Of a stretch of 64,000 bases of DNA, positions 1 through 64,000 are shown one piece after another; within the stretch, counting starts at the first letter, position 1, and every line of letters starts with the position of its first letter. Position numbers and translations under genes: made by a program. Under the pieces are notes generated by a model. That model was not told where the DNA came from and made no database searches. It saw only the letters and a program-made list of their open reading frames with translations. Origin of the DNA: Levilactobacillus mulengensis (GTDB lineage: Bacteria > Bacillota > Bacilli > Lactobacillales > Lactobacillaceae); NCBI RefSeq assembly GCF_003946045.1, contig NZ_RHNW01000004.1, positions 124,001-188,000 of the forward strand, read 5' to 3'.

Positions 1-1
1 G

Positions 2-691
2 ACAACGCCGACACTCTTTATTCCTGGCTGGGGCGGCAACGCGTGGACCTATAATGGGTTATTGCGGTGGCTGGCCCGAGCCGGATTTGGTCACAAAGTG
101 TTAACGGTGCGTGTCGACCGTCACGGGGAGTTACATGTCACTGGCAAGTGGACCGGCCAAGCCGACAATCCACTGATTCAAGTGATCTTTGACCACCCAT
201 TTACGGCCGACTATCAACAGCAGATTGGCTGGATCACCGCGATTTTGCGGTACTTAAAAAGCCACGACCACGTGCAAGCCTATAATCTCGTGGCTCACTC
301 GTGGGGTGGCAGTGCTGCAGTTAATAGTTTGTTATTGTACGGTGCGGCGGGGGATGTTCCCCGGCTGAACCGCTTAGTCCTCTTGGGCGCCCCCGTTGAT
401 GAACATGATGCGGATCACCCCGTTGATGCCACTTTTCAGCGGCTACGGGCCACGCCGGTCGACTGGTCGGCTCTGGGGACGGGGATGATTCACAATGTCT
501 ACGGCACGCTTTCTGGGCGGCTCACGGATGGGTCCGTCCCGGTGTCTCAGATTACCCCACTGCGCCCGCTACTAGCGGACAGTGCGCTTGGGTATCAAGA
601 ACACCACGTTCCCGGCGTTGGGCACGGCCGGCTCCACAGCTCACCACGGATGTGGCGGCTGATTGCCCGGTTACTGTGGGCAGACGAATGA
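2..691 (+). CDS. Alpha/beta hydrolase, DUF915-like (5' truncated by window edge)
   Basis: The reading frame is open from the first bases of the window, so the true start lies upstream; the TTG at 62 is internal. The visible N-terminus contains FIPGWGGNAW, which fits the oxyanion-hole strand of alpha/beta hydrolases. About 80 residues later comes AHSWGGS, a nucleophile elbow of the G/A-x-S-x-G type, with Ser as the expected nucleophile. Near the end, GVGHGRLHSS supplies a candidate catalytic His in the context typical of lactobacillar DUF915 hydrolases. No signal peptide can be judged because the start is missing. The substrate is unknown; related proteins are annotated as esterases or lipases. 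The fold is fairly certain, the substrate is not. Confidence 0.8.
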   Translation, partial: TTPTLFIPGWGGNAWTYNGLLRWLARAGFGHKVLTVRVDRHGELHVTGKWTGQADNPLIQVIFDHPFTADYQQQIGWITAILRYLKSHDHVQAYNLVAHSWGGSAAVNSLLLYGAAGDVPRLNRLVLLGAPVDEHDADHPVDATFQRLRATPVDWSALGTGMIHNVYGTLSGRLTDGSVPVSQITPLRPLLADSALGYQEHHVPGVGHGRLHSSPRMWRLIARLLWADE

Positions 692-734
692 GACAGGCTA
701 CCAGCAACTAACCGTTTGAATGGTTTAGCTAGTT

Positions 735-1553
735 TTAAACTTCGTCGGCTAAAATGGCCTCAATGACATCTAATACGCCATCGTGATCATTATCGGCGGG
801 GGTAATTAGGTTGGCGACCTGTTTCACGGAATCCGTTCCGTTCTGCATCGCGACGCCGAGTCCCACGTGGGCCAGCATCTCCCGGTCGTTGTCGTTGTCG
901 CCAAAGGCAGCGATTTCGCTGGGATCGATCTGCCAGGTCTTGGCGAGTTTGGTCAGACCAATGGCCTTGTTCATGTGGGCGGCGACGATATCGATGCTGC
1001 CAAAGCCACTGGCCATGGCGTTGATCTGTCCCGGGAACCGGGCATTGAGCTTAGCGGCCAGTTGCTGGATGGACTCGTTGGGCCACTCACCGTTGATTTT
1101 ATAAATGGTGTCGTGGACCTGCGTCAGGTCAGGCACCCGGACGATGTTGTTGAAGAAGTAATCCTGAGATTTCGGGTCCGCGGGTTGGTCCGTCTGGTTG
1201 ATGTAGGTGCCATGAGCCCCAGACAGGCGCAGTACTTGCGGCCGGAGGGTCTCATCAGCGAGAATGGCGGTCACCACTTGGGTAACGACCGTGGCATCGA
1301 CCGGCGTTTCTAGCAAGGTCTGGCCCTGGTCAACGATCAAGCACCCATTTTCCGCGACGAACGTTTGGACGCGGGGCGTGGGGGCAAACACTTTCTTTAA
1401 ATGGCCGAGGTGGTTACCACTGGCTACGACAAAGTGGATGCCGGCAGCGGTCAGGCGGGTGAGTTGTTGGTCAAAGCGGGTGTGGTTGTATTGCCGTTGT
1501 GAATTCAGGAAAGTCCCGTCAACGTCGGTGGCAATCAGTTTAATACGTGTCAT
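735..1553 (-). CDS. HAD-superfamily Cof-type sugar-phosphate phosphatase
   Basis: A 272-residue cytoplasmic HAD hydrolase of the Cof/YkrA/YidA group, expected to dephosphorylate sugar phosphates or nucleotide-like metabolites. Motif I is TDVDGTFLN with the nucleophilic Asp near residue 9; motif II is in FVVASGN; motif IV is FGDNDNDREML, which binds Mg2+. The central part fits a C2-type cap. An upstream in-frame ATG at 1568 exists, but the AAGGAG ribosome binding site lies between the two ATGs and is correctly spaced only for the ATG at 1553, so I chose that start. The gene stands alone, convergent with the hydrolase and divergent from the MarR gene. The exact substrate cannot be read from sequence. 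Confidence 0.9.
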   Translation of the reverse strand: MTRIKLIATDVDGTFLNSQRQYNHTRFDQQLTRLTAAGIHFVVASGNHLGHLKKVFAPTPRVQTFVAENGCLIVDQGQTLLETPVDATVVTQVVTAILADETLRPQVLRLSGAHGTYINQTDQPADPKSQDYFFNNIVRVPDLTQVHDTIYKINGEWPNESIQQLAAKLNARFPGQINAMASGFGSIDIVAAHMNKAIGLTKLAKTWQIDPSEIAAFGDNDNDREMLAHVGLGVAMQNGTDSVKQVANLITPADNDHDGVLDVIEAILADEV

Positions 1554-1798
1554 GTTGGTCTCCTTCATGTGTTAAGAATTTCTAATATTAATGATAAAGA
1601 CTTCCGGTTAGGAATTCAATGGTGTAGGTTAACGAGAGAATGAAAATAACGGTTCTAATTACTAGTGTTTTTAATCAATATGCTATAAACTATTAATAAA
1701 TCGGTAACATAAAGACTGAAAGTAAGGGTTATAATAAATGGTTAGCGGGTCAGATAGTAGAAGCCACGCTAACGCAATACAGAAAGGAAGAAAGATTA

Positions 1799-2182
1799 AT
1801 GACGCAAACGAACGATTTAAACCAATCCTTGGAATGGTTCTCACAACTCCAAAAGATCATGCGGCCAGTAACCACGATTAAAACGGAGGATATCACGATT
1901 TCGTTGGAACAATTTAACTTGTTGCACGCCATCACTGACCAAAAGGAAGAATTCACGCCAACCAAATTTGCTGGGCAAATTGGCGTTTCCAAGTCAATGA
2001 TCTCCGGTCAAATCTCTCGGTTACTGCGCGCTGGTTTAATCGAAAGCATCGCCTCACAAGTTGACCGTCGTCAACACAACTTAAAGTTGACGCCAGACGG
2101 TGTAAAAGTTTACACCCAAGTTCGGGGTCAAGTTGTGGAACGCCTCAATGGCTTGCACGATGACATCTCACAATTAATGTAA
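1799..2182 (+). CDS. MarR-family transcriptional regulator
   Basis: A 127-residue winged-helix regulator. Residues about 50-75 form the helix-turn-helix (FAGQIGVSKSMISGQISRLL), and the wing contains the family's characteristic DRR (SQVDRRQHNLKLTPDG). Terminal helices would form the dimer interface. An AAAGGAAG ribosome binding site precedes the ATG, and a TATAAT lies at 1730-1735. No divergent or co-directional target gene is adjacent: upstream is a HAD phosphatase on the other strand, downstream a secreted beta-helix protein with its own -10. The protein is slightly shorter than most MarR proteins. Its ligand and targets are unknown. Confidence 0.88.
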   Translation: MTQTNDLNQSLEWFSQLQKIMRPVTTIKTEDITISLEQFNLLHAITDQKEEFTPTKFAGQIGVSKSMISGQISRLLRAGLIESIASQVDRRQHNLKLTPDGVKVYTQVRGQVVERLNGLHDDISQLM

Positions 2183-2347
2183 GCTCTCGTGCAAACGAGG
2201 TGATTTCTGGGGTAGACCACGGTCGCCCAGAGAAAAGATCAAGTTAGTCTTTGAATCTTTAAGTCAGAAATAAGTCCCCTTTACGACTGGAATCTTTCAA
2301 TCGTGTGACATTTTGGTTAAGATGGCCCAACGCTTTCTTGTCTTAGC

Positions 2348-2353
2348 TATAAT
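2348..2353 (+). promoter_or_regulatory. -10 hexamer TATAAT upstream of the beta-helix protein gene
   Basis: A perfect TATAAT lies 38 bases before the TTG start at 2392. No good TTGACA-like -35 is found at 16-18 bp spacing, so the promoter is incompletely supported. Confidence 0.45.
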
Positions 2354-2391
2354 GGAACATGTAGAAAGAATTTGGAACTGGAGGGGATTTT

Positions 2392-4245
2392 TTGAATTTG
2401 AGGAAAAAGCTCGGCCTATTGGTTACGGTTGCTGCGGGAGCAACATTGGTAGGTCTAAGCTCGGTCAATGTATTACCGAGTCTGAGCGCGAACGAGTCAG
2501 TTGCCTACGCGGCGACAACGATTAACGCAAAGCACCAGGGGATGGTTGCGGATGCCAAGACGGCGAACAATGACGCTTTGCAGGACATGATCGACAAGTG
2601 GAGCGGGAGTGTTACCATCCACGTGCCTAAGGGGACTTACCTCTTTGACGCGGGGAACATTAAGTTACATTCAAACATCACGTTTAAGTTTGATAAGGGT
2701 GCCGTTTTCCGGATTACTGAAGGCAACCGGGTGAACTTTGTTTATCCTAGTCCGGAAGCCGGTTACGACGGCGGTATCAGTAACGTGACTTGGCAAGGCG
2801 CCACGTTCCAAGGCGATAACACGTCTGGCGGACAGAGCGTCTTCACCCAAAGTATCCATCACGCCACGAACGTCAACTTTGACAAGTGTGTCTTTGACAA
2901 CGCCGAATCACCAACTGGCCACTACATCGATATCGATGGGAGCCACAACGTGAATATTACCAATTCCGTTTTCACTGGATTCAACGGGTCACAAGATTTC
3001 AAGGAAGCCATTCAAGTGGATTACTCCAACAAGAAGGCCATGTCTTACAAGAACAAGGGCGACCAATACGATAACTTACCGAGTTATGACGTGACGGTCG
3101 ACAACAACCAGTTCTTGCCAGTTTCTAAGAAGTCCGGGCAAGTCTCTTCATACGCGCCCAACCCAATCGGTGAACACGCCATCTACGGCCACGGGAAGGC
3201 GGGTATCATTCATGACGTCCACTTTACCAACAACACGGTCGTTGACCCCAAGCCATTGATGGACGATGGGGTTGCCACGATTCACTTTAAGGGCATTTCT
3301 AACCTGTGGATCACCGGTAACAAATTTATCAACCAACACGTGTTAGGTTCCGGGAACTACATTTACCTGTTAAACTCCGAACCCGCTTACACGATGACCA
3401 ACCTGAACATCACGGACAACACGTTTACCAACGTTAACCCTACCAAGCAGTACGTTTACTTGGATAGCACGTCCGATGATAACCCAATGACGGATGTCAC
3501 CATCACTGGGAACAATGCCATCACCCAAAAATTGGGGGCCACGTTTGTTAAGGGAAACTTCCCATTGACCAGCGCCGGCATCGACATCAATGACAACAAG
3601 ATTACCAAGGGCAGCGTGGTCGACACCAATGTGACCTCGCAACAGACCATCACCGACACGACGGTCAACAAGCCATCTGGTTCCAACTCAACCAGCAAGC
3701 CTAACAAGAACAAGCAAAAGCTGAAGAAGCGTAAGCAAACGAACAAGAGTGAAAAGTACGTGGGCGGGTTAGACAGCCAACACGCTGAGCTCAAGGCCAA
3801 CTTCGATACTTACTCCCTGTACAACCATATTCGCGGTCACAAGAACTGGAATATCATGAAGTACAACTGGAAGAAGCAAAAGAAGATGCGGGTTTACGTG
3901 GATATGCGGGCCACGGCCGATACCGGTGACTGGTACCGGATTCGCTTCAGCAAGAAATCCACGACCAAGTACTGGATTCGTAAGAGTGCCTTGCAATTCG
4001 ATACCTTCTCAAACGAAGAATACAGTCGAGACTTAACGCTGATGAAGATTTACCCAGTTTACACGCTGCCATTTAACGATCCGATGTTAGCCAAGCAAAA
4101 AGGCACAACGGCAGACATCTCCGAACGGCGTGTCACGATTACCCACCGCGTTAAGCGGACCGATTCTGACGGCAAGGTCACGACTTATTACCAAATGAGT
4201 AATGGGTTGTGGACCCGGGCCTTAGCCTTCGATCTCGATTCATAA
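2392..4245 (+). CDS. Secreted right-handed beta-helix (pectate-lyase-fold) protein
   Basis: A 617-residue exported protein. The TTG start is chosen because GGAGGGGA lies directly upstream; residues 1-41 are a signal peptide ending in AYA. Residues about 45-400 carry the repeated hydrophobic/Asn pattern of the parallel beta-helix (motifs such as HSNITFKFDKGAVF, NVNITNSVF, LNITDNTFTN), as in pectin-lyase-like surface proteins. A basic linker (KQKLKKRKQTNK) follows, then a Trp/Tyr-rich C-terminal part (about 460-617) with WYRIRFSKKS and YWIRKSAL, resembling SH3-like wall-binding modules of lactobacilli. There is no LPxTG motif or C-terminal membrane anchor, so non-covalent wall attachment is likely. 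The polysaccharide target is unknown and enzymatic activity is unproven. Confidence 0.8.
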   Translation: MNLRKKLGLLVTVAAGATLVGLSSVNVLPSLSANESVAYAATTINAKHQGMVADAKTANNDALQDMIDKWSGSVTIHVPKGTYLFDAGNIKLHSNITFKFDKGAVFRITEGNRVNFVYPSPEAGYDGGISNVTWQGATFQGDNTSGGQSVFTQSIHHATNVNFDKCVFDNAESPTGHYIDIDGSHNVNITNSVFTGFNGSQDFKEAIQVDYSNKKAMSYKNKGDQYDNLPSYDVTVDNNQFLPVSKKSGQVSSYAPNPIGEHAIYGHGKAGIIHDVHFTNNTVVDPKPLMDDGVATIHFKGISNLWITGNKFINQHVLGSGNYIYLLNSEPAYTMTNLNITDNTFTNVNPTKQYVYLDSTSDDNPMTDVTITGNNAITQKLGATFVKGNFPLTSAGIDINDNKITKGSVVDTNVTSQQTITDTTVNKPSGSNSTSKPNKNKQKLKKRKQTNKSEKYVGGLDSQHAELKANFDTYSLYNHIRGHKNWNIMKYNWKKQKKMRVYVDMRATADTGDWYRIRFSKKSTTKYWIRKSALQFDTFSNEEYSRDLTLMKIYPVYTLPFNDPMLAKQKGTTADISERRVTITHRVKRTDSDGKVTTYYQMSNGLWTRALAFDLDS

Positions 4246-4257
4246 ACCATTTTCCTC

Positions 4258-4441
4258 GCCTTACCGGACGGCAAAAATGGGGCGGAACGCTGTGGGCAGG
4301 ACGCCCAGAGCCAAAGGGCGGTCTCTGTGCTCGCTTTGAACCGCTGAGTAACGCGTTTCAAAGACGCCATTAAAGAAGCGACGGCAGATGCCGGCGTTTT
4401 TTTAATCCCACGGCTGACCCCATTTTTGCCGTCCTCTCGGC
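4258..4441 (+). repeat. R1 cloverleaf-like intergenic repeat, copy R1-1 (divergent)
   Basis: Outer arms GACGGCAAAAATGGGG (4267-4282) and its perfect reverse complement at 4418-4433 enclose three hairpins: CAGAG/CTCTG around the constant CCAAAGGGCGGT, a CTTTGAA/TTCAAAG hairpin, and a fourth stem beginning ATTAAA and closing TTTAAT. It lies between the beta-helix gene stop and that gene's likely terminator at 4499. Confidence 0.8.
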
Positions 4442-4498
4442 TGAGACTGGTTTAGCCATGTCTTGTCTGGGTGATGATTTTATAAATAGTTCATGTGG

Positions 4499-4536
4499 TT
4501 CAACCTGCTTAATTGCGGGTTGGGCCTTTTTTTGTG
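4499..4536 (+). terminator. Intrinsic terminator after the beta-helix gene and R1-1
   Basis: CAACCtGC and GCgGGTTG form a stem followed by GGCC and a run of seven T. Confidence 0.7.
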
Positions 4537-4714
4537 CAGTGACAGCATGCAGAGTTGCGGGCAACTAGTGTGGTCGGGAATTCTGTTATCGGCCGCTGGG
4601 TTTTGCTACGCTGGTTGCGGTGCTTGTGAGATGCCCGAACCTTTGGAGAATTTCTCTTGCACCTAATAAAAGGTGCTCAGCGATTAGGCTGGCGCATCGT
4701 GGAGGATGTCATAG

Positions 4715-5212
4715 ATGACAAGATTACATAAGCAATTACTACACGCTGGCCTGGCCTTGATGACGGTAGCAACGGTTGGGGCTGCAATCCCTGGAACGAC
4801 GGCTAATGCCGCAACGCGGACAGTGCCTCAGTCCTTGAGAAATACCTGGTTTGCCTGGGGAAAAGGCGATGGCGGTGCGAATAGAGTTAAGATTACAGCC
4901 AAGACTTATACCAACACGCTTGGGGTGTATCAACATGGCAAATGGCGTGTGAATAGCGAGAAGCATACGCTGAAACTAGGCAAGAAGGTAAAGAAGAATA
5001 AGACCTTTACGTTGAGCAAAAAGGCGGACAAGAATGGTTACCGGACGTTGACGACCTCGGATCAGTATAGTAAATATGTAATGAAGGTTAAACGCGTTAA
5101 AGTTCACAACAAAACCAAGTTAAAAATGGTTACCAAATTTTCTGACAACTCTAAACGAACCGACATGTTCTTCCCGGTGACTAAGAAAATCATCAACACA
5201 TATATGGATTAG
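4715..5212 (+). CDS. Small secreted protein, GTWY-motif family, paralogue 1
   Basis: 165 residues starting 9 bases after GGAGG. Residues 1-33 form a signal peptide ending TANA-A. The mature part begins VPQSLRNTWFAW, the family signature P-x2-L-R-x-T-W-F/Y, followed by a Lys/Thr-rich, beta-strand-like region (KITAKTYTN, HTLKLGKKVKKNKTFTLSKK). It is first of six tandem paralogues up to 8211; the gene and about 200 bp of upstream sequence resemble paralogue 2 and its upstream region, pointing to tandem duplication. No characterised family was recognised. The G/N-x-W motif early in a small beta-rich secreted protein recalls lipocalin-like barrels, but that is only an idea. Confidence 0.8.
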   Translation: MTRLHKQLLHAGLALMTVATVGAAIPGTTANAATRTVPQSLRNTWFAWGKGDGGANRVKITAKTYTNTLGVYQHGKWRVNSEKHTLKLGKKVKKNKTFTLSKKADKNGYRTLTTSDQYSKYVMKVKRVKVHNKTKLKMVTKFSDNSKRTDMFFPVTKKIINTYMD

Positions 5213-5425
5213 GACAAGTTAGATTGAGATAGTTGCGGGCTTTTTTTGTTTGAGGTACGAAATGCAGAGTTACAGGCATTCTTCTCGGTCGGTAAGACTG
5301 TTATGGCCGTTTTAGTTTGCTAGGCTTTACCAAGTGTTTGCGAAGCGCTTCAATGACAGAATGTGACGTTAAGCACCAAATAAAGATGTGTCCGCCGAGT
5401 GTGGATGCATCATGGAGGATTGAAA

Positions 5426-5977
5426 ATGACAGATTTACATAAACAGTTGTTGCGCGCTGGTTTGGCGTTGGTGACACTGACCAGCGTGGGATTGGCTGGG
5501 ACAACGGCTAACGCGGCGACCAAGCTAGGCAATTCTGTGCCGAAGTCCTTGCGGGGAACTTGGTACGAGTTGAATAGCCAGTCAGGAATCATGCGGGTTA
5601 AGCTGACCGCCAAGACCTACAGCATTTCCAAGGGGTTCTTTATTAAAGGCAAATGGACGCCTAATTGGAACGGTGGCAAGACGTATCGGCTAGGGAAAAA
5701 GGTCAAGTTGCGTAAGACATTCACGATTTCGGCCAAGAATAATAAAAAGGGTTACCGAACGATTACGGCACGCCACAACAGTTATTCTTACGTGAAGTCC
5801 CAGTATAAACGGATGACCTCTAGGTATTCAAAACAAATTGTTTTGGGCCATAGAGCAATGACCTACACCAATAAACATACCCCTACAATGAGTGATACGT
5901 ATCCGTCGGAGTTGGCGCCATATGCCAATCCGGCCAAGCATTTTTACGATGAATATGGCATTGGTAGTCTGAAGTAG
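5426..5977 (+). CDS. Small secreted protein, GTWY-motif family, paralogue 2
   Basis: 183 residues; the ATG at 5426 is chosen because GGAGG at 5414-5418 lies between it and an upstream in-frame candidate at 5399. The signal peptide (LHKQLLRAGLALVTLTSVGL) closely matches paralogue 1 and ends TANA-A. The mature N-terminus is SVPKSLRGTWYELNS, then VKLTAKTYSISKG and the shared YRLGKKVKLRKTFTIS block. The C-terminal third is unlike paralogue 1. Its TAG stop overlaps the ribosome binding site of the next gene, so the two are probably co-translated. Function unknown; exported and presumably wall-associated through its high positive charge. Confidence 0.8.
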   Translation: MTDLHKQLLRAGLALVTLTSVGLAGTTANAATKLGNSVPKSLRGTWYELNSQSGIMRVKLTAKTYSISKGFFIKGKWTPNWNGGKTYRLGKKVKLRKTFTISAKNNKKGYRTITARHNSYSYVKSQYKRMTSRYSKQIVLGHRAMTYTNKHTPTMSDTYPSELAPYANPAKHFYDEYGIGSLK

Positions 5978-5991
5978 GAGAGGTGAAAAAA

Positions 5992-6507
5992 ATGAAACGT
6001 GGCGTATTGATTAGTGTGAGCCTGTTATTGGGGGCTCTCGGATTAGGCATGAGTCGGCCAACAGCAGCGGATGCCGCAACGACAATTCCCCAAAATATGC
6101 GGGGAACTTGGTATTTCTCTAATGGTGATGAAGATCCTGGACTCACACGGGTCGTGATGAAGGCCAAGACTTACGATATCGCGTTTGGGACGTTCAGTCA
6201 TGGAAAGTTTGTTAAGAAGTGGAATAATAAGCAACCTTTGAAGCTGGCTAACCAATTGACGGTTAATAAGACGTTTACGACCAGTAAGCAAGGCAAGAAA
6301 CTAATACTGAAGACTAAGATGGCGGATTGGGGACTGATCACGACTACCTATTCGATGAAAAAGGGGCATCTCTATCAACAATGGGTCAAGGACGATAGTG
6401 GCGCCAAAAACGTTTATTTGAGTGGGACATTTAAATATAGCAAGCTAGCTCACCCAGGAAAATATTTGAATGAAGTGTATAAAGCGGGAACTGCTCGCCG
6501 GTTATAA
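5992..6507 (+). CDS. Small secreted protein, GTWY-motif family, paralogue 3
   Basis: 171 residues. An earlier GTG at 5983 overlaps the ribosome binding site (GGAGAGG, 5977-5983), so the ATG at 5992, about 8 bases after it, is the better start. Signal peptide of about 30 residues ending ADA-A. Mature signature TIPQNMRGTWYFSNGDED followed by RVVMKAKTYDIAFG and a KTFTTSKQGKK block in the same order as in paralogues 1 and 2. It begins 14 bases after the stop of paralogue 2, forming an operon-like pair. Function unknown. Confidence 0.78.
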   Translation: MKRGVLISVSLLLGALGLGMSRPTAADAATTIPQNMRGTWYFSNGDEDPGLTRVVMKAKTYDIAFGTFSHGKFVKKWNNKQPLKLANQLTVNKTFTTSKQGKKLILKTKMADWGLITTTYSMKKGHLYQQWVKDDSGAKNVYLSGTFKYSKLAHPGKYLNEVYKAGTARRL

Positions 6508-6549
6508 CGCTTAGCTATTAATGAAATTGATTAAAGGAGCAATGCTAAA

Positions 6550-7044
6550 ATGAAAAAGTCAGTATCAAGAATAGCCCTTACACTGTCCTTGCTAGGACTG
6601 GGGATTGTTGGCGCAACCGGTGTTTCAACAACGACGGCCCATGCTGCTAAGTTGTCAGCGGTGCCAAAGAATTTACGGAGTACTTGGGGCATGATGGGCG
6701 AAGAAGACTACATGGTTATTTTTACCAAGAATAGTTTTTCCTTCTCTACCATCAGGCGTTCGAAAAATAAGAATTGGGTTCTGGAAAAGTCACGCGAACC
6801 ATATGTGAGTTTGAAGCTGGGTAAGAAAGTCAAAGCGAACAAGACATTTACAATCAGCAAGAATAAGTATGGTTATGCCTATGTTCACTACAGACTTAAG
6901 CGCGAGAGCAGTAGCGATAAGTTCTACTTTAAGGTTAAGGGAAAGAAGTTAAAGTGGAGCGATTACGCAAATGGCAAAGAGGCCGAGGAGTATACAAAGC
7001 TACCGACGATGGCTAGTCGGACGGCGTTCTTCGGAAAATACTAG
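6550..7044 (+). CDS. Small secreted protein, GTWY-motif family, paralogue 4
   Basis: 164 residues with an AAAGGAG ribosome binding site. Signal peptide of about 32 residues ending AHA-A. The mature protein begins AVPKNLRSTWGMMGEED: the Pro, Leu-Arg and Thr-Trp of the family motif are kept, but Tyr is replaced by Gly. The later block LKLGKKVKANKTFTISKNK aligns with the other members. It follows paralogue 3 by 42 bp in the same direction. Function unknown. Confidence 0.78.
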   Translation: MKKSVSRIALTLSLLGLGIVGATGVSTTTAHAAKLSAVPKNLRSTWGMMGEEDYMVIFTKNSFSFSTIRRSKNKNWVLEKSREPYVSLKLGKKVKANKTFTISKNKYGYAYVHYRLKRESSSDKFYFKVKGKKLKWSDYANGKEAEEYTKLPTMASRTAFFGKY

Positions 7045-7104
7045 ACAACAAATTGATCAGCTTGGTGTGGATGATATATTTTTTGACAAAAGGAGATTTT
7101 TGAA

Positions 7105-7590
7105 ATGAAGAAGTTAGTGAAATTAGGCGTTGCAGCGTTAGTTGCTGTGAGCTTTGGCGGATTAACAGTTACGACGGCGGATGCAGCAACCTGGCACAAA
7201 GGGTTGCCTAAGATTATTCGGAACAAGATGTACCGGACTAAATTTGATATGACTTATCCAAATGATCCGCAATTCACTTGGTACAAAGGGACTAAATCGA
7301 CGTTAATGGAACATGCTACGCAAGGTGGTGCGGCAGATAAGATTTCTAAGACCAAGTATAAAAAGGTTGGCAAAACTTACGTTATTCATGGTTATGACAA
7401 GCTCGGTACTGCTAGAAATAAAATGTCTGGTAAATCTGGCAAGGTCTATGGCTATGTTCGTGTCCGCAAACTAAGCAATAAGAAAATCAAAATTGCTGAC
7501 GGTAAGAAAACTACTAAGTATGAGGGAAAGTATTTAACGATGCAGCGTTTTTACCACTTCCCACGAGTCAATGGTCGGGTACAAAAGTAG
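7105..7590 (+). CDS. Small secreted protein, diverged GTWY-family member, paralogue 5
   Basis: 161 residues with AAAGGAGA upstream. Signal peptide of about 27 residues ending ADA-A. The mature start ATWHKGLPKIIRNKMYRTK keeps the P-K-x2-R-N-x2-Y skeleton but lacks the GTW core. It is clearly closest to the next gene (same ATWHKGLP start, TKYKKVGK-Y-I-G block and a C-terminal LTMQRFYHFP region). Basic, beta-rich and probably wall-associated. Function unknown. Confidence 0.75.
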   Translation: MKKLVKLGVAALVAVSFGGLTVTTADAATWHKGLPKIIRNKMYRTKFDMTYPNDPQFTWYKGTKSTLMEHATQGGAADKISKTKYKKVGKTYVIHGYDKLGTARNKMSGKSGKVYGYVRVRKLSNKKIKIADGKKTTKYEGKYLTMQRFYHFPRVNGRVQK

Positions 7591-7605
7591 GGTATAAATG
7601 TAAGT

Positions 7606-7729
7606 CAATTTGTGCCGCTTTAGCGTAAATGAGATGCTTAACGGGGTGAATGGTTGTGATCTGCCGCCGGCTAACCAGAATTGTTATGGCATAGGTGACA
7701 AGTCAATTTGCCTCGTTTTCGTACATAGG
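7606..7729 (+). repeat. R4 leader repeat, copy 1
   Basis: A block upstream of the next secreted-protein gene that recurs at 9551-9652. Shared parts are CAATTTGYGCCGCTTTAGCG at the left, AACGRGG in the middle and CCTCGTTTTSGTACATAGG at the right. AACGGGG pairs with CCTCGTT through a G-U wobble, so the pairing survives the sequence change relative to copy 2. The middle of the element differs between copies. Confidence 0.6.
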
Positions 7730-7776
7730 TGAATTTTGAAAATAAGACTCACGTACAGAAGAGGAGAAATAACAAG

Positions 7777-8211
7777 ATGAACAAGTTTATTAAGACAGGG
7801 CTATCTGCTCTAGTTGTCGCTATCAGTGTTGGGGGGGCAGCGATAACCGGTGAGGCTGCAACTTGGCATAAAGGCTTACCGACATTTATTCAGAACAAAA
7901 AGTTTAAGAGTAAAATCAAACGTGAGATTGGCGTATGGTCTAAAGCAACTAAGACTACGGTGTTCATGAAACAGACGCAGGGCGAACAATTGCCAGCCAT
8001 CAGTCATACTAAGTATAAGAAAATGGGAAAGGTCTATTTGATCAAAGGTAAGTATCACGACTCCCGCATAGGAAAAGGCATGCACACTTATTATTATCGG
8101 GTTCAAAAGCTCACTAATAAAAAAATAAAAATGGCAAGTGGTAAGACTGGCAAGCTAACTACAATGACAAGATTTAAGCATGCCCCTAAGAATAGCCAGA
8201 CTTGGTGGTAG
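7777..8211 (+). CDS. Small secreted protein, diverged GTWY-family member, paralogue 6
   Basis: 144 residues. The ATG at 7777 is chosen because GAGGAG at 7761-7766 precedes it; a candidate at 7729 would add 16 residues with no signal-peptide character. Signal peptide of about 25 residues ending GEA-A. The mature start ATWHKGLPTFIQNKKF parallels paralogue 5, as do HTKYKKMGKVYLIKG and KLTTMTRFKHAP. Only the proline and part of the following pattern link it to the core GTWY members. R4 copy 1 lies in its leader. Function unknown. Confidence 0.75.
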   Translation: MNKFIKTGLSALVVAISVGGAAITGEAATWHKGLPTFIQNKKFKSKIKREIGVWSKATKTTVFMKQTQGEQLPAISHTKYKKMGKVYLIKGKYHDSRIGKGMHTYYYRVQKLTNKKIKMASGKTGKLTTMTRFKHAPKNSQTWW

Positions 8212-8271
8212 CGGGATATATAATCTTTCAGCATATTTAGTTGAAGCAGACTTAAGGAGCTAACGAAAAGG

Positions 8272-9456
8272 ATGAAAAAAAGAATATTGTGGTTGAGTTT
8301 GCTGGTGGCCCTTGCCGTCGTAGGTGCAGGGTGTGGCAAACAAGCCAACTCTAGGAGTGGTCACCAGGACGGTCAGTCGACCAAGGTTGCCGACAAGACC
8401 GGCAATCAGCAAGCCACCGCGACTAAAGCGGAAACGCCTAAGCCCTCAGCGTTGACGACGTTGCTGTCCCCATTGATGGGGAAGAATGCTGAAGATCCGA
8501 GTACCCAATCGCAGAATGAATTGACGTATTCTCAGTTCTATTATCAACATAACAATTGGTACTGGCGGCTATCTTCTAAGGCACAGAAAACAATTGTTGG
8601 CGGAAAGATTACAACCCTAAATGGAGATTCTGGTGAGTACAAGTTGACTGGGAAGCAGACTAACGGGGATGAGTTTACCGTGAAGTTAACGCGGTATTCT
8701 GCAGATCGATTTTATTGGATAAAGTCCAGTGCGCCCAAGTTTAACCGGGCGTACGTGATTGGCGACACCAATGGTTCCTGGGCGACCGGGGCACCGACAG
8801 CGCTAGTTGGGACCTGGTCGACGCACATTTATAAGCCAGCACCAAGCAAATACGATGACGCCGAAACGCTAAAGAAGGAACCCTACAGTCGAACCCGATT
8901 CTTTATTAGTAATCAGGGAATCGATGGCCAAAAGGATAGCTTCACGCCGAAGTATACCGTCTATGATACGGGAAACGGTTGGGGGGCCAACGATGCGACC
9001 ACTTACAAACAACTTAGTGACGATACCTATTTGTTGCGCACAACTTTAAATGGACGACTTTTTAACGTCTACAAGGTCACGCTTAAAAATAAACAACTGA
9101 CCGTGGTTGGGAGCGAGAGCGACCTAGCCAATCTGAACAAGGTTTCTAGCAAACCGGGGCAGGCCTTTGGTTTTGACAACAGTGCGGCATTACACTTAAC
9201 CTCGAAGCAACTGGATAACTGGATTGATCGGCACTTGTCGGACTTCAATCGAGACCCACATCAAGTTAAGCAGGCGTCGTTCATGGCCGATACGGATAAG
9301 CAGGGGCGGGTGACCGTCGACGTTTACGATTATGGCCGTGACATCCCAGTTGCTCCGCGGGTTGGTCGGTTCCGGGTTACCGCAATGGGGGTATTAGAAG
9401 GCCAAGAAGCTGGGGACACGACCTGGTGGCCGGTGTCTGATGATCCAACCAATTAA
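8272..9456 (+). CDS. Putative lipoprotein with a central GTW motif
   Basis: 394 residues. The N-terminus has two basic residues after the start, a hydrophobic core and a lipobox-like VVGAGC with Cys near residue 21, so the protein is probably diacylated at Cys and held on the outer face of the membrane; Gly at -3 is less usual than Leu. A Gln/Ser/Thr/Lys-rich tether (about 22-65) follows. Around residue 180, PTALVGTWSTHIYKP echoes the P-x2-L-x-G-T-W motif of the neighbouring small secreted proteins, suggesting a shared fold. The C-terminal half has no motif I recognise. Same direction as the paralogue cluster. Function unknown. Confidence 0.72.
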   Translation: MKKRILWLSLLVALAVVGAGCGKQANSRSGHQDGQSTKVADKTGNQQATATKAETPKPSALTTLLSPLMGKNAEDPSTQSQNELTYSQFYYQHNNWYWRLSSKAQKTIVGGKITTLNGDSGEYKLTGKQTNGDEFTVKLTRYSADRFYWIKSSAPKFNRAYVIGDTNGSWATGAPTALVGTWSTHIYKPAPSKYDDAETLKKEPYSRTRFFISNQGIDGQKDSFTPKYTVYDTGNGWGANDATTYKQLSDDTYLLRTTLNGRLFNVYKVTLKNKQLTVVGSESDLANLNKVSSKPGQAFGFDNSAALHLTSKQLDNWIDRHLSDFNRDPHQVKQASFMADTDKQGRVTVDVYDYGRDIPVAPRVGRFRVTAMGVLEGQEAGDTTWWPVSDDPTN

Positions 9457-9550
9457 CTTTGTAACTAGGCAAATAGGATAAGGGCAGAAGCATAGGTAAA
9501 GTTACCAGCAGTGGCAAGTCAGACGGTGTTATTCGGTAACTATTAACATC

Positions 9551-9652
9551 CCAATTTGCGCCGCTTTAGCGTAAGTGATATATTTAACGAGGTAAACGGT
9601 TGTGAATTGACAGTAATTTCAATTCGAACACGCACCTCGTTTTGTACATAGG
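9551..9652 (+). repeat. R4 leader repeat, copy 2
   Basis: Second copy of the block at 7606-7729, ending 33 bases before the CAP-domain gene start. AACGAGGT pairs perfectly with ACCTCGTT, enclosing a second small stem AATTG/CAATT. A shared position and fold in two secreted-protein leaders suggest a cis-regulatory element or a small mobile repeat. Confidence 0.6.
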
Positions 9653-9684
9653 CTTTTAAAATGAATTTTCAGGAGGAAAACAGG

Positions 9685-10554
9685 ATGAAAAAGTTTTATT
9701 TAGCTTTAACTGTTCTGGCCGTTGCGACGGTCGGTTTAAGTGCCACGACCACGCCGGCTGCGGCCAAGACTGGTGCCAAGGTACTCAGCACCAAGAAGGT
9801 CAAGAAGACCGCGTACCATGTTACGAAGGGGACCATTTACAAGACCAATAAGCTGACCAAGGTTGCCCACCACGCCAAGAACTACAAATACACGACGCTG
9901 TACGTGACCAAGCAGAGCACGGTTCGCAAGGCTAACCACAAGAAGGCCGTCTACAGTTACATCACCACGAAGAAGGCTCGCGGCTGGATCTTGCGGAGCT
10001 ACTTGAAGAAGGGGGTTGCGCCTAAGAAGTCGACTAAGACGATCCAGACGACGACCACCACCAACACCACTACGACGAAGAACGATGACTCGACCACGAC
10101 GCAGACCACGGCGGCTACGTTTAACGCCAAAGCGGCCAACGCTGACTTTTTAGCCATGGTCAACAAGGAACGGGCCAAGAAAGGCGCCGCACCACTGACG
10201 ATTGCGACCGACCTGACGAATTTGGCTAACCAACGGGCCGCTGACTGTGCGAAATTAGGCGATATTACCCACTACGATAGCGCGGGTAATACGGTCTACC
10301 TCGAAGAAGGACCAAAATTTGGCATCGACTTCAACGAGGGCCTGAGCTCTGAATGCCTGTACATGGCCGATGAGGGCTTTGTGGGCGACTACCAGAAGGC
10401 TGGCACCAACGCCGCCGACCAGTACCTCTACCACGATGCTGAGTCCAACTGGGGTCACCGGGACAACCTGATCAACCCTAAGGCCAAGACCATTGGGATT
10501 GGCTGGAAGATTTCTAACGGCACGATTTACAACGCTGTCGACCAACAAGGATAG
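9685..10554 (+). CDS. Secreted CAP-domain (SCP/PR-1-like) protein with N-terminal wall-binding module
   Basis: 289 residues; AGGAGG at 9671-9676 fixes the ATG at 9685 over one at 9661. Signal peptide of about 27 residues ending AAA-K. Residues about 30-110 are a basic, Tyr/Trp-containing module (YHVTKGTIYKTNKLTK, YSYITTKKARGWILRSYLKK) of the SLAP/SH3-like type seen in lactobacillar surface proteins. A Thr-rich linker follows. Residues about 150-289 are a CAP domain: FLAMVNKERAKKGAAPLTI, LTNLANQRAADCAKLGDITH and HRDNLINPKAKTIGIGWK are the conserved blocks. Lactobacillar CAP proteins are extracellular with largely unknown activity. A good terminator follows. Confidence 0.85.
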   Translation: MKKFYLALTVLAVATVGLSATTTPAAAKTGAKVLSTKKVKKTAYHVTKGTIYKTNKLTKVAHHAKNYKYTTLYVTKQSTVRKANHKKAVYSYITTKKARGWILRSYLKKGVAPKKSTKTIQTTTTTNTTTTKNDDSTTTQTTAATFNAKAANADFLAMVNKERAKKGAAPLTIATDLTNLANQRAADCAKLGDITHYDSAGNTVYLEEGPKFGIDFNEGLSSECLYMADEGFVGDYQKAGTNAADQYLYHDAESNWGHRDNLINPKAKTIGIGWKISNGTIYNAVDQQG

Positions 10555-10567
10555 AAAATATAAATGC

Positions 10568-10603
10568 AGCCCACCGGAGAATACAAATTTTTCGGTGGGT
10601 TGT
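10568..10603 (+). terminator. Intrinsic terminator after the CAP-domain gene
   Basis: CCCACCG at 10570-10576 pairs with CGGTGGG at 10593-10599. The following T content is modest. Confidence 0.65.
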
Positions 10604-10835
10604 TAAGTTTTCCTTCAAACTTGATTCACATCAATGACACCGTTTTCCTGAAAATGGTACACTGTCTCCAAGTTCTAGCGAGCATCTTCAAACAATCTTC
10701 ACCTTTCCACCGTAAAACGGTTGCATTCCCCTGATAGAGTGTATTGTAAGCCCATGAAAAGTGGACGAACAGGCTAGCCAAATCGTGAGAATCTGAAGAA
10801 ATTGTTAAAAGGTGGCCTAGACCGAGTAAAATGGG
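10604..10835. other. Intergenic stretch with no feature seen
   Basis: Between the CAP-gene terminator and the Spx-like gene promoter I see no credible gene or conserved element. A minus-strand open frame here has no ribosome binding site and no recognisable protein character. Confidence 0.5.
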
Positions 10836-10864
10836 TTTCATCATTCCAGATTGTGGTGTACAAT
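10836..10864 (+). promoter_or_regulatory. Promoter of the Spx-like gene
   Basis: TACAAT (10859-10864) with a weak TTTCAT at a 17-bp spacing upstream. The CIRCE-like operator starts 11 bases after the -10, where a bound repressor would block initiation. Confidence 0.5.
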
Positions 10865-10875
10865 GAGAAACATAA

Positions 10876-10901
10876 TTAGCACTCAACTAAAAGAGTGCTA
10901 A
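10876..10901 (+). promoter_or_regulatory. CIRCE-like operator (HrcA-type) with an 8-bp spacer
   Basis: TTAGCACTC at 10876-10884 and its perfect inverted partner GAGTGCTAA at 10893-10901. These are the exact CIRCE half-sites recognised by the heat-shock repressor HrcA. CIRCE normally has a 9-bp spacer; here I count 8 (AACTAAAA). It lies between the -10 and the ribosome binding site of the Spx-like gene. Confidence 0.85.
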
Positions 10902-10943
10902 TCCAAGTACCTCATCGAAGATAATCAATTGGAGGGCGATTCT

Positions 10944-11366
10944 ATGATCAAAATGTACTTTCACGCTAAAACGACTGCGGTAACTAAAGCCATGAAATGG
11001 TTGGCGAACCACGATGCCATCTTTACCGCTCGCGACATTAAAAAACAACCTTTAACCAAGGATGAAATTCTTTACATGCTTTCTTTAACTGAAGAAGGCA
11101 CCGACGACCTGATCTCAACGCGTTCTAAGGCTTACAAGGCCTTGCCTGCGTCCGTACAAGACATGGGGATGAACGAACTCGTTGACCTCTTGCAGAAGAA
11201 TCCGGGGATTTTAAAGAACCCGATTGTTGTCGATCAGAACAAGTTAGCCACTGGCTTTGACCTGGAAACCATCCGGGAATTCGTACCAGCTGCTTACCGT
11301 AAGAAGGAACTGGCCAGTTTCTTCAAGATTTTAAACGGCGGGAACAACAATGCCGCTCTGGCTTAA
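10944..11366 (+). CDS. Spx/ArsC-fold regulator lacking the CxxC redox switch
   Basis: 140 residues; the ATG at 10944 is chosen because GGAGGG at 10931-10936 precedes it. The pattern is that of Spx (MIKMYFHAKTTAVTKAMKWL at the start, STRSKAYKAL in the middle, then GILKNPIVVDQNKLATGFD and IREFVPAAYRK). Spx binds the RNA polymerase alpha C-terminal domain and redirects transcription under thiol stress. Here the usual Cys-x-x-Cys at residues 10-13 reads Thr-Thr-Ala-Val, and the RRPI segment usual in Spx reads KNPI. A redox switch is therefore not possible at the normal site. The CIRCE-like operator suggests control by heat shock instead. A strong terminator follows, so the gene is monocistronic. 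Confidence 0.87.
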   Translation: MIKMYFHAKTTAVTKAMKWLANHDAIFTARDIKKQPLTKDEILYMLSLTEEGTDDLISTRSKAYKALPASVQDMGMNELVDLLQKNPGILKNPIVVDQNKLATGFDLETIREFVPAAYRKKELASFFKILNGGNNNAALA

Positions 11367-11395
11367 CACCAGCATAATAGAAGAGTAGATGACCG

Positions 11396-11428
11396 AGCAC
11401 CGACACAATTTTGTGGCGGTGCTTTTTC
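11396..11428 (+). terminator. Intrinsic terminator of the Spx-like gene
   Basis: AGCACCG and CGGTGCT flank CACAA/TTGTG, followed by TTTTT. Confidence 0.9.
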
Positions 11429-11444
11429 TGTTGGTTGCTGATTT

Positions 11445-11510
11445 TCGTTCCCGGCGGCAATCTTCGCTACCGCTGCTGTGTCCGCGAAGTTGCCTCTGGT
11501 CGCTGACAAC
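11445..11510 (+). repeat. R2 repeat, miniature copy
   Basis: Carries the R2 end sequences CGTTCCCGGCGG at the left and GCCTCTGGTC at the right, with GCTGTG in between, but none of the internal hairpins. GGCAAtCTTCGC pairs with GCGAAGtTGCC to close it. It looks like an internally deleted R2 element. Confidence 0.6.
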
Positions 11511-11588
11511 GGTCAGACCAGTAAAACACTGCCACAATTTGTGAGGAGTGCGGCCTTTACTCATCTTGAAATTAGTGATTTAGACGCA

Positions 11589-11622
11589 AAAAAGGTCCGA
11601 GATAGGTAATCTCAGACCTTAA
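11589..11622 (-). terminator. Intrinsic terminator of the XRE regulator gene
   Basis: Read on the minus strand, AAGGTCtGAGA pairs with TCTCgGACCTT and is followed by TTTTTT; it lies 26 bases after the XRE gene stop. Confidence 0.85.
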
Positions 11623-11647
11623 AAGGATTAAGTGGTATTGGAGGTGC

Positions 11648-11908
11648 TTAGGCGGAAACAACGGAAACCTTGATCTTTAGGTCCAATCCGTGAGCGTAAC
11701 GATTGAGTGTGGCTAAGGTTGGTGTGGAATCTAGACGCTCAATGCTAGCTAATTGGGCGGGGGACATGTTAATCCGTGTTGCCAGTTCCGACTGTGAAAT
11801 TCCCCGTCGAATGCGTTCCGCCTGTAAAGCAGAGAGGGTATCAATAACAGTCATGTCATCTTTAGAAATTGAATGAATAGTCTTTTTGAAGTCTTGCCAA
11901 GTTGTCAT
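11648..11908 (-). CDS. XRE-family helix-turn-helix regulator
   Basis: 86 residues from the ATG at 11908. A longer frame from 11950 exists, but TATAAT lies immediately before that codon, so transcripts probably start at about it; AAAGGATGGGG precedes 11908. Residues about 27-80 form a Cro/C1-type HTH (ALQAERIRRGISQSELATRI, then NMSPAQLASIERL). The N-terminal segment TTWQDFKKTIHSIS resembles the leader of HigA-like antitoxins, but no toxin gene is adjacent: the upstream gene on the same strand is a cell-wall hydrolase. Probably a solitary regulator. Target unknown. Confidence 0.75.
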   Translation of the reverse strand: MTTWQDFKKTIHSISKDDMTVIDTLSALQAERIRRGISQSELATRINMSPAQLASIERLDSTPTLATLNRYAHGLDLKIKVSVVSA

Positions 11909-11987
11909 TTGGCCCCATCCTTTCGCTGCAACCAAATCAGTCAAGTCCATTATACTAAAATAAATTATAAGTGGCTGCCTGGTAACC

Positions 11988-12755
11988 TTAGCTCAAGCTA
12001 GCTGGTCGGGAATACCCTACCGTGTGCCACCACGAAACGTTGGTTGCTTCGTTGACCACGCCGCGGAGTTGGGCGTCGATCATCTTGTTGTTCCCCTTGT
12101 AGATGCCGACGTGGCTGATGTTATTCTTGCTGGTACCGAAGAAAATCAGGTCGCCGGCCTTGGCGTTGGCGGCGCTCACGTGGGTGTAGGTATCGTACTG
12201 GGATTGGGCCGTCCGGGGCAGCGTTTGGCCAATGGCCTTATTGTAAACGTACTTGGTGAAGCCGGAGCAGTCAAACGAGCTGGGACCATTGGCGCCGTAC
12301 ACGTAAGGCTTACCTAGCAGGGACTTGGCCTCACTGTAGATGGCGCTGTACGTGCCGTTACCGGCTGTAGCGGTGCTGGTGTGGGCGTAGCTCTTCTTCT
12401 GTAGGTAACCGTGCCAGATCCAGCCGGAAGCGGTCTTCTTGCCGTTGGTGACGTAATAGTACAGGTACTTCACGCCGTTTTTCTTGACGATGTACCGCTT
12501 CTTAGTGGCGTGCCACGTGGTGTGGGGGTAGTTCTTTAGGTAGTGCGTTTTCTGTCCAAATTTCATATCGCTGGCAGTGCCACTCAGGTTGTAGGTCCAA
12601 CCGGTCGCGCTCTTGCGCGTGTAGGCGGTGTTGGGCATGTTGCTGGTGCTGACGATGGTGTTGGTGCTGTTGGCCTGCGCGGTGGTTTGGCTCAGCGCAG
12701 GTACTAAGGCAGCGGCGAAGGCCACGGCCAAACTAACTTTTTTAAGTGTTTTCAT
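11988..12755 (-). CDS. Secreted NlpC/P60 peptidoglycan endopeptidase
   Basis: 255 residues. Signal peptide of about 28 residues ending AQA-N. Residues about 45-120 hold a Trp/Tyr-rich basic module (HYLKNYPHTTWHATKKRYIV, TASGWIWHGYLQKK) resembling SH3-like wall-binding repeats. Residues about 130-255 are the C40 peptidase: SSFDCSGFTKYVYNKA provides the catalytic Cys and ISHVGIYKG the catalytic His. NlpC/P60 enzymes cleave the D-iGlu-(m)DAP/Lys bond in stem peptides and take part in cell separation. The following MIDAQLRGV segment lacks the His often seen there. Monocistronic; GAGGG upstream. Confidence 0.9.
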   Translation of the reverse strand: MKTLKKVSLAVAFAAALVPALSQTTAQANSTNTIVSTSNMPNTAYTRKSATGWTYNLSGTASDMKFGQKTHYLKNYPHTTWHATKKRYIVKKNGVKYLYYYVTNGKKTASGWIWHGYLQKKSYAHTSTATAGNGTYSAIYSEAKSLLGKPYVYGANGPSSFDCSGFTKYVYNKAIGQTLPRTAQSQYDTYTHVSAANAKAGDLIFFGTSKNNISHVGIYKGNNKMIDAQLRGVVNEATNVSWWHTVGYSRPASLS

Positions 12756-13165
12756 AATTTTAATCCCTCATATGTAAGTTATTTGTGGTGCTTGTGACTC
12801 CTTCTAAGATAACGTATGGCTGTAACAAATTGATTACGGGGTGACATCATTGCGGTTACCATTGTGTGTATGTCAGTAATGTAACAAGGGTTGGATGATC
12901 CGGGTGAAATGCCGTGACTAGTTGTCATCAGGCTCTAATTGTTCAAAAAGTTCATAAGAACTAGTCGCTAAAAAGTCGACCTAAGCTGTGCCGGGACGGC
13001 GGTTAGTTGCGGTAACAAACTTTGACAGAATTCACATTGAATTCTCATATTAAGCGATTAATCTGTAACCGTTAACATTTCAGTATCTACAATCCTTACA
13101 GATTGTGTTAGACTATCCGTAGCGCTTATTAATTCCATTACATATTAAGAGGAGGGTGTTATTTT
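12756..13165. other. Divergent intergenic region between NlpC/P60 and the glycerol facilitator
   Basis: 410 bp without a gene. ACAATC/GATTGT inverted repeats (13089-13106) lie 60 bp before the facilitator start and could be an operator. Several TGTAAC/TGTTAC-type hexamers occur, but not at the 5-bp spacing of a WalR box. Confidence 0.4.
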
Positions 13166-13876
13166 ATGAATGGCTTTATTGGTGAGTTTTTTGGAACCCT
13201 GGTTTTGATTCTTTTGGGTGTTGGGACCATGGCTAGTGTTAACTTGAACAAGTCCTACGCTAAGGGGTCAAACTGGACCTACGTGTGTGTGGCCTGGGGT
13301 ATGGCCGTAACGATGGGGGTCTACGTTGCCGGGTTACTCGGTTCACAAGGCCACTTGAACCCAGCCGTTACCATTGGGTTCGCACTGTTTGGTTACTTCC
13401 CATGGGCGGACGTTGTGCCTTACCTGTTGGGTCAATTCTTGGGGGCCTTCGTCGGGGCCGCGTTAGTTGCAATTCAATATTATCCTCATTTTAAAGATTC
13501 TCCTGACGAAGCCAGCGGTAACCACGTGGGAATCTTCTCCACGAAGCCCGCTATCAAGAACCCACTGTACAACTTTCTCTCTGAAACGATTGCCACTTGG
13601 GCCTTCGTCTTCGTTCTCTTGAACCTAGGGAACTTCACGGCCGGTTTGAAGCCGTTTATCGTTGGTCTGGTCATCATGGTCGTTGGGATGGGCTTAGGTT
13701 CCACGACTGGGTTCGCTTTGAACCCGGCCCGTGACTGGGGTCCGCGTCTGGCCTACACCATCTTGCCAATCCCCCACAAGGGAACGGCCGAATGGGGCTA
13801 CGCTTGGGTACCAATGTGTGGCCCACTGGTTGGTGGTATCTTAGCTGCCGGCCTGCAATACTGGATTACTTATTAA
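13166..13876 (+). CDS. glpF: Aquaglyceroporin / glycerol facilitator (MIP family)
   Basis: 236 residues with an AGAGGAGGG ribosome binding site. The sequence shows six hydrophobic segments and two half-helices carrying the pore motifs: GHLNPAVTIG (about residue 70) and GFALNPARDWGPR (about residue 185). The Asp after the second NPAR is typical of glycerol-permeable members, which need a wider pore than water-specific aquaporins. In lactobacilli such channels pass glycerol, water, dihydroxyacetone or lactic acid. No glycerol kinase or dehydrogenase is adjacent, so the in-vivo substrate is open. A strong terminator follows. Confidence 0.9.
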   Translation: MNGFIGEFFGTLVLILLGVGTMASVNLNKSYAKGSNWTYVCVAWGMAVTMGVYVAGLLGSQGHLNPAVTIGFALFGYFPWADVVPYLLGQFLGAFVGAALVAIQYYPHFKDSPDEASGNHVGIFSTKPAIKNPLYNFLSETIATWAFVFVLLNLGNFTAGLKPFIVGLVIMVVGMGLGSTTGFALNPARDWGPRLAYTILPIPHKGTAEWGYAWVPMCGPLVGGILAAGLQYWITY

Positions 13877-14020
13877 CCATGTTTCGGTCGGAATCAACGG
13901 GTTAGTCGTTGGTTAGGTTACTTGTCTTTCAAAGGTGTGACCCAATCCGTCCGAAATGAGATTCATCGCTTAAATGCAACGCTTAACAACTAATGGATTA
14001 AGGCTTTAAAGCGCTAAAAG

Positions 14021-14054
14021 GAGGCAACCGGGAATTTCCTGGTTGCCTCTTTTT
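14021..14054. terminator. Bidirectional terminator between glpF-like and TatD-like genes
   Basis: GAGGCAACC (14021-14029) pairs with GGTTGCCTC (14041-14049), followed by TTTTT. It lies between two convergent genes. Confidence 0.85.
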
Positions 14055-14060
14055 GTGCCG

Positions 14061-14771
14061 TTATGACAGAAATTGCTGGAGATTTTGGTAAACGGTCGCT
14101 TCCAACTCGGCCGGCGCCATGCCCCGTAGATTGGCAATGATGCGCAGACTTTGTTTGAGAATCATCGGGTAGTCCGTCACCGTGACCGGGCGGTGTTGGG
14201 CCCAAGTCACGGCGGCCAGACCATCCGTTTCAATCAGGAGGCGGTTGAGGGGAATGGTCTTGGCCAGTTGGGTGACGGCCGGGTCGGTCAGGACGTCGGG
14301 ACCAATCGTGAAGTAACAGTCGAGGCGGATGTAATCCGCTTGATACTCGGGCGAGGCGTACCAGTGAACCAGGTAGCGGTTGGGATACTTCTGAATGTTG
14401 GTCAACACGGCACGCTCACAGCCCTTGGTGTGGAGTACGACCGGTTTGCGGTGGTCGTGGGCAAAACGGAGCTGGGCCTCAAAAATGCGGGCCTGTTCCA
14501 GCAGATTCACATCCGTCCAAACGCTGTCCATGCCGATTTCGCCAATAATGTTGGTGGCTTCCAGATAGGGCGTGATCTCGGACCAGCGCAGTTCGGTGGC
14601 CTGCCAGGGGTGAATACCAAAGCTCAATGGCTGATGGCCGTCAACGAGCTGGCGATTGGTTTCCCATTCGGTGGGTGATTGACAATTGATCAAGGCTAAA
14701 ATGTGTTCGTCGCGTTGAAGTGCGGCGAGTTCAGAACTGCCATCCAGATGACAATGCGCATCACATAACAT
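14061..14771 (-). CDS. TatD-family metal-dependent hydrolase
   Basis: 236 residues; the ATG at 14771 follows GAGGGGGG at proper spacing, while a GTG at 14813 would add 14 residues with no family match. TatD signatures are present: CDAHCHLD (H-x-H metal ligands), IIGEIGMD (Glu), VVLHTKG (His), LVHWYAS (His) and LIETDGL (Asp). TatD proteins are TIM-barrel enzymes reported to have Mg2+-dependent DNase activity and possible roles in DNA turnover. Sequence between motifs is diverged from the housekeeping TatD, so this is a second-group TatD-like enzyme. It stands alone and converges with the facilitator gene. Confidence 0.85.
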   Translation of the reverse strand: MLCDAHCHLDGSSELAALQRDEHILALINCQSPTEWETNRQLVDGHQPLSFGIHPWQATELRWSEITPYLEATNIIGEIGMDSVWTDVNLLEQARIFEAQLRFAHDHRKPVVLHTKGCERAVLTNIQKYPNRYLVHWYASPEYQADYIRLDCYFTIGPDVLTDPAVTQLAKTIPLNRLLIETDGLAAVTWAQHRPVTVTDYPMILKQSLRIIANLRGMAPAELEATVYQNLQQFLS

Positions 14772-15233
14772 GGTGGAGGCCCCCCTCGAGATTTGTTGCA
14801 TTGAGTGTAGCACGTTCTGACGACGCCACCTACTGGAAGGGGTTAGTTGGCACGGTATTTTGTAAAAGGGGCCAATTAAGGGCCGCTTGGTAGGATTGGT
14901 TAATGGCCTTTCTTTCTACACAATTTAAAATTTGTAACATAACGGTTTTTACGAAAAAATGGCCAGACTTTGTGAAAAGGTTAAACCGTCTTACTTGTTA
15001 TAATGACCGGAATGTAGGCAATTAAATCACAAATTTATCTTGTGTGTAAATTAGTTAAACTGACGAATGTGACTGTTAAACGTTTCGACCGTTTAGTAGA
15101 TTTTAAAACTCGAAGTCGTTATAATTATATTCGTAAAGAGCATAGACCGTTTTGCATCAAAAACGGGTGGATCAACAATTACTCATGCGGTGAGTGAGCC
15201 ACGATAACATGTTTTTAGAGGGGACTGTTATGT
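14772..15233. other. Promoter and leader region of the first LRR adhesin
   Basis: 460 bp with no gene. TATAAT occurs at 14999-15004 and 15120-15125, and CCGTTTT (15147-15153) can pair with AAAACGG (15160-15166) in the presumed leader. No convincing -35 is found for either hexamer. Confidence 0.4.
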
Positions 15234-17774
15234 ATGTTTAATACCAAAGAACACTATAAGATGTATAAAAAAGGGAAGACCTGGATTTTTGCCAGCATCG
15301 TCACAGCCACGTTAGCCTTGGGGGCTTTCGGCGGTCAGACGGCGCATGCGGATACTAGTGACGCCGCCACGGCCGGTGAAGAGACGGCGACCAAGGAATC
15401 GGTAGCACCAGTGAAACAGGTGACGCTCGGTCAGCAGCAACAATCACAGACGCCAGCTGATGCGGCGGTTAAGGAAGATACTGAGACCTCCACGCCGAGT
15501 GACGGCGCGAAGGACCCGGTGGCGGCACCCGCTAAGGAATCGGAAACAACACCGGCGCCGGATGCGACTAGCAATTCAGATGGCGACACGGCAGATGAAA
15601 ACGGGGCCGCTGATTTACCAGCAACTCCAGCACCAGACGCAGATAAAACGGGTTCGACGGATGGCAGTAAGGTGACGGAAAAACCTGCCGCAGACGCACC
15701 GGCTGATCAGACCAATAATGAGGTCACGCCACCAACCGATAAGCAACCAGTGACGCCAGTTAATACGGCTGAGAAGGTTAATCCACGCTTGCGGTCAATG
15801 GCACCAACGCCGACACCAACACCAGCCGTGACGGCGGCTCAACCCGTTGCTGAGGCTGAGGAGTCGATTGATCAGTGGATGCCGAACAAGACATTGCAGC
15901 AGGTGGTATTTAATACACTTACAGCTAAAAATGATTATTTTAATCCTGAAGTTTCAGCTTCTGGAAAAACCTGGAGTAGTGTCAACGATATTACACAGGC
16001 AGATATGTTGTTGCTGAATCGTCTTGATGTGCAAGCATATGCTACTACGTACATTGATGGCAAGACGTCGTTTTCTTTGGAAGGCTTGCAGTATGCAACT
16101 AATTTAACCTATTTGGATCTTGCTAATGACTTGGATCGAGCGCCCTATGCTATGCGGGGAGATATTACGGATTTAACGCCATTAAAAGGACTAGTCAATC
16201 TGACGTGGCTACAATTTGCTTGGAACCGTGTTTCAGACATTACGCCGATTACCGGGTTAAAGAAAATTACGTATCTATCCATGGTGACCAATAGTATCGC
16301 TGATTTTTCTACATTGAACCTAGCACAATATACAGCCGGTTATTCAATTGGCCAGCAATATGTAGTGAACAACCTAGCTTATGTGCCACGAACAGGTTCA
16401 TACATCATGTCTAATCCCGTAAAAGCACCACAAGGGAGCACTTTTGTAGCAAGTACGCCGGGAGGAGCAGTTGCAATCCCACTCTCCAATCCAACTGCGA
16501 AGAACCCAACGCCAACCGTTCGAATCTTTTGGGTAGGAGCTTCTTCGACAGTAACTGATAGCCAGATTACTTATTCAGATATCAAGGACCAGATTATGCC
16601 AGGGCAGACCTACAACCCATTGAGTGAAACGTATCCATACCTGGTCCAGGAAGATTATACGTATTTCTTGGATACGATCTTTTCGGATTCTGTTAACGGC
16701 ATCACCGTAGCGATGGTAACGCCTTATGTTAAGGCAGATGCTGCCGAGGACGTAACAGTCAATTACGTTGATGAGTCTGGCCAGAAATTGGCTGACCCAG
16801 AAACCTTAACCGGGCTAATCGGTGAAGGCTACACGGCGCCAACGAAAGAGTTTGCCGGTTACGAACTGACTGAGACACCAGCCAATGCGACTGGGACCTT
16901 CTCCGACACGCCCCAGACGGTGACTTTCGTTTACAAAGAAGCCACGTCGTCCGTGACCGTGCATTACCAGGATGAAGCCGGGGCCACGATTCAAGCCGAC
17001 ACGGTGGCCTCTGGTCAGGTGGGGACGGCCTATGACATTGCTCACCCCGACATCACCGGGTACACCTATAAGGAAACGCAAGGGGATGCCCAAGGGACCT
17101 ACACGGACACACCAACTGAGGTGACCTTCGTGTACACCAAGAACGCCGGGACCGTGACGCCACCAGTGGTTACACCTGATCAAACGATCACGGTCACCGT
17201 TCACTATCAAACGGCGGACGGCACCACGGTCGCGCCAGATGTGCTGGTAACTGGCAAGGCCGGCGACACCTACACGACGAGTCCAGCGGCTAACGTGCCG
17301 GATGGCTACAAGCTAGTCGCCACACCAGCTAATGCCAGCGGAACATTGGGCGACAGTGACTTCTCCGTGACCTACGTTTATGAAAAAGCTGGCGGAGAGG
17401 GCGACAAGGTCATGCCGGACACGGACAAGTCAACGACCAAGCCGACGAAACCGGGGACTAAGCCTGCCACTAAGCCAGCTACGACGCAGAAGACGCCGGC
17501 TAAGAAGACCCAGGCTGGTGGCCAAGCGGATGCCTTGACTGGCAAACGTGGTGGCAAGACCGTCGCAACTGTGGCCAAGGGTGGCGCGGCCGCTAAGGTA
17601 GATTTAACTGCCAAGACGGGCACGCAGGCAGACCAGCCAGCAGTGAAGAAGTCAGCTGCGGCCGATTTGCCACAAACCAACAGTCGTGAACAAACCTCGC
17701 CATTCTGGGGTGTTGCACTGTTAGTGGCGGTCTTAGGTGCATTCGGATTCAAATTTAAGCGTAAAGAACCATAA
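15234..17774 (+). CDS. Sortase-anchored LRR-MucBP adhesin A
   Basis: 846 residues. The N-terminus contains YKMYKKGKTW, the KxYKxGKxW signal-peptide motif, with cleavage after AHA (about residue 39). An Ala/Pro/Thr/Glu/Asp-rich stalk (40-205) follows. Residues about 209-365 are an internalin-like leucine-rich head: the cap SIDQWMPNKTLQQ, then TSFSLEGLQYATNLTYLDL, ITDLTPLKGLVNLTWLQF and VSDITPITGLKKITYL. A beta-rich region leads to three MucBP repeats starting near 502, 572 and 650 (VNYVDESGQKL, VHYQDEAGATI, VHYQTADGTTV). The sorting signal LPQTN at 812-816 is followed by a membrane helix and KFKRKEP. MucBP domains bind mucin or wall glycans; LRR heads usually mediate adhesion. First of the island's paralogues. 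Confidence 0.92.
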   Translation: MFNTKEHYKMYKKGKTWIFASIVTATLALGAFGGQTAHADTSDAATAGEETATKESVAPVKQVTLGQQQQSQTPADAAVKEDTETSTPSDGAKDPVAAPAKESETTPAPDATSNSDGDTADENGAADLPATPAPDADKTGSTDGSKVTEKPAADAPADQTNNEVTPPTDKQPVTPVNTAEKVNPRLRSMAPTPTPTPAVTAAQPVAEAEESIDQWMPNKTLQQVVFNTLTAKNDYFNPEVSASGKTWSSVNDITQADMLLLNRLDVQAYATTYIDGKTSFSLEGLQYATNLTYLDLANDLDRAPYAMRGDITDLTPLKGLVNLTWLQFAWNRVSDITPITGLKKITYLSMVTNSIADFSTLNLAQYTAGYSIGQQYVVNNLAYVPRTGSYIMSNPVKAPQGSTFVASTPGGAVAIPLSNPTAKNPTPTVRIFWVGASSTVTDSQITYSDIKDQIMPGQTYNPLSETYPYLVQEDYTYFLDTIFSDSVNGITVAMVTPYVKADAAEDVTVNYVDESGQKLADPETLTGLIGEGYTAPTKEFAGYELTETPANATGTFSDTPQTVTFVYKEATSSVTVHYQDEAGATIQADTVASGQVGTAYDIAHPDITGYTYKETQGDAQGTYTDTPTEVTFVYTKNAGTVTPPVVTPDQTITVTVHYQTADGTTVAPDVLVTGKAGDTYTTSPAANVPDGYKLVATPANASGTLGDSDFSVTYVYEKAGGEGDKVMPDTDKSTTKPTKPGTKPATKPATTQKTPAKKTQAGGQADALTGKRGGKTVATVAKGGAAAKVDLTAKTGTQADQPAVKKSAAADLPQTNSREQTSPFWGVALLVAVLGAFGFKFKRKEP

Positions 17775-17786
17775 GCAGAATGACTG

Positions 17787-17821
17787 AACGGACTGAGCAG
17801 AACGACTCGGTTCGTTTTTTT
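17787..17821 (+). terminator. Intrinsic terminator of adhesin A
   Basis: ACGgACtGA pairs with TCgGTtCGT (wobbles) and is followed by seven T. Confidence 0.75.
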
Positions 17822-18085
17822 GTTACAACTTTTTAATGATGTACCCATGAAAAACAAACTAATTTATGGGTGTCACGCTGCTAGCTTGTTTATTTAAAGG
17901 TCAAGCTTGGTGGTGGTTTCAGTCGCTTACATTTTAGTCACAATTTTGTAGTATGTCATAAATAGTTTCTGGGGTGTGGACATTCCATAAGTTAATCAAT
18001 ATAATGACCTTAGGGAGAGAATTAATTGAGATGCTAAATTAATAGGTGAATGTGAAGCATGCGGACAAGTACTTAGGGAGTGAGT

Positions 18086-20368
18086 ATGATGTTGAAACAG
18101 TGCGGTGGATCAGAACATTATAAGATGTACAAGAAGGGGAAAACTTGGATTTTTGCGGGAATCCTAACCAGCTTCTTCTTGGTCACGACGGTGGGAACCG
18201 AGACGGCTCATGCGGAGACGACTGATCATGATACGGTAAAGAATGACACCCAGCAGGTCGTTCAACAGCCCACCACTCAGGAACAACAGGTCACGCTGAA
18301 GACGACGGCGGACCAAAAAGACGAGACGGTTCCACCCGTAGCGGATGAACCCGATGCGGACGTGACATCGGACGCTGAAAAGCCAGCGACTGATGCGGCA
18401 GAAAAGCAGACACCGGCGGAACCAGAAAATACGCCGCCCGTTGTTGAAGAAACACAAGACAACCGGCATATAGGTGACCCAGTCGAGAAGCCAGCGCCGG
18501 TGGTGACTCCGGACGTAGCTGTGACCAACAAGAATACGGCAAACCCCGATAAAACAGAGAATGTTAAACCAGTAACCGAAGTGACGCCGTCTAAGACCAA
18601 GGTTAATCCACGCTTACGGTCGATGCCAGCGCCACAGCCCGTGACGACGGCTCCGGTTGCTGCGGCTGCGGCCGTTCAGACGGACCAGTCGATTGATGAG
18701 TGGATGCCGAATAAACGCCTTCAAGGTATGGTTTTATGGACGTTGAATAATAGTAAGCTTGGGAAGACATGGGCTGATGCAAGTGAGATTACCAAGGATG
18801 ACATGCTGTTACTAACAACGTTGTCCACGGACAATGGCCAATTCTCAGAAAACTGGACGTCAACTTATATTGATGGAAAAACTTCATTTTCACTAGAGGG
18901 GCTACAATATGCCACAAACTTAACCTCACTCGATTTAATTAATAATTTAAATCTTGGAGAAGGTTGGTATAACGGGGATATTACGGATATCACTCCGCTC
19001 AGTGCCTTATCTAAGCTGACATATTTACAATTATCTAGTAACCGGATTACTGATATATCCCCGATTGCGGGACTGAAGAACATTATCGAATTGGAGATTC
19101 CGTACAATTATATCTCTGATTTATCCTCGTTGAATGCGGCTCAATATACGAAGCGGTTCACTTTCAACAACCAACTGATTATAAATGATCCAGTTGTAGT
19201 TGATGGGGAATCACGAACATATACGACCCCGATTGTGGTTAAATTGCCACAAAACTATCAATCAGCGTTGACACCTAAAATTGGTTATGGATGGGCTTAC
19301 CACACCACGACAGAGATTTATAACTTTTTACCAGCGGGTATAGATACTGTTGTTGGCGGGAATATTGTTTATTCAGAAATTCCTGATCAGGTTATGCCGG
19401 GGTCAACCGCTGTTCGTTTTGATGGGTTCACAACGTATAAACTCCCTTATTCTTACTATTTGAGTCAGTCTTACTTCGAGGGGAATAACGGAGATGGGGC
19501 ATTGGACTTTTCTGTTTATACGCCATATACCATTGCTGCTAAAGCACAAGCAGTTACCGTTCACTATCAGGATACGGAAGGAAACGAGATTGCGCCGGCT
19601 AAGGTATTACCGGAGGGCATGGTTGGTGATGCTTATACAACGGAGCCTTTAGTCATTAAGGATTATACCTTGAAGACAACGCCGGAGAATGCCGCTGGAA
19701 CTTACGGGGATACTGCGATTGACGTCACTTACGTTTATACCAAGAACGCTGGGACGGTCACGCCACCAGACGTTATACCGCCAGTTGTCACGCCGGACCA
19801 AACGATTACGGTTACCGTTCACTATCAAACGGCGGATGGGACCACAGTCGCACCGGATGTACTAGTAACGGGGAAGGGTGGCGATACCTATACGACTAGT
19901 CCAGCTGCCAACGTTTTGGACGGGTACGAGTTGGTTACGACGCCAGCTAACGCCAGTGGGACATTGGGAGACAGCGACTTTACTGTGACCTACGTTTACG
20001 CTAAGTCAGGTGGGGCTGCCGACAAAGTTACGCCAGACACGGATAAGCCAACGACTAAACCGACTAACCCAACCTCTAAGCCAGCCGATAAAAAAGAAGC
20101 GGCTGCCAAGAAGGTGACAAATGGTGGTCAAGCCGCTCAGCTTGCCAATAGTAAAAAGAGTGCGACTATTGCCAAGGGTGGTGCGGCCGCTAAGGTGGAT
20201 TTAACCGCCAAGACGGGCACACAGGCGGATCAGCCGGCGGTTTCAAAATCAGCTGCGGCCGACCTGCCACAAACCAACAGTCGTGAACAAACCTCACCGT
20301 TCTGGGGGATTGCACTGCTGGTTGCGGTCTTAGGCGTCTTTGGATTCAAGCTGAAACGCAAGGAATAA
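18086..20368 (+). CDS. Sortase-anchored LRR-MucBP adhesin B
   Basis: About 760 residues. A GTG at 18080 overlaps the GGGAG ribosome binding site, so the start is the ATG at 18086 or the next ATG at 18089. Signal region YKMYKKGKTWIFAGI with cleavage after AHA. Acidic Thr/Pro stalk to about 200; LRR head with the same cap (SIDEWMPNKRLQG) and repeats SLEGLQYATNLTSLDL, ITDITPLSALSKLTYLQL, ITDISPIAGLKNIIELEI. Two MucBP repeats near 489 and 571. LPQTN at about 727, then a membrane helix and LKRKE. The last MucBP and the C-terminal ~75 residues are almost identical to adhesin A, also at DNA level, which suggests recent exchange or duplication. A terminator separates it from the MarR gene. Confidence 0.92.
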   Translation: MMLKQCGGSEHYKMYKKGKTWIFAGILTSFFLVTTVGTETAHAETTDHDTVKNDTQQVVQQPTTQEQQVTLKTTADQKDETVPPVADEPDADVTSDAEKPATDAAEKQTPAEPENTPPVVEETQDNRHIGDPVEKPAPVVTPDVAVTNKNTANPDKTENVKPVTEVTPSKTKVNPRLRSMPAPQPVTTAPVAAAAAVQTDQSIDEWMPNKRLQGMVLWTLNNSKLGKTWADASEITKDDMLLLTTLSTDNGQFSENWTSTYIDGKTSFSLEGLQYATNLTSLDLINNLNLGEGWYNGDITDITPLSALSKLTYLQLSSNRITDISPIAGLKNIIELEIPYNYISDLSSLNAAQYTKRFTFNNQLIINDPVVVDGESRTYTTPIVVKLPQNYQSALTPKIGYGWAYHTTTEIYNFLPAGIDTVVGGNIVYSEIPDQVMPGSTAVRFDGFTTYKLPYSYYLSQSYFEGNNGDGALDFSVYTPYTIAAKAQAVTVHYQDTEGNEIAPAKVLPEGMVGDAYTTEPLVIKDYTLKTTPENAAGTYGDTAIDVTYVYTKNAGTVTPPDVIPPVVTPDQTITVTVHYQTADGTTVAPDVLVTGKGGDTYTTSPAANVLDGYELVTTPANASGTLGDSDFTVTYVYAKSGGAADKVTPDTDKPTTKPTNPTSKPADKKEAAAKKVTNGGQAAQLANSKKSATIAKGGAAAKVDLTAKTGTQADQPAVSKSAAADLPQTNSREQTSPFWGIALLVAVLGVFGFKLKRKE

Positions 20369-20382
20369 TAAGCACATAAGCA

Positions 20383-20433
20383 AACAGCCAGTCATGGTTC
20401 GACAAAGTGTCGAGCCGTGACTGGCTGTTTTTG
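20383..20433. terminator. Strong bidirectional terminator between adhesin B and MarR
   Basis: AACAGCCAGTCA pairs with TGACTGGCTGTT, with further pairing (TCGAC/GTCGA) in the loop and T-rich flanks on both strands. Confidence 0.92.
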
Positions 20434-20436
20434 CGT

Positions 20437-20871
20437 TTATTTAGTCTGATCAAACTTTTTAGCCTGCTCACTCCAGGCTTCCAACTGCGTATAGACCCGT
20501 TCAACATCGTTGGCAGGGACGTCGCCCAGAACCTGGTCCCAAAGCGATTGCTTGAGCTGGCGAATCGTCTTGCAGGCGGCTTTTCCCTTAGGCGTGATAC
20601 GAATCCAAGTGATTCGGCGGTCGCTGTCATCGGGGGTTCTGGTGATGTAACTGGCGTGTTCAAGTCGGGTCAGTTCGCGGCTCACCAGGCCTTTATTGAT
20701 GGCGAGCTCGGTCGTAATTTGTTTGGCCGTGACGCCGTCGTGCTCATTGATGAAGAGCAGAAAATTGGCGTTGCTGGCATTGATCTCGGGCAGCGTCAGT
20801 TCGTGATTCATGGCAATCTGAAAGCGACGGTGGAGTGCACCGATAAACTTGCCAATCTTGGTGATATCCAA
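20437..20871 (-). CDS. MarR-family regulator, divergent from a membrane-protein gene
   Basis: 144 residues from a TTG at 20871, eight bases after GGAGG; an ATG at 20910 lies upstream of that site and lacks one of its own. The winged helix spans about residues 45-100 (VTAKQITTELAINKGLVSRE, with the wing TPDDSDRRITWIRITPKG). The gene faces the small membrane-protein gene at 20980, and two copies of an inverted-repeat-like site lie in the shared control region, the usual arrangement of an autoregulated MarR divergon. This pair interrupts the adhesin island. The ligand is unknown. Confidence 0.88.
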   Translation of the reverse strand: MDITKIGKFIGALHRRFQIAMNHELTLPEINASNANFLLFINEHDGVTAKQITTELAINKGLVSRELTRLEHASYITRTPDDSDRRITWIRITPKGKAACKTIRQLKQSLWDQVLGDVPANDVERVYTQLEAWSEQAKKFDQTK

Positions 20872-20911
20872 AACAACAGCCTCCTTTTTTTGTTTAGTAT
20901 AGCATAACATA

Positions 20912-20965
20912 TAGTTGACAAATAAACTAAATTCGGTTATTCTTTAATAGTTGATTTATCAACTA
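20912..20965. promoter_or_regulatory. Shared promoter/operator region of the MarR divergon
   Basis: On the plus strand TTGACA (20915-20920), 17 bp, then TATTCT (20938-20943) form a promoter for the membrane-protein gene. The palindrome TAGTTGATTTATCAACTA at 20948-20965 lies just after its -10. A related site TAGTTGACAAATAAACTA at 20912-20929 covers the -35. On the minus strand an extended -10 TGCTATACT serves the MarR gene. MarR binding at these sites would repress both genes. Confidence 0.75.
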
Positions 20966-20979
20966 TGGGAGGATTTTAA

Positions 20980-21438
20980 ATGACTTTGAAACAGCGCTTG
21001 ATTTTTTCTTTCTTGATGTGCACAGGGATGGCTAGCAGCATGAGCTGGTTAGGCATGGCGAAAAATATGGGGATCAATGCAAACATGTGGCGGGTGTTTG
21101 GACTGTCTGTTGGGCCAACGATTCTATTTGCGTTTGTCCTCAATGTGTTGGTGGTCAGCAATCTGAGTACGTTGCTAGTGAAAATAGGCACGCGGCCGCT
21201 GGTCAATGCGTCTGCTATTCAGCTAAGGGCCGGCACGATTCGTAGCTGGACGATGCTACTGGTAATGTGCTTCACCATGAGTACCCGCGCGCTCCTGATG
21301 AACGGGACGCTGGCCCACATGACGCTGGCGCAGTTCATCCTGAGCTTCTTTAGTACCTTGACGATGGCCTATTTTATCCGTGATCTCTTGATTATGCCAG
21401 GGATTCAGCGGCTGATGACGCGGAAGCAGCGGGCTTGA
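20980..21438 (+). CDS. Small multi-pass membrane protein (possibly DUF2798-like)
   Basis: 152 residues with GGGAGGA upstream. Four hydrophobic segments are visible, arranged as two similar halves: LIFSFLMCTGMASSMSWLGM and TILFAFVLNVLVV in the first, SWTMLLVMCFTMSTRALLM and FILSFFSTLTMAYFIRDLL in the second. Duplicated short two-helix units and conserved Ser/Met stretches recall DUF2798 proteins, but I cannot confirm this. The paired MarR gene and operators suggest inducible expression by a small molecule. Monocistronic; ends at a terminator. Confidence 0.7.
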   Translation: MTLKQRLIFSFLMCTGMASSMSWLGMAKNMGINANMWRVFGLSVGPTILFAFVLNVLVVSNLSTLLVKIGTRPLVNASAIQLRAGTIRSWTMLLVMCFTMSTRALLMNGTLAHMTLAQFILSFFSTLTMAYFIRDLLIMPGIQRLMTRKQRA

Positions 21439-21463
21439 GTGAAATTAAAATGATTGTTGGTGG

Positions 21464-21493
21464 AACGAGCTGAATGTATTTGGCTCGTTTTTT
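21464..21493 (+). terminator. Intrinsic terminator of the small membrane protein gene
   Basis: AACGAGC (21464-21470) and GCTCGTT (21483-21489) followed by TTTTTT. Confidence 0.85.
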
Positions 21494-21688
21494 ATTTGAA
21501 ATTGAATTAAACCGATAATGATTATTGCTAAAGCAAGACTAGAATATAAAATTAGTTATTAAGAAGAAAGGTTTCACATATTTACTTGATTGTTATGTAG
21601 ATGTTTCATATAATGATTTTGTGAGATGGCCAATGTAACCTTCTTGCGAGTTGGATAAGAGAGTAGGGACTGAATAGGGGGAGTTTAT

Positions 21689-23935
21689 ATGGATGAAGTT
21701 ATTAGAAAATATAAAATAATGTATAATTCGGATAAAAGATGGCTAGTGATGACCACAGTCGCGGTTTCGTTGGTGTGGGGAATCTTGGATAGTCAGCCGG
21801 TGTGCGCAGATGTTGTGCCTGATGCTGGTACTGATCAGGAGAAGGTTATGGCAGACTCAGATGGGGATGGTCAGTCGGTGAGGTTAATGAGGCCTGTGGT
21901 GGACGGGAGTAGACAATCTGATGTCCCGGACAATGACAAACCAGATACTGAGAGTCCTGTAGAGGAAAAGACTGGTACGGATAATTGGGCGTTACCTGAT
22001 GAGGAAAACGAGGAGGAGTCACACAAACAGGTAGACTCGACGTTGTTGATGCCTAAGATAAATCAGGATGGAGCAACAAGTGAGTCTCAATTGAGTGAGG
22101 TAAATGGCCAGAAAAAGGATAAGTTAAGGGTTCTCTCTAAGCGAGATACAGTGGTAAATGAGCCGCAACAGAATGACGTACATAAAACGCAACAATCAGT
22201 TCAAGCGAAACCAACATCGACTGTTGTAATCCAGCAGGCTAGAACTAGTGCACAAAGTTTGATTGATAATTGGATGCCTAATGAGAAGCTACAAGAGTTG
22301 GTTTGGAAGGAGTTGACGGCAGCTGATGATACTCGGAATTCTAGAGTTTTTAATTCAGGAAGACACTGGGAAACTGCTAAAGATATCACTCAAAGTGATT
22401 TGAAACTTTTGGATGATCTTGATTTAGCAGCTTATGGAACAACATACATTGATGGAAAACACTCATTTTCCTTAGAGGGGTTAGAGTATGCGACTAATTT
22501 AAAAAGATTGGATGTTTCAAATGATTTAAGATACGAACCGTATGCAATTCGGGGGGACGTTACTGATTTAACACCACTGAAAAATTTAGTGAATTTAGAA
22601 TCTTTGAGTTTTGCTGGGAATCGAGTTTCAGATATTACGCCGATTACTGGTTTGAAGAACATCGAGGAATTGATCTTTACCGGGAATAAAGTGGCAGATT
22701 TTTCTTCTTTAAACGTTGCACAGTATATAAAAAACTTGTCAATTGGTGAACAATTTGTGGAGAGAAGCTTAGTATATATCCCCCTAACTGAAAATTACGA
22801 GTTGGTGAATCCAGTAAAGGCACCGCAGGGATGGAAAATACAAAAGCAAGAGGAAAGCGGGACTACCAATGTCCTGATGTTAACAATGCTAGACGCGACG
22901 AGTATTAAGCATGGAGTAGGACGAATATTCTGGGCTGGAACTTTAACTGACATAGATGGTGATAAGCTAATTGTTGTCTCACCTGCGAGGAAGCAAATCC
23001 CGATAGGACCTCAATATAACCCGATTCCAGACAAAGTTGAAACTGTCCTTCAAGAGAAGTATACGTATTTTTTGAACTGGGCTCTCACTTTTAGCGGTAA
23101 TCGAGCGGGAAAAGCAGATATTCGCTTAGTAATGCCCTATATGCAATCGGACAGAGCTCAGGATGTAACAGTCAATTACGTTAACGAAGCGGGGGATATT
23201 CTACACAACTCTGTGACGTTAAATGGATTTATCGGTGAAAGTTATCAGGCGCCAACTGAGGAAATTTCCGGATATCATCACGATAGTCCTAATAACGCGG
23301 AGGGCACGTTCACCAATGAAAAGAAAACTGTTAATTTCACTTATTTCAAGGACAACCCCAAGCCAGTAACTCCACCCGTGACGCCAACCCATCCCGCCCA
23401 ACTTGGCACAGTCACCGTTCATTACCAAACGACAACCGGAACAATGGTGGCACCAGATAGGGTACTTACTGGTAGTGTCGGGGATTCCTATAGCACCAAG
23501 CCAGCCGCCAACGTGTCATCTGACTATAAGCTGACCACGACGCCGGCTAATGCTAGTGGTATTTTCAGTAGCGGGCAGATCACAGTAACTTATCTCTATG
23601 ACAAGGTGGTCACTGTAGGAGCAGGGGATGGTTCTAAGCCAACTCTCACACCGGAACCGACGCCAACGCCTGACCAGTCAACACAGCAACCAGCAGAGCC
23701 AGACGTGAATTCAGGCCAGCCGGATGAGCAAGCTGAAACGAATCCGGCCGCAATGCCAACACAGAGTGGCGCCGCAGTCCAAGGGACACCAACAAAGACT
23801 GCAACTAAGCCATTCACCCCAGGAACCCAAGCAACTTTGCCCAAGACCAACGACAAGCCAACGTCCCCATTTTTGGGAATGACCATCCTGTGGTTGCTCC
23901 TTGGTCTGTTAGGCATTAAGCAACGGAAACACTAA
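21689..23935 (+). CDS. Sortase-anchored LRR-MucBP adhesin C (AT-rich, degenerate signal motif)
   Basis: 748 residues; GGGGGAG precedes the ATG. The signal peptide reads KYKIMYNSDKRWLVM, a degenerate form of KxYKxGKxW, with cleavage after VCA. A polar stalk (to about 190) is followed by the LRR head with cap LIDNWMPNEKLQE and repeats SLEGLEYATNLKRLDV, VTDLTPLKNLVNLESLSF, VSDITPITGLKNIEELIF; the order of elements matches adhesin A. Two MucBP repeats begin near 491 and 573. The sorting motif is LPKTN (about 717-721), then a helix and KQRKH. Codons are visibly more A/T-rich than in the neighbouring adhesins, as if transferred separately or under weaker codon selection. Confidence 0.9.
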   Translation: MDEVIRKYKIMYNSDKRWLVMTTVAVSLVWGILDSQPVCADVVPDAGTDQEKVMADSDGDGQSVRLMRPVVDGSRQSDVPDNDKPDTESPVEEKTGTDNWALPDEENEEESHKQVDSTLLMPKINQDGATSESQLSEVNGQKKDKLRVLSKRDTVVNEPQQNDVHKTQQSVQAKPTSTVVIQQARTSAQSLIDNWMPNEKLQELVWKELTAADDTRNSRVFNSGRHWETAKDITQSDLKLLDDLDLAAYGTTYIDGKHSFSLEGLEYATNLKRLDVSNDLRYEPYAIRGDVTDLTPLKNLVNLESLSFAGNRVSDITPITGLKNIEELIFTGNKVADFSSLNVAQYIKNLSIGEQFVERSLVYIPLTENYELVNPVKAPQGWKIQKQEESGTTNVLMLTMLDATSIKHGVGRIFWAGTLTDIDGDKLIVVSPARKQIPIGPQYNPIPDKVETVLQEKYTYFLNWALTFSGNRAGKADIRLVMPYMQSDRAQDVTVNYVNEAGDILHNSVTLNGFIGESYQAPTEEISGYHHDSPNNAEGTFTNEKKTVNFTYFKDNPKPVTPPVTPTHPAQLGTVTVHYQTTTGTMVAPDRVLTGSVGDSYSTKPAANVSSDYKLTTTPANASGIFSSGQITVTYLYDKVVTVGAGDGSKPTLTPEPTPTPDQSTQQPAEPDVNSGQPDEQAETNPAAMPTQSGAAVQGTPTKTATKPFTPGTQATLPKTNDKPTSPFLGMTILWLLLGLLGIKQRKH

Positions 23936-23954
23936 TCAAAGTAGTACAACCCCA

Positions 23955-23990
23955 AAAGGGCGCCAGCGAAACGATTGGCGCCCTTTAACA
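23955..23990 (+). terminator. Intrinsic terminator of adhesin C
   Basis: AAAGGGCGCCA pairs perfectly with TGGCGCCCTTT. Confidence 0.85.
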
Positions 23991-24187
23991 TACCCCAAAA
24001 ATAGATGTGGGTCGAACTAATTCAAGTGACAAACTACACTATTAATGTTTCATCCTATGCTAGCTTTTCAAGCGATAACCGGTTATACTAGGGGTGGTTA
24101 AGGATGACCAACCAACACACTAATTATCGATTTCGTTACACCACTGTTGCTACCGGCAATGATGCCGACAAATTGAGGAGGATTAAT

Positions 24188-26359
24188 GTGCTTAAACGGG
24201 ATGAATCAACACACCGGGTGAAGATGTATAAGAAGGGGCGCACGTGGGTGTTTGCCGGCGTCTTAACGGCAGCGCTTGCGTTTGCGGCGCCAGCGGGTGT
24301 CCAAGCGGATACTACTGGTGAAACACCTTCCCCAGCTAAAGCAGAGACGACCACGACGACGAACGCCCATCAGGATCAAGAAGTGACGCTCACACCATCA
24401 GACGTTGACGGTCATCCAACCACGACGGAAACAGAGTTGGTTACTGATGCCGAAAATGAAAGCGGTATCACAAGCGATTCAGTAACGGAAGGCAATCTCG
24501 AAACAGAAGCCAAGGACGAGGCGACCACCGCGCCAGAAAAACCAGCGGCGGAAGTCACGACGGAAGACCCACAGACAGCCAATCCTATCGCAGCGGACAC
24601 CGTACCGGAAACGGCCGTGCCCATTTCAGAAACGGCCAAGCCCAAGACCCACAAACAGACCGGGGCAACGACCGAGTTGAAGGCCGTGAAGCTGGTCAAG
24701 GCCGAGGTTGCCAAACCGGCCACGGTGAAGCTCGCGCATCAACAGCGGGCAACCGCTATCAGCGAGTGGATGCCCAACACCACGCTCCAACAGGCGGTTT
24801 TGAAGAGCTTGAAGGCTCAGAATCCGGGACAGAGCTGGAACAGCGTCGATGACATTACCCAGGACGACATGGCGCTCTTGAAGAGCCTGTCAATCATGAA
24901 CGGTGCCGGCACCTATATCGATGGCAAGACCGAGTTTTCACTGGTTGGCTTGGAATACGCGACGAACCTCACGTCGTTAAGTATGGGTGGAAATTTGGAC
25001 GCGGCTCCGGGTGCTTACTATGGGGATATCGCTGATGTGACGCCGTTAGCCGGATTGACCAAACTGGAAAAACTAGACCTGCAGCACAACCGGATCACCG
25101 ATGTAACGCCACTAGCCAATTTAACCAATTTAAAGGAACTATTGCTGGCGTTCAATCGAATCCGTGATTTCTCACCGTTAAAGGGAATCAACTATACGAA
25201 GTTTCATGCGGGCTCACAAATGGTGATTTTGGACCCCGTTAAGGTGAGTGCCACGGACCTGAGCGCCCACCTGAAGATTCAATTTGTCACAATCGATGGC
25301 GACCTGATTCAGCTGGAGCAGGTGGCGGTCCGAATCGCCGACCCCGTCTTCTTTTATAACGGCGCCTTCACCTACCGTTTCTACTTCACCGGTGGGGTCG
25401 GGGTGAGTGACGGTCAGGGCGGGCTGAACTATACGGAGCTGAAGCCGCAGATTCCGGGCATCACGGAGTATCCGGGCGTGACGGTTGATCCACAGGAAAA
25501 TAACTACTTTCTGACGGGCCGGGCGGATGGCGCTGACTCGTACGGCAGTTACCTGTTCGTGGTCGCCCAGGGCTACGATATCGCGGAGGACGCGGCCCCC
25601 GTGGTCGTGCAGCATCATGACGAGCAGGGCAACGCCATCGCTAAGGACGTGACGCTGCCAACGGGGATGGTCGGGGAAGACTACACGACCACGCCGTTAG
25701 ACATTCCGGGATACAAGTTGAAAACGACGCCGGAAAACGCCACCGGTCAGTACGGCAGCGAGGCCATCACGGTCACCTACGTGTATGAAAAGGATGGCGG
25801 CGGTACCGTGACGCCACCGGTCGTGACGCCAGCCGCGGATGTTACGATGACCATTTACTATCAGTTGGCGGATGGCACCAACATCGCCGCTAGCCAGACG
25901 ATTAGTGGGAAACCCGGGACCGCGTATTCGACGAGTGCCTTAGACGTGGCTGGGTATACGCTGGTGACCACGCCGGAGAATGCCAGTGGGGCCTTTGGCA
26001 ACGCGGATGGGACCATCACCTATGTTTATGAAAAAATGGAAACTGGGGGTGATGGGGACCTGATTACCGATGGCAATGACGGCGACGAGGGTGATTTGGT
26101 CACGGACGACGCTGATGATGATCAGAAACCAAGCGTTTCCGTGACGACGGCCCAGGACGGCGGCGCGGGGGCAACGGCCAGTGGTCAGCCGGTCCAGTTG
26201 GCTAACGGCGCGCCTGCTGTGACGTCACAGAAGTCCGCAGCCGCAGCGACAACCTTGCCACAGACTAATGACCAAGCAACCTCTGTCTGGTGGGGCGTGG
26301 CGTTATTGGCCGCGACGACCATCGGTGGCTGGCTAGGTGTTCGTCGGAAAAATGAATAA
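24188..26359 (+). CDS. Sortase-anchored LRR-MucBP adhesin D
   Basis: 723 residues from a GTG at 24188, which follows GAGGAGG by six bases. A longer frame from 24104 exists but lies only about 15 bases after a TATACT -10 and has a poorer ribosome binding site. Signal motif VKMYKKGRTWVFAGVL, cleavage after VQA. Thr/Glu/Pro-rich stalk; LRR head from about 188 with cap AISEWMPNTTLQQ and repeats SLVGLEYATNLTSLSM, IADVTPLAGLTKLEKLDL, ITDVTPLANLTNLKELLL. Two MucBP repeats near 469 and 550 (VVQHHDEQGNAI, TIYYQLADGTNI). An Asp/Gly-rich linker precedes LPQTN (about 690), a membrane helix and VRRKNE. GC is higher than in adhesin C. Confidence 0.9.
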   Translation: MLKRDESTHRVKMYKKGRTWVFAGVLTAALAFAAPAGVQADTTGETPSPAKAETTTTTNAHQDQEVTLTPSDVDGHPTTTETELVTDAENESGITSDSVTEGNLETEAKDEATTAPEKPAAEVTTEDPQTANPIAADTVPETAVPISETAKPKTHKQTGATTELKAVKLVKAEVAKPATVKLAHQQRATAISEWMPNTTLQQAVLKSLKAQNPGQSWNSVDDITQDDMALLKSLSIMNGAGTYIDGKTEFSLVGLEYATNLTSLSMGGNLDAAPGAYYGDIADVTPLAGLTKLEKLDLQHNRITDVTPLANLTNLKELLLAFNRIRDFSPLKGINYTKFHAGSQMVILDPVKVSATDLSAHLKIQFVTIDGDLIQLEQVAVRIADPVFFYNGAFTYRFYFTGGVGVSDGQGGLNYTELKPQIPGITEYPGVTVDPQENNYFLTGRADGADSYGSYLFVVAQGYDIAEDAAPVVVQHHDEQGNAIAKDVTLPTGMVGEDYTTTPLDIPGYKLKTTPENATGQYGSEAITVTYVYEKDGGGTVTPPVVTPAADVTMTIYYQLADGTNIAASQTISGKPGTAYSTSALDVAGYTLVTTPENASGAFGNADGTITYVYEKMETGGDGDLITDGNDGDEGDLVTDDADDDQKPSVSVTTAQDGGAGATASGQPVQLANGAPAVTSQKSAAAATTLPQTNDQATSVWWGVALLAATTIGGWLGVRRKNE

Positions 26360-26369
26360 GTGAGTGGAT

Positions 26370-26405
26370 GAAAGCCTTGATGTCTGTGACGTTGAGGCTT
26401 TTTTG
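26370..26405 (+). terminator. Intrinsic terminator of adhesin D
   Basis: AAAGCCT and AGGCTTTTTT flank an internal GTC/GAC stem. Confidence 0.8.
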
Positions 26406-26585
26406 CTGTCAAAATGTAAACACAGGTAAAGGCAATCGTTATATTATAAATAATTAATATTATAGTAGATTTTTGCCGACTACTCCACTATAATAATTTA
26501 TATCGAAATGGTGGGCAGGTCCCACTATTAACATAATTATTTTCGGTGAAACGGCACTAGTTGACGAACTTTAGGGGGAAGACAA

Positions 26586-28583
26586 TTGGGGAAACGACGA
26601 AGAAAAGATTGGCAAAAGTATGGGTTATGGACAGCAGCCGCGTTGGCCGGACTTGGCTGGCAGCTGACCACGGGGACGGTCGCCGAAGCTGATGAGGTGG
26701 TCGAAGCCGTGCCCGTGGCAGAGCCGGTGGTGCCGGCGGAGACCGCGGAATCGGCCGCAGGAATGGGAGTAGAGAAGCCTGAATCTACGGTAGCAACGCC
26801 TAGCTCTGAAAACGAGACTGTGGAAGAGCCAGAGTCCATTGAGGAGACGGGCACAATAGCACCGCAGGCCTTCAGTGGCGAGGGTGTCGTTTTACCTCAA
26901 CCCGGTAAACAGAAATCAAACCGGGGCAAAGGGAACAAAGCGGGGAATGACCAGCAGTCCACGACGGCGGTAGTTGCGGCGACACCGGTACCAGAAGTAG
27001 TGGAAGAGAAAACTGATGCGCCAGCCAAACAGCCTAAGCGCACGGAGACAGCGATTGATCAGTGGATGCCGAATAAAACGTTACAGACGGCTGTTTTGAC
27101 GGAACTACGGCGCGAGCCACAGGCAGACCATAAAACCTGGGTGGCCGAGAATGAGATTACGCAACAGGATATGTTGCGTCTAGATGCCCTAAGCATTACA
27201 GGTAATGCGGAATCAAGCGGAATTAGTACATATATTGATGGGCACACAGAATTCTCTCTCAAGGGCATCGAATATGCCAAGAACTTGGAACATATTGCCT
27301 TAGGCGGAGGGCTGGCGAATAATAGCCCCTATCAAGTGTTTGGGGACGTCGTGGACCTCTCGCCACTAGCTGGCTTGACACACTTGCGGTCAGCCATTCT
27401 CGATAACAATCGCATCAGAGATATTTCGCCGCTGAAAAATCTGAATAATCTGGAGCAACTCTATTTAACCTTTAATCAAATCTCGGATTTCCGGCCGCTC
27501 AATGGTAAAGATTTTTGGCAATTAACGATTACGGAGCAGTATATTACGTTGCCTACGATTAAAGTCGACCCGGCAAAACGGACGGCCCATATGCTGGCCC
27601 CCTACTATCTACCGAGCGGGGATCTTCCCGGTCTGTATAGTCCTGGGGAATGGGTTGAACAAATTATGGATTTTCATATCGATGAGAATAACCATAATGA
27701 CTATTACTTCAATCGTTATATTTATCACAATATTCCCAATGATGATGTCTTGTTGGGGGGAGATATTGACGAGAACGATTGGGGAAATCTGACCTACGTT
27801 AATATCCCAGACCAGAAGCCGGGGGATGCGGAACCTTTAGAGGAGCACCAAATACAGCTTCCCAATTATTACTATTTGGTGGCGATGGCAGACGTGGAAC
27901 CGGGGGATGTGGTTTCCGATGATTCGAACGTTGAGTGGTACGTGATTCAACCTTACACTACATCTAAACAGGCGGGGAAGATCACCGTTCATTACCAAGA
28001 CGAAGAAGGAAACTCTCTAGAGGATGATTATGAACTTCCAATGGGGTACGTCGATGATGCCTACAGGACGACGCCACTGAAACTCGAGGGATACACACTC
28101 AGTCAGACGCCGGAGAATGCCCAGGGCGTTTATACAGAAATGCCCATCGAAATTACTTATGTTTATCGGAAGAAGGCAACGGAGAAGCCTAGTGTCACGC
28201 CCCCGGTCGTCACACCTCCAGTCGTCACGCCACCGACTGTGACGCCGCCAACTGACGGGGGGACACCCCCAACTACGGCCGCCACGCCCGGTCAGCAACC
28301 AGATCAGGTGGATACTGGGAATAAGCCGGAGCAGATAAAGCCGGTGCCGGTTAGTGTTGCCGGTAGTGCGGCCGACCAAGTGGATACAGGAACGACCAGT
28401 CAGTCGACCGCACCGGCTGAACCGCACCCTAGCAAATTGCCACCTGTCATGCCAACGGCAGTTCAGTCCAAGGGCAACACACTGTTACCTCAGACAGATG
28501 GTCAGAGTGCTACCTATCGGCTTCTGGGCGTAATTGGCCTGCTGATTGCTTTTTGGGGATTGGCGTATCGTGGGAAAGATTAG
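26586..28583 (+). CDS. Sortase-anchored LRR-MucBP adhesin E (conventional signal peptide)
   Basis: 665 residues from a TTG following TTAGGGGGAA. Unlike the neighbours, the N-terminus GKRRRKDWQKYGLWTAAALA has no KxYKxGKxW pattern; cleavage is likely near AEA-D. Polar stalk to about 150, then the LRR head with cap AIDQWMPNKTLQT and repeats SLKGIEYAKNLEHIAL, VVDLSPLAGLTHLRSAIL, IRDISPLKNLNNLEQLYL. One MucBP repeat near 464 (ITVHYQDEEGNSL). A Pro/Thr/Val repeat (TPPVVTPPVVTPPTVTPP) forms a wall-spanning linker. The sorting motif is LPQTD (about 634), followed by a helix and YRGKD. The head is kept while the signal and anchor differ, showing modular exchange. Confidence 0.9.
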   Translation: MGKRRRKDWQKYGLWTAAALAGLGWQLTTGTVAEADEVVEAVPVAEPVVPAETAESAAGMGVEKPESTVATPSSENETVEEPESIEETGTIAPQAFSGEGVVLPQPGKQKSNRGKGNKAGNDQQSTTAVVAATPVPEVVEEKTDAPAKQPKRTETAIDQWMPNKTLQTAVLTELRREPQADHKTWVAENEITQQDMLRLDALSITGNAESSGISTYIDGHTEFSLKGIEYAKNLEHIALGGGLANNSPYQVFGDVVDLSPLAGLTHLRSAILDNNRIRDISPLKNLNNLEQLYLTFNQISDFRPLNGKDFWQLTITEQYITLPTIKVDPAKRTAHMLAPYYLPSGDLPGLYSPGEWVEQIMDFHIDENNHNDYYFNRYIYHNIPNDDVLLGGDIDENDWGNLTYVNIPDQKPGDAEPLEEHQIQLPNYYYLVAMADVEPGDVVSDDSNVEWYVIQPYTTSKQAGKITVHYQDEEGNSLEDDYELPMGYVDDAYRTTPLKLEGYTLSQTPENAQGVYTEMPIEITYVYRKKATEKPSVTPPVVTPPVVTPPTVTPPTDGGTPPTTAATPGQQPDQVDTGNKPEQIKPVPVSVAGSAADQVDTGTTSQSTAPAEPHPSKLPPVMPTAVQSKGNTLLPQTDGQSATYRLLGVIGLLIAFWGLAYRGKD

Positions 28584-28611
28584 AAATTTGGACAGTTACA
28601 AAAGTAAAGTC

Positions 28612-28645
28612 AAAGAACACTGCCGAGTAGGGGTGTTCTTTTTGC
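28612..28645 (+). terminator. Intrinsic terminator of adhesin E
   Basis: AAAGAACAC pairs with GTGTTCTTT followed by more T. Confidence 0.85.
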
Positions 28646-28825
28646 GTAAAGTAAAGATAAATAACGAATATAGGGTGGACTAAAATCATTTAAAATGATG
28701 ATTCTTGACTTAAACGACAGACAGCTGATTTTGTCCCTAAAAACCGCTTGTAACCGGGTTTGAAGGACTAGCTGATTTTTAATTCAGAGCAGGTAAAACC
28801 ATTGACGAAACAGGGATTCATCTTT

Positions 28826-28921
28826 ATCAAAATTAATTATTTTGATGAAAACACGATTTAAGTGTGATTAGTTTTATCACCTGACAATTAAGCTTGCTTT
28901 TGTTGTGAATCTGACTACAAT
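28826..28921 (+). promoter_or_regulatory. Control region of adhesin F
   Basis: Two inverted repeats, ATCAAAAT/ATTTTGAT (28826-28846) and GTGAT/ATCAC (28863-28879), lie upstream of TTGCTT-N16-TACAAT (-10 at 28916-28921). They may be operators for an unidentified regulator. Confidence 0.45.
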
Positions 28922-29021
28922 GTAAGTGTAGAAAAGATTATCCATTTTTACTGAACTGTTACAATTAAAACCAATGACTAGGGCGAACGCAACAACACAA
29001 ATCAACGAGGAGGAAGTTATC

Positions 29022-31187
29022 ATGCGGAACTTAAAGAGCGAATCAAAGGAACACTACAAGAGTTACAAGGCAGGCAAGCACTGGGTTTTCGCTTGCATCA
29101 CGGTCATGAGTCTCGGCTTGGGTCTGGTGGGGGCCAACGAAACGGCACAAGCTGATACCAATAACGCAAGTGAACCAGATACAAGTGTGGTCACACCGGC
29201 AGCTAATGAGCAAAAGCCAGCAGCCAGTGATACGGTTGATGGTTCTGAATCTAACGGCGATTCAGGCGTTTCTGGCAAAGTCGATGGTTCTGCAAACGGT
29301 ACGGTCGGGTCCGATACTGATAAGGACGTTAACCAAGACAGCAATAGCGACATCAATAACGACGAGAATAAAGATAACAATACCAAGGATGCTAACAAGA
29401 ACGTTGACCAAGATAAGGATGCTCCAAAGAATGTGGCCGGCGACAAGCAAGATGATCCTAGTAAGGATGTCCAAAAACAAGGGCAACCAGTAGACGACCA
29501 GCAACAGCCAGGAAATCAACAGCAACCAGAACAAACAGTACCCGAAAATAAGGTTGAACAGAAATCTCCAGAAGTACCAGTAGATGAGAACTCTAACGGG
29601 GGTAAGCAAGAAGACGTCAGCAATCTTGGCAAGGTTAAGCCAATGGCTGAAAGCTACTCCCTGTTACGGGACGAAGCACCAAGCATTGATGGTATTGATG
29701 CTTCGGTTTGGATGCCGGATGCGAACTTTCGGGCCTGGGTTGAAGCGGCCTTGAGCAAAGCGAACAGGACGACCGTAGATGACAGCAACCTGTCTGGTTA
29801 TGTGCAAAGAACCACGAGTATTTATCCCGACTCCTCTAAGACTTTTGCTGATATTCAAAGTCTAGAAGGTCTGCAATATTTCACGAATCTGACTAGCTTT
29901 ACTTACTACGGCTACGTCCCAACTTCCGGCATGATTGACTTCTCGTTTGCACCTAACTTAAACTCATTGACGCTTAACAACAAAGGCACCGCGACTGGTA
30001 CTATGGATGCGACAACGTTCATTAATTTGTTGGCTAACAATCAAAAATTACAATGGTTGAATGTCACGAACTATGGGTTAACCGGCCAATTTCCTGATTT
30101 ATCCGGATTCACTGACCTGAAGAACCTTCAAATGGGGCATAATCAGCTGACTGGTGCGATTCCTAGTCTGACGACGATGCCCAAGGTGACATACTTATAT
30201 CTGGGGTACAATAATTTGACGGATATTCCAGATATGAGCGGGTATACTGGGTCATACGATTTCAGCCATAATCACCTTGTCACGGGGATTCAGAAAAATA
30301 TGGGGATTTCGGGAAACAGTATGGATCAAACCGTTACCGGTAAAGACTATACCATCACCCCAACGGTTCGTTCGTTTGACCCAATTACCGATGTGATCAA
30401 AGGTGTTCAGGACGAGAATGGTCAACTGGATCTCACCGACCCGATGGTTGCGTACAATTTAGGTACTCCAGGAGATTTGTACTTTACGGTTGAGGCCGAT
30501 TCGGACAACCCGATTGGTTTTAACATTGTGGCTGCTGAAGGGACACCTGATGGTACCTACACCATTGAGGTCTTCAATCAGAAGACCGAGCACTACAACT
30601 TTGATCTGACCTTCACCGTAACCAATGCCAAAGATCCTGTCGTTGACCCAGGGACTGGCACCACCAATCCCGGCACTGGTACTACCAATCCTGGCACCGG
30701 CACCACGAATCCAGACACTAACACCAATCCGGGTACAGGTACCAGCACTGTCACCCCAGGCACCGACACGACGACCACGCCTGATGTCACGGTCGATAAT
30801 GGCGGCGATGCAGACCAAGGTGTGACGGACACCAATCCGGGCGCTACTAACACGCCACAAACCGGTGGAGACGCGGCGACGATTGACACCACGACGCCTG
30901 CTAAAGCTAAGCCAGTTGCCAAGGCGGGTCAGGCTGACCAATTAGTTGCTAAGACAAGTCGTCAATCTGCTAAACCAGTCACCGAGTCCAAGGGTCAAGC
31001 CACTAAAGTTGTTGCCCCAAAGGCACTGGCTTCCAGCGGTCAACAACAAGCTACCACAACGCCCAACCAGGCCAAGACGACGTTGCCACAAACCAACGAA
31101 CGGAGCGGCGCTAGTCTGCTGGCGGCGGGGGTTGCTTTGATCATCGCCACCTTCGGCATGGGTCTCACTGCTAAGCACCACGAATAA
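29022..31187 (+). CDS. Sortase-anchored LRR protein F (no MucBP)
   Basis: 721 residues; the ATG at 29022 follows GAGGAGG by eight bases, so a longer frame from 28974 is rejected. Signal motif YKSYKAGKHWVFACI, cleavage after AQA. A striking Asp/Asn/Lys-rich stalk (about 85-150) and Gln/Pro-rich part follow. The head starts near 225 with SVWMPDANFRAW, a diverged form of the WMPN cap, then SLEGLQYFTNLTSFTY, FPDLSGFTDLKNLQMG and IPSLTTMPKVTYLYLG. Instead of MucBP there is one beta-rich domain and a Thr/Gly/Asn/Pro repeat (GTGTTNPGTGTTNPGTGTTN). LPQTN at 688-692, helix, AKHHE. Confidence 0.9.
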   Translation: MRNLKSESKEHYKSYKAGKHWVFACITVMSLGLGLVGANETAQADTNNASEPDTSVVTPAANEQKPAASDTVDGSESNGDSGVSGKVDGSANGTVGSDTDKDVNQDSNSDINNDENKDNNTKDANKNVDQDKDAPKNVAGDKQDDPSKDVQKQGQPVDDQQQPGNQQQPEQTVPENKVEQKSPEVPVDENSNGGKQEDVSNLGKVKPMAESYSLLRDEAPSIDGIDASVWMPDANFRAWVEAALSKANRTTVDDSNLSGYVQRTTSIYPDSSKTFADIQSLEGLQYFTNLTSFTYYGYVPTSGMIDFSFAPNLNSLTLNNKGTATGTMDATTFINLLANNQKLQWLNVTNYGLTGQFPDLSGFTDLKNLQMGHNQLTGAIPSLTTMPKVTYLYLGYNNLTDIPDMSGYTGSYDFSHNHLVTGIQKNMGISGNSMDQTVTGKDYTITPTVRSFDPITDVIKGVQDENGQLDLTDPMVAYNLGTPGDLYFTVEADSDNPIGFNIVAAEGTPDGTYTIEVFNQKTEHYNFDLTFTVTNAKDPVVDPGTGTTNPGTGTTNPGTGTTNPDTNTNPGTGTSTVTPGTDTTTTPDVTVDNGGDADQGVTDTNPGATNTPQTGGDAATIDTTTPAKAKPVAKAGQADQLVAKTSRQSAKPVTESKGQATKVVAPKALASSGQQQATTTPNQAKTTLPQTNERSGASLLAAGVALIIATFGMGLTAKHHE

Positions 31188-31206
31188 CCATAAATGTTAA
31201 TTATCT

Positions 31207-31239
31207 GAGGGCTCGCTAAATGTTAGCGGGTCCTTTTCT
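31207..31239 (+). terminator. Intrinsic terminator of protein F
   Basis: GGGCTCGCTAA and TTAGCGGGTCC pair around ATG, followed by TTTTCTT. Confidence 0.8.
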
Positions 31240-31395
31240 TGTGAACTTTTTAGCCAAAATGGTCATTGTGGTAAACTAACGGACGATTAAGTAGTTTTTG
31301 TACAAAATATTTTCATCATTTATGTTGATTGTTTCCTTAAGAAGGACCAAAATAGGGGTGGAGTTTTATTAGGGAAAGGTAGGGATTTAATCGAT

Positions 31396-33564
31396 ATGGA
31401 AACGAAACGGACACACTTCAAAATGTATAAGAGTGGCCGTCGCTGGGTCTTCGCCTGTGCTGTGATGTTAGTCACGTTAGGCGCGGGGACCACGGTAACT
31501 GCCAATGCCGACACGAACTCATCGAGCGCCAGCAGTACGACTGAAGTGAAGGCTGCGACCAGCTCCGAGAGTGGTTCAGAGCAGAATGGTCAATCCTCAC
31601 AATCTGAAAGTGAATCTAGTAGCCAATCAACGTCAACTAGCGCATCTTCAATGTCCTCAGAACAAAGCAGTGCTGACGCACAAGATAGTTCAGTTAACAG
31701 TCAATCGACCAGCTCATCTGCAGCCAAAACGGTGAAGACGACCAGCGTTCGGCCAGGGACCACTCTGAAAAAGGGCACGTTGAAACCAGGCTTCAAGGCA
31801 AACAAGTTAGTTAAGAAGTCAATCAAGAAGACGGTTAAGCGTGCCACAACGACTAAGACGGTCACCTATGCGCACACTAGCGCTGCCGGTGCCAAGGCCG
31901 CTGTTGCAAGTTTAGCTAGCTCTGAAAAGACGCAAGCCGCTAAGCAAACGATTGCCAACATGCTCCAAAAGCTTGCTGGAACCGCCACGAAGACCAGTGC
32001 ATTTGAACCTTACGCGGATTCTGGGATTCAAGCCGGTGGCAGTGTTTACGATGACTTTCCTGACCTGAACAACATTCTCGGGGTTTCCTCTGTCTTTCAC
32101 ATTTTTGCCCGTGAAGCCGAATTGAACGCCCACACCAACGGGAACGTGGCCGTCCAAAACCTGACTGGGAACGTGAACTTCGGGACCAACATCATTGAAG
32201 AACTGCTCGACAAGGATATTTCTTACATACAGAACATTACCAACATTGCCAACAGCTCCTTCGTTTCCGGGGGATCAACTCGGGAAAACAAGGTTATCTT
32301 TGGTGAAGGTATTGAAATTGATATCAGCAACCCGAACCGGCCGATGGTCAACGGCCAATACATTGACCACTTATTGGCTCAGGAAGTTTACCAAGACCAA
32401 AACGGCCAAACGTACATCGACTTTGACGCCGAATTTGCTAAGCTGAAAGCCTTGAACGAAGCTCTGGCCAATCAAAAGAGCGAAGCCAGCTATTCCAACA
32501 GCGACTTCGACGACCAGAACAACCGGGTCATTGATATCAGTGACATGACCCCTAACGCTAACGGCCAGATCGTCATCAATTTGACACCGGACGTGCTTAA
32601 CAGCGATACGCCACTGACCATCTCCGGGTTATCACCAGACGCTGATGGGACCACGGTCATCATCAACGTGGATACCGGTGGTGCCGCTGACTATAACGTC
32701 AACTCCCAAATTAAGATCAAGTACAGTGACGGGTCCGACCGGGACAATCACGAAACGGAAGACTTTGGGGACAACCATTTGCTGTGGAACTTCTACAACA
32801 GCGGTGCCAGCGATAAGCAGTACACCGGGACGTTGGACTTTAAGAAGGCCTTCCAAGGCAGTATCTTAGCCCCATCCGCCACGGTCGTTGCTAGCTCCAA
32901 CATTGATGGGAACATCATCGCGGACAAGGTCATCGTTAACGCCGAAACCCACCGTTGGGACTTGCAAGATAACAAGGACAACGAAGGCGACGACGGGGAT
33001 GAGGACACCGACGAAGAGGAAGACCTCGAAATCCCTGTTCACCCTGGTATCGACGTTGAAATGCCAGAAATTCCTGACACGGAAGATCCTGACACCGAAA
33101 CGCCGGGGACTGAAGAGCCTAATACGGAGAATCCGAATACTGAGGAACCTAACACTGAGGAACCTAACACGGAAGAACCCGACACTGAAGAACCTGAAGG
33201 CGAAGCTAACGGTGGCGATGAGGACTTAACCTACGAACATGAGCACCCAGAATACACGGAAGACATGGCCGAAGACTTTGAAGACGACCTGATCGACTTT
33301 GAAGCTGAGCGTAATACGGCCGCTGAAGAAACCTTGTTGAACAAGGTGGATGCTGCCATTGCCGCTGCTCGGGCCAAGGGTGATACGGAATTAGTTGCCC
33401 AATTGGAATCCGTTCGTGGCAATATCTTACAGGCTTTGGGCCTGTCTGATGGCTTACCACAAACTGGCGAAGCTAACGATAGCTGGTTGAGTGCCGTTGG
33501 GTTTACGCTGGCGGGCACATTATTAGCCACCGGCATCGCCGTTGACCGCAAGCGCCGGTACTAA
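31396..33564 (+). CDS. Sortase-anchored choice-of-anchor-A domain adhesin G
   Basis: 722 residues. Signal motif FKMYKSGRRWVFACA, cleavage after ANA. Ser-rich stretch (about 40-110), then a basic Lys/Thr segment. Residues about 205-520 match the choice-of-anchor-A domain: HIFAREAELNAHTNGNVAVQ near its start and GSILAPSATVVA with GNIIADKVIVNAETHRWDL at its end. This domain occurs in large surface proteins of lactobacilli and bacilli, often beside collagen-adhesin modules. An acidic linker with NTEEP/DTEEP repeats (about 555-605) and a helical acidic region precede LPQTG (about 687-691), a membrane helix and DRKRRY. It has the only classical LPxTG with Gly in the island and no WMPN head. Confidence 0.9.
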   Translation: METKRTHFKMYKSGRRWVFACAVMLVTLGAGTTVTANADTNSSSASSTTEVKAATSSESGSEQNGQSSQSESESSSQSTSTSASSMSSEQSSADAQDSSVNSQSTSSSAAKTVKTTSVRPGTTLKKGTLKPGFKANKLVKKSIKKTVKRATTTKTVTYAHTSAAGAKAAVASLASSEKTQAAKQTIANMLQKLAGTATKTSAFEPYADSGIQAGGSVYDDFPDLNNILGVSSVFHIFAREAELNAHTNGNVAVQNLTGNVNFGTNIIEELLDKDISYIQNITNIANSSFVSGGSTRENKVIFGEGIEIDISNPNRPMVNGQYIDHLLAQEVYQDQNGQTYIDFDAEFAKLKALNEALANQKSEASYSNSDFDDQNNRVIDISDMTPNANGQIVINLTPDVLNSDTPLTISGLSPDADGTTVIINVDTGGAADYNVNSQIKIKYSDGSDRDNHETEDFGDNHLLWNFYNSGASDKQYTGTLDFKKAFQGSILAPSATVVASSNIDGNIIADKVIVNAETHRWDLQDNKDNEGDDGDEDTDEEEDLEIPVHPGIDVEMPEIPDTEDPDTETPGTEEPNTENPNTEEPNTEEPNTEEPDTEEPEGEANGGDEDLTYEHEHPEYTEDMAEDFEDDLIDFEAERNTAAEETLLNKVDAAIAAARAKGDTELVAQLESVRGNILQALGLSDGLPQTGEANDSWLSAVGFTLAGTLLATGIAVDRKRRY

Positions 33565-33578
33565 ACCGGTGTTCTTGC

Positions 33579-33750
33579 GCCTTACCGGGCGGTAAAAATG
33601 GCCTGGAACGCGGTGGGGAGGACGCCCAGAGCCAAAGGACGGTCTCTGGACTTGCTTTGAGCCGCCAAACGCGCGTCTCAAAGTCACCATTTACTGAGGG
33701 TTCCCCTCAGTAAATCCCACGGCTGAGGCCATTTTTACCGCCCTCACGGC
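33579..33750 (+). repeat. R1 cloverleaf-like intergenic repeat, copy R1-2
   Basis: Outer arms of 18 bp, GGGCGGTAAAAATGGCCT (33587-33604), paired perfectly with 33726-33743. Internal hairpins: CCAGAG/CTCTGG; CTTTGAG/CTCAAAG; ATTTACTGAGG/CCTCAGTAAAT. GTGGG near the left pairs with CCCAC near the right, forming an inner extension of the outer stem. Confidence 0.85.
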
Positions 33751-33866
33751 TGACACTGGTTTGGTACCGTCGCTAGCAGTCTCCTTGTTTTAGATTGTTA
33801 GTTGGTGGTTTTGAGTCGGTGGCTGCCGGTATGACATGGATCGTTAATTTTCAGTAGAATAGACAG

Positions 33867-33914
33867 AAACAGGCTTTGGCCTCACGTTGTTTGCGTGGGT
33901 CAAAGCCTGTTTTA
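33867..33914. terminator. Bidirectional terminator between adhesin G/R1-2 and the TauE-like gene
   Basis: ACAGGCTTTG (33869-33878) pairs with CAAAGCCTGT (33901-33910), with ACG/CGT inside and T/A-rich flanks. Confidence 0.85.
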
Positions 33915-33938
33915 GTTTGGGAATTATTAACGGTCCAT

Positions 33939-34682
33939 TTAGAGAATCATGCGCAGACCCATGATGAGCAGGAGTACACCCATGAAGGGTTTGACGTAGT
34001 AGTTGAGTTTTTCTGGATTCACGTGCATCAGGAGGCGGGGTGCACAGATGGCGCCGAGCACCGCCCCAATCATCAGGCCGATGCCGACGTGCCAGTCGAT
34101 GTTGTTGGCTGACAAATGGAAAAGCAGTCCGACTAGTGAAGTCCCGACTAACACATACGAGGAGGTGGCCGCGGCCGGTAACATGTCTAGGCCGAGGACC
34201 AGGAGCCCCGCGATAATGGGGCCACCGCCACTCAGTCCGGCAACACCAACCATGATGCCGCTTAGCATGCCATAAATGGCCGCCTGTAAACCTTGATGCC
34301 GTGCGGGTTTATTGGTGCGCGTTAGAAAGCGTTTGACCAGGACCTGCACACCTAAGCCAGTCAGGATAATGGCGACGATCCATGTGTAGACGTCGTTGGG
34401 GATGTAGGGAGCCAGCAGCGCGCCAATCACTGTTGCCGGGACGGCCGTCATCAGCATCTGGTTGCCGACCTTAAAGTGAATCTGGCCGGTGCGATAGTGA
34501 CCATAAGCGCCGACCACTAGGGATGGAAATGCCGTAAATAGGGAAGTCGATGCCGCCACAGCCGGGGCGAGACCGAAGACACTAGTCAGGAGCCCCAAGT
34601 AAATGGCCGCACCGCCACCCCCGGTGGAAATAACCAATAGGCCAACTAAGAACCCAATTATTAGAAAGACTAACCACATCAT
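33939..34682 (-). CDS. TauE/SafE-family (TSUP) anion exporter
   Basis: 247 residues, strongly hydrophobic with about eight membrane segments arranged as two similar halves. The N-terminal half has LVISTGGGGAAIYLGLL and the C-terminal half GVAGLSGGGPIIAGLLVLGL, the paired Gly-rich motifs of TSUP transporters. Family members export sulfite, sulfoacetate or related organosulfur anions; the substrate here is unknown. AAGGAG lies upstream of ATGATG. The gene is alone on its strand and ends at a shared terminator. Confidence 0.88.
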   Translation of the reverse strand: MMWLVFLIIGFLVGLLVISTGGGGAAIYLGLLTSVFGLAPAVAASTSLFTAFPSLVVGAYGHYRTGQIHFKVGNQMLMTAVPATVIGALLAPYIPNDVYTWIVAIILTGLGVQVLVKRFLTRTNKPARHQGLQAAIYGMLSGIMVGVAGLSGGGPIIAGLLVLGLDMLPAAATSSYVLVGTSLVGLLFHLSANNIDWHVGIGLMIGAVLGAICAPRLLMHVNPEKLNYYVKPFMGVLLLIMGLRMIL

Positions 34683-34860
34683 TTACCCAATCGTCTCCTT
34701 ACCGACTAATCATGTTGATTAGTTTACCGGTTGTGGTTTGATACGTCAATTTGGTAAGGAGTTGTGAGTGAGGGACTTTTTCTTGGATGTGCGGTTGTTG
34801 GTAATATTGGCTTAGGGCGCTAGATTTTCTCTCGCCAATATATCCGGGAACGTGCAGCCT

Positions 34861-34983
34861 CTGAAACGTGCTACACGAGCCAGACTCCTGCGCTTAGCAA
34901 AAGAAAGGACTCCCGGTCGACGTTGTCGACCAGAAGCCCTTTCTTCGCTAATGCTCAGAGTCTAAGCGGCTCGTTCCGCACTC
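34861..34983 (-). repeat. R3 structured repeat, copy R3-1 (directly after the SDR stop codon)
   Basis: Read on the minus strand it begins AGTGCGGAAC immediately after the SDR TAG stop and ends GTGTAGCACGTTTC. Outer stem GAGCC plus AGACTC pairs with GAGTCT plus GGCTC; constant GAGCATTA and CTAAGCGCAGG segments flank an inner stem AGAAAGG/CCTTTCT topped by GGTCGAC/GTCGACC. The inner stem is followed by a T-rich stretch and may terminate transcription. Confidence 0.75.
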
Positions 34984-35747
34984 TAATAACTAGTCCACCC
35001 ACCGTCAACCGGTACGACCGTCCCGTTGACATAACTTGCGGCGTCTGAACATAAGAACAGCGCCGTTTGGGCGATTTCGTCGCCAGTTCCTGGTTCTGGT
35101 GAGAGTGGCATGCCGACACTTTGCCGTTGCATGCCTTCTTTGTCAATGCCCTTCATGGATTCGGCGATGTTGGTCTTGATACCACCTGGGGCGATGGCGT
35201 TGGTTCTGATCCCAACGTTTTCGTACATGTAGGCGGTGTTCTTGGTCAAGCCGACCACAGCGTGTTTCGAAGCCGTGTAAGCCGCACCGGCCCGGCCGCC
35301 ACCGATGCCACCGACGGAAGCGATGTTTAAAATGACTCCGGATTTTTGCTTCGTAAATAGCTTCAGCGCTTCCCGGGTTGCCAACATAACGCTGGTGGTG
35401 TTGACCGTCATAACGCGGTCCCACAACTCGTTGGTCAACGTGCCGACAGGGGCCATGTTGTCCATGATCCCGGCGTTGTTGACCAGAATGTCCAAATGCC
35501 CATAGTTATCGACGGCCGTCTTGACCATGGCAACGACATCGGCTTCCTTCGTCACGTTGGTGACAGCGGCGACGGCGTCATTACCCGCATCGGTGATGGC
35601 CTTAACGACCTCGTTTAACCGGTCCTCATTGATGTCAGCGGCGACAATTTTCGCGCCTTCTTTGGCAAACAATTCGGCCATGGACTTACCCATGCCGGAC
35701 CCGGCACCCGTGATGATTGCAACTTTACCTGCTAATTGTTGAACCAC
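34983..35747 (-). CDS. Short-chain dehydrogenase/reductase (classical SDR)
   Basis: 254 residues from the GTG at 35747, eight bases after GGAG; another GTG at 35756 overlaps that site. Cofactor motif TGAGSGMG in the first strand-helix, NNAG near residue 88, catalytic Ser in NIASVGG and catalytic YTASK near residue 152. The C-terminal DAASYVNGTVVPVDGGWTSY matches the substrate-loop end typical of bacterial classical SDRs. The substrate (an alcohol or ketone) is unknown. Divergent from an NmrA-like oxidoreductase gene. An R3 element starts directly at the stop codon. Confidence 0.92.
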   Translation of the reverse strand: MVQQLAGKVAIITGAGSGMGKSMAELFAKEGAKIVAADINEDRLNEVVKAITDAGNDAVAAVTNVTKEADVVAMVKTAVDNYGHLDILVNNAGIMDNMAPVGTLTNELWDRVMTVNTTSVMLATREALKLFTKQKSGVILNIASVGGIGGGRAGAAYTASKHAVVGLTKNTAYMYENVGIRTNAIAPGGIKTNIAESMKGIDKEGMQRQSVGMPLSPEPGTGDEIAQTALFLCSDAASYVNGTVVPVDGGWTSY

Positions 35748-35777
35748 GTTACTCACTCCTTGTTTATATTGATTTTA

Positions 35778-35802
35778 GGGTTAATACCTAACCCTTATTA
35801 TA
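35778..35802 (-). promoter_or_regulatory. SDR gene -10 and operator-like inverted repeat
   Basis: On the minus strand TATAAT (35802-35797) is followed at once by GGGTTA-N5-TAACCC (35794-35778), placing a repressor-type site between the -10 and the ribosome binding site. Confidence 0.55.
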
Positions 35803-35853
35803 GTCTCTTTTGTGTTGGAAAGCGCTTAATATGCTGAGTGCTGAGACTAAATG

Positions 35854-35895
35854 TTTGACGTCAAAATGAAATGATGTAACAATTAAAGTAACATC
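35854..35895 (+). promoter_or_regulatory. NmrA-like gene promoter with palindromes
   Basis: TTGACG (35855-35860), 17 bp, AACAAT. The -35 lies inside the 12-bp palindrome TTTGACGTCAAA, and GATGTAAC/GTAACATC (35873-35895) spans the -10. Both look like operator sites. Confidence 0.5.
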
Positions 35896-35917
35896 AAAAG
35901 GAAATGAGGAATGAACC

Positions 35918-36784
35918 ATGACAAAGTATGTGATTACCGGAGCCACCGGGCATTTAGGCAGCCAAATCGTGAACGAAGTCGCCAAGCGAGTTGCCGCCGA
36001 TACAATCACCTTGGGCGTCCACACGCCAGCAAAGGCCGCTGCGTTTGCGCAACAGGGGATGACGGTTTTACCGCTGGATTATCGTGACCAAGCTAGCATC
36101 GCCGCCAGTCTTCAGGACGCCGACGTTGCCATTTACGTGCCCAGCAAGACCCACACGAGTTTTAGCCGGGTCACCGAATTTGAAAATGTGATTGCTGCAG
36201 CCGAAACGGCCCAGGTCAAACACTTATTGGTCATGGGCTTCATTGCGGACCAAGCGGACAATCCGTTTGACCTGTCCGCGTTCTATGGGTATGTGCCGCG
36301 GCGGTTAGCCTCATCCAGCCTGTCCTACACCATTTTGCGGAATGCGCTGTACGCCGATCCGCTGGTGCCTTATTTACCAGAGCTAATTGAACGCCACAAC
36401 GTCATCTATCCCATGGGCGATGCATCGCTGAGCTTCATCAGTTTAGCGGACAGCGCCGCAGCTTTCGCAGAGGTCGCCGTCACACCAAGTCTGTGGACGC
36501 AACCCATGTACACGTTGACGCAGGAACGGTCCTACACCATGCCGGCCTTGGCCCAAGTCTTAAGCCAAGTGTCAAATGAAACCATCGGCTATGCACCAGT
36601 AACGCTCAAACAATTTGAAGAGATGTACAATGAGGGCAATGAAGGGCACATGCTAGCCTCCATGTACGCCGGTGGGGCCAAGGGGTTACTCGCTACGGTT
36701 ACGGACGATTACCGTAAAATCATGGGTCGTCCAGCCCAAAGCCTGCCAGATTTCTTAACGGCTAGCCTTGCGAACGAAAACTAA
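35918..36784 (+). CDS. NmrA/QorB-like NAD(P)-binding oxidoreductase
   Basis: 288 residues. Rossmann motif VITGATGHLGSQIV at the N-terminus (GxTGxxG, typical of atypical SDRs), then VHTPAKAAAFAQQGM where NADPH-selective members recognise the phosphate, and LVMGFIADQ near strand 5. There is no YxxxK dyad, as in NmrA-like proteins such as the quinone reductase QorB/YtfG. The likely role is reduction of quinones or electrophiles, or NADPH sensing. It is transcribed away from the SDR gene; an Rrf2 regulator gene follows 170 bp downstream and could control it. Confidence 0.85.
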   Translation: MTKYVITGATGHLGSQIVNEVAKRVAADTITLGVHTPAKAAAFAQQGMTVLPLDYRDQASIAASLQDADVAIYVPSKTHTSFSRVTEFENVIAAAETAQVKHLLVMGFIADQADNPFDLSAFYGYVPRRLASSSLSYTILRNALYADPLVPYLPELIERHNVIYPMGDASLSFISLADSAAAFAEVAVTPSLWTQPMYTLTQERSYTMPALAQVLSQVSNETIGYAPVTLKQFEEMYNEGNEGHMLASMYAGGAKGLLATVTDDYRKIMGRPAQSLPDFLTASLANEN

Positions 36785-36956
36785 ATTGGTATAATTATCG
36801 TTATAATGAAGCTAGTAAATGGTAAGTGTTTTTTGTTCCAAGAATGACTAAGTTGAAAAAGTTGTGAAATGGAATTGTCAATTCGGGTTAAACCAATGTG
36901 AGCCGTGAGGGCGGTAAGGCGCTGCTAAGGTTTAAACCCAGAAGGAGGGCTTGTTC

Positions 36957-37391
36957 GTGCGTTATTCGCATAAATTGAGTGATGCTGTTCATATTTTGGC
37001 ATACATTGATATTTGTCATGATGGCGATTTATCCAGTGCGGCTATCGCGGCTAGCGTAGAGTCCAATCCCGCTCTGGTACGGAGGCTGATGGGGGCACTA
37101 CGGCGAGGCGGTCTTTTAGCCACGCAACAGGGCTCCGCGACGCCCAAGCTGGCCCAGGACCCGGCTGAAATCAATTTGCTAGACGTCTATCGCGCCGTGG
37201 AAGACGATGGCAATCTGTTACACATAGATGATAAGACCAATCCGCACTGCATCGTGGGTGGCAACATTCAGGATACGTTGCGGGTGGCTTACGCAGAGGT
37301 CCAAGCGGCCGCGGAAGCGCAGATGAAAGAAGTCACGCTAGCCCGCCTGATTGGTGACATCCTGACACGGGAACGACAAAAAAATCAATAA
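36957..37391 (+). CDS. Rrf2-family transcriptional regulator
   Basis: 144 residues from the GTG at 36957, seven bases after GGAGGG; a TTG at 36951 is too close to that site. The N-terminal winged helix is MRYSHKLSDAVHILAYI with LSSAAIAASVESNPALVRRL as recognition part, and GGLLATQQGSATPKLA forms the wing. A single Cys occurs in NPHCIVGGNI, not the three Cys of Fe-S-binding IscR/NsrR, so it belongs to the YwnA/YwgB-type group. Probable target: the upstream NmrA-like oxidoreductase. Confidence 0.88.
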   Translation: MRYSHKLSDAVHILAYIDICHDGDLSSAAIAASVESNPALVRRLMGALRRGGLLATQQGSATPKLAQDPAEINLLDVYRAVEDDGNLLHIDDKTNPHCIVGGNIQDTLRVAYAEVQAAAEAQMKEVTLARLIGDILTRERQKNQ

Positions 37392-37397
37392 ACACAA

Positions 37398-37436
37398 ACA
37401 AACCCGATTGGCGCAATCTACCAGTCGGGTTTGTTG
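37398..37436 (+). terminator. Intrinsic terminator of the Rrf2 gene
   Basis: ACAAACCCGATTGG pairs with CCAGTCGGGTTTGT with one mismatch. Confidence 0.85.
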
Positions 37437-37635
37437 TCTATTCTGTTGGGAGCTGAACCACGGTTAAGGGCGCGGTTCGATTGGGGGAAACTCACCTGAG
37501 GGGGGTGAGTTGTTTTTGAGGGGCCGGTTAGTGTTTGGGGGAGGCTAGCCGGTTAAGAGGTAAGAGGGGGAAATGAGGTAGTCGTGCGCGTCAGTGTTTG
37601 GGGGAAGCTGGCCGTAGCGGACTAATCAGGCAAAA

Positions 37636-37932
37636 TTATTTGAGTTGGCTGTCATGGTGTTGTTGATCCAGATTCAACGCACTGGCATCAACGGCCGTTT
37701 GGACTTGGCTAGAAATTTGGCTGGACGTGACGTGTTTGTGGAGCTTGATGGTCGTTGGCTGAATCTCGGGTTGGGCCTGTCGTTTCAAACTGATAGAGGT
37801 TTCTGCGACGGCCGGCGCGGGGGTCGACACCTGGGTGGTTGCCGCGGAAGCGCCGGCAGACGTTGCCAACAGGGTCGTCACGGTCATGGCACCTAACATT
37901 ACTTTCGTCATCATTGCTTTAATTTTACGCAT
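37636..37932 (-). CDS. Small secreted protein of unknown function
   Basis: 98 residues; the ATG at 37932 follows GAGGAG by eight bases, so the GTG at 37941 within that site is rejected. The N-terminus RKIKAMMTKVMLGAMTVTTL leads to a signal-peptide cleavage near ASA-A. The mature part is short, Gln/Thr/Val-rich and ends with HHDSQLK; no domain was recognised. A G-rich stretch follows the gene (on the plus strand at 37500-37620) with two near-copies of GTGTTTGGGGGARGCTRGCC. Confidence 0.65.
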   Translation of the reverse strand: MRKIKAMMTKVMLGAMTVTTLLATSAGASAATTQVSTPAPAVAETSISLKRQAQPEIQPTTIKLHKHVTSSQISSQVQTAVDASALNLDQQHHDSQLK

Positions 37933-38113
37933 ATTACTCACTCCTCAAGTTTGTTGGTTTGGCGTATCGCTTTCGATGTATTAGTTATACCATCCGGGAC
38001 GCCGAATCATCTTGAGGGCGGGATAAGCTTAACCTGTGAATTTCTTAGAATCGGTTTAGAAAGTGTTGAGAAATGGGTGTAAATGCTGGTGTATCAAGGT
38101 TTTACTGATTTAA

Positions 38114-38160
38114 AAAGCACACAAAATTCGTCTGAAATTGGCCGAATTTTGTGTGCTTTA
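38114..38160 (-). terminator. Strong intrinsic terminator downstream of R1-3 / HxlR
   Basis: AAAGCACACAAAATTCG (38114-38130) pairs perfectly over 17 bp with 38143-38159; on the minus strand it is followed by TTTTTAAA. The HxlR transcript would run through R1-3 before ending here. Confidence 0.85.
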
Positions 38161-38273
38161 ATTTTCTGTTCCGATTGATTTGAACTCTATGAGGCGAATA
38201 TTGAAACGGTTATATTGATGAGAATGTATTTAATATTTGAGTCAGGGCCACGTTTAGGGTTAAGCGGATGTAA

Positions 38274-38447
38274 GCCGAGAGGGCAGAGAAAATGGATTCA
38301 GCCGTGGGAATTCTCTTAGCGGTTCACCGCTTAGAGAATTGGTATCTTTGAGACATGGTCCACGGCTCAAAGTAAGCCAGAAGACCGCTCTACGGCTTCG
38401 GGCGTCCGCCCACAGCGTCCCGGTCCATTTTCTCTGCCCGGTAAGGC
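38274..38447 (-). repeat. R1 cloverleaf-like intergenic repeat, copy R1-3 (reverse)
   Basis: Outer arms GGGCAGAGAAAATGGA (38281-38296) and its perfect complement at 38424-38439. Hairpins in reverse order: AATTCTCTTAGCGG/CCGCTTAGAGAATT (one mismatch), CTTTGAG/CTCAAAG, GAAG/CTTC. It ends 18 bases from the HxlR stop codon. Confidence 0.85.
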
Positions 38448-38464
38448 GCCAACAAAGCGCAACC

Positions 38465-38827
38465 CTAAACGTCGTCGCGGCTGAGAAGGGTGATCTCTTC
38501 GCCCGCAGCCTCGCGCCGGTCGATATTGTCCTCGCCCCAAACGCACAGCTCGTGCAGAATTCCCGACAGCGATTCGCCGTAGTCGGTCAATGAGTACTCA
38601 ACTTTGGGCGGTACCTGTTTGTAAACGTGGCGGGCAACGATGTCCGCGTTTTCCAGCTCTCGAAGTTGTTGCGTCAGCATCTTTTGCGAAATCTGGGGAA
38701 TGGCGCGAGCAAGTTCGCTAGTCCGCATGGTTTGATGGCGGAGGTGGCACAGAATAATGGATTTCCATTTACCACCGATGATCTCCATCGTGGCTTCGAC
38801 GCCAATATGATAAGTTTTTGTGGGCAT
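38465..38827 (-). CDS. HxlR-family transcriptional regulator
   Basis: 120 residues with GGAGG nine bases before ATG. The family core VEATMEIIGGKWKSIILCHL is followed by the recognition helix region ISQKMLTQQLRELENADIV and wing VPPKVEYSLTDYGESL. Many HxlR proteins (YodB, CatR, HypR types) have a reactive Cys just before the conserved VEATLE segment; here that position is occupied by HIG and the only nearby Cys is in LCHL, so sensing by the usual thiol is unlikely. It is divergent from an MFS efflux gene, with an inverted repeat around that gene's -10. Confidence 0.9.
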   Translation of the reverse strand: MPTKTYHIGVEATMEIIGGKWKSIILCHLRHQTMRTSELARAIPQISQKMLTQQLRELENADIVARHVYKQVPPKVEYSLTDYGESLSGILHELCVWGEDNIDRREAAGEEITLLSRDDV

Positions 38828-38899
38828 GTTAAACGGCCTCCTGTCTAATAGTTACCTTTTGGTGGGTAGGGCACTTTAAAGTCGGTTCTTGTTCTCCGG

Positions 38900-38937
38900 T
38901 TGCTAACCAGTATAATCATTATTTATTACGTTAGCAA
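38900..38937 (+). promoter_or_regulatory. MFS promoter with operator-like inverted repeat
   Basis: TTGCTAAC (38900-38907) and GTTAGCAA (38930-38937) are perfect inverted repeats flanking TATAAT (38911-38916). The 30-bp centre-to-centre spacing fits a dimer or dimer pair of the adjacent HxlR regulator. Confidence 0.6.
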
Positions 38938-38958
38938 ACGAAAAACGAGGAGGTCATT

Positions 38959-40164
38959 ATGACTAAGAAAATTTCACCAGCCATGACGTTATTGGCACTG
39001 GCTATCAGCGCATTCGCCATTGGCTCAACCGAATTTATCAGCGTGGGGTTGATGCCCCTGCTGATTCAAAGTTTCCACATTAGCATCGCTCAAGCCGGGT
39101 TAACGGTGTCCGTTTACGCGTTGGGCATCATGATTGGGGCGCCATTGATGACGCTCCTGACCGGCCAAATCAACCGGCACACGTTGATGATCATTATTAT
39201 GTTGTTATTTATCTTAGGTAATTTAGTCGCTGCCTTTGCACCGGCCTTCATCGTGCTCCTGGCAGGGCGGGTGATTGCGGCCTTGGCACACGGAATCTTC
39301 ATGACCGTCGCTTCCGTGATTGCGGCGGACGTGGTGGCGCCTTCTAAACGGGCGTCGGCAATCGCCGTGATGTTTACCGGTTTGACGGTGGCCACGGTGA
39401 CCGGTGTGCCGCTGGGAACCATGATTGGCCAACTGGGCGGCTGGCGCTGGTCCTTCATCTTCATCAGTGTCATTGGGCTGATTGGCTTGGTGGCCGACTA
39501 CGTGTTGGTGCCGCGCAACCTGCCATTGCCAAGTAAGGCAACGGCCCGGGGAATTCTCCGCGTGCTGGGCAACCCCCAAATTTTAGTAGCCCTGTTAGTG
39601 ACGGCCTTAGGTTATGGCGGCACGTTCGTCGCTTATACCTACCTGTCCCCACTTTTGGAACAAAAGATGGGGTGGTCGGCTGGTGCCGTCGTCATCATTC
39701 TGGTCGTTTACGGCTTGATGGTAGCCATCGGCAATACCCTAGGTGGTCGTTGGGCCAACGCGAAACCATTGGCAGCGCTGCTGAAGATGTTCACGGGGCT
39801 GTTCGTGACATTATTAGTCTTGACGTTTACCGCAAATAACCAATGGTTGGGCTTACTGACCGTGTTAGTGATGGGCTTCTTTGCCTTCATGAACGTGCCC
39901 GGCCTGCAGCTGTACATTGTTCAGCTAGCAGAAAAGCAAACGCCGAACGACATTACCATGGCCTCGGCCCTCAACATTTCTGCGTTCAACGTGGGGATTG
40001 CGTTGGGCTCCGGTATCGGTGGTCAGGTCACGAGCCAATTTGGGTTGGGCTGGACGCCATTGTTTGGTGCCGGCATGGTGGCCTTGAGTATCGGTTTAAC
40101 GCTGTTACTGATCCGGTTAGCCCGACCAGTGAAGCGGCTGATTCACAAGTTTAACGAATACTAA
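38959..40164 (+). CDS. MFS transporter, DHA1 family (AraJ/PbuE-like efflux)
   Basis: 401 residues, about 12 membrane segments, GAGGAGG upstream. The start LLALAISAFAIGSTEFISVG matches the AraJ/YdhP/PbuE group of drug:H+ antiporters, where the FxxGxxEF segment in helix 1 is conserved. Motif A is weak (LTGQINRHTL), and motif C-like Gly/Pro residues occur in VTGVPLGTMIGQLGGWRW. Substrates in this group range from arabinose and purines to antibiotics, so the cargo is unknown. Divergent HxlR gene and operator indicate inducible efflux. Confidence 0.88.
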   Translation: MTKKISPAMTLLALAISAFAIGSTEFISVGLMPLLIQSFHISIAQAGLTVSVYALGIMIGAPLMTLLTGQINRHTLMIIIMLLFILGNLVAAFAPAFIVLLAGRVIAALAHGIFMTVASVIAADVVAPSKRASAIAVMFTGLTVATVTGVPLGTMIGQLGGWRWSFIFISVIGLIGLVADYVLVPRNLPLPSKATARGILRVLGNPQILVALLVTALGYGGTFVAYTYLSPLLEQKMGWSAGAVVIILVVYGLMVAIGNTLGGRWANAKPLAALLKMFTGLFVTLLVLTFTANNQWLGLLTVLVMGFFAFMNVPGLQLYIVQLAEKQTPNDITMASALNISAFNVGIALGSGIGGQVTSQFGLGWTPLFGAGMVALSIGLTLLLIRLARPVKRLIHKFNEY

Positions 40165-40182
40165 ATAATAAGCAAAACAATT

Positions 40183-40228
40183 AAAGCCAACGCCAATCTT
40201 GTGGGATAAGATTGACGCTGGCTTTTTG
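40183..40228 (+). terminator. Intrinsic terminator of the MFS gene
   Basis: AAAGCCAaCGcCAATCTT pairs with AAGATTGaCGcTGGCTTT followed by TT. Confidence 0.88.
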
Positions 40229-40480
40229 CGCGTGTCACTGGCGCAATAGCCCGGAGAAAATTGGGGCCGTGATTAGCTGTGGCGTTAAAGGATTAAACCG
40301 CCAAATTTGTAATGGCAGTCGCGAAGAAACTGGCGTGAAACTGTTTTTATAAGTGACGTTATATTTAAATAATTATAAAAGTTAACATTGATTGTCATGA
40401 ACTATCTCATCCTGTATAATCCAAATTATGTTGGTTAATAGGCTTATATTTATTGGGAATCGGACTAGGGGGAGGATGAC
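40229..40480. other. Intergenic, leader of the lectin-WxL gene
   Basis: 250 bp, AT-rich in the last 130 bp. I see no repeat or clear -10/-35 pair beyond isolated TATAAT-like sequence (TATAAT near 40416). Confidence 0.4.
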
Positions 40481-42667
40481 ATGAAACGGTGGTTGATGGG
40501 GATAGTAGTGGGCCTAAGCCTACTATTGCCAATGATAAGTGGTCAGGCCAATGCGGACCTGGACCACGCGTTGGCAACGGCGCCACAGGGAGTGCCGTTG
40601 GATAATTTATTTTCGATGGCGGGGTCGGATAACTTTACTAAGCTGATTGATTCTCCCTTGGTGCCGTCTTCAGTTGCCCAGATTACGGTGGATAATCCAG
40701 ATAATAGGTTTGTCCAAGCTGGGGCTATCTGGTCTAAAACGGGGCTAGCCCGGATGAACAATCAATTTAATATGAATGCGGAAGAGCATATCGCGTTGTG
40801 GCTGTACTTTGGTAATAAAGGCCAGGAGGCTGGATCCGGCATGGCCTTTGTTTTGCAAAATTCGGACAGGAAGAGCCGGGCAGTTGCGGGAGCCAGTCAA
40901 TCTTTAGGCGTGTGGGGGAATAATCGGAACGGCCTCGGAGTTGGTTTAGTTGTCCAAACAGCTATTCAGAACAGTTGGGCATTGGAATTTGATAGCCATG
41001 TAAATAAGAATGATGCTGATAAAGATACCAGTAAGCCCACCAATAATCCCTCATTTTATGGAAAGAATGATGGATTTGATCTTGAAAAACCTGTCAATTC
41101 TGGGATGCACATTGCCAGTGGTTATCCGGGAGAGGCTGAAACCTATCATCAATTTGGAAGTGATAATCGCGCCTACTTCAGTATGAATCACAAACAACCC
41201 AAGATGGTGACGAATTTTGCGGACGGTCAGTGGCATCATTTGACCTTAGATTGGCAAGCGGATAAAAAGCAAATGACCTACCACTACAATGACCGTGATC
41301 CAGTGACCGGAATGGCACGGCGTGGGGTAGATGTCGTGCAGGATACAGTGGCTGTTGACCCTATTAAGTTAGGTGCGACGGCAGAAAATGGAAATGTTTA
41401 CTGGGGAATTACCGGGTCGACCAGTGGCTATAAGAGTGAAAATGCCCTGGCAATGGTTGACAGTTCCGACAGTTTAGGAAAAATCACCCCGCACGCCACA
41501 CTTTACAATTTGACGACTAAGCGACCGGTCCCGGCTGGTGGACGCGTAGCTGTGGGTGACCAGTTACGCTACCAGTATCAATTTGATTATGATGCCGCAA
41601 CCAGTAATCAGGATATTCAGTCGTTGACGATGAACCTGCCGTTACCGCAACCCCTGACCTGGACGGCTGGTGGGGTCAGTTATGATCGGGATGCCATTAG
41701 CGAACCATTTAGTCTGGCTGAATTGACGCAACCTGAAATTAAAAAAGCCTGGAAGGAAACCCTGGATAAAAGCCGCAACCGGGTGACCGTTTCAGCGACT
41801 GGAACAGTCCCGGCGGTAAGTCATGAAACGACTGTTCCAGCTGTGACGGCACGCTTTTACGGCCCTAATTACCAAACGCAGTTACCATTGCCCAGCTATC
41901 GGATTCAGCCAGGCGTGCAACTGAAGTTGGCTAATTTAGGCGATGTCACGCAACAGCTCGGCCATCACGAGGATGCGACGGTGCGGGTTCAGCTGACCAA
42001 CAACGGCGAGCCCTTTGCGGTGGATGAGCTGGCGGGGTATCGGTTGCGGGCCAAAATGAATGGCCAGACCATTTCCATGACTGATTTAGCCGATCAATTA
42101 GTCGCGGGACAACCAGTTGGCACGGCCCAGTTAACCGTGAAATCAGCGCTCCTCAAGCCGGGGGACAATCAGCTGACCTTGCAGGCAGAAGACAAGGCGG
42201 ATGCGCAGGTCCATTCCAATGAAATTCAGGTCAATTTGACGCGAGGGCCCGGAACATTAGGCTTTGCGGAGGTATCTCCCCAAGCGGACTTTGCGACCAC
42301 GACCTTGACTGGAACGGCGCAACATATTCAACGTAAGCCGGGCTGGCGGCTAACCGTGTTGGATGAGCGGGGACCGCAGCAGCGGTGGAAATTATTCGTG
42401 CAACAGCAGACGCCATTTCGGACTGCTTCCGGCCAACTATTAAGTGGCCACGTGATTTTTATGCGGGACCATGAGGAACAGCCGGTGGGTGATCAGAGCC
42501 AGGCGGCAGTGCTGGTTGCGGAAAAGACGACGGCGAGTGACTCGGAACAGACCAGCGTGAGTGGGAGCTGGCAGGCGGACCAGGGGCCGCATATGCTCGT
42601 GAATAGTGATACGCTGGCGGGTAAGTACCAGGGTGTTCTGGAATGGCGTCTCCAAGACGCACCTTAA
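40481..42667 (+). CDS. Secreted L-type lectin-like / WxL-domain surface protein
   Basis: 728 residues with GGGGGAGG upstream. Signal peptide cleaved near ANA-D (residue 25). Residues about 45-300 form a legume-lectin-like sandwich: IALWLYFGNKGQEAGSGMAF, NSWALEFDSH and DGQWHHLTLDW match its metal/carbohydrate-site strands. A middle set of beta domains follows. The C-terminal ~120 residues are a WxL domain: GWRLTVLDER then WKLFV for the first motif, and YQGVLEWRLQDAP at the extreme C-terminus for the second. WxL domains attach non-covalently to peptidoglycan. WxL proteins are usually encoded with DUF916 and small LPxTG partners; none are adjacent, so this is an orphan. R2 element downstream. 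Confidence 0.87.
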   Translation: MKRWLMGIVVGLSLLLPMISGQANADLDHALATAPQGVPLDNLFSMAGSDNFTKLIDSPLVPSSVAQITVDNPDNRFVQAGAIWSKTGLARMNNQFNMNAEEHIALWLYFGNKGQEAGSGMAFVLQNSDRKSRAVAGASQSLGVWGNNRNGLGVGLVVQTAIQNSWALEFDSHVNKNDADKDTSKPTNNPSFYGKNDGFDLEKPVNSGMHIASGYPGEAETYHQFGSDNRAYFSMNHKQPKMVTNFADGQWHHLTLDWQADKKQMTYHYNDRDPVTGMARRGVDVVQDTVAVDPIKLGATAENGNVYWGITGSTSGYKSENALAMVDSSDSLGKITPHATLYNLTTKRPVPAGGRVAVGDQLRYQYQFDYDAATSNQDIQSLTMNLPLPQPLTWTAGGVSYDRDAISEPFSLAELTQPEIKKAWKETLDKSRNRVTVSATGTVPAVSHETTVPAVTARFYGPNYQTQLPLPSYRIQPGVQLKLANLGDVTQQLGHHEDATVRVQLTNNGEPFAVDELAGYRLRAKMNGQTISMTDLADQLVAGQPVGTAQLTVKSALLKPGDNQLTLQAEDKADAQVHSNEIQVNLTRGPGTLGFAEVSPQADFATTTLTGTAQHIQRKPGWRLTVLDERGPQQRWKLFVQQQTPFRTASGQLLSGHVIFMRDHEEQPVGDQSQAAVLVAEKTTASDSEQTSVSGSWQADQGPHMLVNSDTLAGKYQGVLEWRLQDAP

Positions 42668-42685
42668 ATTTGTCAATTAGCGTTT

Positions 42686-42871
42686 CCGTTCCCGACGGTA
42701 GGCTCAAGGTTCCCCGCTATGGGGTCGGTTCCGGCCTGAGAGGCGGTCCTCCATCTCGACTTTGAGCCAAGAATCGGTCTCAAAGGTCGACCCATGGTCT
42801 AAGCTGAGATAAACCCACTCAGCTAAGACCATCGACACAGCTGGGAACCTTGGCCCACCTCTGGTCACTGA
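42686..42871 (+). repeat. R2 structured intergenic repeat, copy R2-1
   Basis: Left end CCGTTCCCGACGG, right end CCACCTCTGGTCACTG. CAAGGTTCCC pairs with GGGAACCTTG as outer stem. Inside are the CTTTGAGCC/GGTCTCAAAG hairpin shared with R1 and ATGGTCTAAGCTGAG/CTCAGCTAAGACCAT (one mismatch). Confidence 0.75.
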
Positions 42872-42900
42872 CACGAATCGACAAATTTAAAATTATTTGC

Positions 42901-42930
42901 AAAAAAAGGTTCCTGCCCATGGCAAGAACC
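42901..42930 (-). terminator. Intrinsic terminator of the TetR gene
   Basis: On the minus strand GGTTCttGCC pairs with GGcaGGAACC and is followed by seven T. Confidence 0.8.
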
Positions 42931-42954
42931 CATAGAAACTGGAAGACCCAATGA

Positions 42955-43605
42955 CTAGGGCTGTAAAACTTTTTCCAGTTCGGCGACTAAATAGCCGGCT
43001 TCAACGTCATCGTCCCACGCCCGATTGGGGAAGAGGACGTACCGATCCAGGACGTAGCCGACAACGACGGCAATCATATAACGGAATATTTCGTTAAACG
43101 GCCAGTCAATAATGATTTTATTTTTTTGTAACAACAAAATGGTATCTTTGAATGCGGCAATCAATTCCTGCCGGGCGGTCTCAATGAATTCGGTCCGCAA
43201 CGTTTCGTTGTAAAGGAGTTCACTGAAAAAAACCTTGATGGCATCCTGGTTATTTGCCGCGAACGCCATACGGTTACGGACGAAGAAGTCCAGAAATTCA
43301 TGGAGATTGGCAGCCGGGTGCGTCAACGTTTCGCGTTTGAACTCGGCTTCGACGTCGGGAATGATTTCGTGAATGATGGGCTCCAGGGCCGCCCGCAAGA
43401 TGTTGGCCTTAGATTTAAAATGTTTGAACATGGTCCCTTCGGACTGGTGCGCGGCTTCAGCAATCTGGCGCGTACTCGTGTTGGCATAACCCTGTTCGGC
43501 AAAAAGACGGATGCTGGCAATCAGCACGTCTTTTTGTTTTTGCGTTAGGTCTTCGTTGGCCTGAATGACGTCAGGAAATTCGTCTAAAATTTTCTTATTT
43601 GACAT
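42955..43605 (-). CDS. TetR-family transcriptional regulator
   Basis: 216 residues with AAAGGTGG upstream. Residues about 25-70 form the TetR HTH: IRLFAEQGYANTSTRQIAEA followed by HQSEGTMFKHFKSKANIL. The C-terminal ligand/dimer domain (about 75-216) is helical and contains no cysteine cluster. No divergent target is adjacent; an R1 element lies upstream. The effector is unknown. Confidence 0.9.
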   Translation of the reverse strand: MSNKKILDEFPDVIQANEDLTQKQKDVLIASIRLFAEQGYANTSTRQIAEAAHQSEGTMFKHFKSKANILRAALEPIIHEIIPDVEAEFKRETLTHPAANLHEFLDFFVRNRMAFAANNQDAIKVFFSELLYNETLRTEFIETARQELIAAFKDTILLLQKNKIIIDWPFNEIFRYMIAVVVGYVLDRYVLFPNRAWDDDVEAGYLVAELEKVLQP

Positions 43606-43664
43606 GAAAATACCACCTTTGGTTGAGTCAAATTTGTTTACGGTTAAAGCTGGTCGTTTTACTT

Positions 43665-43838
43665 GCCTCCGGGCTGGTGAAAATGGGCCGGAACGCGGTG
43701 GGCGCCGCCTGAAGCCAAAGGGCGGTCTTCAGGCTTACTTTGAGCCGGAAAAACACGTCTCAAAGATAGCAGTTGCCTAAGCGGGAAACCCGCCAAGGCA
43801 ACTCCCACGGCTGAGCCCATTTTCACCAGCCCTGCGGC
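43665..43838 (+). repeat. R1 cloverleaf-like intergenic repeat, copy R1-4
   Basis: Outer arms GGGCTGGTGAAAATGGGC (43671-43688) and its perfect complement 43815-43832, extended by GCC/GGC at the ends. Hairpins: CCTGAAG/CTTCAGG, TTTGAG/CTCAAA, GTTGCC/GGCAAC with inner GCGGG/CCCGC. Closely related to R1-5. Confidence 0.88.
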
Positions 43839-44005
43839 TAACGGTAGATTTAATCGTTAATGTTCTGCTGTCGTTATGATTATCTGTGAACTAGTTTACA
43901 CTTGAAAAGCCCGAGTTTAGAGTGGCTGATGAGTGATGACACTCTGCGTACATGGCAACTCAAAAGATGAAGAAATCATTTTTCGGTGAAACTGGCGTGC
44001 GCGGT

Positions 44006-44063
44006 GTCAGTGACCAGAGCTGGGGGCCATAGCAGCTAATCTTGAATTCGCCGCCGGGAACGG
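44006..44063 (-). repeat. R2 repeat, miniature copy (reverse)
   Basis: Has GTCAGTGACCAGAG at one end and GAATTCGCCGCCGGGAACGG at the other, the R2 ends in reverse, with the interior deleted. Confidence 0.6.
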
Positions 44064-44109
44064 TACTAACACAACCAGTTTAACCCGTTGAAAGCAGGAA
44101 TACTAGAGC

Positions 44110-44153
44110 AAAAGAGCCGGTCTGTCTGTGTCCAGGACAGTCCGGCTCTTTGT
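44110..44153 (-). terminator. Intrinsic terminator of the small membrane-protein gene
   Basis: AAAGAGCCGGtCTGTC pairs with GACAGtCCGGCTCTTT. Confidence 0.85.
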
Positions 44154-44177
44154 GTCGTCAGGGGTGAAACGGGAAAT

Positions 44178-44447
44178 CTAAGCGTTGTGGGTTGACCCGA
44201 CTTTGCGGTAAGCCAGGACTAACTGGATGATGGCTAGGACCACGTTGACCCAGTTGACTGCGGTGAACCAGCCGACCAGAACGGCCACGCTAGCAGCACC
44301 GTAGAATACCCAGAAGCCTAGGATGATCGCAATCACGTTGATCCAACCGAACCATTTCATCAACTCCTGGTTATCCGTTGCAAAGCAAGTCCAAACGCCG
44401 TTAACAACTAACCAAATAGCAAGAATCCAAAAAATAGTGGTAAACAT
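44178..44447 (-). CDS. Small three-helix membrane protein
   Basis: 89 residues from the ATG at 44447 (AAAGGGGA upstream, nine bases away); a longer frame from 44483 would put a charged extension before the first helix and lacks a ribosome binding site. Hydrophobic stretches TIFWILAIWLVVNGVW, FGWINVIAIILGFWVFYGA and VNWVNVVLAIIQLVLAYRKV suggest three membrane spans with many Trp. No family was recognised. Monocistronic, with R1 and R2 elements downstream. Confidence 0.65.
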   Translation of the reverse strand: MFTTIFWILAIWLVVNGVWTCFATDNQELMKWFGWINVIAIILGFWVFYGAASVAVLVGWFTAVNWVNVVLAIIQLVLAYRKVGSTHNA

Positions 44448-44563
44448 GATTATAATCCCCTTTCCAAATCTTCGAGTGAGCACTTACTCGCCCTCAAGAA
44501 CAACTTCAGTTTACCACCAATTTTTAAAATGACAACCCTTTTGGCCAAAAATTTTAAGCAATG

Positions 44564-44613
44564 AAAAAGGCGACGCTGAATCCCTTAGAGTACCAGGGAT
44601 GGCGTCGTCTTTC
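44564..44613 (-). terminator. Intrinsic terminator of the aldo/keto reductase gene
   Basis: GACGaCGCC-type arms (AAAAAGGCGACGC and GCGTCGTCTTT with ATCCCT/AGGGAT inside) form a long stem; T-rich on the minus strand. Confidence 0.82.
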
Positions 44614-44649
44614 TCAGTTGAAATTAATTTTTCGGTTTTAAAAATAAGT

Positions 44650-45600
44650 TTATGGCAGGTAGTTGCCGGCAGCAAAGTAGATGTCGTACCATTCCTGCTT
44701 CGTCAGGTTAACGTCGGCACCGGCCGCGCTATCCTTGATGTGGTCAGGGTTCATGGTTCCCAGCAAGACTTGAATGTTGGCTGGGTGCCGGAGAATCCAG
44801 GCCGTGGCGATACCGTTCTTGGAAATGCCATACTTGTCAGCGAGTTCTTGCAGCTTGGCGTTCAGTTCGGGGTACTTCGGATCGTTGATGAACATACCTT
44901 CGAACAGACCGTACTGGAAAGGTGACCAGGCTTGAATCGTGACGTGTTTGCGCCGTGAAAATTCAAGCAAACCGCCGTCGGTCACGGCTGGGGCGTCGTC
45001 CATGTTGACGCGCAACCCTTCCGTCACCATTTGGGCGTGAGCGGCACCAAATTGCAGTTGGTTGAACATCAGCTTCTGGTCAACGACTTCCTGGACCATC
45101 AGGTATTGTTGCACGTTGAAGTTAGAAACCCCAAAGTGACGAACTTTTCCTGCTCGTTGCAGGGTATTGAAGGCGTCCGCGATTTCTGCGGGGTCCATCA
45201 GTGGGTCTGGCCGGTGCAGCAGGAAGGCGTCCAGGTAATCCAACCCCATCCGTTCCAAAATGCCATCGACAGCATCCAACAAGTGTTGCTTGGAGAAGTC
45301 GTAACGTTGGCCAAAGACCAAGCCATCGTGGCTACGACTTTGATCCAGCACGATGCCACCCTTGGATTGGATGTAGAAATCATCGCGGGAAAGGCCGGAC
45401 TTAGCCAGCGCTTCTTTGAAAATCTTTTCGGATTGACCGTCGCCATAAATATCGGCGGAGTCAATGTAGGTAATGCCAGCTTCGTGCGCAGCTTGTAAAG
45501 CTTTAACGGCATCGTCAACGGAAAGTGTCGACATGCGCATGATTCCCAGGGCAACGGCTGACGCTTGCCAGTCGGTCCCACCTAATTGCAGTTGTTTCAT
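44650..45600 (-). CDS. Aldo/keto reductase (YdhF-like)
   Basis: 316 residues with AAAGGAG upstream. The AKR catalytic tetrad is visible: Asp in TYIDSADIYGDG with Tyr in DIYG, Lys in IQSKGG and His in FLLHRPDPL. VRHFGVSNF and the C-terminal LGTMNPDHIKD match the NADPH-binding strands. The closest group I recognise is the E. coli YdhF type, with unknown physiological carbonyl substrates. It stands alone; two R1/R2 elements lie upstream. Confidence 0.92.
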   Translation of the reverse strand: MKQLQLGGTDWQASAVALGIMRMSTLSVDDAVKALQAAHEAGITYIDSADIYGDGQSEKIFKEALAKSGLSRDDFYIQSKGGIVLDQSRSHDGLVFGQRYDFSKQHLLDAVDGILERMGLDYLDAFLLHRPDPLMDPAEIADAFNTLQRAGKVRHFGVSNFNVQQYLMVQEVVDQKLMFNQLQFGAAHAQMVTEGLRVNMDDAPAVTDGGLLEFSRRKHVTIQAWSPFQYGLFEGMFINDPKYPELNAKLQELADKYGISKNGIATAWILRHPANIQVLLGTMNPDHIKDSAAGADVNLTKQEWYDIYFAAGNYLP

Positions 45601-45723
45601 CGGAAAAACTCCTTTAATTGTAGAATAAAAGCTTACAGCTACTAGTGTACACGATTTTCGTCAAAAATTCGCGTGAGAGCCTTCCAGCACTTGGTTACGG
45701 GTGGACACTTGTCTTTGCTTTTC

Positions 45724-45898
45724 GCCTCCGGGCTGGTGAAAAATGGGCCGTGACGCTGTGGGCGCACGTCTGGAGCCGAAGGGCGGTCTCCAGACTTACT
45801 TTGAGCCGAAAAATCCGTCTCAAAGATAGCAGTTGCCTAAGCGGAGGACCCGCTAAGGCAACTCCCACGGCTTAGCCCATTTTCACCAGCCCTGCGGC
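45724..45898 (+). repeat. R1 cloverleaf-like intergenic repeat, copy R1-5
   Basis: Outer arms GGGCTGGTGAAAAATGGGC and GCCCATTTTCACCAGCCC (one extra A in the left arm). Hairpins: GTCTGGAG/CTCCAGAC, CTTTGAG/CTCAAAG, GTTGCC/GGCAAC. Compared with R1-4, stem 2 is changed on both arms. Confidence 0.88.
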
Positions 45899-45989
45899 TG
45901 AGACTTGTTCAGCCCGCAACTAGGTGCACGGCTCACGTCTATTTTTGTTTACGCCAGGTATTCGTGAGTGTTATTGGTCAATGTTGCTG

Positions 45990-46205
45990 GGGAGGTGGCT
46001 ACTTTGCAAGGCGCCCTGCTGTGGAGTCGGTTCCAGCCAAAGGGCGGGCTTCCACCTCAACTTTGAGCCTGGGGTGCGGTCTCAAAGGTTGCCCCATGGT
46101 CTAAGCTGAGTGAGAAACCTCAGCTAAGACCATCGACACAGCTGGTCACCTTGGCGCGCCTCTGGTCACTCCCACGACCGACCCAGTTTTCCCAGCCCTG
46201 CGGCT
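45990..46205 (+). repeat. R2 repeat joined to an R1 right end (chimeric copy R2-2)
   Basis: GCTGTG/CACAGC and CAAGG/CCTTG as outer pairs; CTTTGAGCC/GGTCTCAAAG-type and ATGGTCTAAGCTGAG/CTCAGCTAAGACCAT hairpins (the latter with one mismatch). After the R2 right end GCCTCTGGTCACT the sequence continues as CCCACGACCGACCCAGTTTT and CCCAGCCCTGCGGCT, an R1 right end. Confidence 0.65.
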
Positions 46206-46379
46206 AAGACTGATTTGGCCCGCAGCGCGTGTGTGCCAACTCTTGGGCTATTTCTTGATATGTAATGTGTTGTGAGCACCTATTTGTTGACTTGTTTCGG
46301 AAAATTTGAAAGGTTATGGAGAGTTGCTGGTAGTTTGGGGGATTAACTGACTGACAGTTGACTGAAGAGTATCCTCGCA

Positions 46380-46620
46380 TTAAATTTTGTCGCGGTTGTG
46401 GACCAGCTTAGCCGGAGGAGGACAGGACGGAGCCAGCTGTGGCGACGGTGTTGGCTGGGGTTCTTTCCCAGCCTACAGCGTGGGACAATCTTTGAGACGT
46501 GAACTTCGGCTCAAAGTTGAGGTGGAAGCCTGCCTCATAGGCTGGAACCGGCCCCATAGCAGGCGGAGCTCCTGGCAGCCGCAGGCGACCTGGTCCCGAC
46601 AACGGCAACATAAAATTTAA
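46380..46620 (-). repeat. R2 structured intergenic repeat, copy R2-3 (reverse)
   Basis: TTAAATTTT and AAAATTTAA close the element; TTGT-GGACCAG pairs with CTGGTCC-ACAA inside. Hairpins GGCTGGG/CCCAGCC and CTTTGAG/CTCAAAG follow. It ends directly at the -35 of the ABC operon promoter. Confidence 0.65.
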
Positions 46621-46622
46621 TG

Positions 46623-46668
46623 TTGACAATTCCCCAAGAACCGTTATAGTTAATTACACAAGTAACTA
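46623..46668 (+). promoter_or_regulatory. ABC-GntR operon promoter and operator
   Basis: TTGACA (46623-46628), 16 bp, TATAGT (46645-46650). The inverted repeat TAGTTA-N10-TAACTA (46647-46668) overlaps the -10 and is the likely binding site of the GntR regulator encoded last in the operon. Confidence 0.75.
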
Positions 46669-46699
46669 ACCAACAGACTAATGAGTGGGGGAATTTAAC

Positions 46700-47458
46700 A
46701 TGACAACAAACACAGTGGTCAGCGTCAGTGGCCTAGAAAAAACGTATGGTAAAGCAAACGAACGGCAGTACACCGCCTTGAAAGGCCTGAACTTCACCGT
46801 CGATTCCGGGGAATTCGTCGGCATCATGGGGGCGTCTGGGTCCGGGAAGACGACGCTGTTGAATATGCTGTCCACATTGGATACGCCAACCAAGGGGGAT
46901 GTGGTGGTCAACGGCCATGACGTCACTAAGATGCGCGGTAACCAGCTCGCGGATTTTCGGGCGCAGGAAGTCGGCTTTATTTTCCAAGACTTCAACCTGC
47001 TGGAGAGCTTGACGGCCGAAGAAAATATTGGTCTGCCACTGGCCTTGAAGGGCACGCCATCCAAGGTGATGGATCAGGCGATTCACGAGGTGGCCGAGAC
47101 GCTGTCGATTGCAGACTTATTGCAAAAGTATCCTGCCGAACTCTCCGGGGGCCAGAAGCAGCGGGTCGCCGCTGCCCGGGCCATCGTTCACCACCCCGCC
47201 ATTTTAATGGGGGATGAACCGACCGGGGCGTTGGATTCGACCAGTGCCCGGGAACTGCTGGACCTGTTGACGACCATCAACGAACAACAAAAGATGTCCG
47301 TCCTCTTGGTCACGCATGATCCGTTCTCTGCCAGTTTCTGCCAACGCATCCTGTTCATCAAGGACGGGCAGATTGGCTCCGAGTTACGCCGCGGCGACCA
47401 GGACCGGAGCACCTTTTATCAGGGGATTTTGACCGAATTAGGCACGTTTAACGAGTAG
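46700..47458 (+). CDS. ABC transporter ATPase, BceA/MacB-like
   Basis: 252 residues; GTGGGGGA upstream of the ATG contains a GTG (46685) that belongs to the ribosome binding site. Walker A GASGSGKTT (about residue 40), Q-loop FIFQDFNLL, signature LSGGQKQR, Walker B ILMGDEPTGALD and H-loop VTHD are all intact. Members of this group partner FtsX-like permeases in export or sensing of peptide antibiotics. First gene of a three-gene operon; the permease start is 11 bases after its stop. Confidence 0.93.
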   Translation: MTTNTVVSVSGLEKTYGKANERQYTALKGLNFTVDSGEFVGIMGASGSGKTTLLNMLSTLDTPTKGDVVVNGHDVTKMRGNQLADFRAQEVGFIFQDFNLLESLTAEENIGLPLALKGTPSKVMDQAIHEVAETLSIADLLQKYPAELSGGQKQRVAAARAIVHHPAILMGDEPTGALDSTSARELLDLLTTINEQQKMSVLLVTHDPFSASFCQRILFIKDGQIGSELRRGDQDRSTFYQGILTELGTFNE

Positions 47459-47469
47459 GGGGACGCACG

Positions 47470-49284
47470 ATGTTAGGAAAATTAGCTTTAGCCGGGATTA
47501 AGAACCGGCGGCGAGACTATCTGGTCTTGCTGGCGGGTCTGACTATGTCGGCCGCCATCTTTTACATGTTCGCCAATCTGGCAACGAACCAGGCCTTTCT
47601 GAAGGCCAACGCCGCCATTTCCTCTGCCAACGTGATTTTCGGCTTCGGGGCGGTCCTGTTGATTCTGATCACCGTGGTCTACATCATGTATGCCAACAGT
47701 TTCCTGCTGAGCATGCGGCAACACGATTACGGGCTGTTCATGATGCTCGGGGCCACGCGTAAACGGGTCGGCGAACTCGTCTTCCTGGAAACGTTGATTC
47801 TGGGAACCATTGCGACGGCGATTGGATTGGGCTTAGGATTATTGATGAGTAAATTCCTAGTGGGCTTCCTGCTAAATATGCTGGGGTTACACCTGAGCCA
47901 TTTGACGGCAGTCTACGTCCCAGCCATCGTGGCCACGGGCGTACTCTACGTGGGGTTGTTCATTCTGGCGTCTCTGTTTAACCTGATCAAGCTGACGCGG
48001 ACCACCGTGTTGAAATTGTTGCACAGCGATGAACTGGCCAACCAGCCGAAGGTCAAGCCGTTTCGACAAATGGTCCAGGGCGTGCTGGGAGTTGTCTTCC
48101 TGGCTGCCGGCTACTGGGCACTGGCGTCTATCAAGGCCCTTCAGTTGGCGGCGATTCCGATTGCGCTGGTCACGATTACGTTGGGGACCTACCTGTTGTT
48201 CCGAGCAACCATTTTAATGGTGATTCGGGCGTTGCGTCACACGGGTTGGGCCAAGAAACATTTGAACGGCTTCCTATTAGGACAATTAAACTTCCGGGTC
48301 CACAATTACACGCGAATGTTAACGATTGTCTCACTGCTCTTTGCCATGGCCTTGGGTGCGATTACCGTCGGCTCCGGGTATCACCGCCAATTGCCGATGA
48401 TGGCCGAGAAGATTGGCACGTACACGGTTGCTGTGCATGACAAAAATGCCCGCGAGCAAAAGCTGATCGACCAGCTACACATCGCCCATCAGGCGACCTA
48501 CACGCAAAAGCGTCAGGGCAAGACGGTGTATTACAACGCCAGTGAATTAGCGCAAACGCCAGTTGAACTGCGGGCGTACAGCAATTCCGGCAACATGAAC
48601 GATCAGAAACTTTACACGGAATCCTTAAAAAAATTCAAGAAATCTGGCATCAGTGATTTAGACTTTCTCAGCTTAGCCTTGGGCAAGGTGGGGGCCTACT
48701 CACCGAAAATCTTGACGGCCAAGCAGTTCGCTAAACAATCCGGCAAGGTGGTCACGGTCACCACGGTGCGAGTCAAGAACCTGCAACAGGACCTGCCAGC
48801 GCTGAAGAAGCTGAACCAGCTGGAAACGGCGCGTTTCAGCCAACCGGGCACCATGACGGTCGGCAACTACCAGAACTATGAAATGATGTTAGCCTTCTTC
48901 GGGGGATTAGAGTTTATCGGCTACTTTCTGGGAATCGCCTTCCTGGCCATGCTGGCGTCCTGCCTGATGTTCAAGATTCTCTCGGGGGCCCCCGGCGACC
49001 AACGGCGTTACCGCATGCTGTACAAGGTAGGGGTGCGCCAAAGCTTGATGCGCCACGGCATTGCAAAAGAAATTGGGATTTTATTCCTGATTCCTGGTAT
49101 CATGGGAGTAATCGATGTTTTGTTCGGGCTACAAATGTTTAAGCCACTGATGGCTGCGCCGATGAGTCCTTATCTGGGAATTGGCAGTACCTTCCTGATT
49201 TTTATCGGGCTATACGCCATTTACTACCTCATCACGCTGGCCCTGTACTGGCGCATCGTGTTGCCACAAGCACCGAACGACTAG
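47470..49284 (+). CDS. FtsX-domain ABC permease, BceB-like
   Basis: 604 residues with about ten membrane helices. The arrangement is BceB-like: an N-terminal FtsX domain (SFLLSMRQHDYGLFMMLGAT near residue 80), further helices, an extracellular region of roughly 150-200 residues between about 310 and 470, then C-terminal helices. BceAB-type transporters confer resistance to bacitracin-like peptides, usually with a two-component system. No histidine kinase is adjacent; control appears to be by the GntR protein encoded next. Substrate unknown. Confidence 0.88.
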   Translation: MLGKLALAGIKNRRRDYLVLLAGLTMSAAIFYMFANLATNQAFLKANAAISSANVIFGFGAVLLILITVVYIMYANSFLLSMRQHDYGLFMMLGATRKRVGELVFLETLILGTIATAIGLGLGLLMSKFLVGFLLNMLGLHLSHLTAVYVPAIVATGVLYVGLFILASLFNLIKLTRTTVLKLLHSDELANQPKVKPFRQMVQGVLGVVFLAAGYWALASIKALQLAAIPIALVTITLGTYLLFRATILMVIRALRHTGWAKKHLNGFLLGQLNFRVHNYTRMLTIVSLLFAMALGAITVGSGYHRQLPMMAEKIGTYTVAVHDKNAREQKLIDQLHIAHQATYTQKRQGKTVYYNASELAQTPVELRAYSNSGNMNDQKLYTESLKKFKKSGISDLDFLSLALGKVGAYSPKILTAKQFAKQSGKVVTVTTVRVKNLQQDLPALKKLNQLETARFSQPGTMTVGNYQNYEMMLAFFGGLEFIGYFLGIAFLAMLASCLMFKILSGAPGDQRRYRMLYKVGVRQSLMRHGIAKEIGILFLIPGIMGVIDVLFGLQMFKPLMAAPMSPYLGIGSTFLIFIGLYAIYYLITLALYWRIVLPQAPND

Positions 49285-49320
49285 TGACGAAATGCACGTC
49301 AAAAGAATGTGGGAAATTGT

Positions 49321-49689
49321 ATGAATTTTAACTTTGATAGTCCGGAACCGATTTACCTGCAGGTGGCCGAGCAGATGGAAGACGCCATCTTTACCGGCAT
49401 TTACCAGGCAGGTGAACAGGTCCCGTCGACGACTGAGATGTCCAAAGAATTTCATATCAATCCGGCGACTGCCTTGAAGGGCATGAACCGCCTAGTAACG
49501 GCGGGGATGATTGAAAAACGCCGGGGGCTGGGGATGTTCGTCACGCCGGCAGCCGAGAGCATGATCCGCGAAAAGCGCCGTGCAGAGTTCTCGGACCGCT
49601 ACGTGGCGGGATTCACCAGTGAGGCCAAGAAGCTCAACCTGTCGGAAGACGAGTTGATTGCCATGGTCAAACGGAGTTATGAAAGTTAA
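49321..49689 (+). CDS. GntR-family regulator, YtrA subfamily
   Basis: 122 residues from the ATG at 49321 (GGGA upstream; a GTG at 49309 is weaker). The N-terminal winged helix reads PIYLQVAEQMEDAIFTGIYQ, then VPSTTEMSKEFHINPATALK and RRGLGMFVTP. The short C-terminal helical tail without an effector domain is typical of YtrA-type regulators, which control ABC transporters in the same operon and respond to cell-wall antibiotics. An inverted repeat over the operon's -10 is the likely operator. Confidence 0.9.
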   Translation: MNFNFDSPEPIYLQVAEQMEDAIFTGIYQAGEQVPSTTEMSKEFHINPATALKGMNRLVTAGMIEKRRGLGMFVTPAAESMIREKRRAEFSDRYVAGFTSEAKKLNLSEDELIAMVKRSYES

Positions 49690-49701
49690 CGTCCTAACCG
49701 C

Positions 49702-49747
49702 AAAAGTCGTCAACCGCTGAATGAATCGGTGGTTGGCGACTTTTTTG
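49702..49747 (+). terminator. Intrinsic terminator of the ABC-GntR operon
   Basis: AAAGTCGtCAACC pairs with GGTTGGCGACTTT, followed by TTT. Confidence 0.88.
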
Positions 49748-49888
49748 GCTGGCGTCAGAATAAGCGCCTTGCCACTTTGACACTACCTATTTGTAAGCAA
49801 AGTCGTTTACTTTCAGGAGAAGTAGGCGTATAAATAATTGTGTGCAATATGATTGTGGCAATGAATCAGAGAAAAGAGGCAGCTGATA

Positions 49889-50293
49889 ATGAAAATAACA
49901 ATTAAAGATGCGGCAAAAGCTTATTTAGCTGACAACGTACAGCCCGAGACGGTGCTGCTGTTGACGTTGGATGATGGGTCCAACCAGTATTCTACGTTGG
50001 GCGGAAGCTGTGCCATTGGCGACAAGTTCCAGTTTGTTGCCCTGACCCAGCCGGACCCCAAGTACAGCATGCCTGTTGAAAATGACGCCGGCCTGAATCT
50101 GTGGACCAATGCCGATACGGAACTGTACCTGAACAACGGCCTGATTCTGGACCGGGTCTTCAACCAGCTTTCTCTGCGTGATGACACGGGCATCCTCGAC
50201 AGTGCCGTTGGGATGATTACCTACACGGCCACAGAAAAATCCGACTTAGATTTGAAGAAAGAAATGCAAACGTTAGGCACCCGAATCTGCTAG
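49889..50293 (+). CDS. HesB/IscA-like protein without the conserved cysteines
   Basis: 134 residues. The N-terminal MKITIKDAAKAYLADN and LLLTLDDGSNQYSTLGGSCA resemble the short HesB-like proteins of lactobacilli usually annotated as iron-sulfur cluster biosynthesis family. Only two Cys occur (GGSCAIGD and the C-terminal RIC), not the three-Cys pattern that carries Fe-S clusters in IscA/SufA, so a scaffold role is doubtful. Monocistronic with a terminator; AGAGGCAG upstream. Function unclear. Confidence 0.6.
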   Translation: MKITIKDAAKAYLADNVQPETVLLLTLDDGSNQYSTLGGSCAIGDKFQFVALTQPDPKYSMPVENDAGLNLWTNADTELYLNNGLILDRVFNQLSLRDDTGILDSAVGMITYTATEKSDLDLKKEMQTLGTRIC

Positions 50294-50300
50294 GTGCCGG

Positions 50301-50335
50301 AGCGCTCTCGAGAGTTACTTTCGGGGGCGCTTTTT
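50301..50335 (+). terminator. Intrinsic terminator of the HesB-like gene
   Basis: AGCGCTCTCGA pairs with TCGGGGGCGCT through two G-U wobbles, followed by TTTTT. Confidence 0.7.
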
Positions 50336-50432
50336 GCATGCAACCTATCATTTAGGACAACCTGGTCAGGGACTATTGCCAAGTGTCCGGTGAGGCGCGT
50401 ATACTCAAACTACGTAAAAGTTATGGGAGGGG

Positions 50433-51818
50433 ATTTTTTTTAGTAAAAACAGTAAAGTTTGGCGACTACTAATCGGACTGCTTAGTTTAGTCTTTGTGTT
50501 AGTTGTCAGCCAAGCTGCAACACCAGCCAAGGCGGCCACGCACAACGGGGCTGATTTCACCACCGCGGCTAGTGTCACGAACGGACCGGACTTTAAGCAT
50601 GCCGATACGGTTGACGTTCAGTACAAATTGGATTTTGGCAGCACGCCAATACATAGTGGGGACACCATCACGCTGGACTTTCCTGATAATTTAAAGGGGA
50701 AAAATCCGGGAGATACCTTTGATGTGACGGATGAAACCGGCCAAGTCATCGGGACGGCTGTCGTGTCCGATAAAGGTGTGGTCATTACCATGAACGGCGC
50801 ACTTGAGGGCAAGACGAATGCAAAATTAACGCTGAATATGGCCACCAAGTACCGTTACGATGATTCCGGCGAGAAGGACGTTGTTTTCCCATTGGAAAAT
50901 AACGGTAGCAGTACCTCCCAGATCAACATCGTGGAGAACGACGCTAACATGTCCAAGAAGGGGGTCCTGCAAGACGACGGGACCATCAAGTGGACGATCT
51001 TAGTTGACCGGCGTGAGATCGAAATGAAGAACCTGGACATCAAAGACACAATTGGCGATAACCAAGAACTGATCAAGGGTGTCACCGTCAGCAATGCCCA
51101 CTGGAACAGCAACACGAGCTATACCCGTGAAAAGCCAGCCATGACGGAAGGTACGGATTACGATGTAACCTATACCGACAAAGGGTTTGATTTGAAATTT
51201 AACGATACTGTAAATAACCTGGTCACGATTGATTACTACACCAAGGTAACCGACCCTTCACTGATTCATTCCGGCTATAAGTTCCGGAACAATGCCGTGA
51301 TGAGTTGGGGTGGCGGCACTTCCGGTGGTAAGAACTCGGAAGAAGCTAACGGGAAAGTTTCCTCTTCTACCGGGAATAGCGGTTCCGGTGGCGGTGACGT
51401 CAACGAGACCGACGAAGAGGACCCGGACGAAGACACCGGGACCATCGATGTTGATGAAGGGACCGAAACGGACGAGGAAGAAGCCGCCCGCGAGGAAGAA
51501 GAACAGGAAGCAGAAGAAAAGGAAGAGGCAGCCAAGGAAGCTGCTAAAGCCAAGAAGAAAGCTGCCAAGAAAGCCGCTGCCAAGAAAGCGGCTGCTAAGA
51601 AGGCTGCCGCCGCCAAGGCTAAAGCCGCAGCTGCCAAACCGGCCGTATCCAAGGCAACCGCAACGCAGACGCCTGGGACCACGACGACCCTGCATCACAC
51701 GAACGCCAACACCAAGTTACCGCAAACCAAGGACGCTAATGGCCGTGTTGCCAGCATCCTCGGGGCAACGGTCTTCTTGGCAACGCTGGGTAGTGCTGTG
51801 ATTCGCCGGCATTTCTAA
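50433..51818 (+). CDS. Sortase-anchored collagen-adhesin-like protein with no canonical start codon
   Basis: The frame from 50433 reads IFFSKNSKVWRLLIGLLSL and continues to a signal-peptide cleavage at AKA-A, so the signal peptide needs this upstream part. GGGAGGGGA (50425-50433) is followed by eight T and AGTAAA, yet no ATG, GTG or TTG lies in frame between a TAA at 50415 and a GTG at 50496, which is inside the signal peptide. Residues after cleavage form two adhesin beta domains (DTITLDFPDNLKGKNPGDTF, GTIKWTILVDRREI) like collagen-binding/SdrG-type proteins. An acidic then Ala/Lys-rich helical stalk follows, then LPQTK, a membrane helix and IRRHF. Initiation at a rare codon, a start-codon mutation or sequence error are possible. 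Confidence 0.75.
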   Translation: MFFSKNSKVWRLLIGLLSLVFVLVVSQAATPAKAATHNGADFTTAASVTNGPDFKHADTVDVQYKLDFGSTPIHSGDTITLDFPDNLKGKNPGDTFDVTDETGQVIGTAVVSDKGVVITMNGALEGKTNAKLTLNMATKYRYDDSGEKDVVFPLENNGSSTSQINIVENDANMSKKGVLQDDGTIKWTILVDRREIEMKNLDIKDTIGDNQELIKGVTVSNAHWNSNTSYTREKPAMTEGTDYDVTYTDKGFDLKFNDTVNNLVTIDYYTKVTDPSLIHSGYKFRNNAVMSWGGGTSGGKNSEEANGKVSSSTGNSGSGGGDVNETDEEDPDEDTGTIDVDEGTETDEEEAAREEEEQEAEEKEEAAKEAAKAKKKAAKKAAAKKAAAKKAAAAKAKAAAAKPAVSKATATQTPGTTTTLHHTNANTKLPQTKDANGRVASILGATVFLATLGSAVIRRHF

Positions 51819-51944
51819 GTTAACTGAGTGATTGCTGTGAGACTTGCCGTTGGGTGGGCCTCACTTTTTTGTTGTGGTTAACGGTTGACTGTTCGGCTAG
51901 TTTAGCGGTCGAAAGACTGACTCGTCAAGTGTGGCAAAAGTCAC

Positions 51945-51957
51945 AAGCTCTGCTATA
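51945..51957 (+). promoter_or_regulatory. Extended -10 of the P-type ATPase gene
   Basis: TGCTATACT, an extended -10, lies about 40 bases before the start codon. No good -35 is needed for this type and none is obvious. Confidence 0.5.
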
Positions 51958-51994
51958 CTCGACCTATAAAGAAAACAATGGGGAGGGGAATTTT

Positions 51995-53788
51995 ATGCAA
52001 CAACTCCGTCAGTACAAACAATTTTGGTTTGTTATCATTCTAGGAGTCATTGCCTTATGGCTCCAATTTGTGAATCACCAAGCGGGTTATGCACAAATTC
52101 TGATTACCGGATTGGGTATTTTACTGGCTCTACTGATGTTTATTGAGATGGTTAAGACGTTGCGGTCAGGGAAATTTGGGGTGGACCTGCTCGCGATTAC
52201 CGCGGTTGTTGCCACGTTAGCGGTTGGCGAATACTGGGCGGCATTGATTGTTCTGTTGATGCTGACCGGTGGTGACGCGCTGGAAGACTTTGCCGCGCGG
52301 CGGGCCAACAGTGAGTTGCAGGAACTCCTTAATAACTCGCCCCAGTCGGCGCATAAGGCGGATGGTGATACGATTACGGACGTTGCCATCCAGACGGTCG
52401 TCGTGGGTGACCGATTGCTGGTTAAACCTGGCGAGGTCATGCCCGTCGATGGCACGCTAGAGACCGGTCCAACCACGGTCAACGAGTCCTCACTGACCGG
52501 TGAAGCCCGGCCAATTGAGAAACAAGCCGGTGACACCGTCATGTCCGGGAGCGTCAACGGGGAGGCATCGGTCTACCTGATGGCCGACCAGACGGCCGAT
52601 AACAGTCAGTACCAAAATATTGTGCGGCTGGTTAAGCAGGCCGAATCACAACCGGCCAAGTTTGTGCGGATGGCCGACCGTTACGCCGTGCCATTTACCC
52701 TGCTGGCTTACGTGATTGCGGGAATTGCCTGGTATCTGTCCGGCGATCCTGTCCGGTTGGCGGAAGTGTTGGTTGTGGCCTCACCGTGTCCCCTGATTCT
52801 GGCGGCGCCGATTGCCCTGATTTCGGGGATGAGCCGGGCCAGTCGAAATGGGATTATCGTTAAAACGGGGACCACATTGGAAAAATTGGCGCAGGTCAAG
52901 ACGTTTGCGTTTGACAAGACCGGGACCATCACCCAAGGAAAATTGGTGGTCGATAAGGTCGTTCCGGTGACGGCTGTGCCAACTGAAACGCTCCTACAAT
53001 TAGCAGCGAGTGCGGAACAACATTCTGGACACGTGCTGGCGCAATCCTTAGTGGCCGCGAACACCGAACCCCTGCTGGTGGCGACGGACGTGAAGGAAAC
53101 CACGGCACAAGGGGTCGTGGCCACCATCAACGGCCAAGTTGTCCGGGCCGGGAAGGCGTCCTTTGTGACCGATGATCCGGTCAAGAAGCCGGACCAAACG
53201 GCGGTTTATGTCTCTGCCGCTGGGGTCTATCAGGGTTACGTGAGTTTCAGTGATCAGGTCCGGCCGGAAGCGGCCCAGACCATGACCGACCTGCATCATC
53301 TGGGCGTCGGCAACCTCCTCATGATTTCCGGGGACCGCGAACCGATTGCCAAACAGATTGCGGGTGAAGTCGGGATCGACCAAATTCACGCCGAATGTTT
53401 GCCAGCGGATAAGATTCAGGTGTTGGCGGACTTACCCGCGGAACACCGGCCAGTTGCCATGGTCGGTGACGGGATCAACGATGCGCCATCCTTAGCGACC
53501 GCCGATGTCGGTATCGCCATGGGGGCACACGGAGCCACCGCGGCCAGTGAATCCGCTGATGCGGTTGTCCTGAAGGATGACTTGACGCGGGTCAGCACGG
53601 CCCGGGCGATTGCCCACGATACCATGCGGGTCGCCAAACAAGCCGTGATGATTGGGATTATCATCTGTACGGTCCTGATGCTGATTGCCAGTTTCGGGGT
53701 CATTCCAGCCATCATTGGGGCGGTGTTCCAGGAAGTGGTGGATACGGTCACCATCCTCTACGCCCTTCGCGCCCGGACTGACCGGTAA
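51995..53788 (+). CDS. Heavy-metal P1B-type ATPase with SPC motif
   Basis: 597 residues; the ATG at 51995 follows GGGGAGGGGA, so the longer frame from 51854 is rejected. Actuator motif SLTGEARP, membrane metal site VVASPCPLIL (about residue 262), phosphorylation site FDKTGTITQGK (about 306), nucleotide-domain HSGHVLAQ in place of the usual HP dipeptide, and GDGINDAPSL (about 490). There is no N-terminal metal-binding domain. The SPC motif is characteristic of P1B-4 pumps, which export Co, Fe, Zn or Ni, whereas Cu and Cd/Zn/Pb pumps have CPC/CPH. Metal choice is therefore inferred. Near a multicopper oxidase and CadD. Confidence 0.9.
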   Translation: MQQLRQYKQFWFVIILGVIALWLQFVNHQAGYAQILITGLGILLALLMFIEMVKTLRSGKFGVDLLAITAVVATLAVGEYWAALIVLLMLTGGDALEDFAARRANSELQELLNNSPQSAHKADGDTITDVAIQTVVVGDRLLVKPGEVMPVDGTLETGPTTVNESSLTGEARPIEKQAGDTVMSGSVNGEASVYLMADQTADNSQYQNIVRLVKQAESQPAKFVRMADRYAVPFTLLAYVIAGIAWYLSGDPVRLAEVLVVASPCPLILAAPIALISGMSRASRNGIIVKTGTTLEKLAQVKTFAFDKTGTITQGKLVVDKVVPVTAVPTETLLQLAASAEQHSGHVLAQSLVAANTEPLLVATDVKETTAQGVVATINGQVVRAGKASFVTDDPVKKPDQTAVYVSAAGVYQGYVSFSDQVRPEAAQTMTDLHHLGVGNLLMISGDREPIAKQIAGEVGIDQIHAECLPADKIQVLADLPAEHRPVAMVGDGINDAPSLATADVGIAMGAHGATAASESADAVVLKDDLTRVSTARAIAHDTMRVAKQAVMIGIIICTVLMLIASFGVIPAIIGAVFQEVVDTVTILYALRARTDR

Positions 53789-53798
53789 CGTTTGCTTC

Positions 53799-53978
53799 GC
53801 CTGCGGTGGTTTAAGCAGGCTAACCCAAGGGGACCGGCTGAAGCCAAAGAGCGGTCTTCAGCCTCATTTCCAAGCCTCATAAAAGGCATGAGTCTTGAAA
53901 ATGTCCATGGTGTAAGGCCGAGGAAAACGCTCGGTCTAACGCCATTTTCATGGGTAAGCAGACTTAACCACCTCCGGC
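53799..53978 (+). repeat. R1 cloverleaf-like repeat, copy R1-8 (variant)
   Basis: GCC...GGC ends and outer arms GGTGGTTTAAGC and the roughly complementary GACTTAACCACC. Hairpins GGCTGAAG/CTTCAGCC; CAAGCCTCAT/ATGAGTCTTG in place of CTTTGAG/CTCAAAG; ATGGTGTAAGGCCGAG with CTCGGTCTAACGCCAT, which pairs with two wobbles and one mismatch. Confidence 0.75.
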
Positions 53979-54046
53979 TAACGTTCCGGGTCAGTCGCTT
54001 GTTCCAGTTGTTGATTGGGGTGGTTGGAATTGAAATCTTAGAATCA

Positions 54047-54098
54047 TCGACCTAACACCATCGACACGGGATTCCATAGGGACTCACCTCCGGCTACC
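54047..54098 (+). repeat. R1/R2 right-end fragment
   Basis: AACACCATCGACAC and CACCTCCGGCTACC match the right third of R1-8/R2; the left part is absent. Confidence 0.5.
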
Positions 54099-54142
54099 GT
54101 TACCGTTCAGTCGTTTGTTCCAGTTGTCTGACTTGATGTAGC

Positions 54143-54221
54143 AATGTCCATGGTGTAAGGCCGAGAAAAACGCTCGGTCTAACGCCATTTTCATGGTTAA
54201 GCCTGCTTAACCACCTCCGGC
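54143..54221 (+). repeat. Partial duplicate of R1-8 right half
   Basis: Starting AATGTCCATGGTGTAAGG, this block repeats 53899-53978 almost base for base, including the fourth hairpin and the CCACCTCCGGCTA end. A direct duplication of half an element. Confidence 0.7.
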
Positions 54222-54332
54222 TACCGTTACCGTTCAGCCGTCTGTTCCAGCTGTTCCAGTTGTGAAAAACTAGATAGCTGACGGGCTGTTCTTTTAGGAA
54301 TCGCCTTTTACAAATAATTTAATAACACAAAC

Positions 54333-54368
54333 GAAGCATCTAGACGGAACTGGTCTGGGTGCTTTTTC
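54333..54368 (+). terminator. Intrinsic terminator before the multicopper oxidase
   Basis: AAGCAtCtAGAC pairs with GTCTgGgTGCTT followed by TTT. Confidence 0.7.
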
Positions 54369-54491
54369 ATTTGCTAACGGTTTCTCGGGGTGGAACGTGG
54401 CGTTCGTGAGTGGAGACTTTTTCTTCCTTCGTGAATGCGGTATCATTGAGACAGATACATTTGCTTAAATAATCGAAGAGGAGTCCGAAAA

Positions 54492-56027
54492 ATGACAAAA
54501 TCAATCCATACTGATTATTTCTTTGATGAAACAGCTTATAACACGCATGATGGGGGCTATGTTCCCTTAGAGGAACCCGATGTGCCGCAACAGCCACTGC
54601 GGGTGCCACCCCTTTTGAAGCCGGATAAGGAAACGCCGACGGATACTTACTACACGGTCGTTGCCCAGACCGGTGAAACGCAGTTATTGCCTGGTAAGAA
54701 GACCAAGACTTGGGGCTACAATGGCTCTTTGTTGGGGCAAACGATTGTTTTTGCCAAGGGCAAGACGATGCATATTGATTTGAAAAATGAATTGCCTGAA
54801 CTGACCACGTTCCACTGGCACGGGTTGAACGTTCCAGGTCCTTACACCGATGGCGGTTGCCACGCCCCGGTTTATCCCGGGAAGACGCGCCACATTGATT
54901 TCAAGGTTGACCAACCGGCCGCCACGCTGTGGTTACACGCGCATCCGTGTCCATCAACGGCGGAACAAGTTTGGCACGGCCTGGCTGGTTTAGCGCTGGT
55001 CACGGATGAAACGGAAGCTAAGTTGCCGTTCCCACACAATTATGGGGTCGATGACATTCCGTTGGTTTTGCAAGACCGCCGTTTCCACGAAGATAACCAG
55101 TGGGATTACGAGGCCGACTACGATCCAGATGGGGTTCAAGGTCCGACGGCCATGATCAACGGGACCATCAATCCTTACTTTGATGTCACCACGCAACGGC
55201 TACGGTTACGGATTTTGGACGGGGCCAACCGGCGTGAATGGCGGTTACACTTTAGCGATGACCTGCCATTTACGCAAATCGCTTCCGATGGTGGCGTGAT
55301 GCCAGAACCCGTTGAATTCACCCACTTGATGTTGACCTGTGCGGAACGGGCCGAAATTATTGTCGACTTTGGCAAGGTGACGCCGGGCCAAACTGTCACG
55401 CTGTACAGCGATGATGTGCCGTTGGTTCGTTTCCGGGTCCACGATTTTGAAACAGACGACACCCAGTTGCCAGACCACCTGGTTGATATTCCAAACCCAG
55501 ACGTGACACCTGATACGCCAGTCCGCAAGGTTGTGATGTCCGGGATGGATGAAGCCGTCATGATGGACGGGAAGAAATTTGAAATGCAACGGATCGACGC
55601 CCGGCAAAAAGTCGGTAACGTTGAGCTCTGGGACATTACCAACACCAATGATATGGACGCCGGTATGGTTCACCCGTTCCACATGCATGGGACCCAGTTC
55701 CTAGTATTGTCACGGAACGGCCACGAACCTTATGCCAACGAACACGGCTTGAAGGATACGGTCGGCGTCAACCCAGGCGAAACGGTTCGAATCAAGGTTT
55801 GGTTCGAACACACCGGGGTCTACATGTACCACTGCCACATCATCGAACACGAAGACGGTGGCATGATGGCGCAAATTGAGGCTTACGACCCAGACCATCC
55901 ACAGACGTACAAGCTGATGGATATGGACACGTTAATGAATGCGGTCGCAGAAGAACGCGGGATTGACGTGAAGGACTTGAAGCTGCCTGGGATGAGTTCT
56001 TATGAGAAAATGGGTATGAAGATGTAG
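54492..56027 (+). CDS. Multicopper oxidase (laccase/SufI-like)
   Basis: 511 residues, three cupredoxin domains. All four copper motifs are intact: HWHG (about 107), HAHP (about 148), HPFHMHG (about 393) and HCHIIEHEDGGM (about 446). The final Met after EHEDGG is the likely axial ligand of the type 1 copper. No signal peptide is present, so it is probably cytoplasmic, as for related lactobacillar enzymes reported to oxidise phenolics and biogenic amines. It may also act in copper or manganese handling. A P1B ATPase precedes it. Its TAG stop is followed two bases later by an R3 element. Confidence 0.93.
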   Translation: MTKSIHTDYFFDETAYNTHDGGYVPLEEPDVPQQPLRVPPLLKPDKETPTDTYYTVVAQTGETQLLPGKKTKTWGYNGSLLGQTIVFAKGKTMHIDLKNELPELTTFHWHGLNVPGPYTDGGCHAPVYPGKTRHIDFKVDQPAATLWLHAHPCPSTAEQVWHGLAGLALVTDETEAKLPFPHNYGVDDIPLVLQDRRFHEDNQWDYEADYDPDGVQGPTAMINGTINPYFDVTTQRLRLRILDGANRREWRLHFSDDLPFTQIASDGGVMPEPVEFTHLMLTCAERAEIIVDFGKVTPGQTVTLYSDDVPLVRFRVHDFETDDTQLPDHLVDIPNPDVTPDTPVRKVVMSGMDEAVMMDGKKFEMQRIDARQKVGNVELWDITNTNDMDAGMVHPFHMHGTQFLVLSRNGHEPYANEHGLKDTVGVNPGETVRIKVWFEHTGVYMYHCHIIEHEDGGMMAQIEAYDPDHPQTYKLMDMDTLMNAVAEERGIDVKDLKLPGMSSYEKMGMKM

Positions 56028-56028
56028 A

Positions 56029-56151
56029 GAGTGCGGAACAGGGCGGTTAGGTCCTGAGCATTAGAGGAATAAGGTGTCCTGCTCGGCAAGGCCGAGTAGG
56101 GCACCTTATTTTTCTAAGCGCAGGGACCTGCCCTGTGTAGCACGTTTCGGA
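56029..56151 (+). repeat. R3 structured repeat, copy R3-2 (directly after the multicopper oxidase stop)
   Basis: Starts GAGTGCGGAAC and ends GTGTAGCACGTTTCGGA. Outer stem CAGGGC plus AGGTCC pairs with GGACCT plus GCCCTG; constant GAGCATTA and CTAAGCGCAGG flank AATAAGGTG/CACCTTATT, topped by CTCGGC/GCCGAG, then TTTTTCT. The stems share no sequence with R3-1 but keep the same layout. Confidence 0.78.
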
Positions 56152-56154
56152 TAA

Positions 56155-56277
56155 GAGTGCGTCGAAGGGCGGTTAGCTGGCGAGCATTAACGGCATTAAG
56201 TGAATGACCCCGGGCCTGGGTCGTTTGCTTAATGGTGTTAAGCGGAACCAGTTGCCCGATAGTAGCACGTTTCGGAG
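56155..56277 (+). repeat. R3 structured repeat, copy R3-3 (tandem with R3-2)
   Basis: Starts GAGTGCG and ends TAGCACGTTTCGGA. Outer GGGC...GCTGG pairs with CCAG...GCCC; GAGCATTA and TTAAGCGGA are the constant parts; CATTAAG/CTTAATG and GACCC/GGGTC form the inner stem. It follows R3-2 after three bases. Confidence 0.7.
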
Positions 56278-56449
56278 GACGCAGGTTTCCGGACAGATTG
56301 GCGAGAGCAAGGTTAACGGGTTCAGACAGTCTAGTCAGCAACAGGCAAATTACCGTAGTGAAATGGAATATCACCTAAATAATATTGAATACGAATGATA
56401 CTTAGCGGATAATATATGCCGTGAAAAATAAATATTTGGAGGAGATTTC

Positions 56450-56986
56450 ATGGAGTTGAAACGACGTGGTATTTTATTGGTTCTAGTTTTGTCAATGATA
56501 TTCGGGGTAGGAATGATGACGAGTTCATCGAATCAGGTGGCCTTTGCTAAGACGCGAAGAACAATGAAGACCTTTCCCAAGAGCATTCGGGGGACTTGGT
56601 ATAGTTATCAGGATCATAAAATGTCTCGGACTAAAATTACAGCAAAAAAAATTGTTAGTGATGGCTATGTATATCGATTACACTCACGAAAGGTAACCTA
56701 TGTTGTGAAAAATAACGCTAAGATGAAGCATCCATCTTGGGTTACAGCTGGAATGATAACTCTTAGTAATAAAGAACGTTGGGTAAACGTGATGGGATGG
56801 TATCAAACAGCAGGTGATGGCAGCTCCTACCGGAAAGTGACACATAAATTAGCTGGTCATAAACACAGCATTCTACAAGTATCTGTTGGTGCAGAATTTT
56901 GGACATATAGTCATGGCTATCATAGCAAGCATTTGGCCAAGAAGTATGGCAATCACTACTTTAAAGGCGAACGTATAAATAAATAA
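56450..56986 (+). CDS. Small secreted protein, GTWY-motif family, paralogue 7
   Basis: 178 residues with TTGGAGGAG upstream. Signal peptide of about 33 residues ending AFA-K. The mature part contains TFPKSIRGTWYSYQDH, an exact P-K-S-x-R-G-T-W-Y family signature, then RTKITAKKIVS in the same order as in the 4.7-7.0 kb cluster. The rest diverges and is rich in His, Lys and Tyr (HYFKGERINK at the end). It is 48 kb from the other members and more A/T-rich than its neighbours. Located between the multicopper oxidase and the ArsR/CadD pair. Function unknown. Confidence 0.78.
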   Translation: MELKRRGILLVLVLSMIFGVGMMTSSSNQVAFAKTRRTMKTFPKSIRGTWYSYQDHKMSRTKITAKKIVSDGYVYRLHSRKVTYVVKNNAKMKHPSWVTAGMITLSNKERWVNVMGWYQTAGDGSSYRKVTHKLAGHKHSILQVSVGAEFWTYSHGYHSKHLAKKYGNHYFKGERINK

Positions 56987-56996
56987 TCGCAAACAA

Positions 56997-57032
56997 AAAA
57001 CCGTTTGGAACGTCCATTCCAAACGGTTTTAA
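56997..57032. terminator. Bidirectional terminator between paralogue 7 and ArsR
   Basis: AAAACCGTTTGGAA pairs perfectly with TTCCAAACGGTTTT; the ArsR stop codon overlaps its end. Confidence 0.9.
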
Positions 57033-57367
57033 TGTCCATGTGTTTTCCCACGCAACACGTGATCAACGTGCGCCAGGGTTTCGTTAACGATATCTAAAAT
57101 ATGGGGATCATCGAGTTGGTAAAAACTCTGTTTGCCCACGCGACGTGAGGAGACTAACTGTTCCTTTTTAAGCATGGCCAACTGGTGGGAGACCACGGAT
57201 TGTTCCGCTGCCAGTAGGGTGCTGAGCTCGCTGACGTTGAGTTCCCGTTGTTCCAGCAAGTAGAGAATTTGCAGACGGGTCGTATTGCTTAATAATTTAA
57301 AAATGTCCTGGGACGCACCCAGCGCGGGTTCAGTGATTAAATGCACGTTTTCAGTAATATCTGTCAT
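57029..57367 (-). CDS. ArsR/SmtB-family metal-sensing repressor (CzrA-like)
   Basis: 112 residues; the ATG at 57367 follows AAAGGAG, which lies inside the longer frame starting at 57388. [23 protein letters not shown] with wing [15 protein letters not shown]. The C-terminal helix has [17 protein letters not shown], which is Asp-x-His-x10-His-x2-His, the alpha-5 metal site of SmtB/CzrA-type Zn(II)/Co(II) sensors. The ELCVCD cysteine box of Cd/As sensors is absent. A His-containing tail (KTHGH) follows. It is divergent from CadD, which it should repress until metal binds. Confidence 0.92.
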
Positions 57368-57385
57368 GAAAAAGCTTGCTCCTTT

Positions 57386-57425
57386 CATATGAACGTGATA
57401 ACATATGTTGTAGATAACATGTGTA
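57386..57425. promoter_or_regulatory. ArsR-type operator region between arsR-like and cadD-like genes
   Basis: Direct copies ATAACATATGTTG and ATAACATGTGTA, with CATATG at 57386-57391 and the palindrome AACATATGTT at 57400-57409, between the two start codons. AT-rich dyads here are typical ArsR-family binding sites. Confidence 0.6.
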
Positions 57426-57438
57426 AAGGGATGAGTTC

Positions 57439-58041
57439 ATGATGAAGACGATTTTAACCGGGGTGACGGCGTATATCTCCACCGGGTTAGACTACTTAAT
57501 TATTCTAATGGTAATCTTCGGCCGCGTAAAGCACCAAGACCGCTGGCTGGTCCTAATCGGGGATTTTTTAGGGACCATTGTGCTGGTCGGGAGCTCGTTA
57601 GCCATCGCGTTTTTCCTGGGCTTCGTGCCCGCGCCGTGGCTACTGGGCTTTCTGGGATTGATTCCAATTTACTTGGGAATCAAGCTCTGGGTGGCCGGGG
57701 ATGACGATGATACCGACGCCATCGCGGCCAAGGTCGCTGATCCGAAACGCCTGATTGGCAGTGTGGCGTTGATTACCATGGCAACCTGTGGGGCGGATAA
57801 CGTGGGTATCTATGTCCCACTCTTCACCACGGTTGCGCCGGCCACGATACCGCTAATTTTACTGACGTTTGCCGTGATGGTCGTGATTTTCTGGGAAATT
57901 GGCTATCGGTTGGCCTGCCTGCCCAAGGTGGCGGATGTTTTGGAAAAGGAAGGGCGCTACATTACGATTGCTGTGTACATCCTGATTGGGCTGTACATCT
58001 TATGGGACAGTGGGACGTTCCAGCATTTGTTAGCCCTGTGA
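57439..58041 (+). CDS. cadD: CadD-family cadmium/cation resistance transporter
   Basis: 200 residues, five to six membrane segments. The start TAYISTGLDYLIILMVIF, the cytoplasmic acidic loop AGDDDDTDAI, and MATCGADNVGIYVPLF with FWEIGYRLAC match CadD proteins, which export or sequester Cd2+ in staphylococci and lactobacilli. The Asp and Cys/Asn in the membrane segments are the likely metal contacts. The divergent CzrA-like regulator suggests response to Zn/Cd. Monocistronic; ends at a bidirectional terminator. Confidence 0.9.
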   Translation: MMKTILTGVTAYISTGLDYLIILMVIFGRVKHQDRWLVLIGDFLGTIVLVGSSLAIAFFLGFVPAPWLLGFLGLIPIYLGIKLWVAGDDDDTDAIAAKVADPKRLIGSVALITMATCGADNVGIYVPLFTTVAPATIPLILLTFAVMVVIFWEIGYRLACLPKVADVLEKEGRYITIAVYILIGLYILWDSGTFQHLLAL

Positions 58042-58061
58042 TAGTGGAACAGTCTTCATGA

Positions 58062-58100
58062 AAAAAGCGACACCCGCAATTTTGTGGGCGTCGCTTTAAT
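58062..58100. terminator. Bidirectional terminator between cadD-like and YeiH-like genes
   Basis: AAAGCGACaCCC pairs with GGGcGTCGCTTT. Confidence 0.85.
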
Positions 58101-58124
58101 TGTGTTGTCAGTTTAAAAGAGTGG

Positions 58125-59156
58125 CTAGAAGAACAACTTGCTGGCAATCGTCACACCGGTTAGGAGTACGACGGACGACAGTGTGGCTGCGAGGAAGGCA
58201 TTGCCCCCGCGCTGGAAAATGACGCGGAAGTTGACGCTCATGCCCAGGGCAGCCATGGCCATGCCCAAGAAGATGTAAGCCAATTTGACCAAGGCGGCTA
58301 ACGCAGCGGCGCCCAGCGGAATCCAGGTACCGATGACGCTGGTCAACAGAAAGCCGGCCATGAACCAAGGAATCGGCAGCTTGGTGGGGCCGTCGTTGGT
58401 CGTGGTGCCGGCCGTTTGCTTCTGGTACCACCAGCCAATGATGAGGGCGGCGGGGGCCAGCAACAGGACCCGGGATAACTTGGTGATGATGGCCGTGTCT
58501 AAACTGACCGGACCACCCGCACTCCCGGCCGCAACGGCGTGGGCGATTTCGTGCAGGGACCCACCCGTCATGACCCCGAATTGGACGGCGGTCAGGTGGA
58601 GGAGTGGTTTCAACCCAATTTCAATCAAGGTAAAGACCGTTCCTAAAATGGCGACGATGGCCACGGCCAGGACTTCGTTTTCGCGCTGACGTTCGGCCTT
58701 GTCCGGACTTACCTTGATCTGCGGCGACACGCCCATCACGGCAGCGGCCCCACAGATGCTGGTCCCGGTGGCGGTGAGAATGGCCAGCTCCCGGTCGACG
58801 CCGAGCTTGCGGCTGAGGTTGTAGGTCAGAAGCACCATCCCGGTGACCACGACGGCGGCCAAGGTAATCGTCTTGACACCAGCTTGAGCGAGTTGAATCA
58901 GGTTCAATTTGAACCCTAAAAGAATAATCCCTAAACGCAGAAATTTATTACTGATGAAACCGATCCCGGCGCGATTGGCGTTGACTGCCTGTGGTGCCAG
59001 TTGGAGCGCCATGCCCAGCAGGAGGGCGATGACCAGGGCACCGACTAAGTTCAGGTAAGGCAGTTGGGCCAGCTCGCTGCCGGCGACGGCGCAGATTAGG
59101 GTTAGACCGGCGGCACCCCAGAAGCTGCGTGTCGCCATAGTTGCTCGAATATTCAA
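58125..59156 (-). CDS. YeiH-family putative sulfate/sulfite exporter
   Basis: 343 residues, about ten membrane segments. The TTG start follows AGGAGGAG by eight bases. Family blocks LLLGMALQLAP, GIILLGFKLNL, GTSICGAAAVMGVSP, GGSLHEIAHAVAAG and LGMAMAALGMSVNF are intact. YeiH proteins are proposed anion channels or exporters, linked in enterobacteria with the LysR regulator YeiE and sulfite tolerance. Here the LysR gene is divergent with R1-6 between them. Confidence 0.9.
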   Translation of the reverse strand: MNIRATMATRSFWGAAGLTLICAVAGSELAQLPYLNLVGALVIALLLGMALQLAPQAVNANRAGIGFISNKFLRLGIILLGFKLNLIQLAQAGVKTITLAAVVVTGMVLLTYNLSRKLGVDRELAILTATGTSICGAAAVMGVSPQIKVSPDKAERQRENEVLAVAIVAILGTVFTLIEIGLKPLLHLTAVQFGVMTGGSLHEIAHAVAAGSAGGPVSLDTAIITKLSRVLLLAPAALIIGWWYQKQTAGTTTNDGPTKLPIPWFMAGFLLTSVIGTWIPLGAAALAALVKLAYIFLGMAMAALGMSVNFRVIFQRGGNAFLAATLSSVVLLTGVTIASKLFF

Positions 59157-59198
59157 ATGAAACTCCTCCTCAAATGGGTTAAACCGGTCGTTGCCAGT

Positions 59199-59380
59199 GC
59201 CTCCGGGATGGTGAAAATGAGACCGGTTCGCGGTGGGCGGGCGTCCAGAGCCAAAAGGCGGTCTCTGAACTTACTTTGAGCCGCTGGGAAACGCGTCTCA
59301 AAGATACCAAGTCCCTAAGCGGCCAGGCCCGCCACTAAGGGACTTCCCACGGCTGGGCTCATTTTCACCATCCCTGCGGC
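59199..59380 (+). repeat. R1 cloverleaf-like intergenic repeat, copy R1-6
   Basis: Outer arms GGGATGGTGAAAATGAG (59205-59221) and its perfect complement 59358-59374. Hairpins: CAGAG/CTCTG, CTTTGAG/CTCAAAG, AAGTCCCT/AGGGACTT. It lies in the divergent promoter region. Confidence 0.88.
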
Positions 59381-59410
59381 TAGCATGGGTTTAATCCATA
59401 GAAATGTTTG

Positions 59411-59423
59411 TTATTACTAATAA
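59411..59423. promoter_or_regulatory. LysR-type T-N11-A site
   Basis: TTATTACTAATAA is a near-palindrome of the T-N11-A type, between the divergent YeiH and LysR genes. A TATAAT for the LysR gene follows at 59509-59514. Confidence 0.5.
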
Positions 59424-59537
59424 TCCGTTCTTATTAAGCAAGTAATAGTTTACTGGAAATTTGTTATAAGATAAAATTGGGATATTTAATAACACTATAA
59501 ATTCAGCTTATAATGAAGCCAATTTGGAGGTGTTCGG

Positions 59538-60413
59538 ATGTTAGATAATCGTTATCAAACGTTATTAGTGCTGGTGCAGACCAAATCGTATACGCAAACG
59601 GCGCGGCAGTTATTTATTACGCAACCGGCCGTGTCGCAACAGATCAAGAGTTTGGAGACGGAATTAAATGTAGAGTTGGTGCACTACGAACGGCCGCATT
59701 TAACCATTACGCCGGCGGGGCAGGAGCTGGCCGCTTTTGTGCAGCGGGTGCAGGTGCAGGCGGGCAAGGTCGTTGCCAGTCTCCAGCATCCACAGGCCCA
59801 ACGGCAACTCACCTTTAGCACGACCCTTTCGCTGAGTGAATTTCTCGCGCCCCAATTGATTCGGCTGCTGCAAGGCCAGGCGGACTACCGGCAAGTGACC
59901 TGTCAGGTAACCAACACTCAGGCGGCGTTGACGGCCATCGATGAGGGGACCAGCGACTTTGCTTTAATTGAAGGGAATTTTGACAAGACCCGCTACGATT
60001 ACCAAATTGTTCGCGAGGAACCCTTCGTGGGCGTCATCGCCGCGGATCAATCGGTCGCCCAACAGGCAACGGTGAGCTGGCACGACCTCACGGCATATCC
60101 CTTGTTGGTCCGGGAAGAGGGATCCGGTAGCCGGGAAATCCTGGTCAGTCTGGCCCAGGCGGCCAATGTCACATTAGCTGAATTCAGCCAGTTGATCACC
60201 GTCAACAATCCAGCGGCCATTCGTCAACTGCTGCTACGAGGTGCGGGTATCAGTTTTGTTTACCGCTCGGTCGTGGCTGACGAGTTGGCCAGTGGTCAGC
60301 TGAAGGTCCTACCGTTACCGGCCGGCCACCTGTTACATGACCTAGATGTGGTCTACGCCCGCGACAGCGTCTTCGCGATGAACTACCGGCGTTGGGCTAA
60401 GGCACTGGGGTAA
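59538..60413 (+). CDS. LysR-family regulator (YeiE/CysL-like)
   Basis: 291 residues with TTGGAGG upstream. N-terminal winged helix: TLLVLVQTKSYTQTARQLFI then TQPAVSQQIKSLETELNVEL. The C-terminal co-inducer domain (about 90-291) is of the type-2 periplasmic-binding fold; LVREEGSGSREIL matches the pocket segment found in CysL/YeiE/CbbR-like members. Its place opposite a YeiH transporter gene predicts that it activates that gene in response to a sulfur anion. Confidence 0.93.
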   Translation: MLDNRYQTLLVLVQTKSYTQTARQLFITQPAVSQQIKSLETELNVELVHYERPHLTITPAGQELAAFVQRVQVQAGKVVASLQHPQAQRQLTFSTTLSLSEFLAPQLIRLLQGQADYRQVTCQVTNTQAALTAIDEGTSDFALIEGNFDKTRYDYQIVREEPFVGVIAADQSVAQQATVSWHDLTAYPLLVREEGSGSREILVSLAQAANVTLAEFSQLITVNNPAAIRQLLLRGAGISFVYRSVVADELASGQLKVLPLPAGHLLHDLDVVYARDSVFAMNYRRWAKALG

Positions 60414-60605
60414 TGGAGCGGCTAGTCAGGCTGGAAAATTGTTATCATATAAAATTCTCAGTGAATGGATACGTTTCAGTCCGGAATGTTGATAACCAGT
60501 GGTTATGGGGGAATAGCTGTATTTGGAACTAAGCCAGTCTTCTACCATAAAGATGGACACAAAATCGATGGTAACCCGCCGCTAATATGAGTTGAATCAA
60601 TATGA

Positions 60606-60775
60606 GCCGGGAGGGTGGTGAAAATGAGTTCAGCCGTGGGATTTGCTGGGCAGAGCCTAGCAAATGGCGACTTTGAGACTCGAATTTTGAGGCTCAAAGC
60701 GAGTTCAGAGACCGTACTTTGGCTCTGGACGTCCTGCCCACAGCGTTCCAATCTCATTTTCACCACCCGGTAGGC
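60606..60775 (-). repeat. R1 cloverleaf-like intergenic repeat, copy R1-7 (reverse)
   Basis: Outer arms GGGTGGTGAAAATGAG (60613-60628) and its perfect complement 60753-60768. Hairpins in reverse order: ATTTGCT/AGCAAAT with inner GGC/GCC, CTTTGAG/CTCAAAG, CAGAG/CTCTG. Confidence 0.88.
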
Positions 60776-60831
60776 GCTGCAAACATTAATAAAATAAAGG
60801 TTGCACCCGTTATTCTTTGAGCGTAAGATTA

Positions 60832-60874
60832 GACAACTGTCATTAAATATTGTTATTATTATAATATTGTTGTC
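60832..60874 (+). promoter_or_regulatory. Promoter of the Bmr-like MFS gene within an inverted repeat
   Basis: CTGTCA (60837-60842), 17 bp, TATAAT (60860-60865), inside GACAAC...GTTGTC (60832-60837 and 60869-60874), a possible operator. Confidence 0.6.
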
Positions 60875-60901
60875 AAAATCTCAGAGAAGGGGTGAGCCAC
60901 C

Positions 60902-62101
60902 GTGACGAAAAAAACGAAACGGGCCATTTTTATCTTAATCTTTAGTGAATTTTTAGTGTGTTTGGGAATCAGTTTGATCATTCCGGTCATGCCATTCTTG
61001 AAAACCGAGTTACATCTAACCGCAACCGACATGGGGATTATGAATGCCCTGTTTGCCTTCGCCCAGTTCGTGGCGTCACCCCTGATTGGGCGATTGTCCG
61101 ATCGGATTGGTCGGAAACCAGTCCTGACGGCGGGCCTGATTTTATTCATGGTCTCCGAAGTCCTGTTTGCCCTGACCAACTACCTGTGGGTCTTCGACAT
61201 CTCCCGGCTGATTGGGGGGCTGTCCGCCGCGATGGTTGTGCCAACCGCAATGGCGTTAGCGTCCGACATTACCACGAAACGGCAACGCGCCAAGGTTATC
61301 GGCTGGCTGTCGGCGGCCTTTAGTGGGGGCCTGATCTTAGGCCCTGGTATCGGGGGAATCCTAGCCGGTATCAGCTACAAGACGCCGTTTTGGGTCGCCG
61401 GTGGGTTAGGCTTGATCAGTGCCATTGTGCTGATCAGCCTCTTGCCAAATGACGTCGAAACCAACCGCGTCGTTGAGGAACCGGCGGCAGACGCCCAGCC
61501 TTCCGCGCACCCCATGACCCGAGCGTTTTGGACGGTGCCCATCATCATCTTATTTACGATGATTCTGGTTTCTTCCTTTGGGTTGCAAGGGTTTGAAAGC
61601 ATCTACAGTATCTACGTCAACGAAGTGTTTAACTTTAGTCTGAGCAACATTGCGTTGGTCCTGACGTTAAACGGACTGATTTCCCTGTTTCTGCAGGTGG
61701 CCATGTTTGACACGCTCGTTAGCAAATTTGGCGAGCGCCGGGTCATCCGGATGTGCTTCTTCTTGGCAGCCATCTGTACGATTTGGATTACGCAGGCGCA
61801 CACCAAGATTGAGGTCATGATTGCCACGCTGATTATTTTCTCAGCGTTCGACCTCTTACGGCCAGCCATCACCACGCTACTGACGAAGGCTAGTGAGTCT
61901 GACCAAGGCCTGATCAACGGGCTGAACATGTCCCTGACCAGTATCGGGAACATCGTTGGGCCAATCATGTCGGGGATGCTCCTCGACTGGAACACCCACG
62001 TGCCATACCTGGTCGTGTCTGGCTTCCTGATTGTGTCCTACTTGATGGCGTTCCTACTGAAACGGCCGGAGAGTTTGCGACCGAACCAATCAACAGAATA
62101 A
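60902..62101 (+). CDS. MFS multidrug efflux transporter (Bmr/NorA-like)
   Basis: 399 residues with 12 membrane segments; GTG start after GAAGGGG. Helix 1 FLVCLGISLIIPVMPFL and motif A in the loop after helix 2, LIGRLSDRIGRKPVL, are classical DHA1 drug:H+ antiporter motifs. Motif C is present as SGGLILGPGIGGILAG. Closest recognisable group: Bmr/Blt/NorA pumps that expel cationic dyes and fluoroquinolones. No dedicated regulator is adjacent, but the promoter lies within an inverted repeat. Confidence 0.9.
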   Translation: MTKKTKRAIFILIFSEFLVCLGISLIIPVMPFLKTELHLTATDMGIMNALFAFAQFVASPLIGRLSDRIGRKPVLTAGLILFMVSEVLFALTNYLWVFDISRLIGGLSAAMVVPTAMALASDITTKRQRAKVIGWLSAAFSGGLILGPGIGGILAGISYKTPFWVAGGLGLISAIVLISLLPNDVETNRVVEEPAADAQPSAHPMTRAFWTVPIIILFTMILVSSFGLQGFESIYSIYVNEVFNFSLSNIALVLTLNGLISLFLQVAMFDTLVSKFGERRVIRMCFFLAAICTIWITQAHTKIEVMIATLIIFSAFDLLRPAITTLLTKASESDQGLINGLNMSLTSIGNIVGPIMSGMLLDWNTHVPYLVVSGFLIVSYLMAFLLKRPESLRPNQSTE

Positions 62102-62108
62102 ATAAAGT

Positions 62109-62142
62109 AAAGGTCAATCCGATTGTGGATTGACCTTTTTGA
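62109..62142 (+). terminator. Intrinsic terminator of the Bmr-like gene
   Basis: AAAGGTCAATCC pairs with GGATTGACCTTT followed by TT. Confidence 0.9.
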
Positions 62143-62224
62143 ATGGCGCATTTAACGAATCTGTTTAGGACAGAAGGAGAACTATAGTTATAAGCCGTCA
62201 GAGCGTGTGCGGCTAGTGATAATA

Positions 62225-62336
62225 GTGATCAGAGGCGAATCAAAGTGGCCAGGCGAGGTGGAAGACCGTTTCTCAGGCTGGAACCGTTCCCCACAGCAGG
62301 GCAGGTTGAATTCGCTGCCGGGAACGGCAATACAAC
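62225..62336 (-). repeat. R2 repeat, shortened copy (reverse)
   Basis: GTGATCAGAGGCGAAT at one end and TTCGCTGCCGGGAACGG at the other; ATTCGC/GCGAAT close the outer stem. It keeps the GGCTGGAACCGTTCCCCACA portion but lacks the CTTTGAG and fourth hairpins. Confidence 0.65.
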
Positions 62337-62361
62337 ACCCATTTTCGCTAATCTGAAACGC

Positions 62362-62698
62362 AAAAAAGCCACGTCCCCAAGACGTGACTTTACTGTTTCC
62401 CCCAAAGACTCCGGTGGCCAATACCTATCCTACTGGTGATTTTCTCGGTCGTTTCCCCCCAGAAACGACTGGGAAAATCAGACGAACACGTTGGAAGTGT
62501 TGCCGGTTCGGCCGTTGCCCCCACAACGACGGAACTTTGCGGTCTGATTTTCTATAGGAGAATGATTTGGTTACGGCCCAAATCATTCCAGGTGGGTGGA
62601 CGGTCGGTTAGGTATTTCCCCTTAAATACTAAGCCGATAATCGTCGAATCCGGTCAATGGTCAGATACGAGACTTTTTAACGCCCATCCGGATGTTAC
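62362..62698 (-). ncRNA. Candidate structured RNA with G-run (plus-strand C-run) hairpin loops
   Basis: About 335 bp without a credible protein. On the minus strand TATAAT (62710-62705) precedes it and AAAGTCACGTC/GACGTGGCTTT with a T run ends it (about 62390-62362). Hairpins: GAATGATTTGG/CCAAATCATTC (62560-62588), GTATTT/AAATAC, GTTG/CAAC, TGATTTTC-N3-GTCGTTTC with GAAACGAC-N3-GAAAATCA. The loops are runs of four to six G on the minus strand (C on plus). GAAAATCAGAC also pairs with GTCTGATTTTC 60 bases away, giving a mutually exclusive alternative. Strand is not settled: the terminator wobble favours minus, two wobbles in the 19-bp stem favour plus. Confidence 0.5.
62366..62390 (-). terminator. 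Terminator of the candidate RNA
   Basis: On the minus strand, 11-bp stem with one G-U pair, loop TTGGG, followed by TTTTTT. Confidence 0.75.
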
Positions 62699-62844
62699 AA
62701 GTTCATTATATCGGGGGGAACGCAAATCTATAATCCCGTAATCTAATGATTGGATTACTAAATTTAACCTTATTTTCGTCGGACGTGGTATGCTTGTAGC
62801 TGAAGAGTACGTTAAATTGGTATATCTTAGCCGAAAGGACAGAA

Positions 62845-63720
62845 ATGGGGGTATCTGGAATGCCACGGCCGTATCATGAACGTTTAGATTTTACTACTGT
62901 ATTGCCACTGCGGGTGATTTCACACGGGACCGGTGGACCGAAGATGGTTTTGCCACATTGGCATCAAGCCGTTGAATTGGCCTATGCCTATCGGGGCCAC
63001 CCGGGCACCGTACATATCGGGAGCTCGTCGTATGAATTGACCGAGGAACACTTGTACGTGGTCAATTCTGAAGTTGTCCACAGTTATGAAACTTTCTTAG
63101 ACGAGGAGGATCAAATCATCACGCTGCTGTTACCACAGGCTTGGCTGCGGAACGTGGTGGCCAACGAGCAGCTGCCTATTTGGGGACCGTTGGAATTAGA
63201 CCTGCGCGCAGAGCCGTATCAGGAGCTGGCACGGTCGGTTCACACGCTGGCGACTAATGCTGTGATGGAGCCGGATGAGCGCGCAGATTATCTAGCCAGC
63301 TTAGGTGCGGAATATCAATTGGTGGGTCAGTTGTTAAAGCACTTGACGGTTAATGGGCAAGTCAATAGTGACCAGTTGCCGTTGCCAGACCCCTTGCGCC
63401 AAGCTGTTACCGAGATTCAAAACAACTACGGCGAGGCGGTTTCGATTGCCAAGATGGCCGAACAGCTGAACTATTCCAGCGTTTATTTTTCCCGATACTT
63501 CAAGGAATACATGGGGGTTTCACCCAAGGTCTACCTGGGGCAAATCCGTTTGGAACGCGCCACCCAGCTCCTAATGACCTCGCAGGAATCCATTCAGAGC
63601 ATTGCCATGAAGACCGGGTTCCGCACGGAGAAAAACTTCTTCGTCACCTTCAAGCAACGCTACCAAATGACGCCCAAGACCTACCGCGAAAAGTACGCGG
63701 CGGAACAGTCCTGGTCGTAG
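62845..63720 (+). CDS. AraC-family regulator with cupin-type sensor domain
   Basis: 291 residues; AAAGGA precedes the ATG at 62845, and a second ATG at 62860 is also possible. Residues about 35-110 form a cupin-like beta barrel with LPHWHQAVELAYAYRG, a sugar-sensing fold. The C-terminal ~100 residues carry two HTH motifs: VSIAKMAEQLNYSSVYFSRY and IQSIAMKTGFRTEKNFFVTF, ending in the AraC signature RYQMTPKTYREKY. Members control sugar-utilisation operons; no such operon is visible before the window ends. Confidence 0.92.
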   Translation: MGVSGMPRPYHERLDFTTVLPLRVISHGTGGPKMVLPHWHQAVELAYAYRGHPGTVHIGSSSYELTEEHLYVVNSEVVHSYETFLDEEDQIITLLLPQAWLRNVVANEQLPIWGPLELDLRAEPYQELARSVHTLATNAVMEPDERADYLASLGAEYQLVGQLLKHLTVNGQVNSDQLPLPDPLRQAVTEIQNNYGEAVSIAKMAEQLNYSSVYFSRYFKEYMGVSPKVYLGQIRLERATQLLMTSQESIQSIAMKTGFRTEKNFFVTFKQRYQMTPKTYREKYAAEQSWS

Positions 63721-63835
63721 GTGGAGACTAATAGGATTTTAGCGCACCCAGAATCAAAATGTGAGTGATGCGTAATCAATGTTCATTAGTGAAGAAAATG
63801 TAACAGACGCGGCGTGGTGAACTTGCGTGGACAAT

Positions 63836-64000
63836 GTGAGTGACCAGAGGCGGATCAAGATGACCAGCTGTGTCGGTGGTCTTAACTGAGGGGGCTTCAC
63901 AGTTTAGAGCACGGGACGGCCTTGGAAACTCGCGAACCTTAGCGAGGGTTCAAGCCAAGGTGGAAGCCCGCCCTTTAGGCTGGAACCGTTCCCCACAGCA
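63836..64000 (-). repeat. R2 structured repeat, copy truncated by window end (reverse)
   Basis: GTGAGTGACCAGAGGCGG end, ACCAGCTGTGTCGGTGG, then a hairpin built on CCTTGG/CCAAGG with GCGAG/CTCGC, replacing the CTTTGAG/CTCAAAG hairpin of other copies, then GCTGGAACCGTTCCCCACA. It runs off the window. Confidence 0.65.

Follow-up and report, generated by a model that had tools for sequence, protein, structure and literature searches.

BOX elements of Streptococcus pneumoniae and the BOX-type families of S. suis are, in the part of the published account that concerns us, dispersed, intergenic and strongly folded repeats with terminal inverted repeats (PMC3049150). They are composite with exchangeable inner parts, and several families can share a genome. 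Their insertions vary between genomes and they are thought to be parasitic, with 125 counted in one pneumococcal genome (PMC3049150). The BCR repeats of the Bacillus cereus group are described as repeats of 100-400 bp that are dispersed and confined to one genus; bcr1-bcr3 are likened to MITEs and often lie in UTRs, and bcr1 reaches up to 130 complete copies per genome (PMC3446304, PMC6542083).

The element described here was found in a 64-kb window, the whole stretch of Levilactobacillus mulengensis DNA that was analysed, where its family has at least 13 members of three types, A, B and C, built on one plan. An earlier note on this DNA had listed eight copies of one element. All eight intervals are genuine, but at least five further members had been overlooked. 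Seven of the eight are type A (length about 175 bp): 4258-4441, 33579-33750, 43665-43838, 45724-45898 and 59199-59380 on the plus strand, and 38274-38447 and 60606-60775 on the minus strand. The eighth, 53799-53978 (plus), represents a separate type C, whose arms and stems are its own; it has the hairpin 1 loop and mismatch pattern in common with type A, and the type A model detects it at E 1.1e-7. With six plus and two minus copies among the eight, both orientations occur as claimed. The overlooked members are type B copies (type B is about 200-270 bp long) at 42677-42888 (plus) and 46007-46204 (plus), the latter directly 3' of the 45724 copy on the same strand; a copy at 46432-46563 (minus) with a type B profile score and, by eye, type C-like ends; a type B fragment at 62251-62355 (minus); and a type B copy at 63814-64000 (minus), which the window end cuts.

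The anatomy is exemplified by the 43665-43838 copy. Its outer arms, located by hand counting at 43671-43688 and 43815-43832 (both on the plus strand), pair over 18 perfect bp, in agreement with the outer stem of 16-18 bp, perfect in most copies, reported before. Three plus-strand hairpins lie between the arms. Hairpin 1 (43707-43734) reads GCCTGAAGCC-AAAGGGC-GG-T(bulge)-CTTCAGGC, hairpin 2 (43738-43765) pairs CTTTGAG with CTCAAAG and has a C.T mismatch, and hairpin 3 (43771-43803) begins AGTTGCCT-A-AGCGG and has an A.A mismatch. Every stem and loop named in the earlier note was located in the sequence, and the fold is as it described. Terminal inverted repeats and a fold of the whole element are present, as in BOX elements, and pairing continues into copy-specific flank.

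Covariation was gauged by shuffles and partner slides. The trimming pattern retained 48 of the 57 long type A copies, and 39 of these were aligned as oriented cores, in which 98.2% of 1,412 cells are paired. Two-sided changes occur in 144 cells against a shuffle mean of 37.5, and 0 of 500 shuffles reached as high, so the claim that the stems differ yet stay paired holds. When the partner is slid by 1-3 columns, pairing falls to 26.8-49.5%. Chance palindromes are ruled out by these two controls. A larger alignment of 149 copies from this genome and a relative, G021, has 860 two-sided cells across 35 of 38 pairs, a result that leans towards structure because the alignment was fitted to the model. 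For type B, alignment A4 comprises 37 of 62 diverse cores, out of 82; a joint alignment of all types was of no use.

The earlier note took the compensation for a sign that a folded RNA or single-stranded DNA is under selection. The compensation and the constraint are real, but the RNA half of that reading is disfavoured, because there is no wobble preference on either strand, among copies or between orthologs, unlike in this genome's tRNAs. Nearly all type A pairs are Watson-Crick, with 25 G.U and 52 A.C of 3,803 cells, and 147 of the 149 rows (omitting two that fall between the two groups of the count) together have 55 G.U and 71 A.C of 5,346 cells. As a yardstick, the tRNAs have 56 G.U and 0 A.C of 971 pairs, and the element lacks such tolerance of wobble as a structured RNA family has. 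One-sided changes between orthologs lead to G.U 60 times and to A.C 67 times. If the copies were nevertheless folded 3' UTRs or 5' leaders that act in stability, RNase processing or attenuation, pairing would be selected in the transcript. Conserved pairs and loops agree with this, as do the positions of many copies, which begin a median of 24 bp past a stop codon (31 of type A) or 92 bp ahead of a start codon (23). The 35 antisense leader copies, with A.C at 24 and G.U at 8, even lean the way that a transcribed-strand RNA would. On the other hand, the 50 sense 3' UTR copies go in the wrong direction (G.U 14, A.C 20), and the two contexts would put opposite strands in the transcript. The Rfam search proposed earlier gave no match for the whole window at gathering scores or for 43500-46700 up to E 1, and 17 loci from other genera also had none at gathering scores. 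Overall, we regard an RNA element as rather unlikely. The excess of A.C over G.U in type A would also be expected from a minus-strand RNA, and to that extent it counts against a mobile-DNA reading.

Covariation is partly blockwise, by exchange of whole arms or interiors, rather than made of independent point compensations; in one ortholog pair both outer arms are replaced over an unchanged core, and one hairpin loop is inverted among the ortholog comparisons. Such block changes, the extension of pairing into the flank and the scarcity of wobble are what would be seen if unselected processes kept the palindromes perfect, namely template switching from arm to arm at replication together with conversion between copies. 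But correction of this kind would be expected to remove the C.T and A.A mismatches as well as the bulged T, and all of them persist in 80-100% of type A rows (the bulged T in 103/103, the C.T mismatches in 101/103 and 103/103). By eye, the same mismatches are also kept in type C despite its other stems, and we consider an origin without selection improbable.

The copies had been called all intergenic, and this comes close to the truth. Among 141 sampled loci, 7 share more than 40 bp with a predicted gene, some of them at the ends of genes or over ORFs that are themselves doubtful. Copies are found in both gene orientations, and the 5' end points towards the neighbouring gene in 53 of 55 type A and 47 of 57 type B cases. 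Type A is oriented with the leading strand (43:12), while type B is strand-neutral (28:29), and the neutrality counts against the reading we prefer. The bias of type A, and its conservation at orthologous sites, would suit a DNA site kept for the benefit of the cell in replication, nucleoid organisation or recombination. We judge such a host function very unlikely, as type B is unbiased, type A is absent from 7 of the 35 genus genomes, and copies are missing or exchanged in close relatives.

Two other candidates were rejected. Among 53 same-strand cases (31 A and 22 B; 12 with another element 5' were excluded), a terminator-like hairpin precedes the element in 3 and follows it in 12, and a role as transcription terminator was set aside. 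A coding origin was dismissed because the short open frames are accompanied by one-base differences in loop length between copies.

Comparison of orthologous sites revealed that whether a site is filled or empty varies between species. Of 47 sites occupied in both of two species (elements matched at >120 bits in each genome), 11 have A and B interiors swapped between retained arms. The type is the same at the other 36, which indicates that movement is slow and counts against the mobile reading. The site of 59199-59380, with divergent yeiH-like and lysR genes on either side, holds type A here and type B in G021 and G012, and the 60606-60775 copy, with lysR on one side and an MFS gene on the other, is shared with L071 and L072. 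Divergence is 0.054 for type A against 0.181 at 4-fold sites; conversion between copies could be a partial source of the low value. Type B, at 0.100, is less constrained than type A, which counts against mobile DNA. No target-site duplication was readable, no site having an empty allele alignable on both sides.

The genome holds at least 150 type A copies, as all 150 scored candidates match; counts for G012, G002 and some other genomes are likewise lower bounds. Densities taken from the 20 stretches of this genome are too high, because these were chosen for type A BLAST hits. Beyond the genus, the three-hairpin plan and the TTTGAGCC-N-GGTCTCAAA hairpin were met again, both in further Lactobacillaceae and in one Streptococcus-like genus. 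Plasmid and phage records gave no match, which speaks against mobility. Among viral contigs, two of three search patterns had no hit, and the third hit L159, whose type A copy probably belongs to the host sequence bordering a provirus, and L160, which has no match to model R1. Searches of openly licensed papers showed no description in Levilactobacillus, and one may exist elsewhere. The earlier note knew no name for the element; a related kind, the BOX elements, is already in print.

A mover was sought in a sampled 0.86 Mb of two genomes, where no transposase or other candidate was found and no transposase gene lies between matching ends, as a MITE parent would have it. The 13 of 437 arm matches that lie outside elements frame no gene, by reading of the loci. 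Hairpins bound by Y1 transposases in REPIN/RAYT and IS200-IS605 systems look like the bulged-T hairpins of the element. Could it then be a derivative of these, moved by a Y1 enzyme? Y1 genes are present in 23 of the 35 genomes of the genus, this one included, but their presence does not track the element: the copy-rich G012, G002, G030 and G032 are without a Y1 match, and G031, which with G022 makes up the two genus genomes lacking any R1 or R2 match, has Y1 matches. Y1 was therefore rejected as the mover, and such a derivation appears highly improbable. REP/REPIN and IS200-IS605-derived elements (PMC3733652, in part) are also palindromic and intergenic, with an unpaired base in a hairpin and an orientation tied to the DNA strand, whereas the present element is much larger, multi-hairpin and equipped with long terminal arms. 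It resembles the BCR repeats, as far as the cited descriptions go, in being dispersed and restricted to a genus, and differs from them in sequence, three-hairpin plan and higher density; no TTTAT motif was noticed in it.

Our leaning is towards a non-autonomous, mobile-type repeat of folded DNA that works like the streptococcal BOX elements. Delimited by terminal inverted repeats, it would be kept in its folded DNA form, as hairpins in single-stranded or extruded DNA. A putative hairpin-recognising enzyme would insert it, with the AGCC-loop-GGTCT hairpins bearing the bulged T as candidate recognition sites. Interiors may be replaced through conversion between copies, and part of the 3' flank may come from snap-back copying of the gene-side flank. 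Inverted flanks exceed the 99th percentile of swapped pairs in 6 of 114 cases in this genome (1.1 expected; direct-repeat control 4) and in 2 of 78 in G021 (0.8 expected; control 1); this last idea is true of single cases and weak overall. The likeness to BOX, by the published description, is one of plan and behaviour, both being dispersed, folded and site-polymorphic with several families per genome; in the present family interiors are exchanged between types A and B, and no variable tandem array was noticed inside the element. The present family differs in having at least 150 copies of type A alone and 13 members in 64 kb, a G+C content near 57%, a core that always has three hairpins and keeps its mismatches, and A/B exchange at fixed sites with gene-facing polarity. 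What is new relative to BOX is the density, the A/B exchange, the polarity with the 5' end to the gene and the leading-strand orientation of type A. More speculatively, and as a possibility we doubt, there may be a Lactobacillales-wide class of mobile repeats made of folded DNA, whose recognised form would be a single strand folded into three hairpins with invariant mismatches. Copies would exchange whole interiors at fixed arms, and snap-back copying of the adjacent gene end would lengthen the palindrome; covariation would then arise at the DNA level.

One kind of repeat can thus crowd a bacterial genome, at 13 members in 64 kb, and its copies serve as natural replicates, by the hundred, for deciding whether RNA or DNA is the folded molecule. 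The comparison of G.U with A.C changes is a simple test that other covarying repeats could undergo before being labelled RNAs. The common hairpin links lactobacillar repeats with streptococcal ones, so a search for an enzyme common to these hosts could address what moves BOX-type elements.

The element is present at all eight intervals that an earlier note had described as cloverleaf-like copies, starting at 4258, 33579, 43665, 45724, 53799 and 59199 on the plus strand and at 38274 and 60606 on the minus strand. In one orientation, it runs from a GCC end to a GGC end. Next to these ends are the two outer arms (~18 bp), which enclose the junction stem GTGGG/CCCAC and the hairpins hp1, hp2 and hp3 in that order. 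hp1 closes as AGCC-loop-GG plus a bulged T, while hp2 has a C·T mismatch and hp3 an A·A mismatch. The view of the eight as a single element is partly kept: they share one plan and seven are of type A (~175 bp), but 53799 is of type C, with different stems, recovered by the type A covariance model R1 at an E-value of 1.1e-7. Type B (~200–270 bp) has its extra length outside the core. At least 13 family members lie in the 64-kb window, ~1 per 5 kb, a density that would extrapolate to ~600 for the whole genome were the window typical. All of the 150 candidates scored in this genome are matched by R1, giving at least 150 copies. The 33579 copy comes after the stop codon of a surface protein (31396–33564) that carries a KxYKxGKxW signal as well as an adhesive, ice-binding-like domain.

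The stems do covary, as was claimed. In 39 type A cores, 98.2% of 1,412 cells (one base pair in one aligned copy each) are paired, compared with a shuffle mean of 88.3%, and standard changes are two-sided in 144 cases (shuffle mean 37.5) and one-sided in 3. When 149 copies from this genome and its relative G021 are aligned by fitting to the model, 96.3% of 5,416 cells are paired (860 two-sided changes; 35 of 38 pairs). Type B has compensated changes in 14 of 30 predicted pairs.

Selection on a folded RNA or single-stranded DNA had been proposed from this compensation. If RNA is selected, G·U should be tolerated and A·C should not, on the RNA's own strand. Watson-Crick, G·U, A·C and other pairs number 3,709, 25, 52 and 17 in 103 type A rows, and 1,385, 30, 19 and 109 in 44 other rows. 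The yardstick of 44 distinct tRNAs of the genome gives 915, 56, 0 and 0, a count that leans towards standard pairs because the program that finds tRNAs prefers them. Among 36 same-type ortholog pairs, 52 changes are two-sided Watson-Crick, 60 are one-sided to G·U, 67 one-sided to A·C and 59 otherwise one-sided, with 19 from G·U to Watson-Crick. Antisense leader copies (n = 35; G·U 8, A·C 24) fit RNA of the transcribed strand, but sense 3′ UTR copies (n = 50; G·U 14, A·C 20) do not. Because the A·C bias is common to both groups, a minus-strand RNA is possible. The bulged T is retained in 103/103 type A rows, the C·T mismatches in 101/103 and 103/103, and the A·A mismatches in 98/103 and 82/103. 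The RNA part of the proposal is disfavoured, as G·U is not preferred on either strand. From the pair counts and retained mismatches, we read the element as folded DNA with defined defects.

Between this genome and G021, divergence is 0.181 at 4-fold sites (23,920 sites), 0.069 in intergenic DNA without elements (45 regions), 0.054 in type A and 0.100 in type B. It is 0.100 (A) and 0.065 (B) in the 5′ flanks, with few bases, and 0.164 (A) and 0.179 (B) in the 3′ flanks. In type A, 87 of 835 unpaired sites differ, and of 1,139 pairs, 38 changed one-sidedly and 21 two-sidedly. Type A is under constraint, and the 3′ flank is near neutral; conversion from unread copies could be another way to low divergence.

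With genes called by a simple custom script, the nearest gene lies on the element's 5′ side in 53/55 type A and 47/57 type B copies irrespective of gene strand, and at the 5′ end in 35/38 type A rows of G021. Type A starts a median of 24 bp after a same-strand stop codon (10–90%, 15–38; 31 copies) or a median of 92 bp ahead of an opposite-strand start codon (23 copies). With the leading strand assigned by GC skew, type A follows it 43:12 (p = 3e-5) and type B 28:29. Pairing extends past the element, own arms scoring 8.75 at 0–30 nt out versus 5.83 for swapped arms. In single copies (L016 2594, L004 12541), the 3′ flank contains the end of the gene repeated in degenerate form and inverted orientation; at L004 12541–12715 and its ortholog L060 12150–12324, the two align with five single-base gaps at identical places. 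Overall, the excess of such copies is modest. Visual inspection of several Levilactobacillus genomes turned up another hairpin repeat, with arms of GCCGGC around a central hairpin and no sequence relation to types A–C (L091–L093 in the lysR-MFS interval, L003 2181–2489, the end of L060 14817–15361).

Turnover was followed at orthologous sites. The protein at 58128–59156 (Pfam Cons_hypoth698), which we take to be yeiH-like, matches those of L. lanxiensis, L. wangkuiensis and L. cerevisiae at 99, 98 and 96%, which puts the genome in the genus Levilactobacillus. Upstream of its gene, among 14 loci, this genome has type A, its relatives G021 and G012 carry type B at that position, and in the remaining 11 no element is recognisable by eye. 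The lysR-MFS interval, also by eye, has type A in this genome, L071 and L072, two elements in L073 and none in L074 and L075. In 109 orthologous intergenic regions, 47 matched elements were AA (18), BB (18) or A/B (11); in the A/B exchanges displayed, flanks and arms are alignable and interiors are not. The ortholog is the best match of 46 sequences in 12/18 AA pairs and ranks 5th to 22nd in 6/18. Some copies have lost a hairpin or the interior. One ortholog pair differs in the two outer arms together, with the core nearly unchanged, and another has an inverted hairpin loop. At L016 7798–8399 and L006 2987–3600, a type B piece comes after type A, and on its right the locus-specific flank of the first element is repeated, making this a tandem duplication of local extent in which the interior differs. 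No ongoing insertion was caught among the compared loci.

R1 matches 28/35 genus genomes and 0/23 others of the order, and across 299 phylum genomes it matched only this one. R2, the type B core model, matches 33/35 and 2/23, and under stricter filters 24/295 order genomes (7/74 genera). Matches beyond the genus have the same plan, for example in what are presumably purD-like/purE-like and grpE-like/dnaK-like intervals, these names and those of the genera being assigned from the proteins. The pattern TTTGAGCC-N3..14-GGTCTCAAA occurs in 63/395 order genomes (6/80 genera), its reversed control in 3 genomes by manual count, and predicted folds of the loci mostly have the arrangement. In another genus of the Lactobacillaceae, a related element forms a tandem array at L170 (G576 C4:201792–202154), where the pattern matches three times on the same strand at a spacing of 168 bases. 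On L159, a piece of an IMG/VR contig, a type A match (883–1000) and a weaker one (1232–1349) were taken for host DNA next to a provirus.

One published account describes BOX elements as folded and composite, bounded by terminal inverted repeats, and reports BOX-type families in S. suis; its authors call de novo searches in other species not thorough (PMC3049150). In Levilactobacillus, a putative hairpin-recognising mover would insert the element, with the bulged-T hairpins as its candidate recognition sites; interiors would be exchanged by conversion, and snap-back copying may also take part. No mover was found: the presence of Y1 transposase across 35 genus genomes does not track the element, and arm matches outside elements in a sampled 0.86 Mb of two genomes frame no gene. 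Likened by build and behaviour rather than sequence, the Levilactobacillus elements probably work like BOX.
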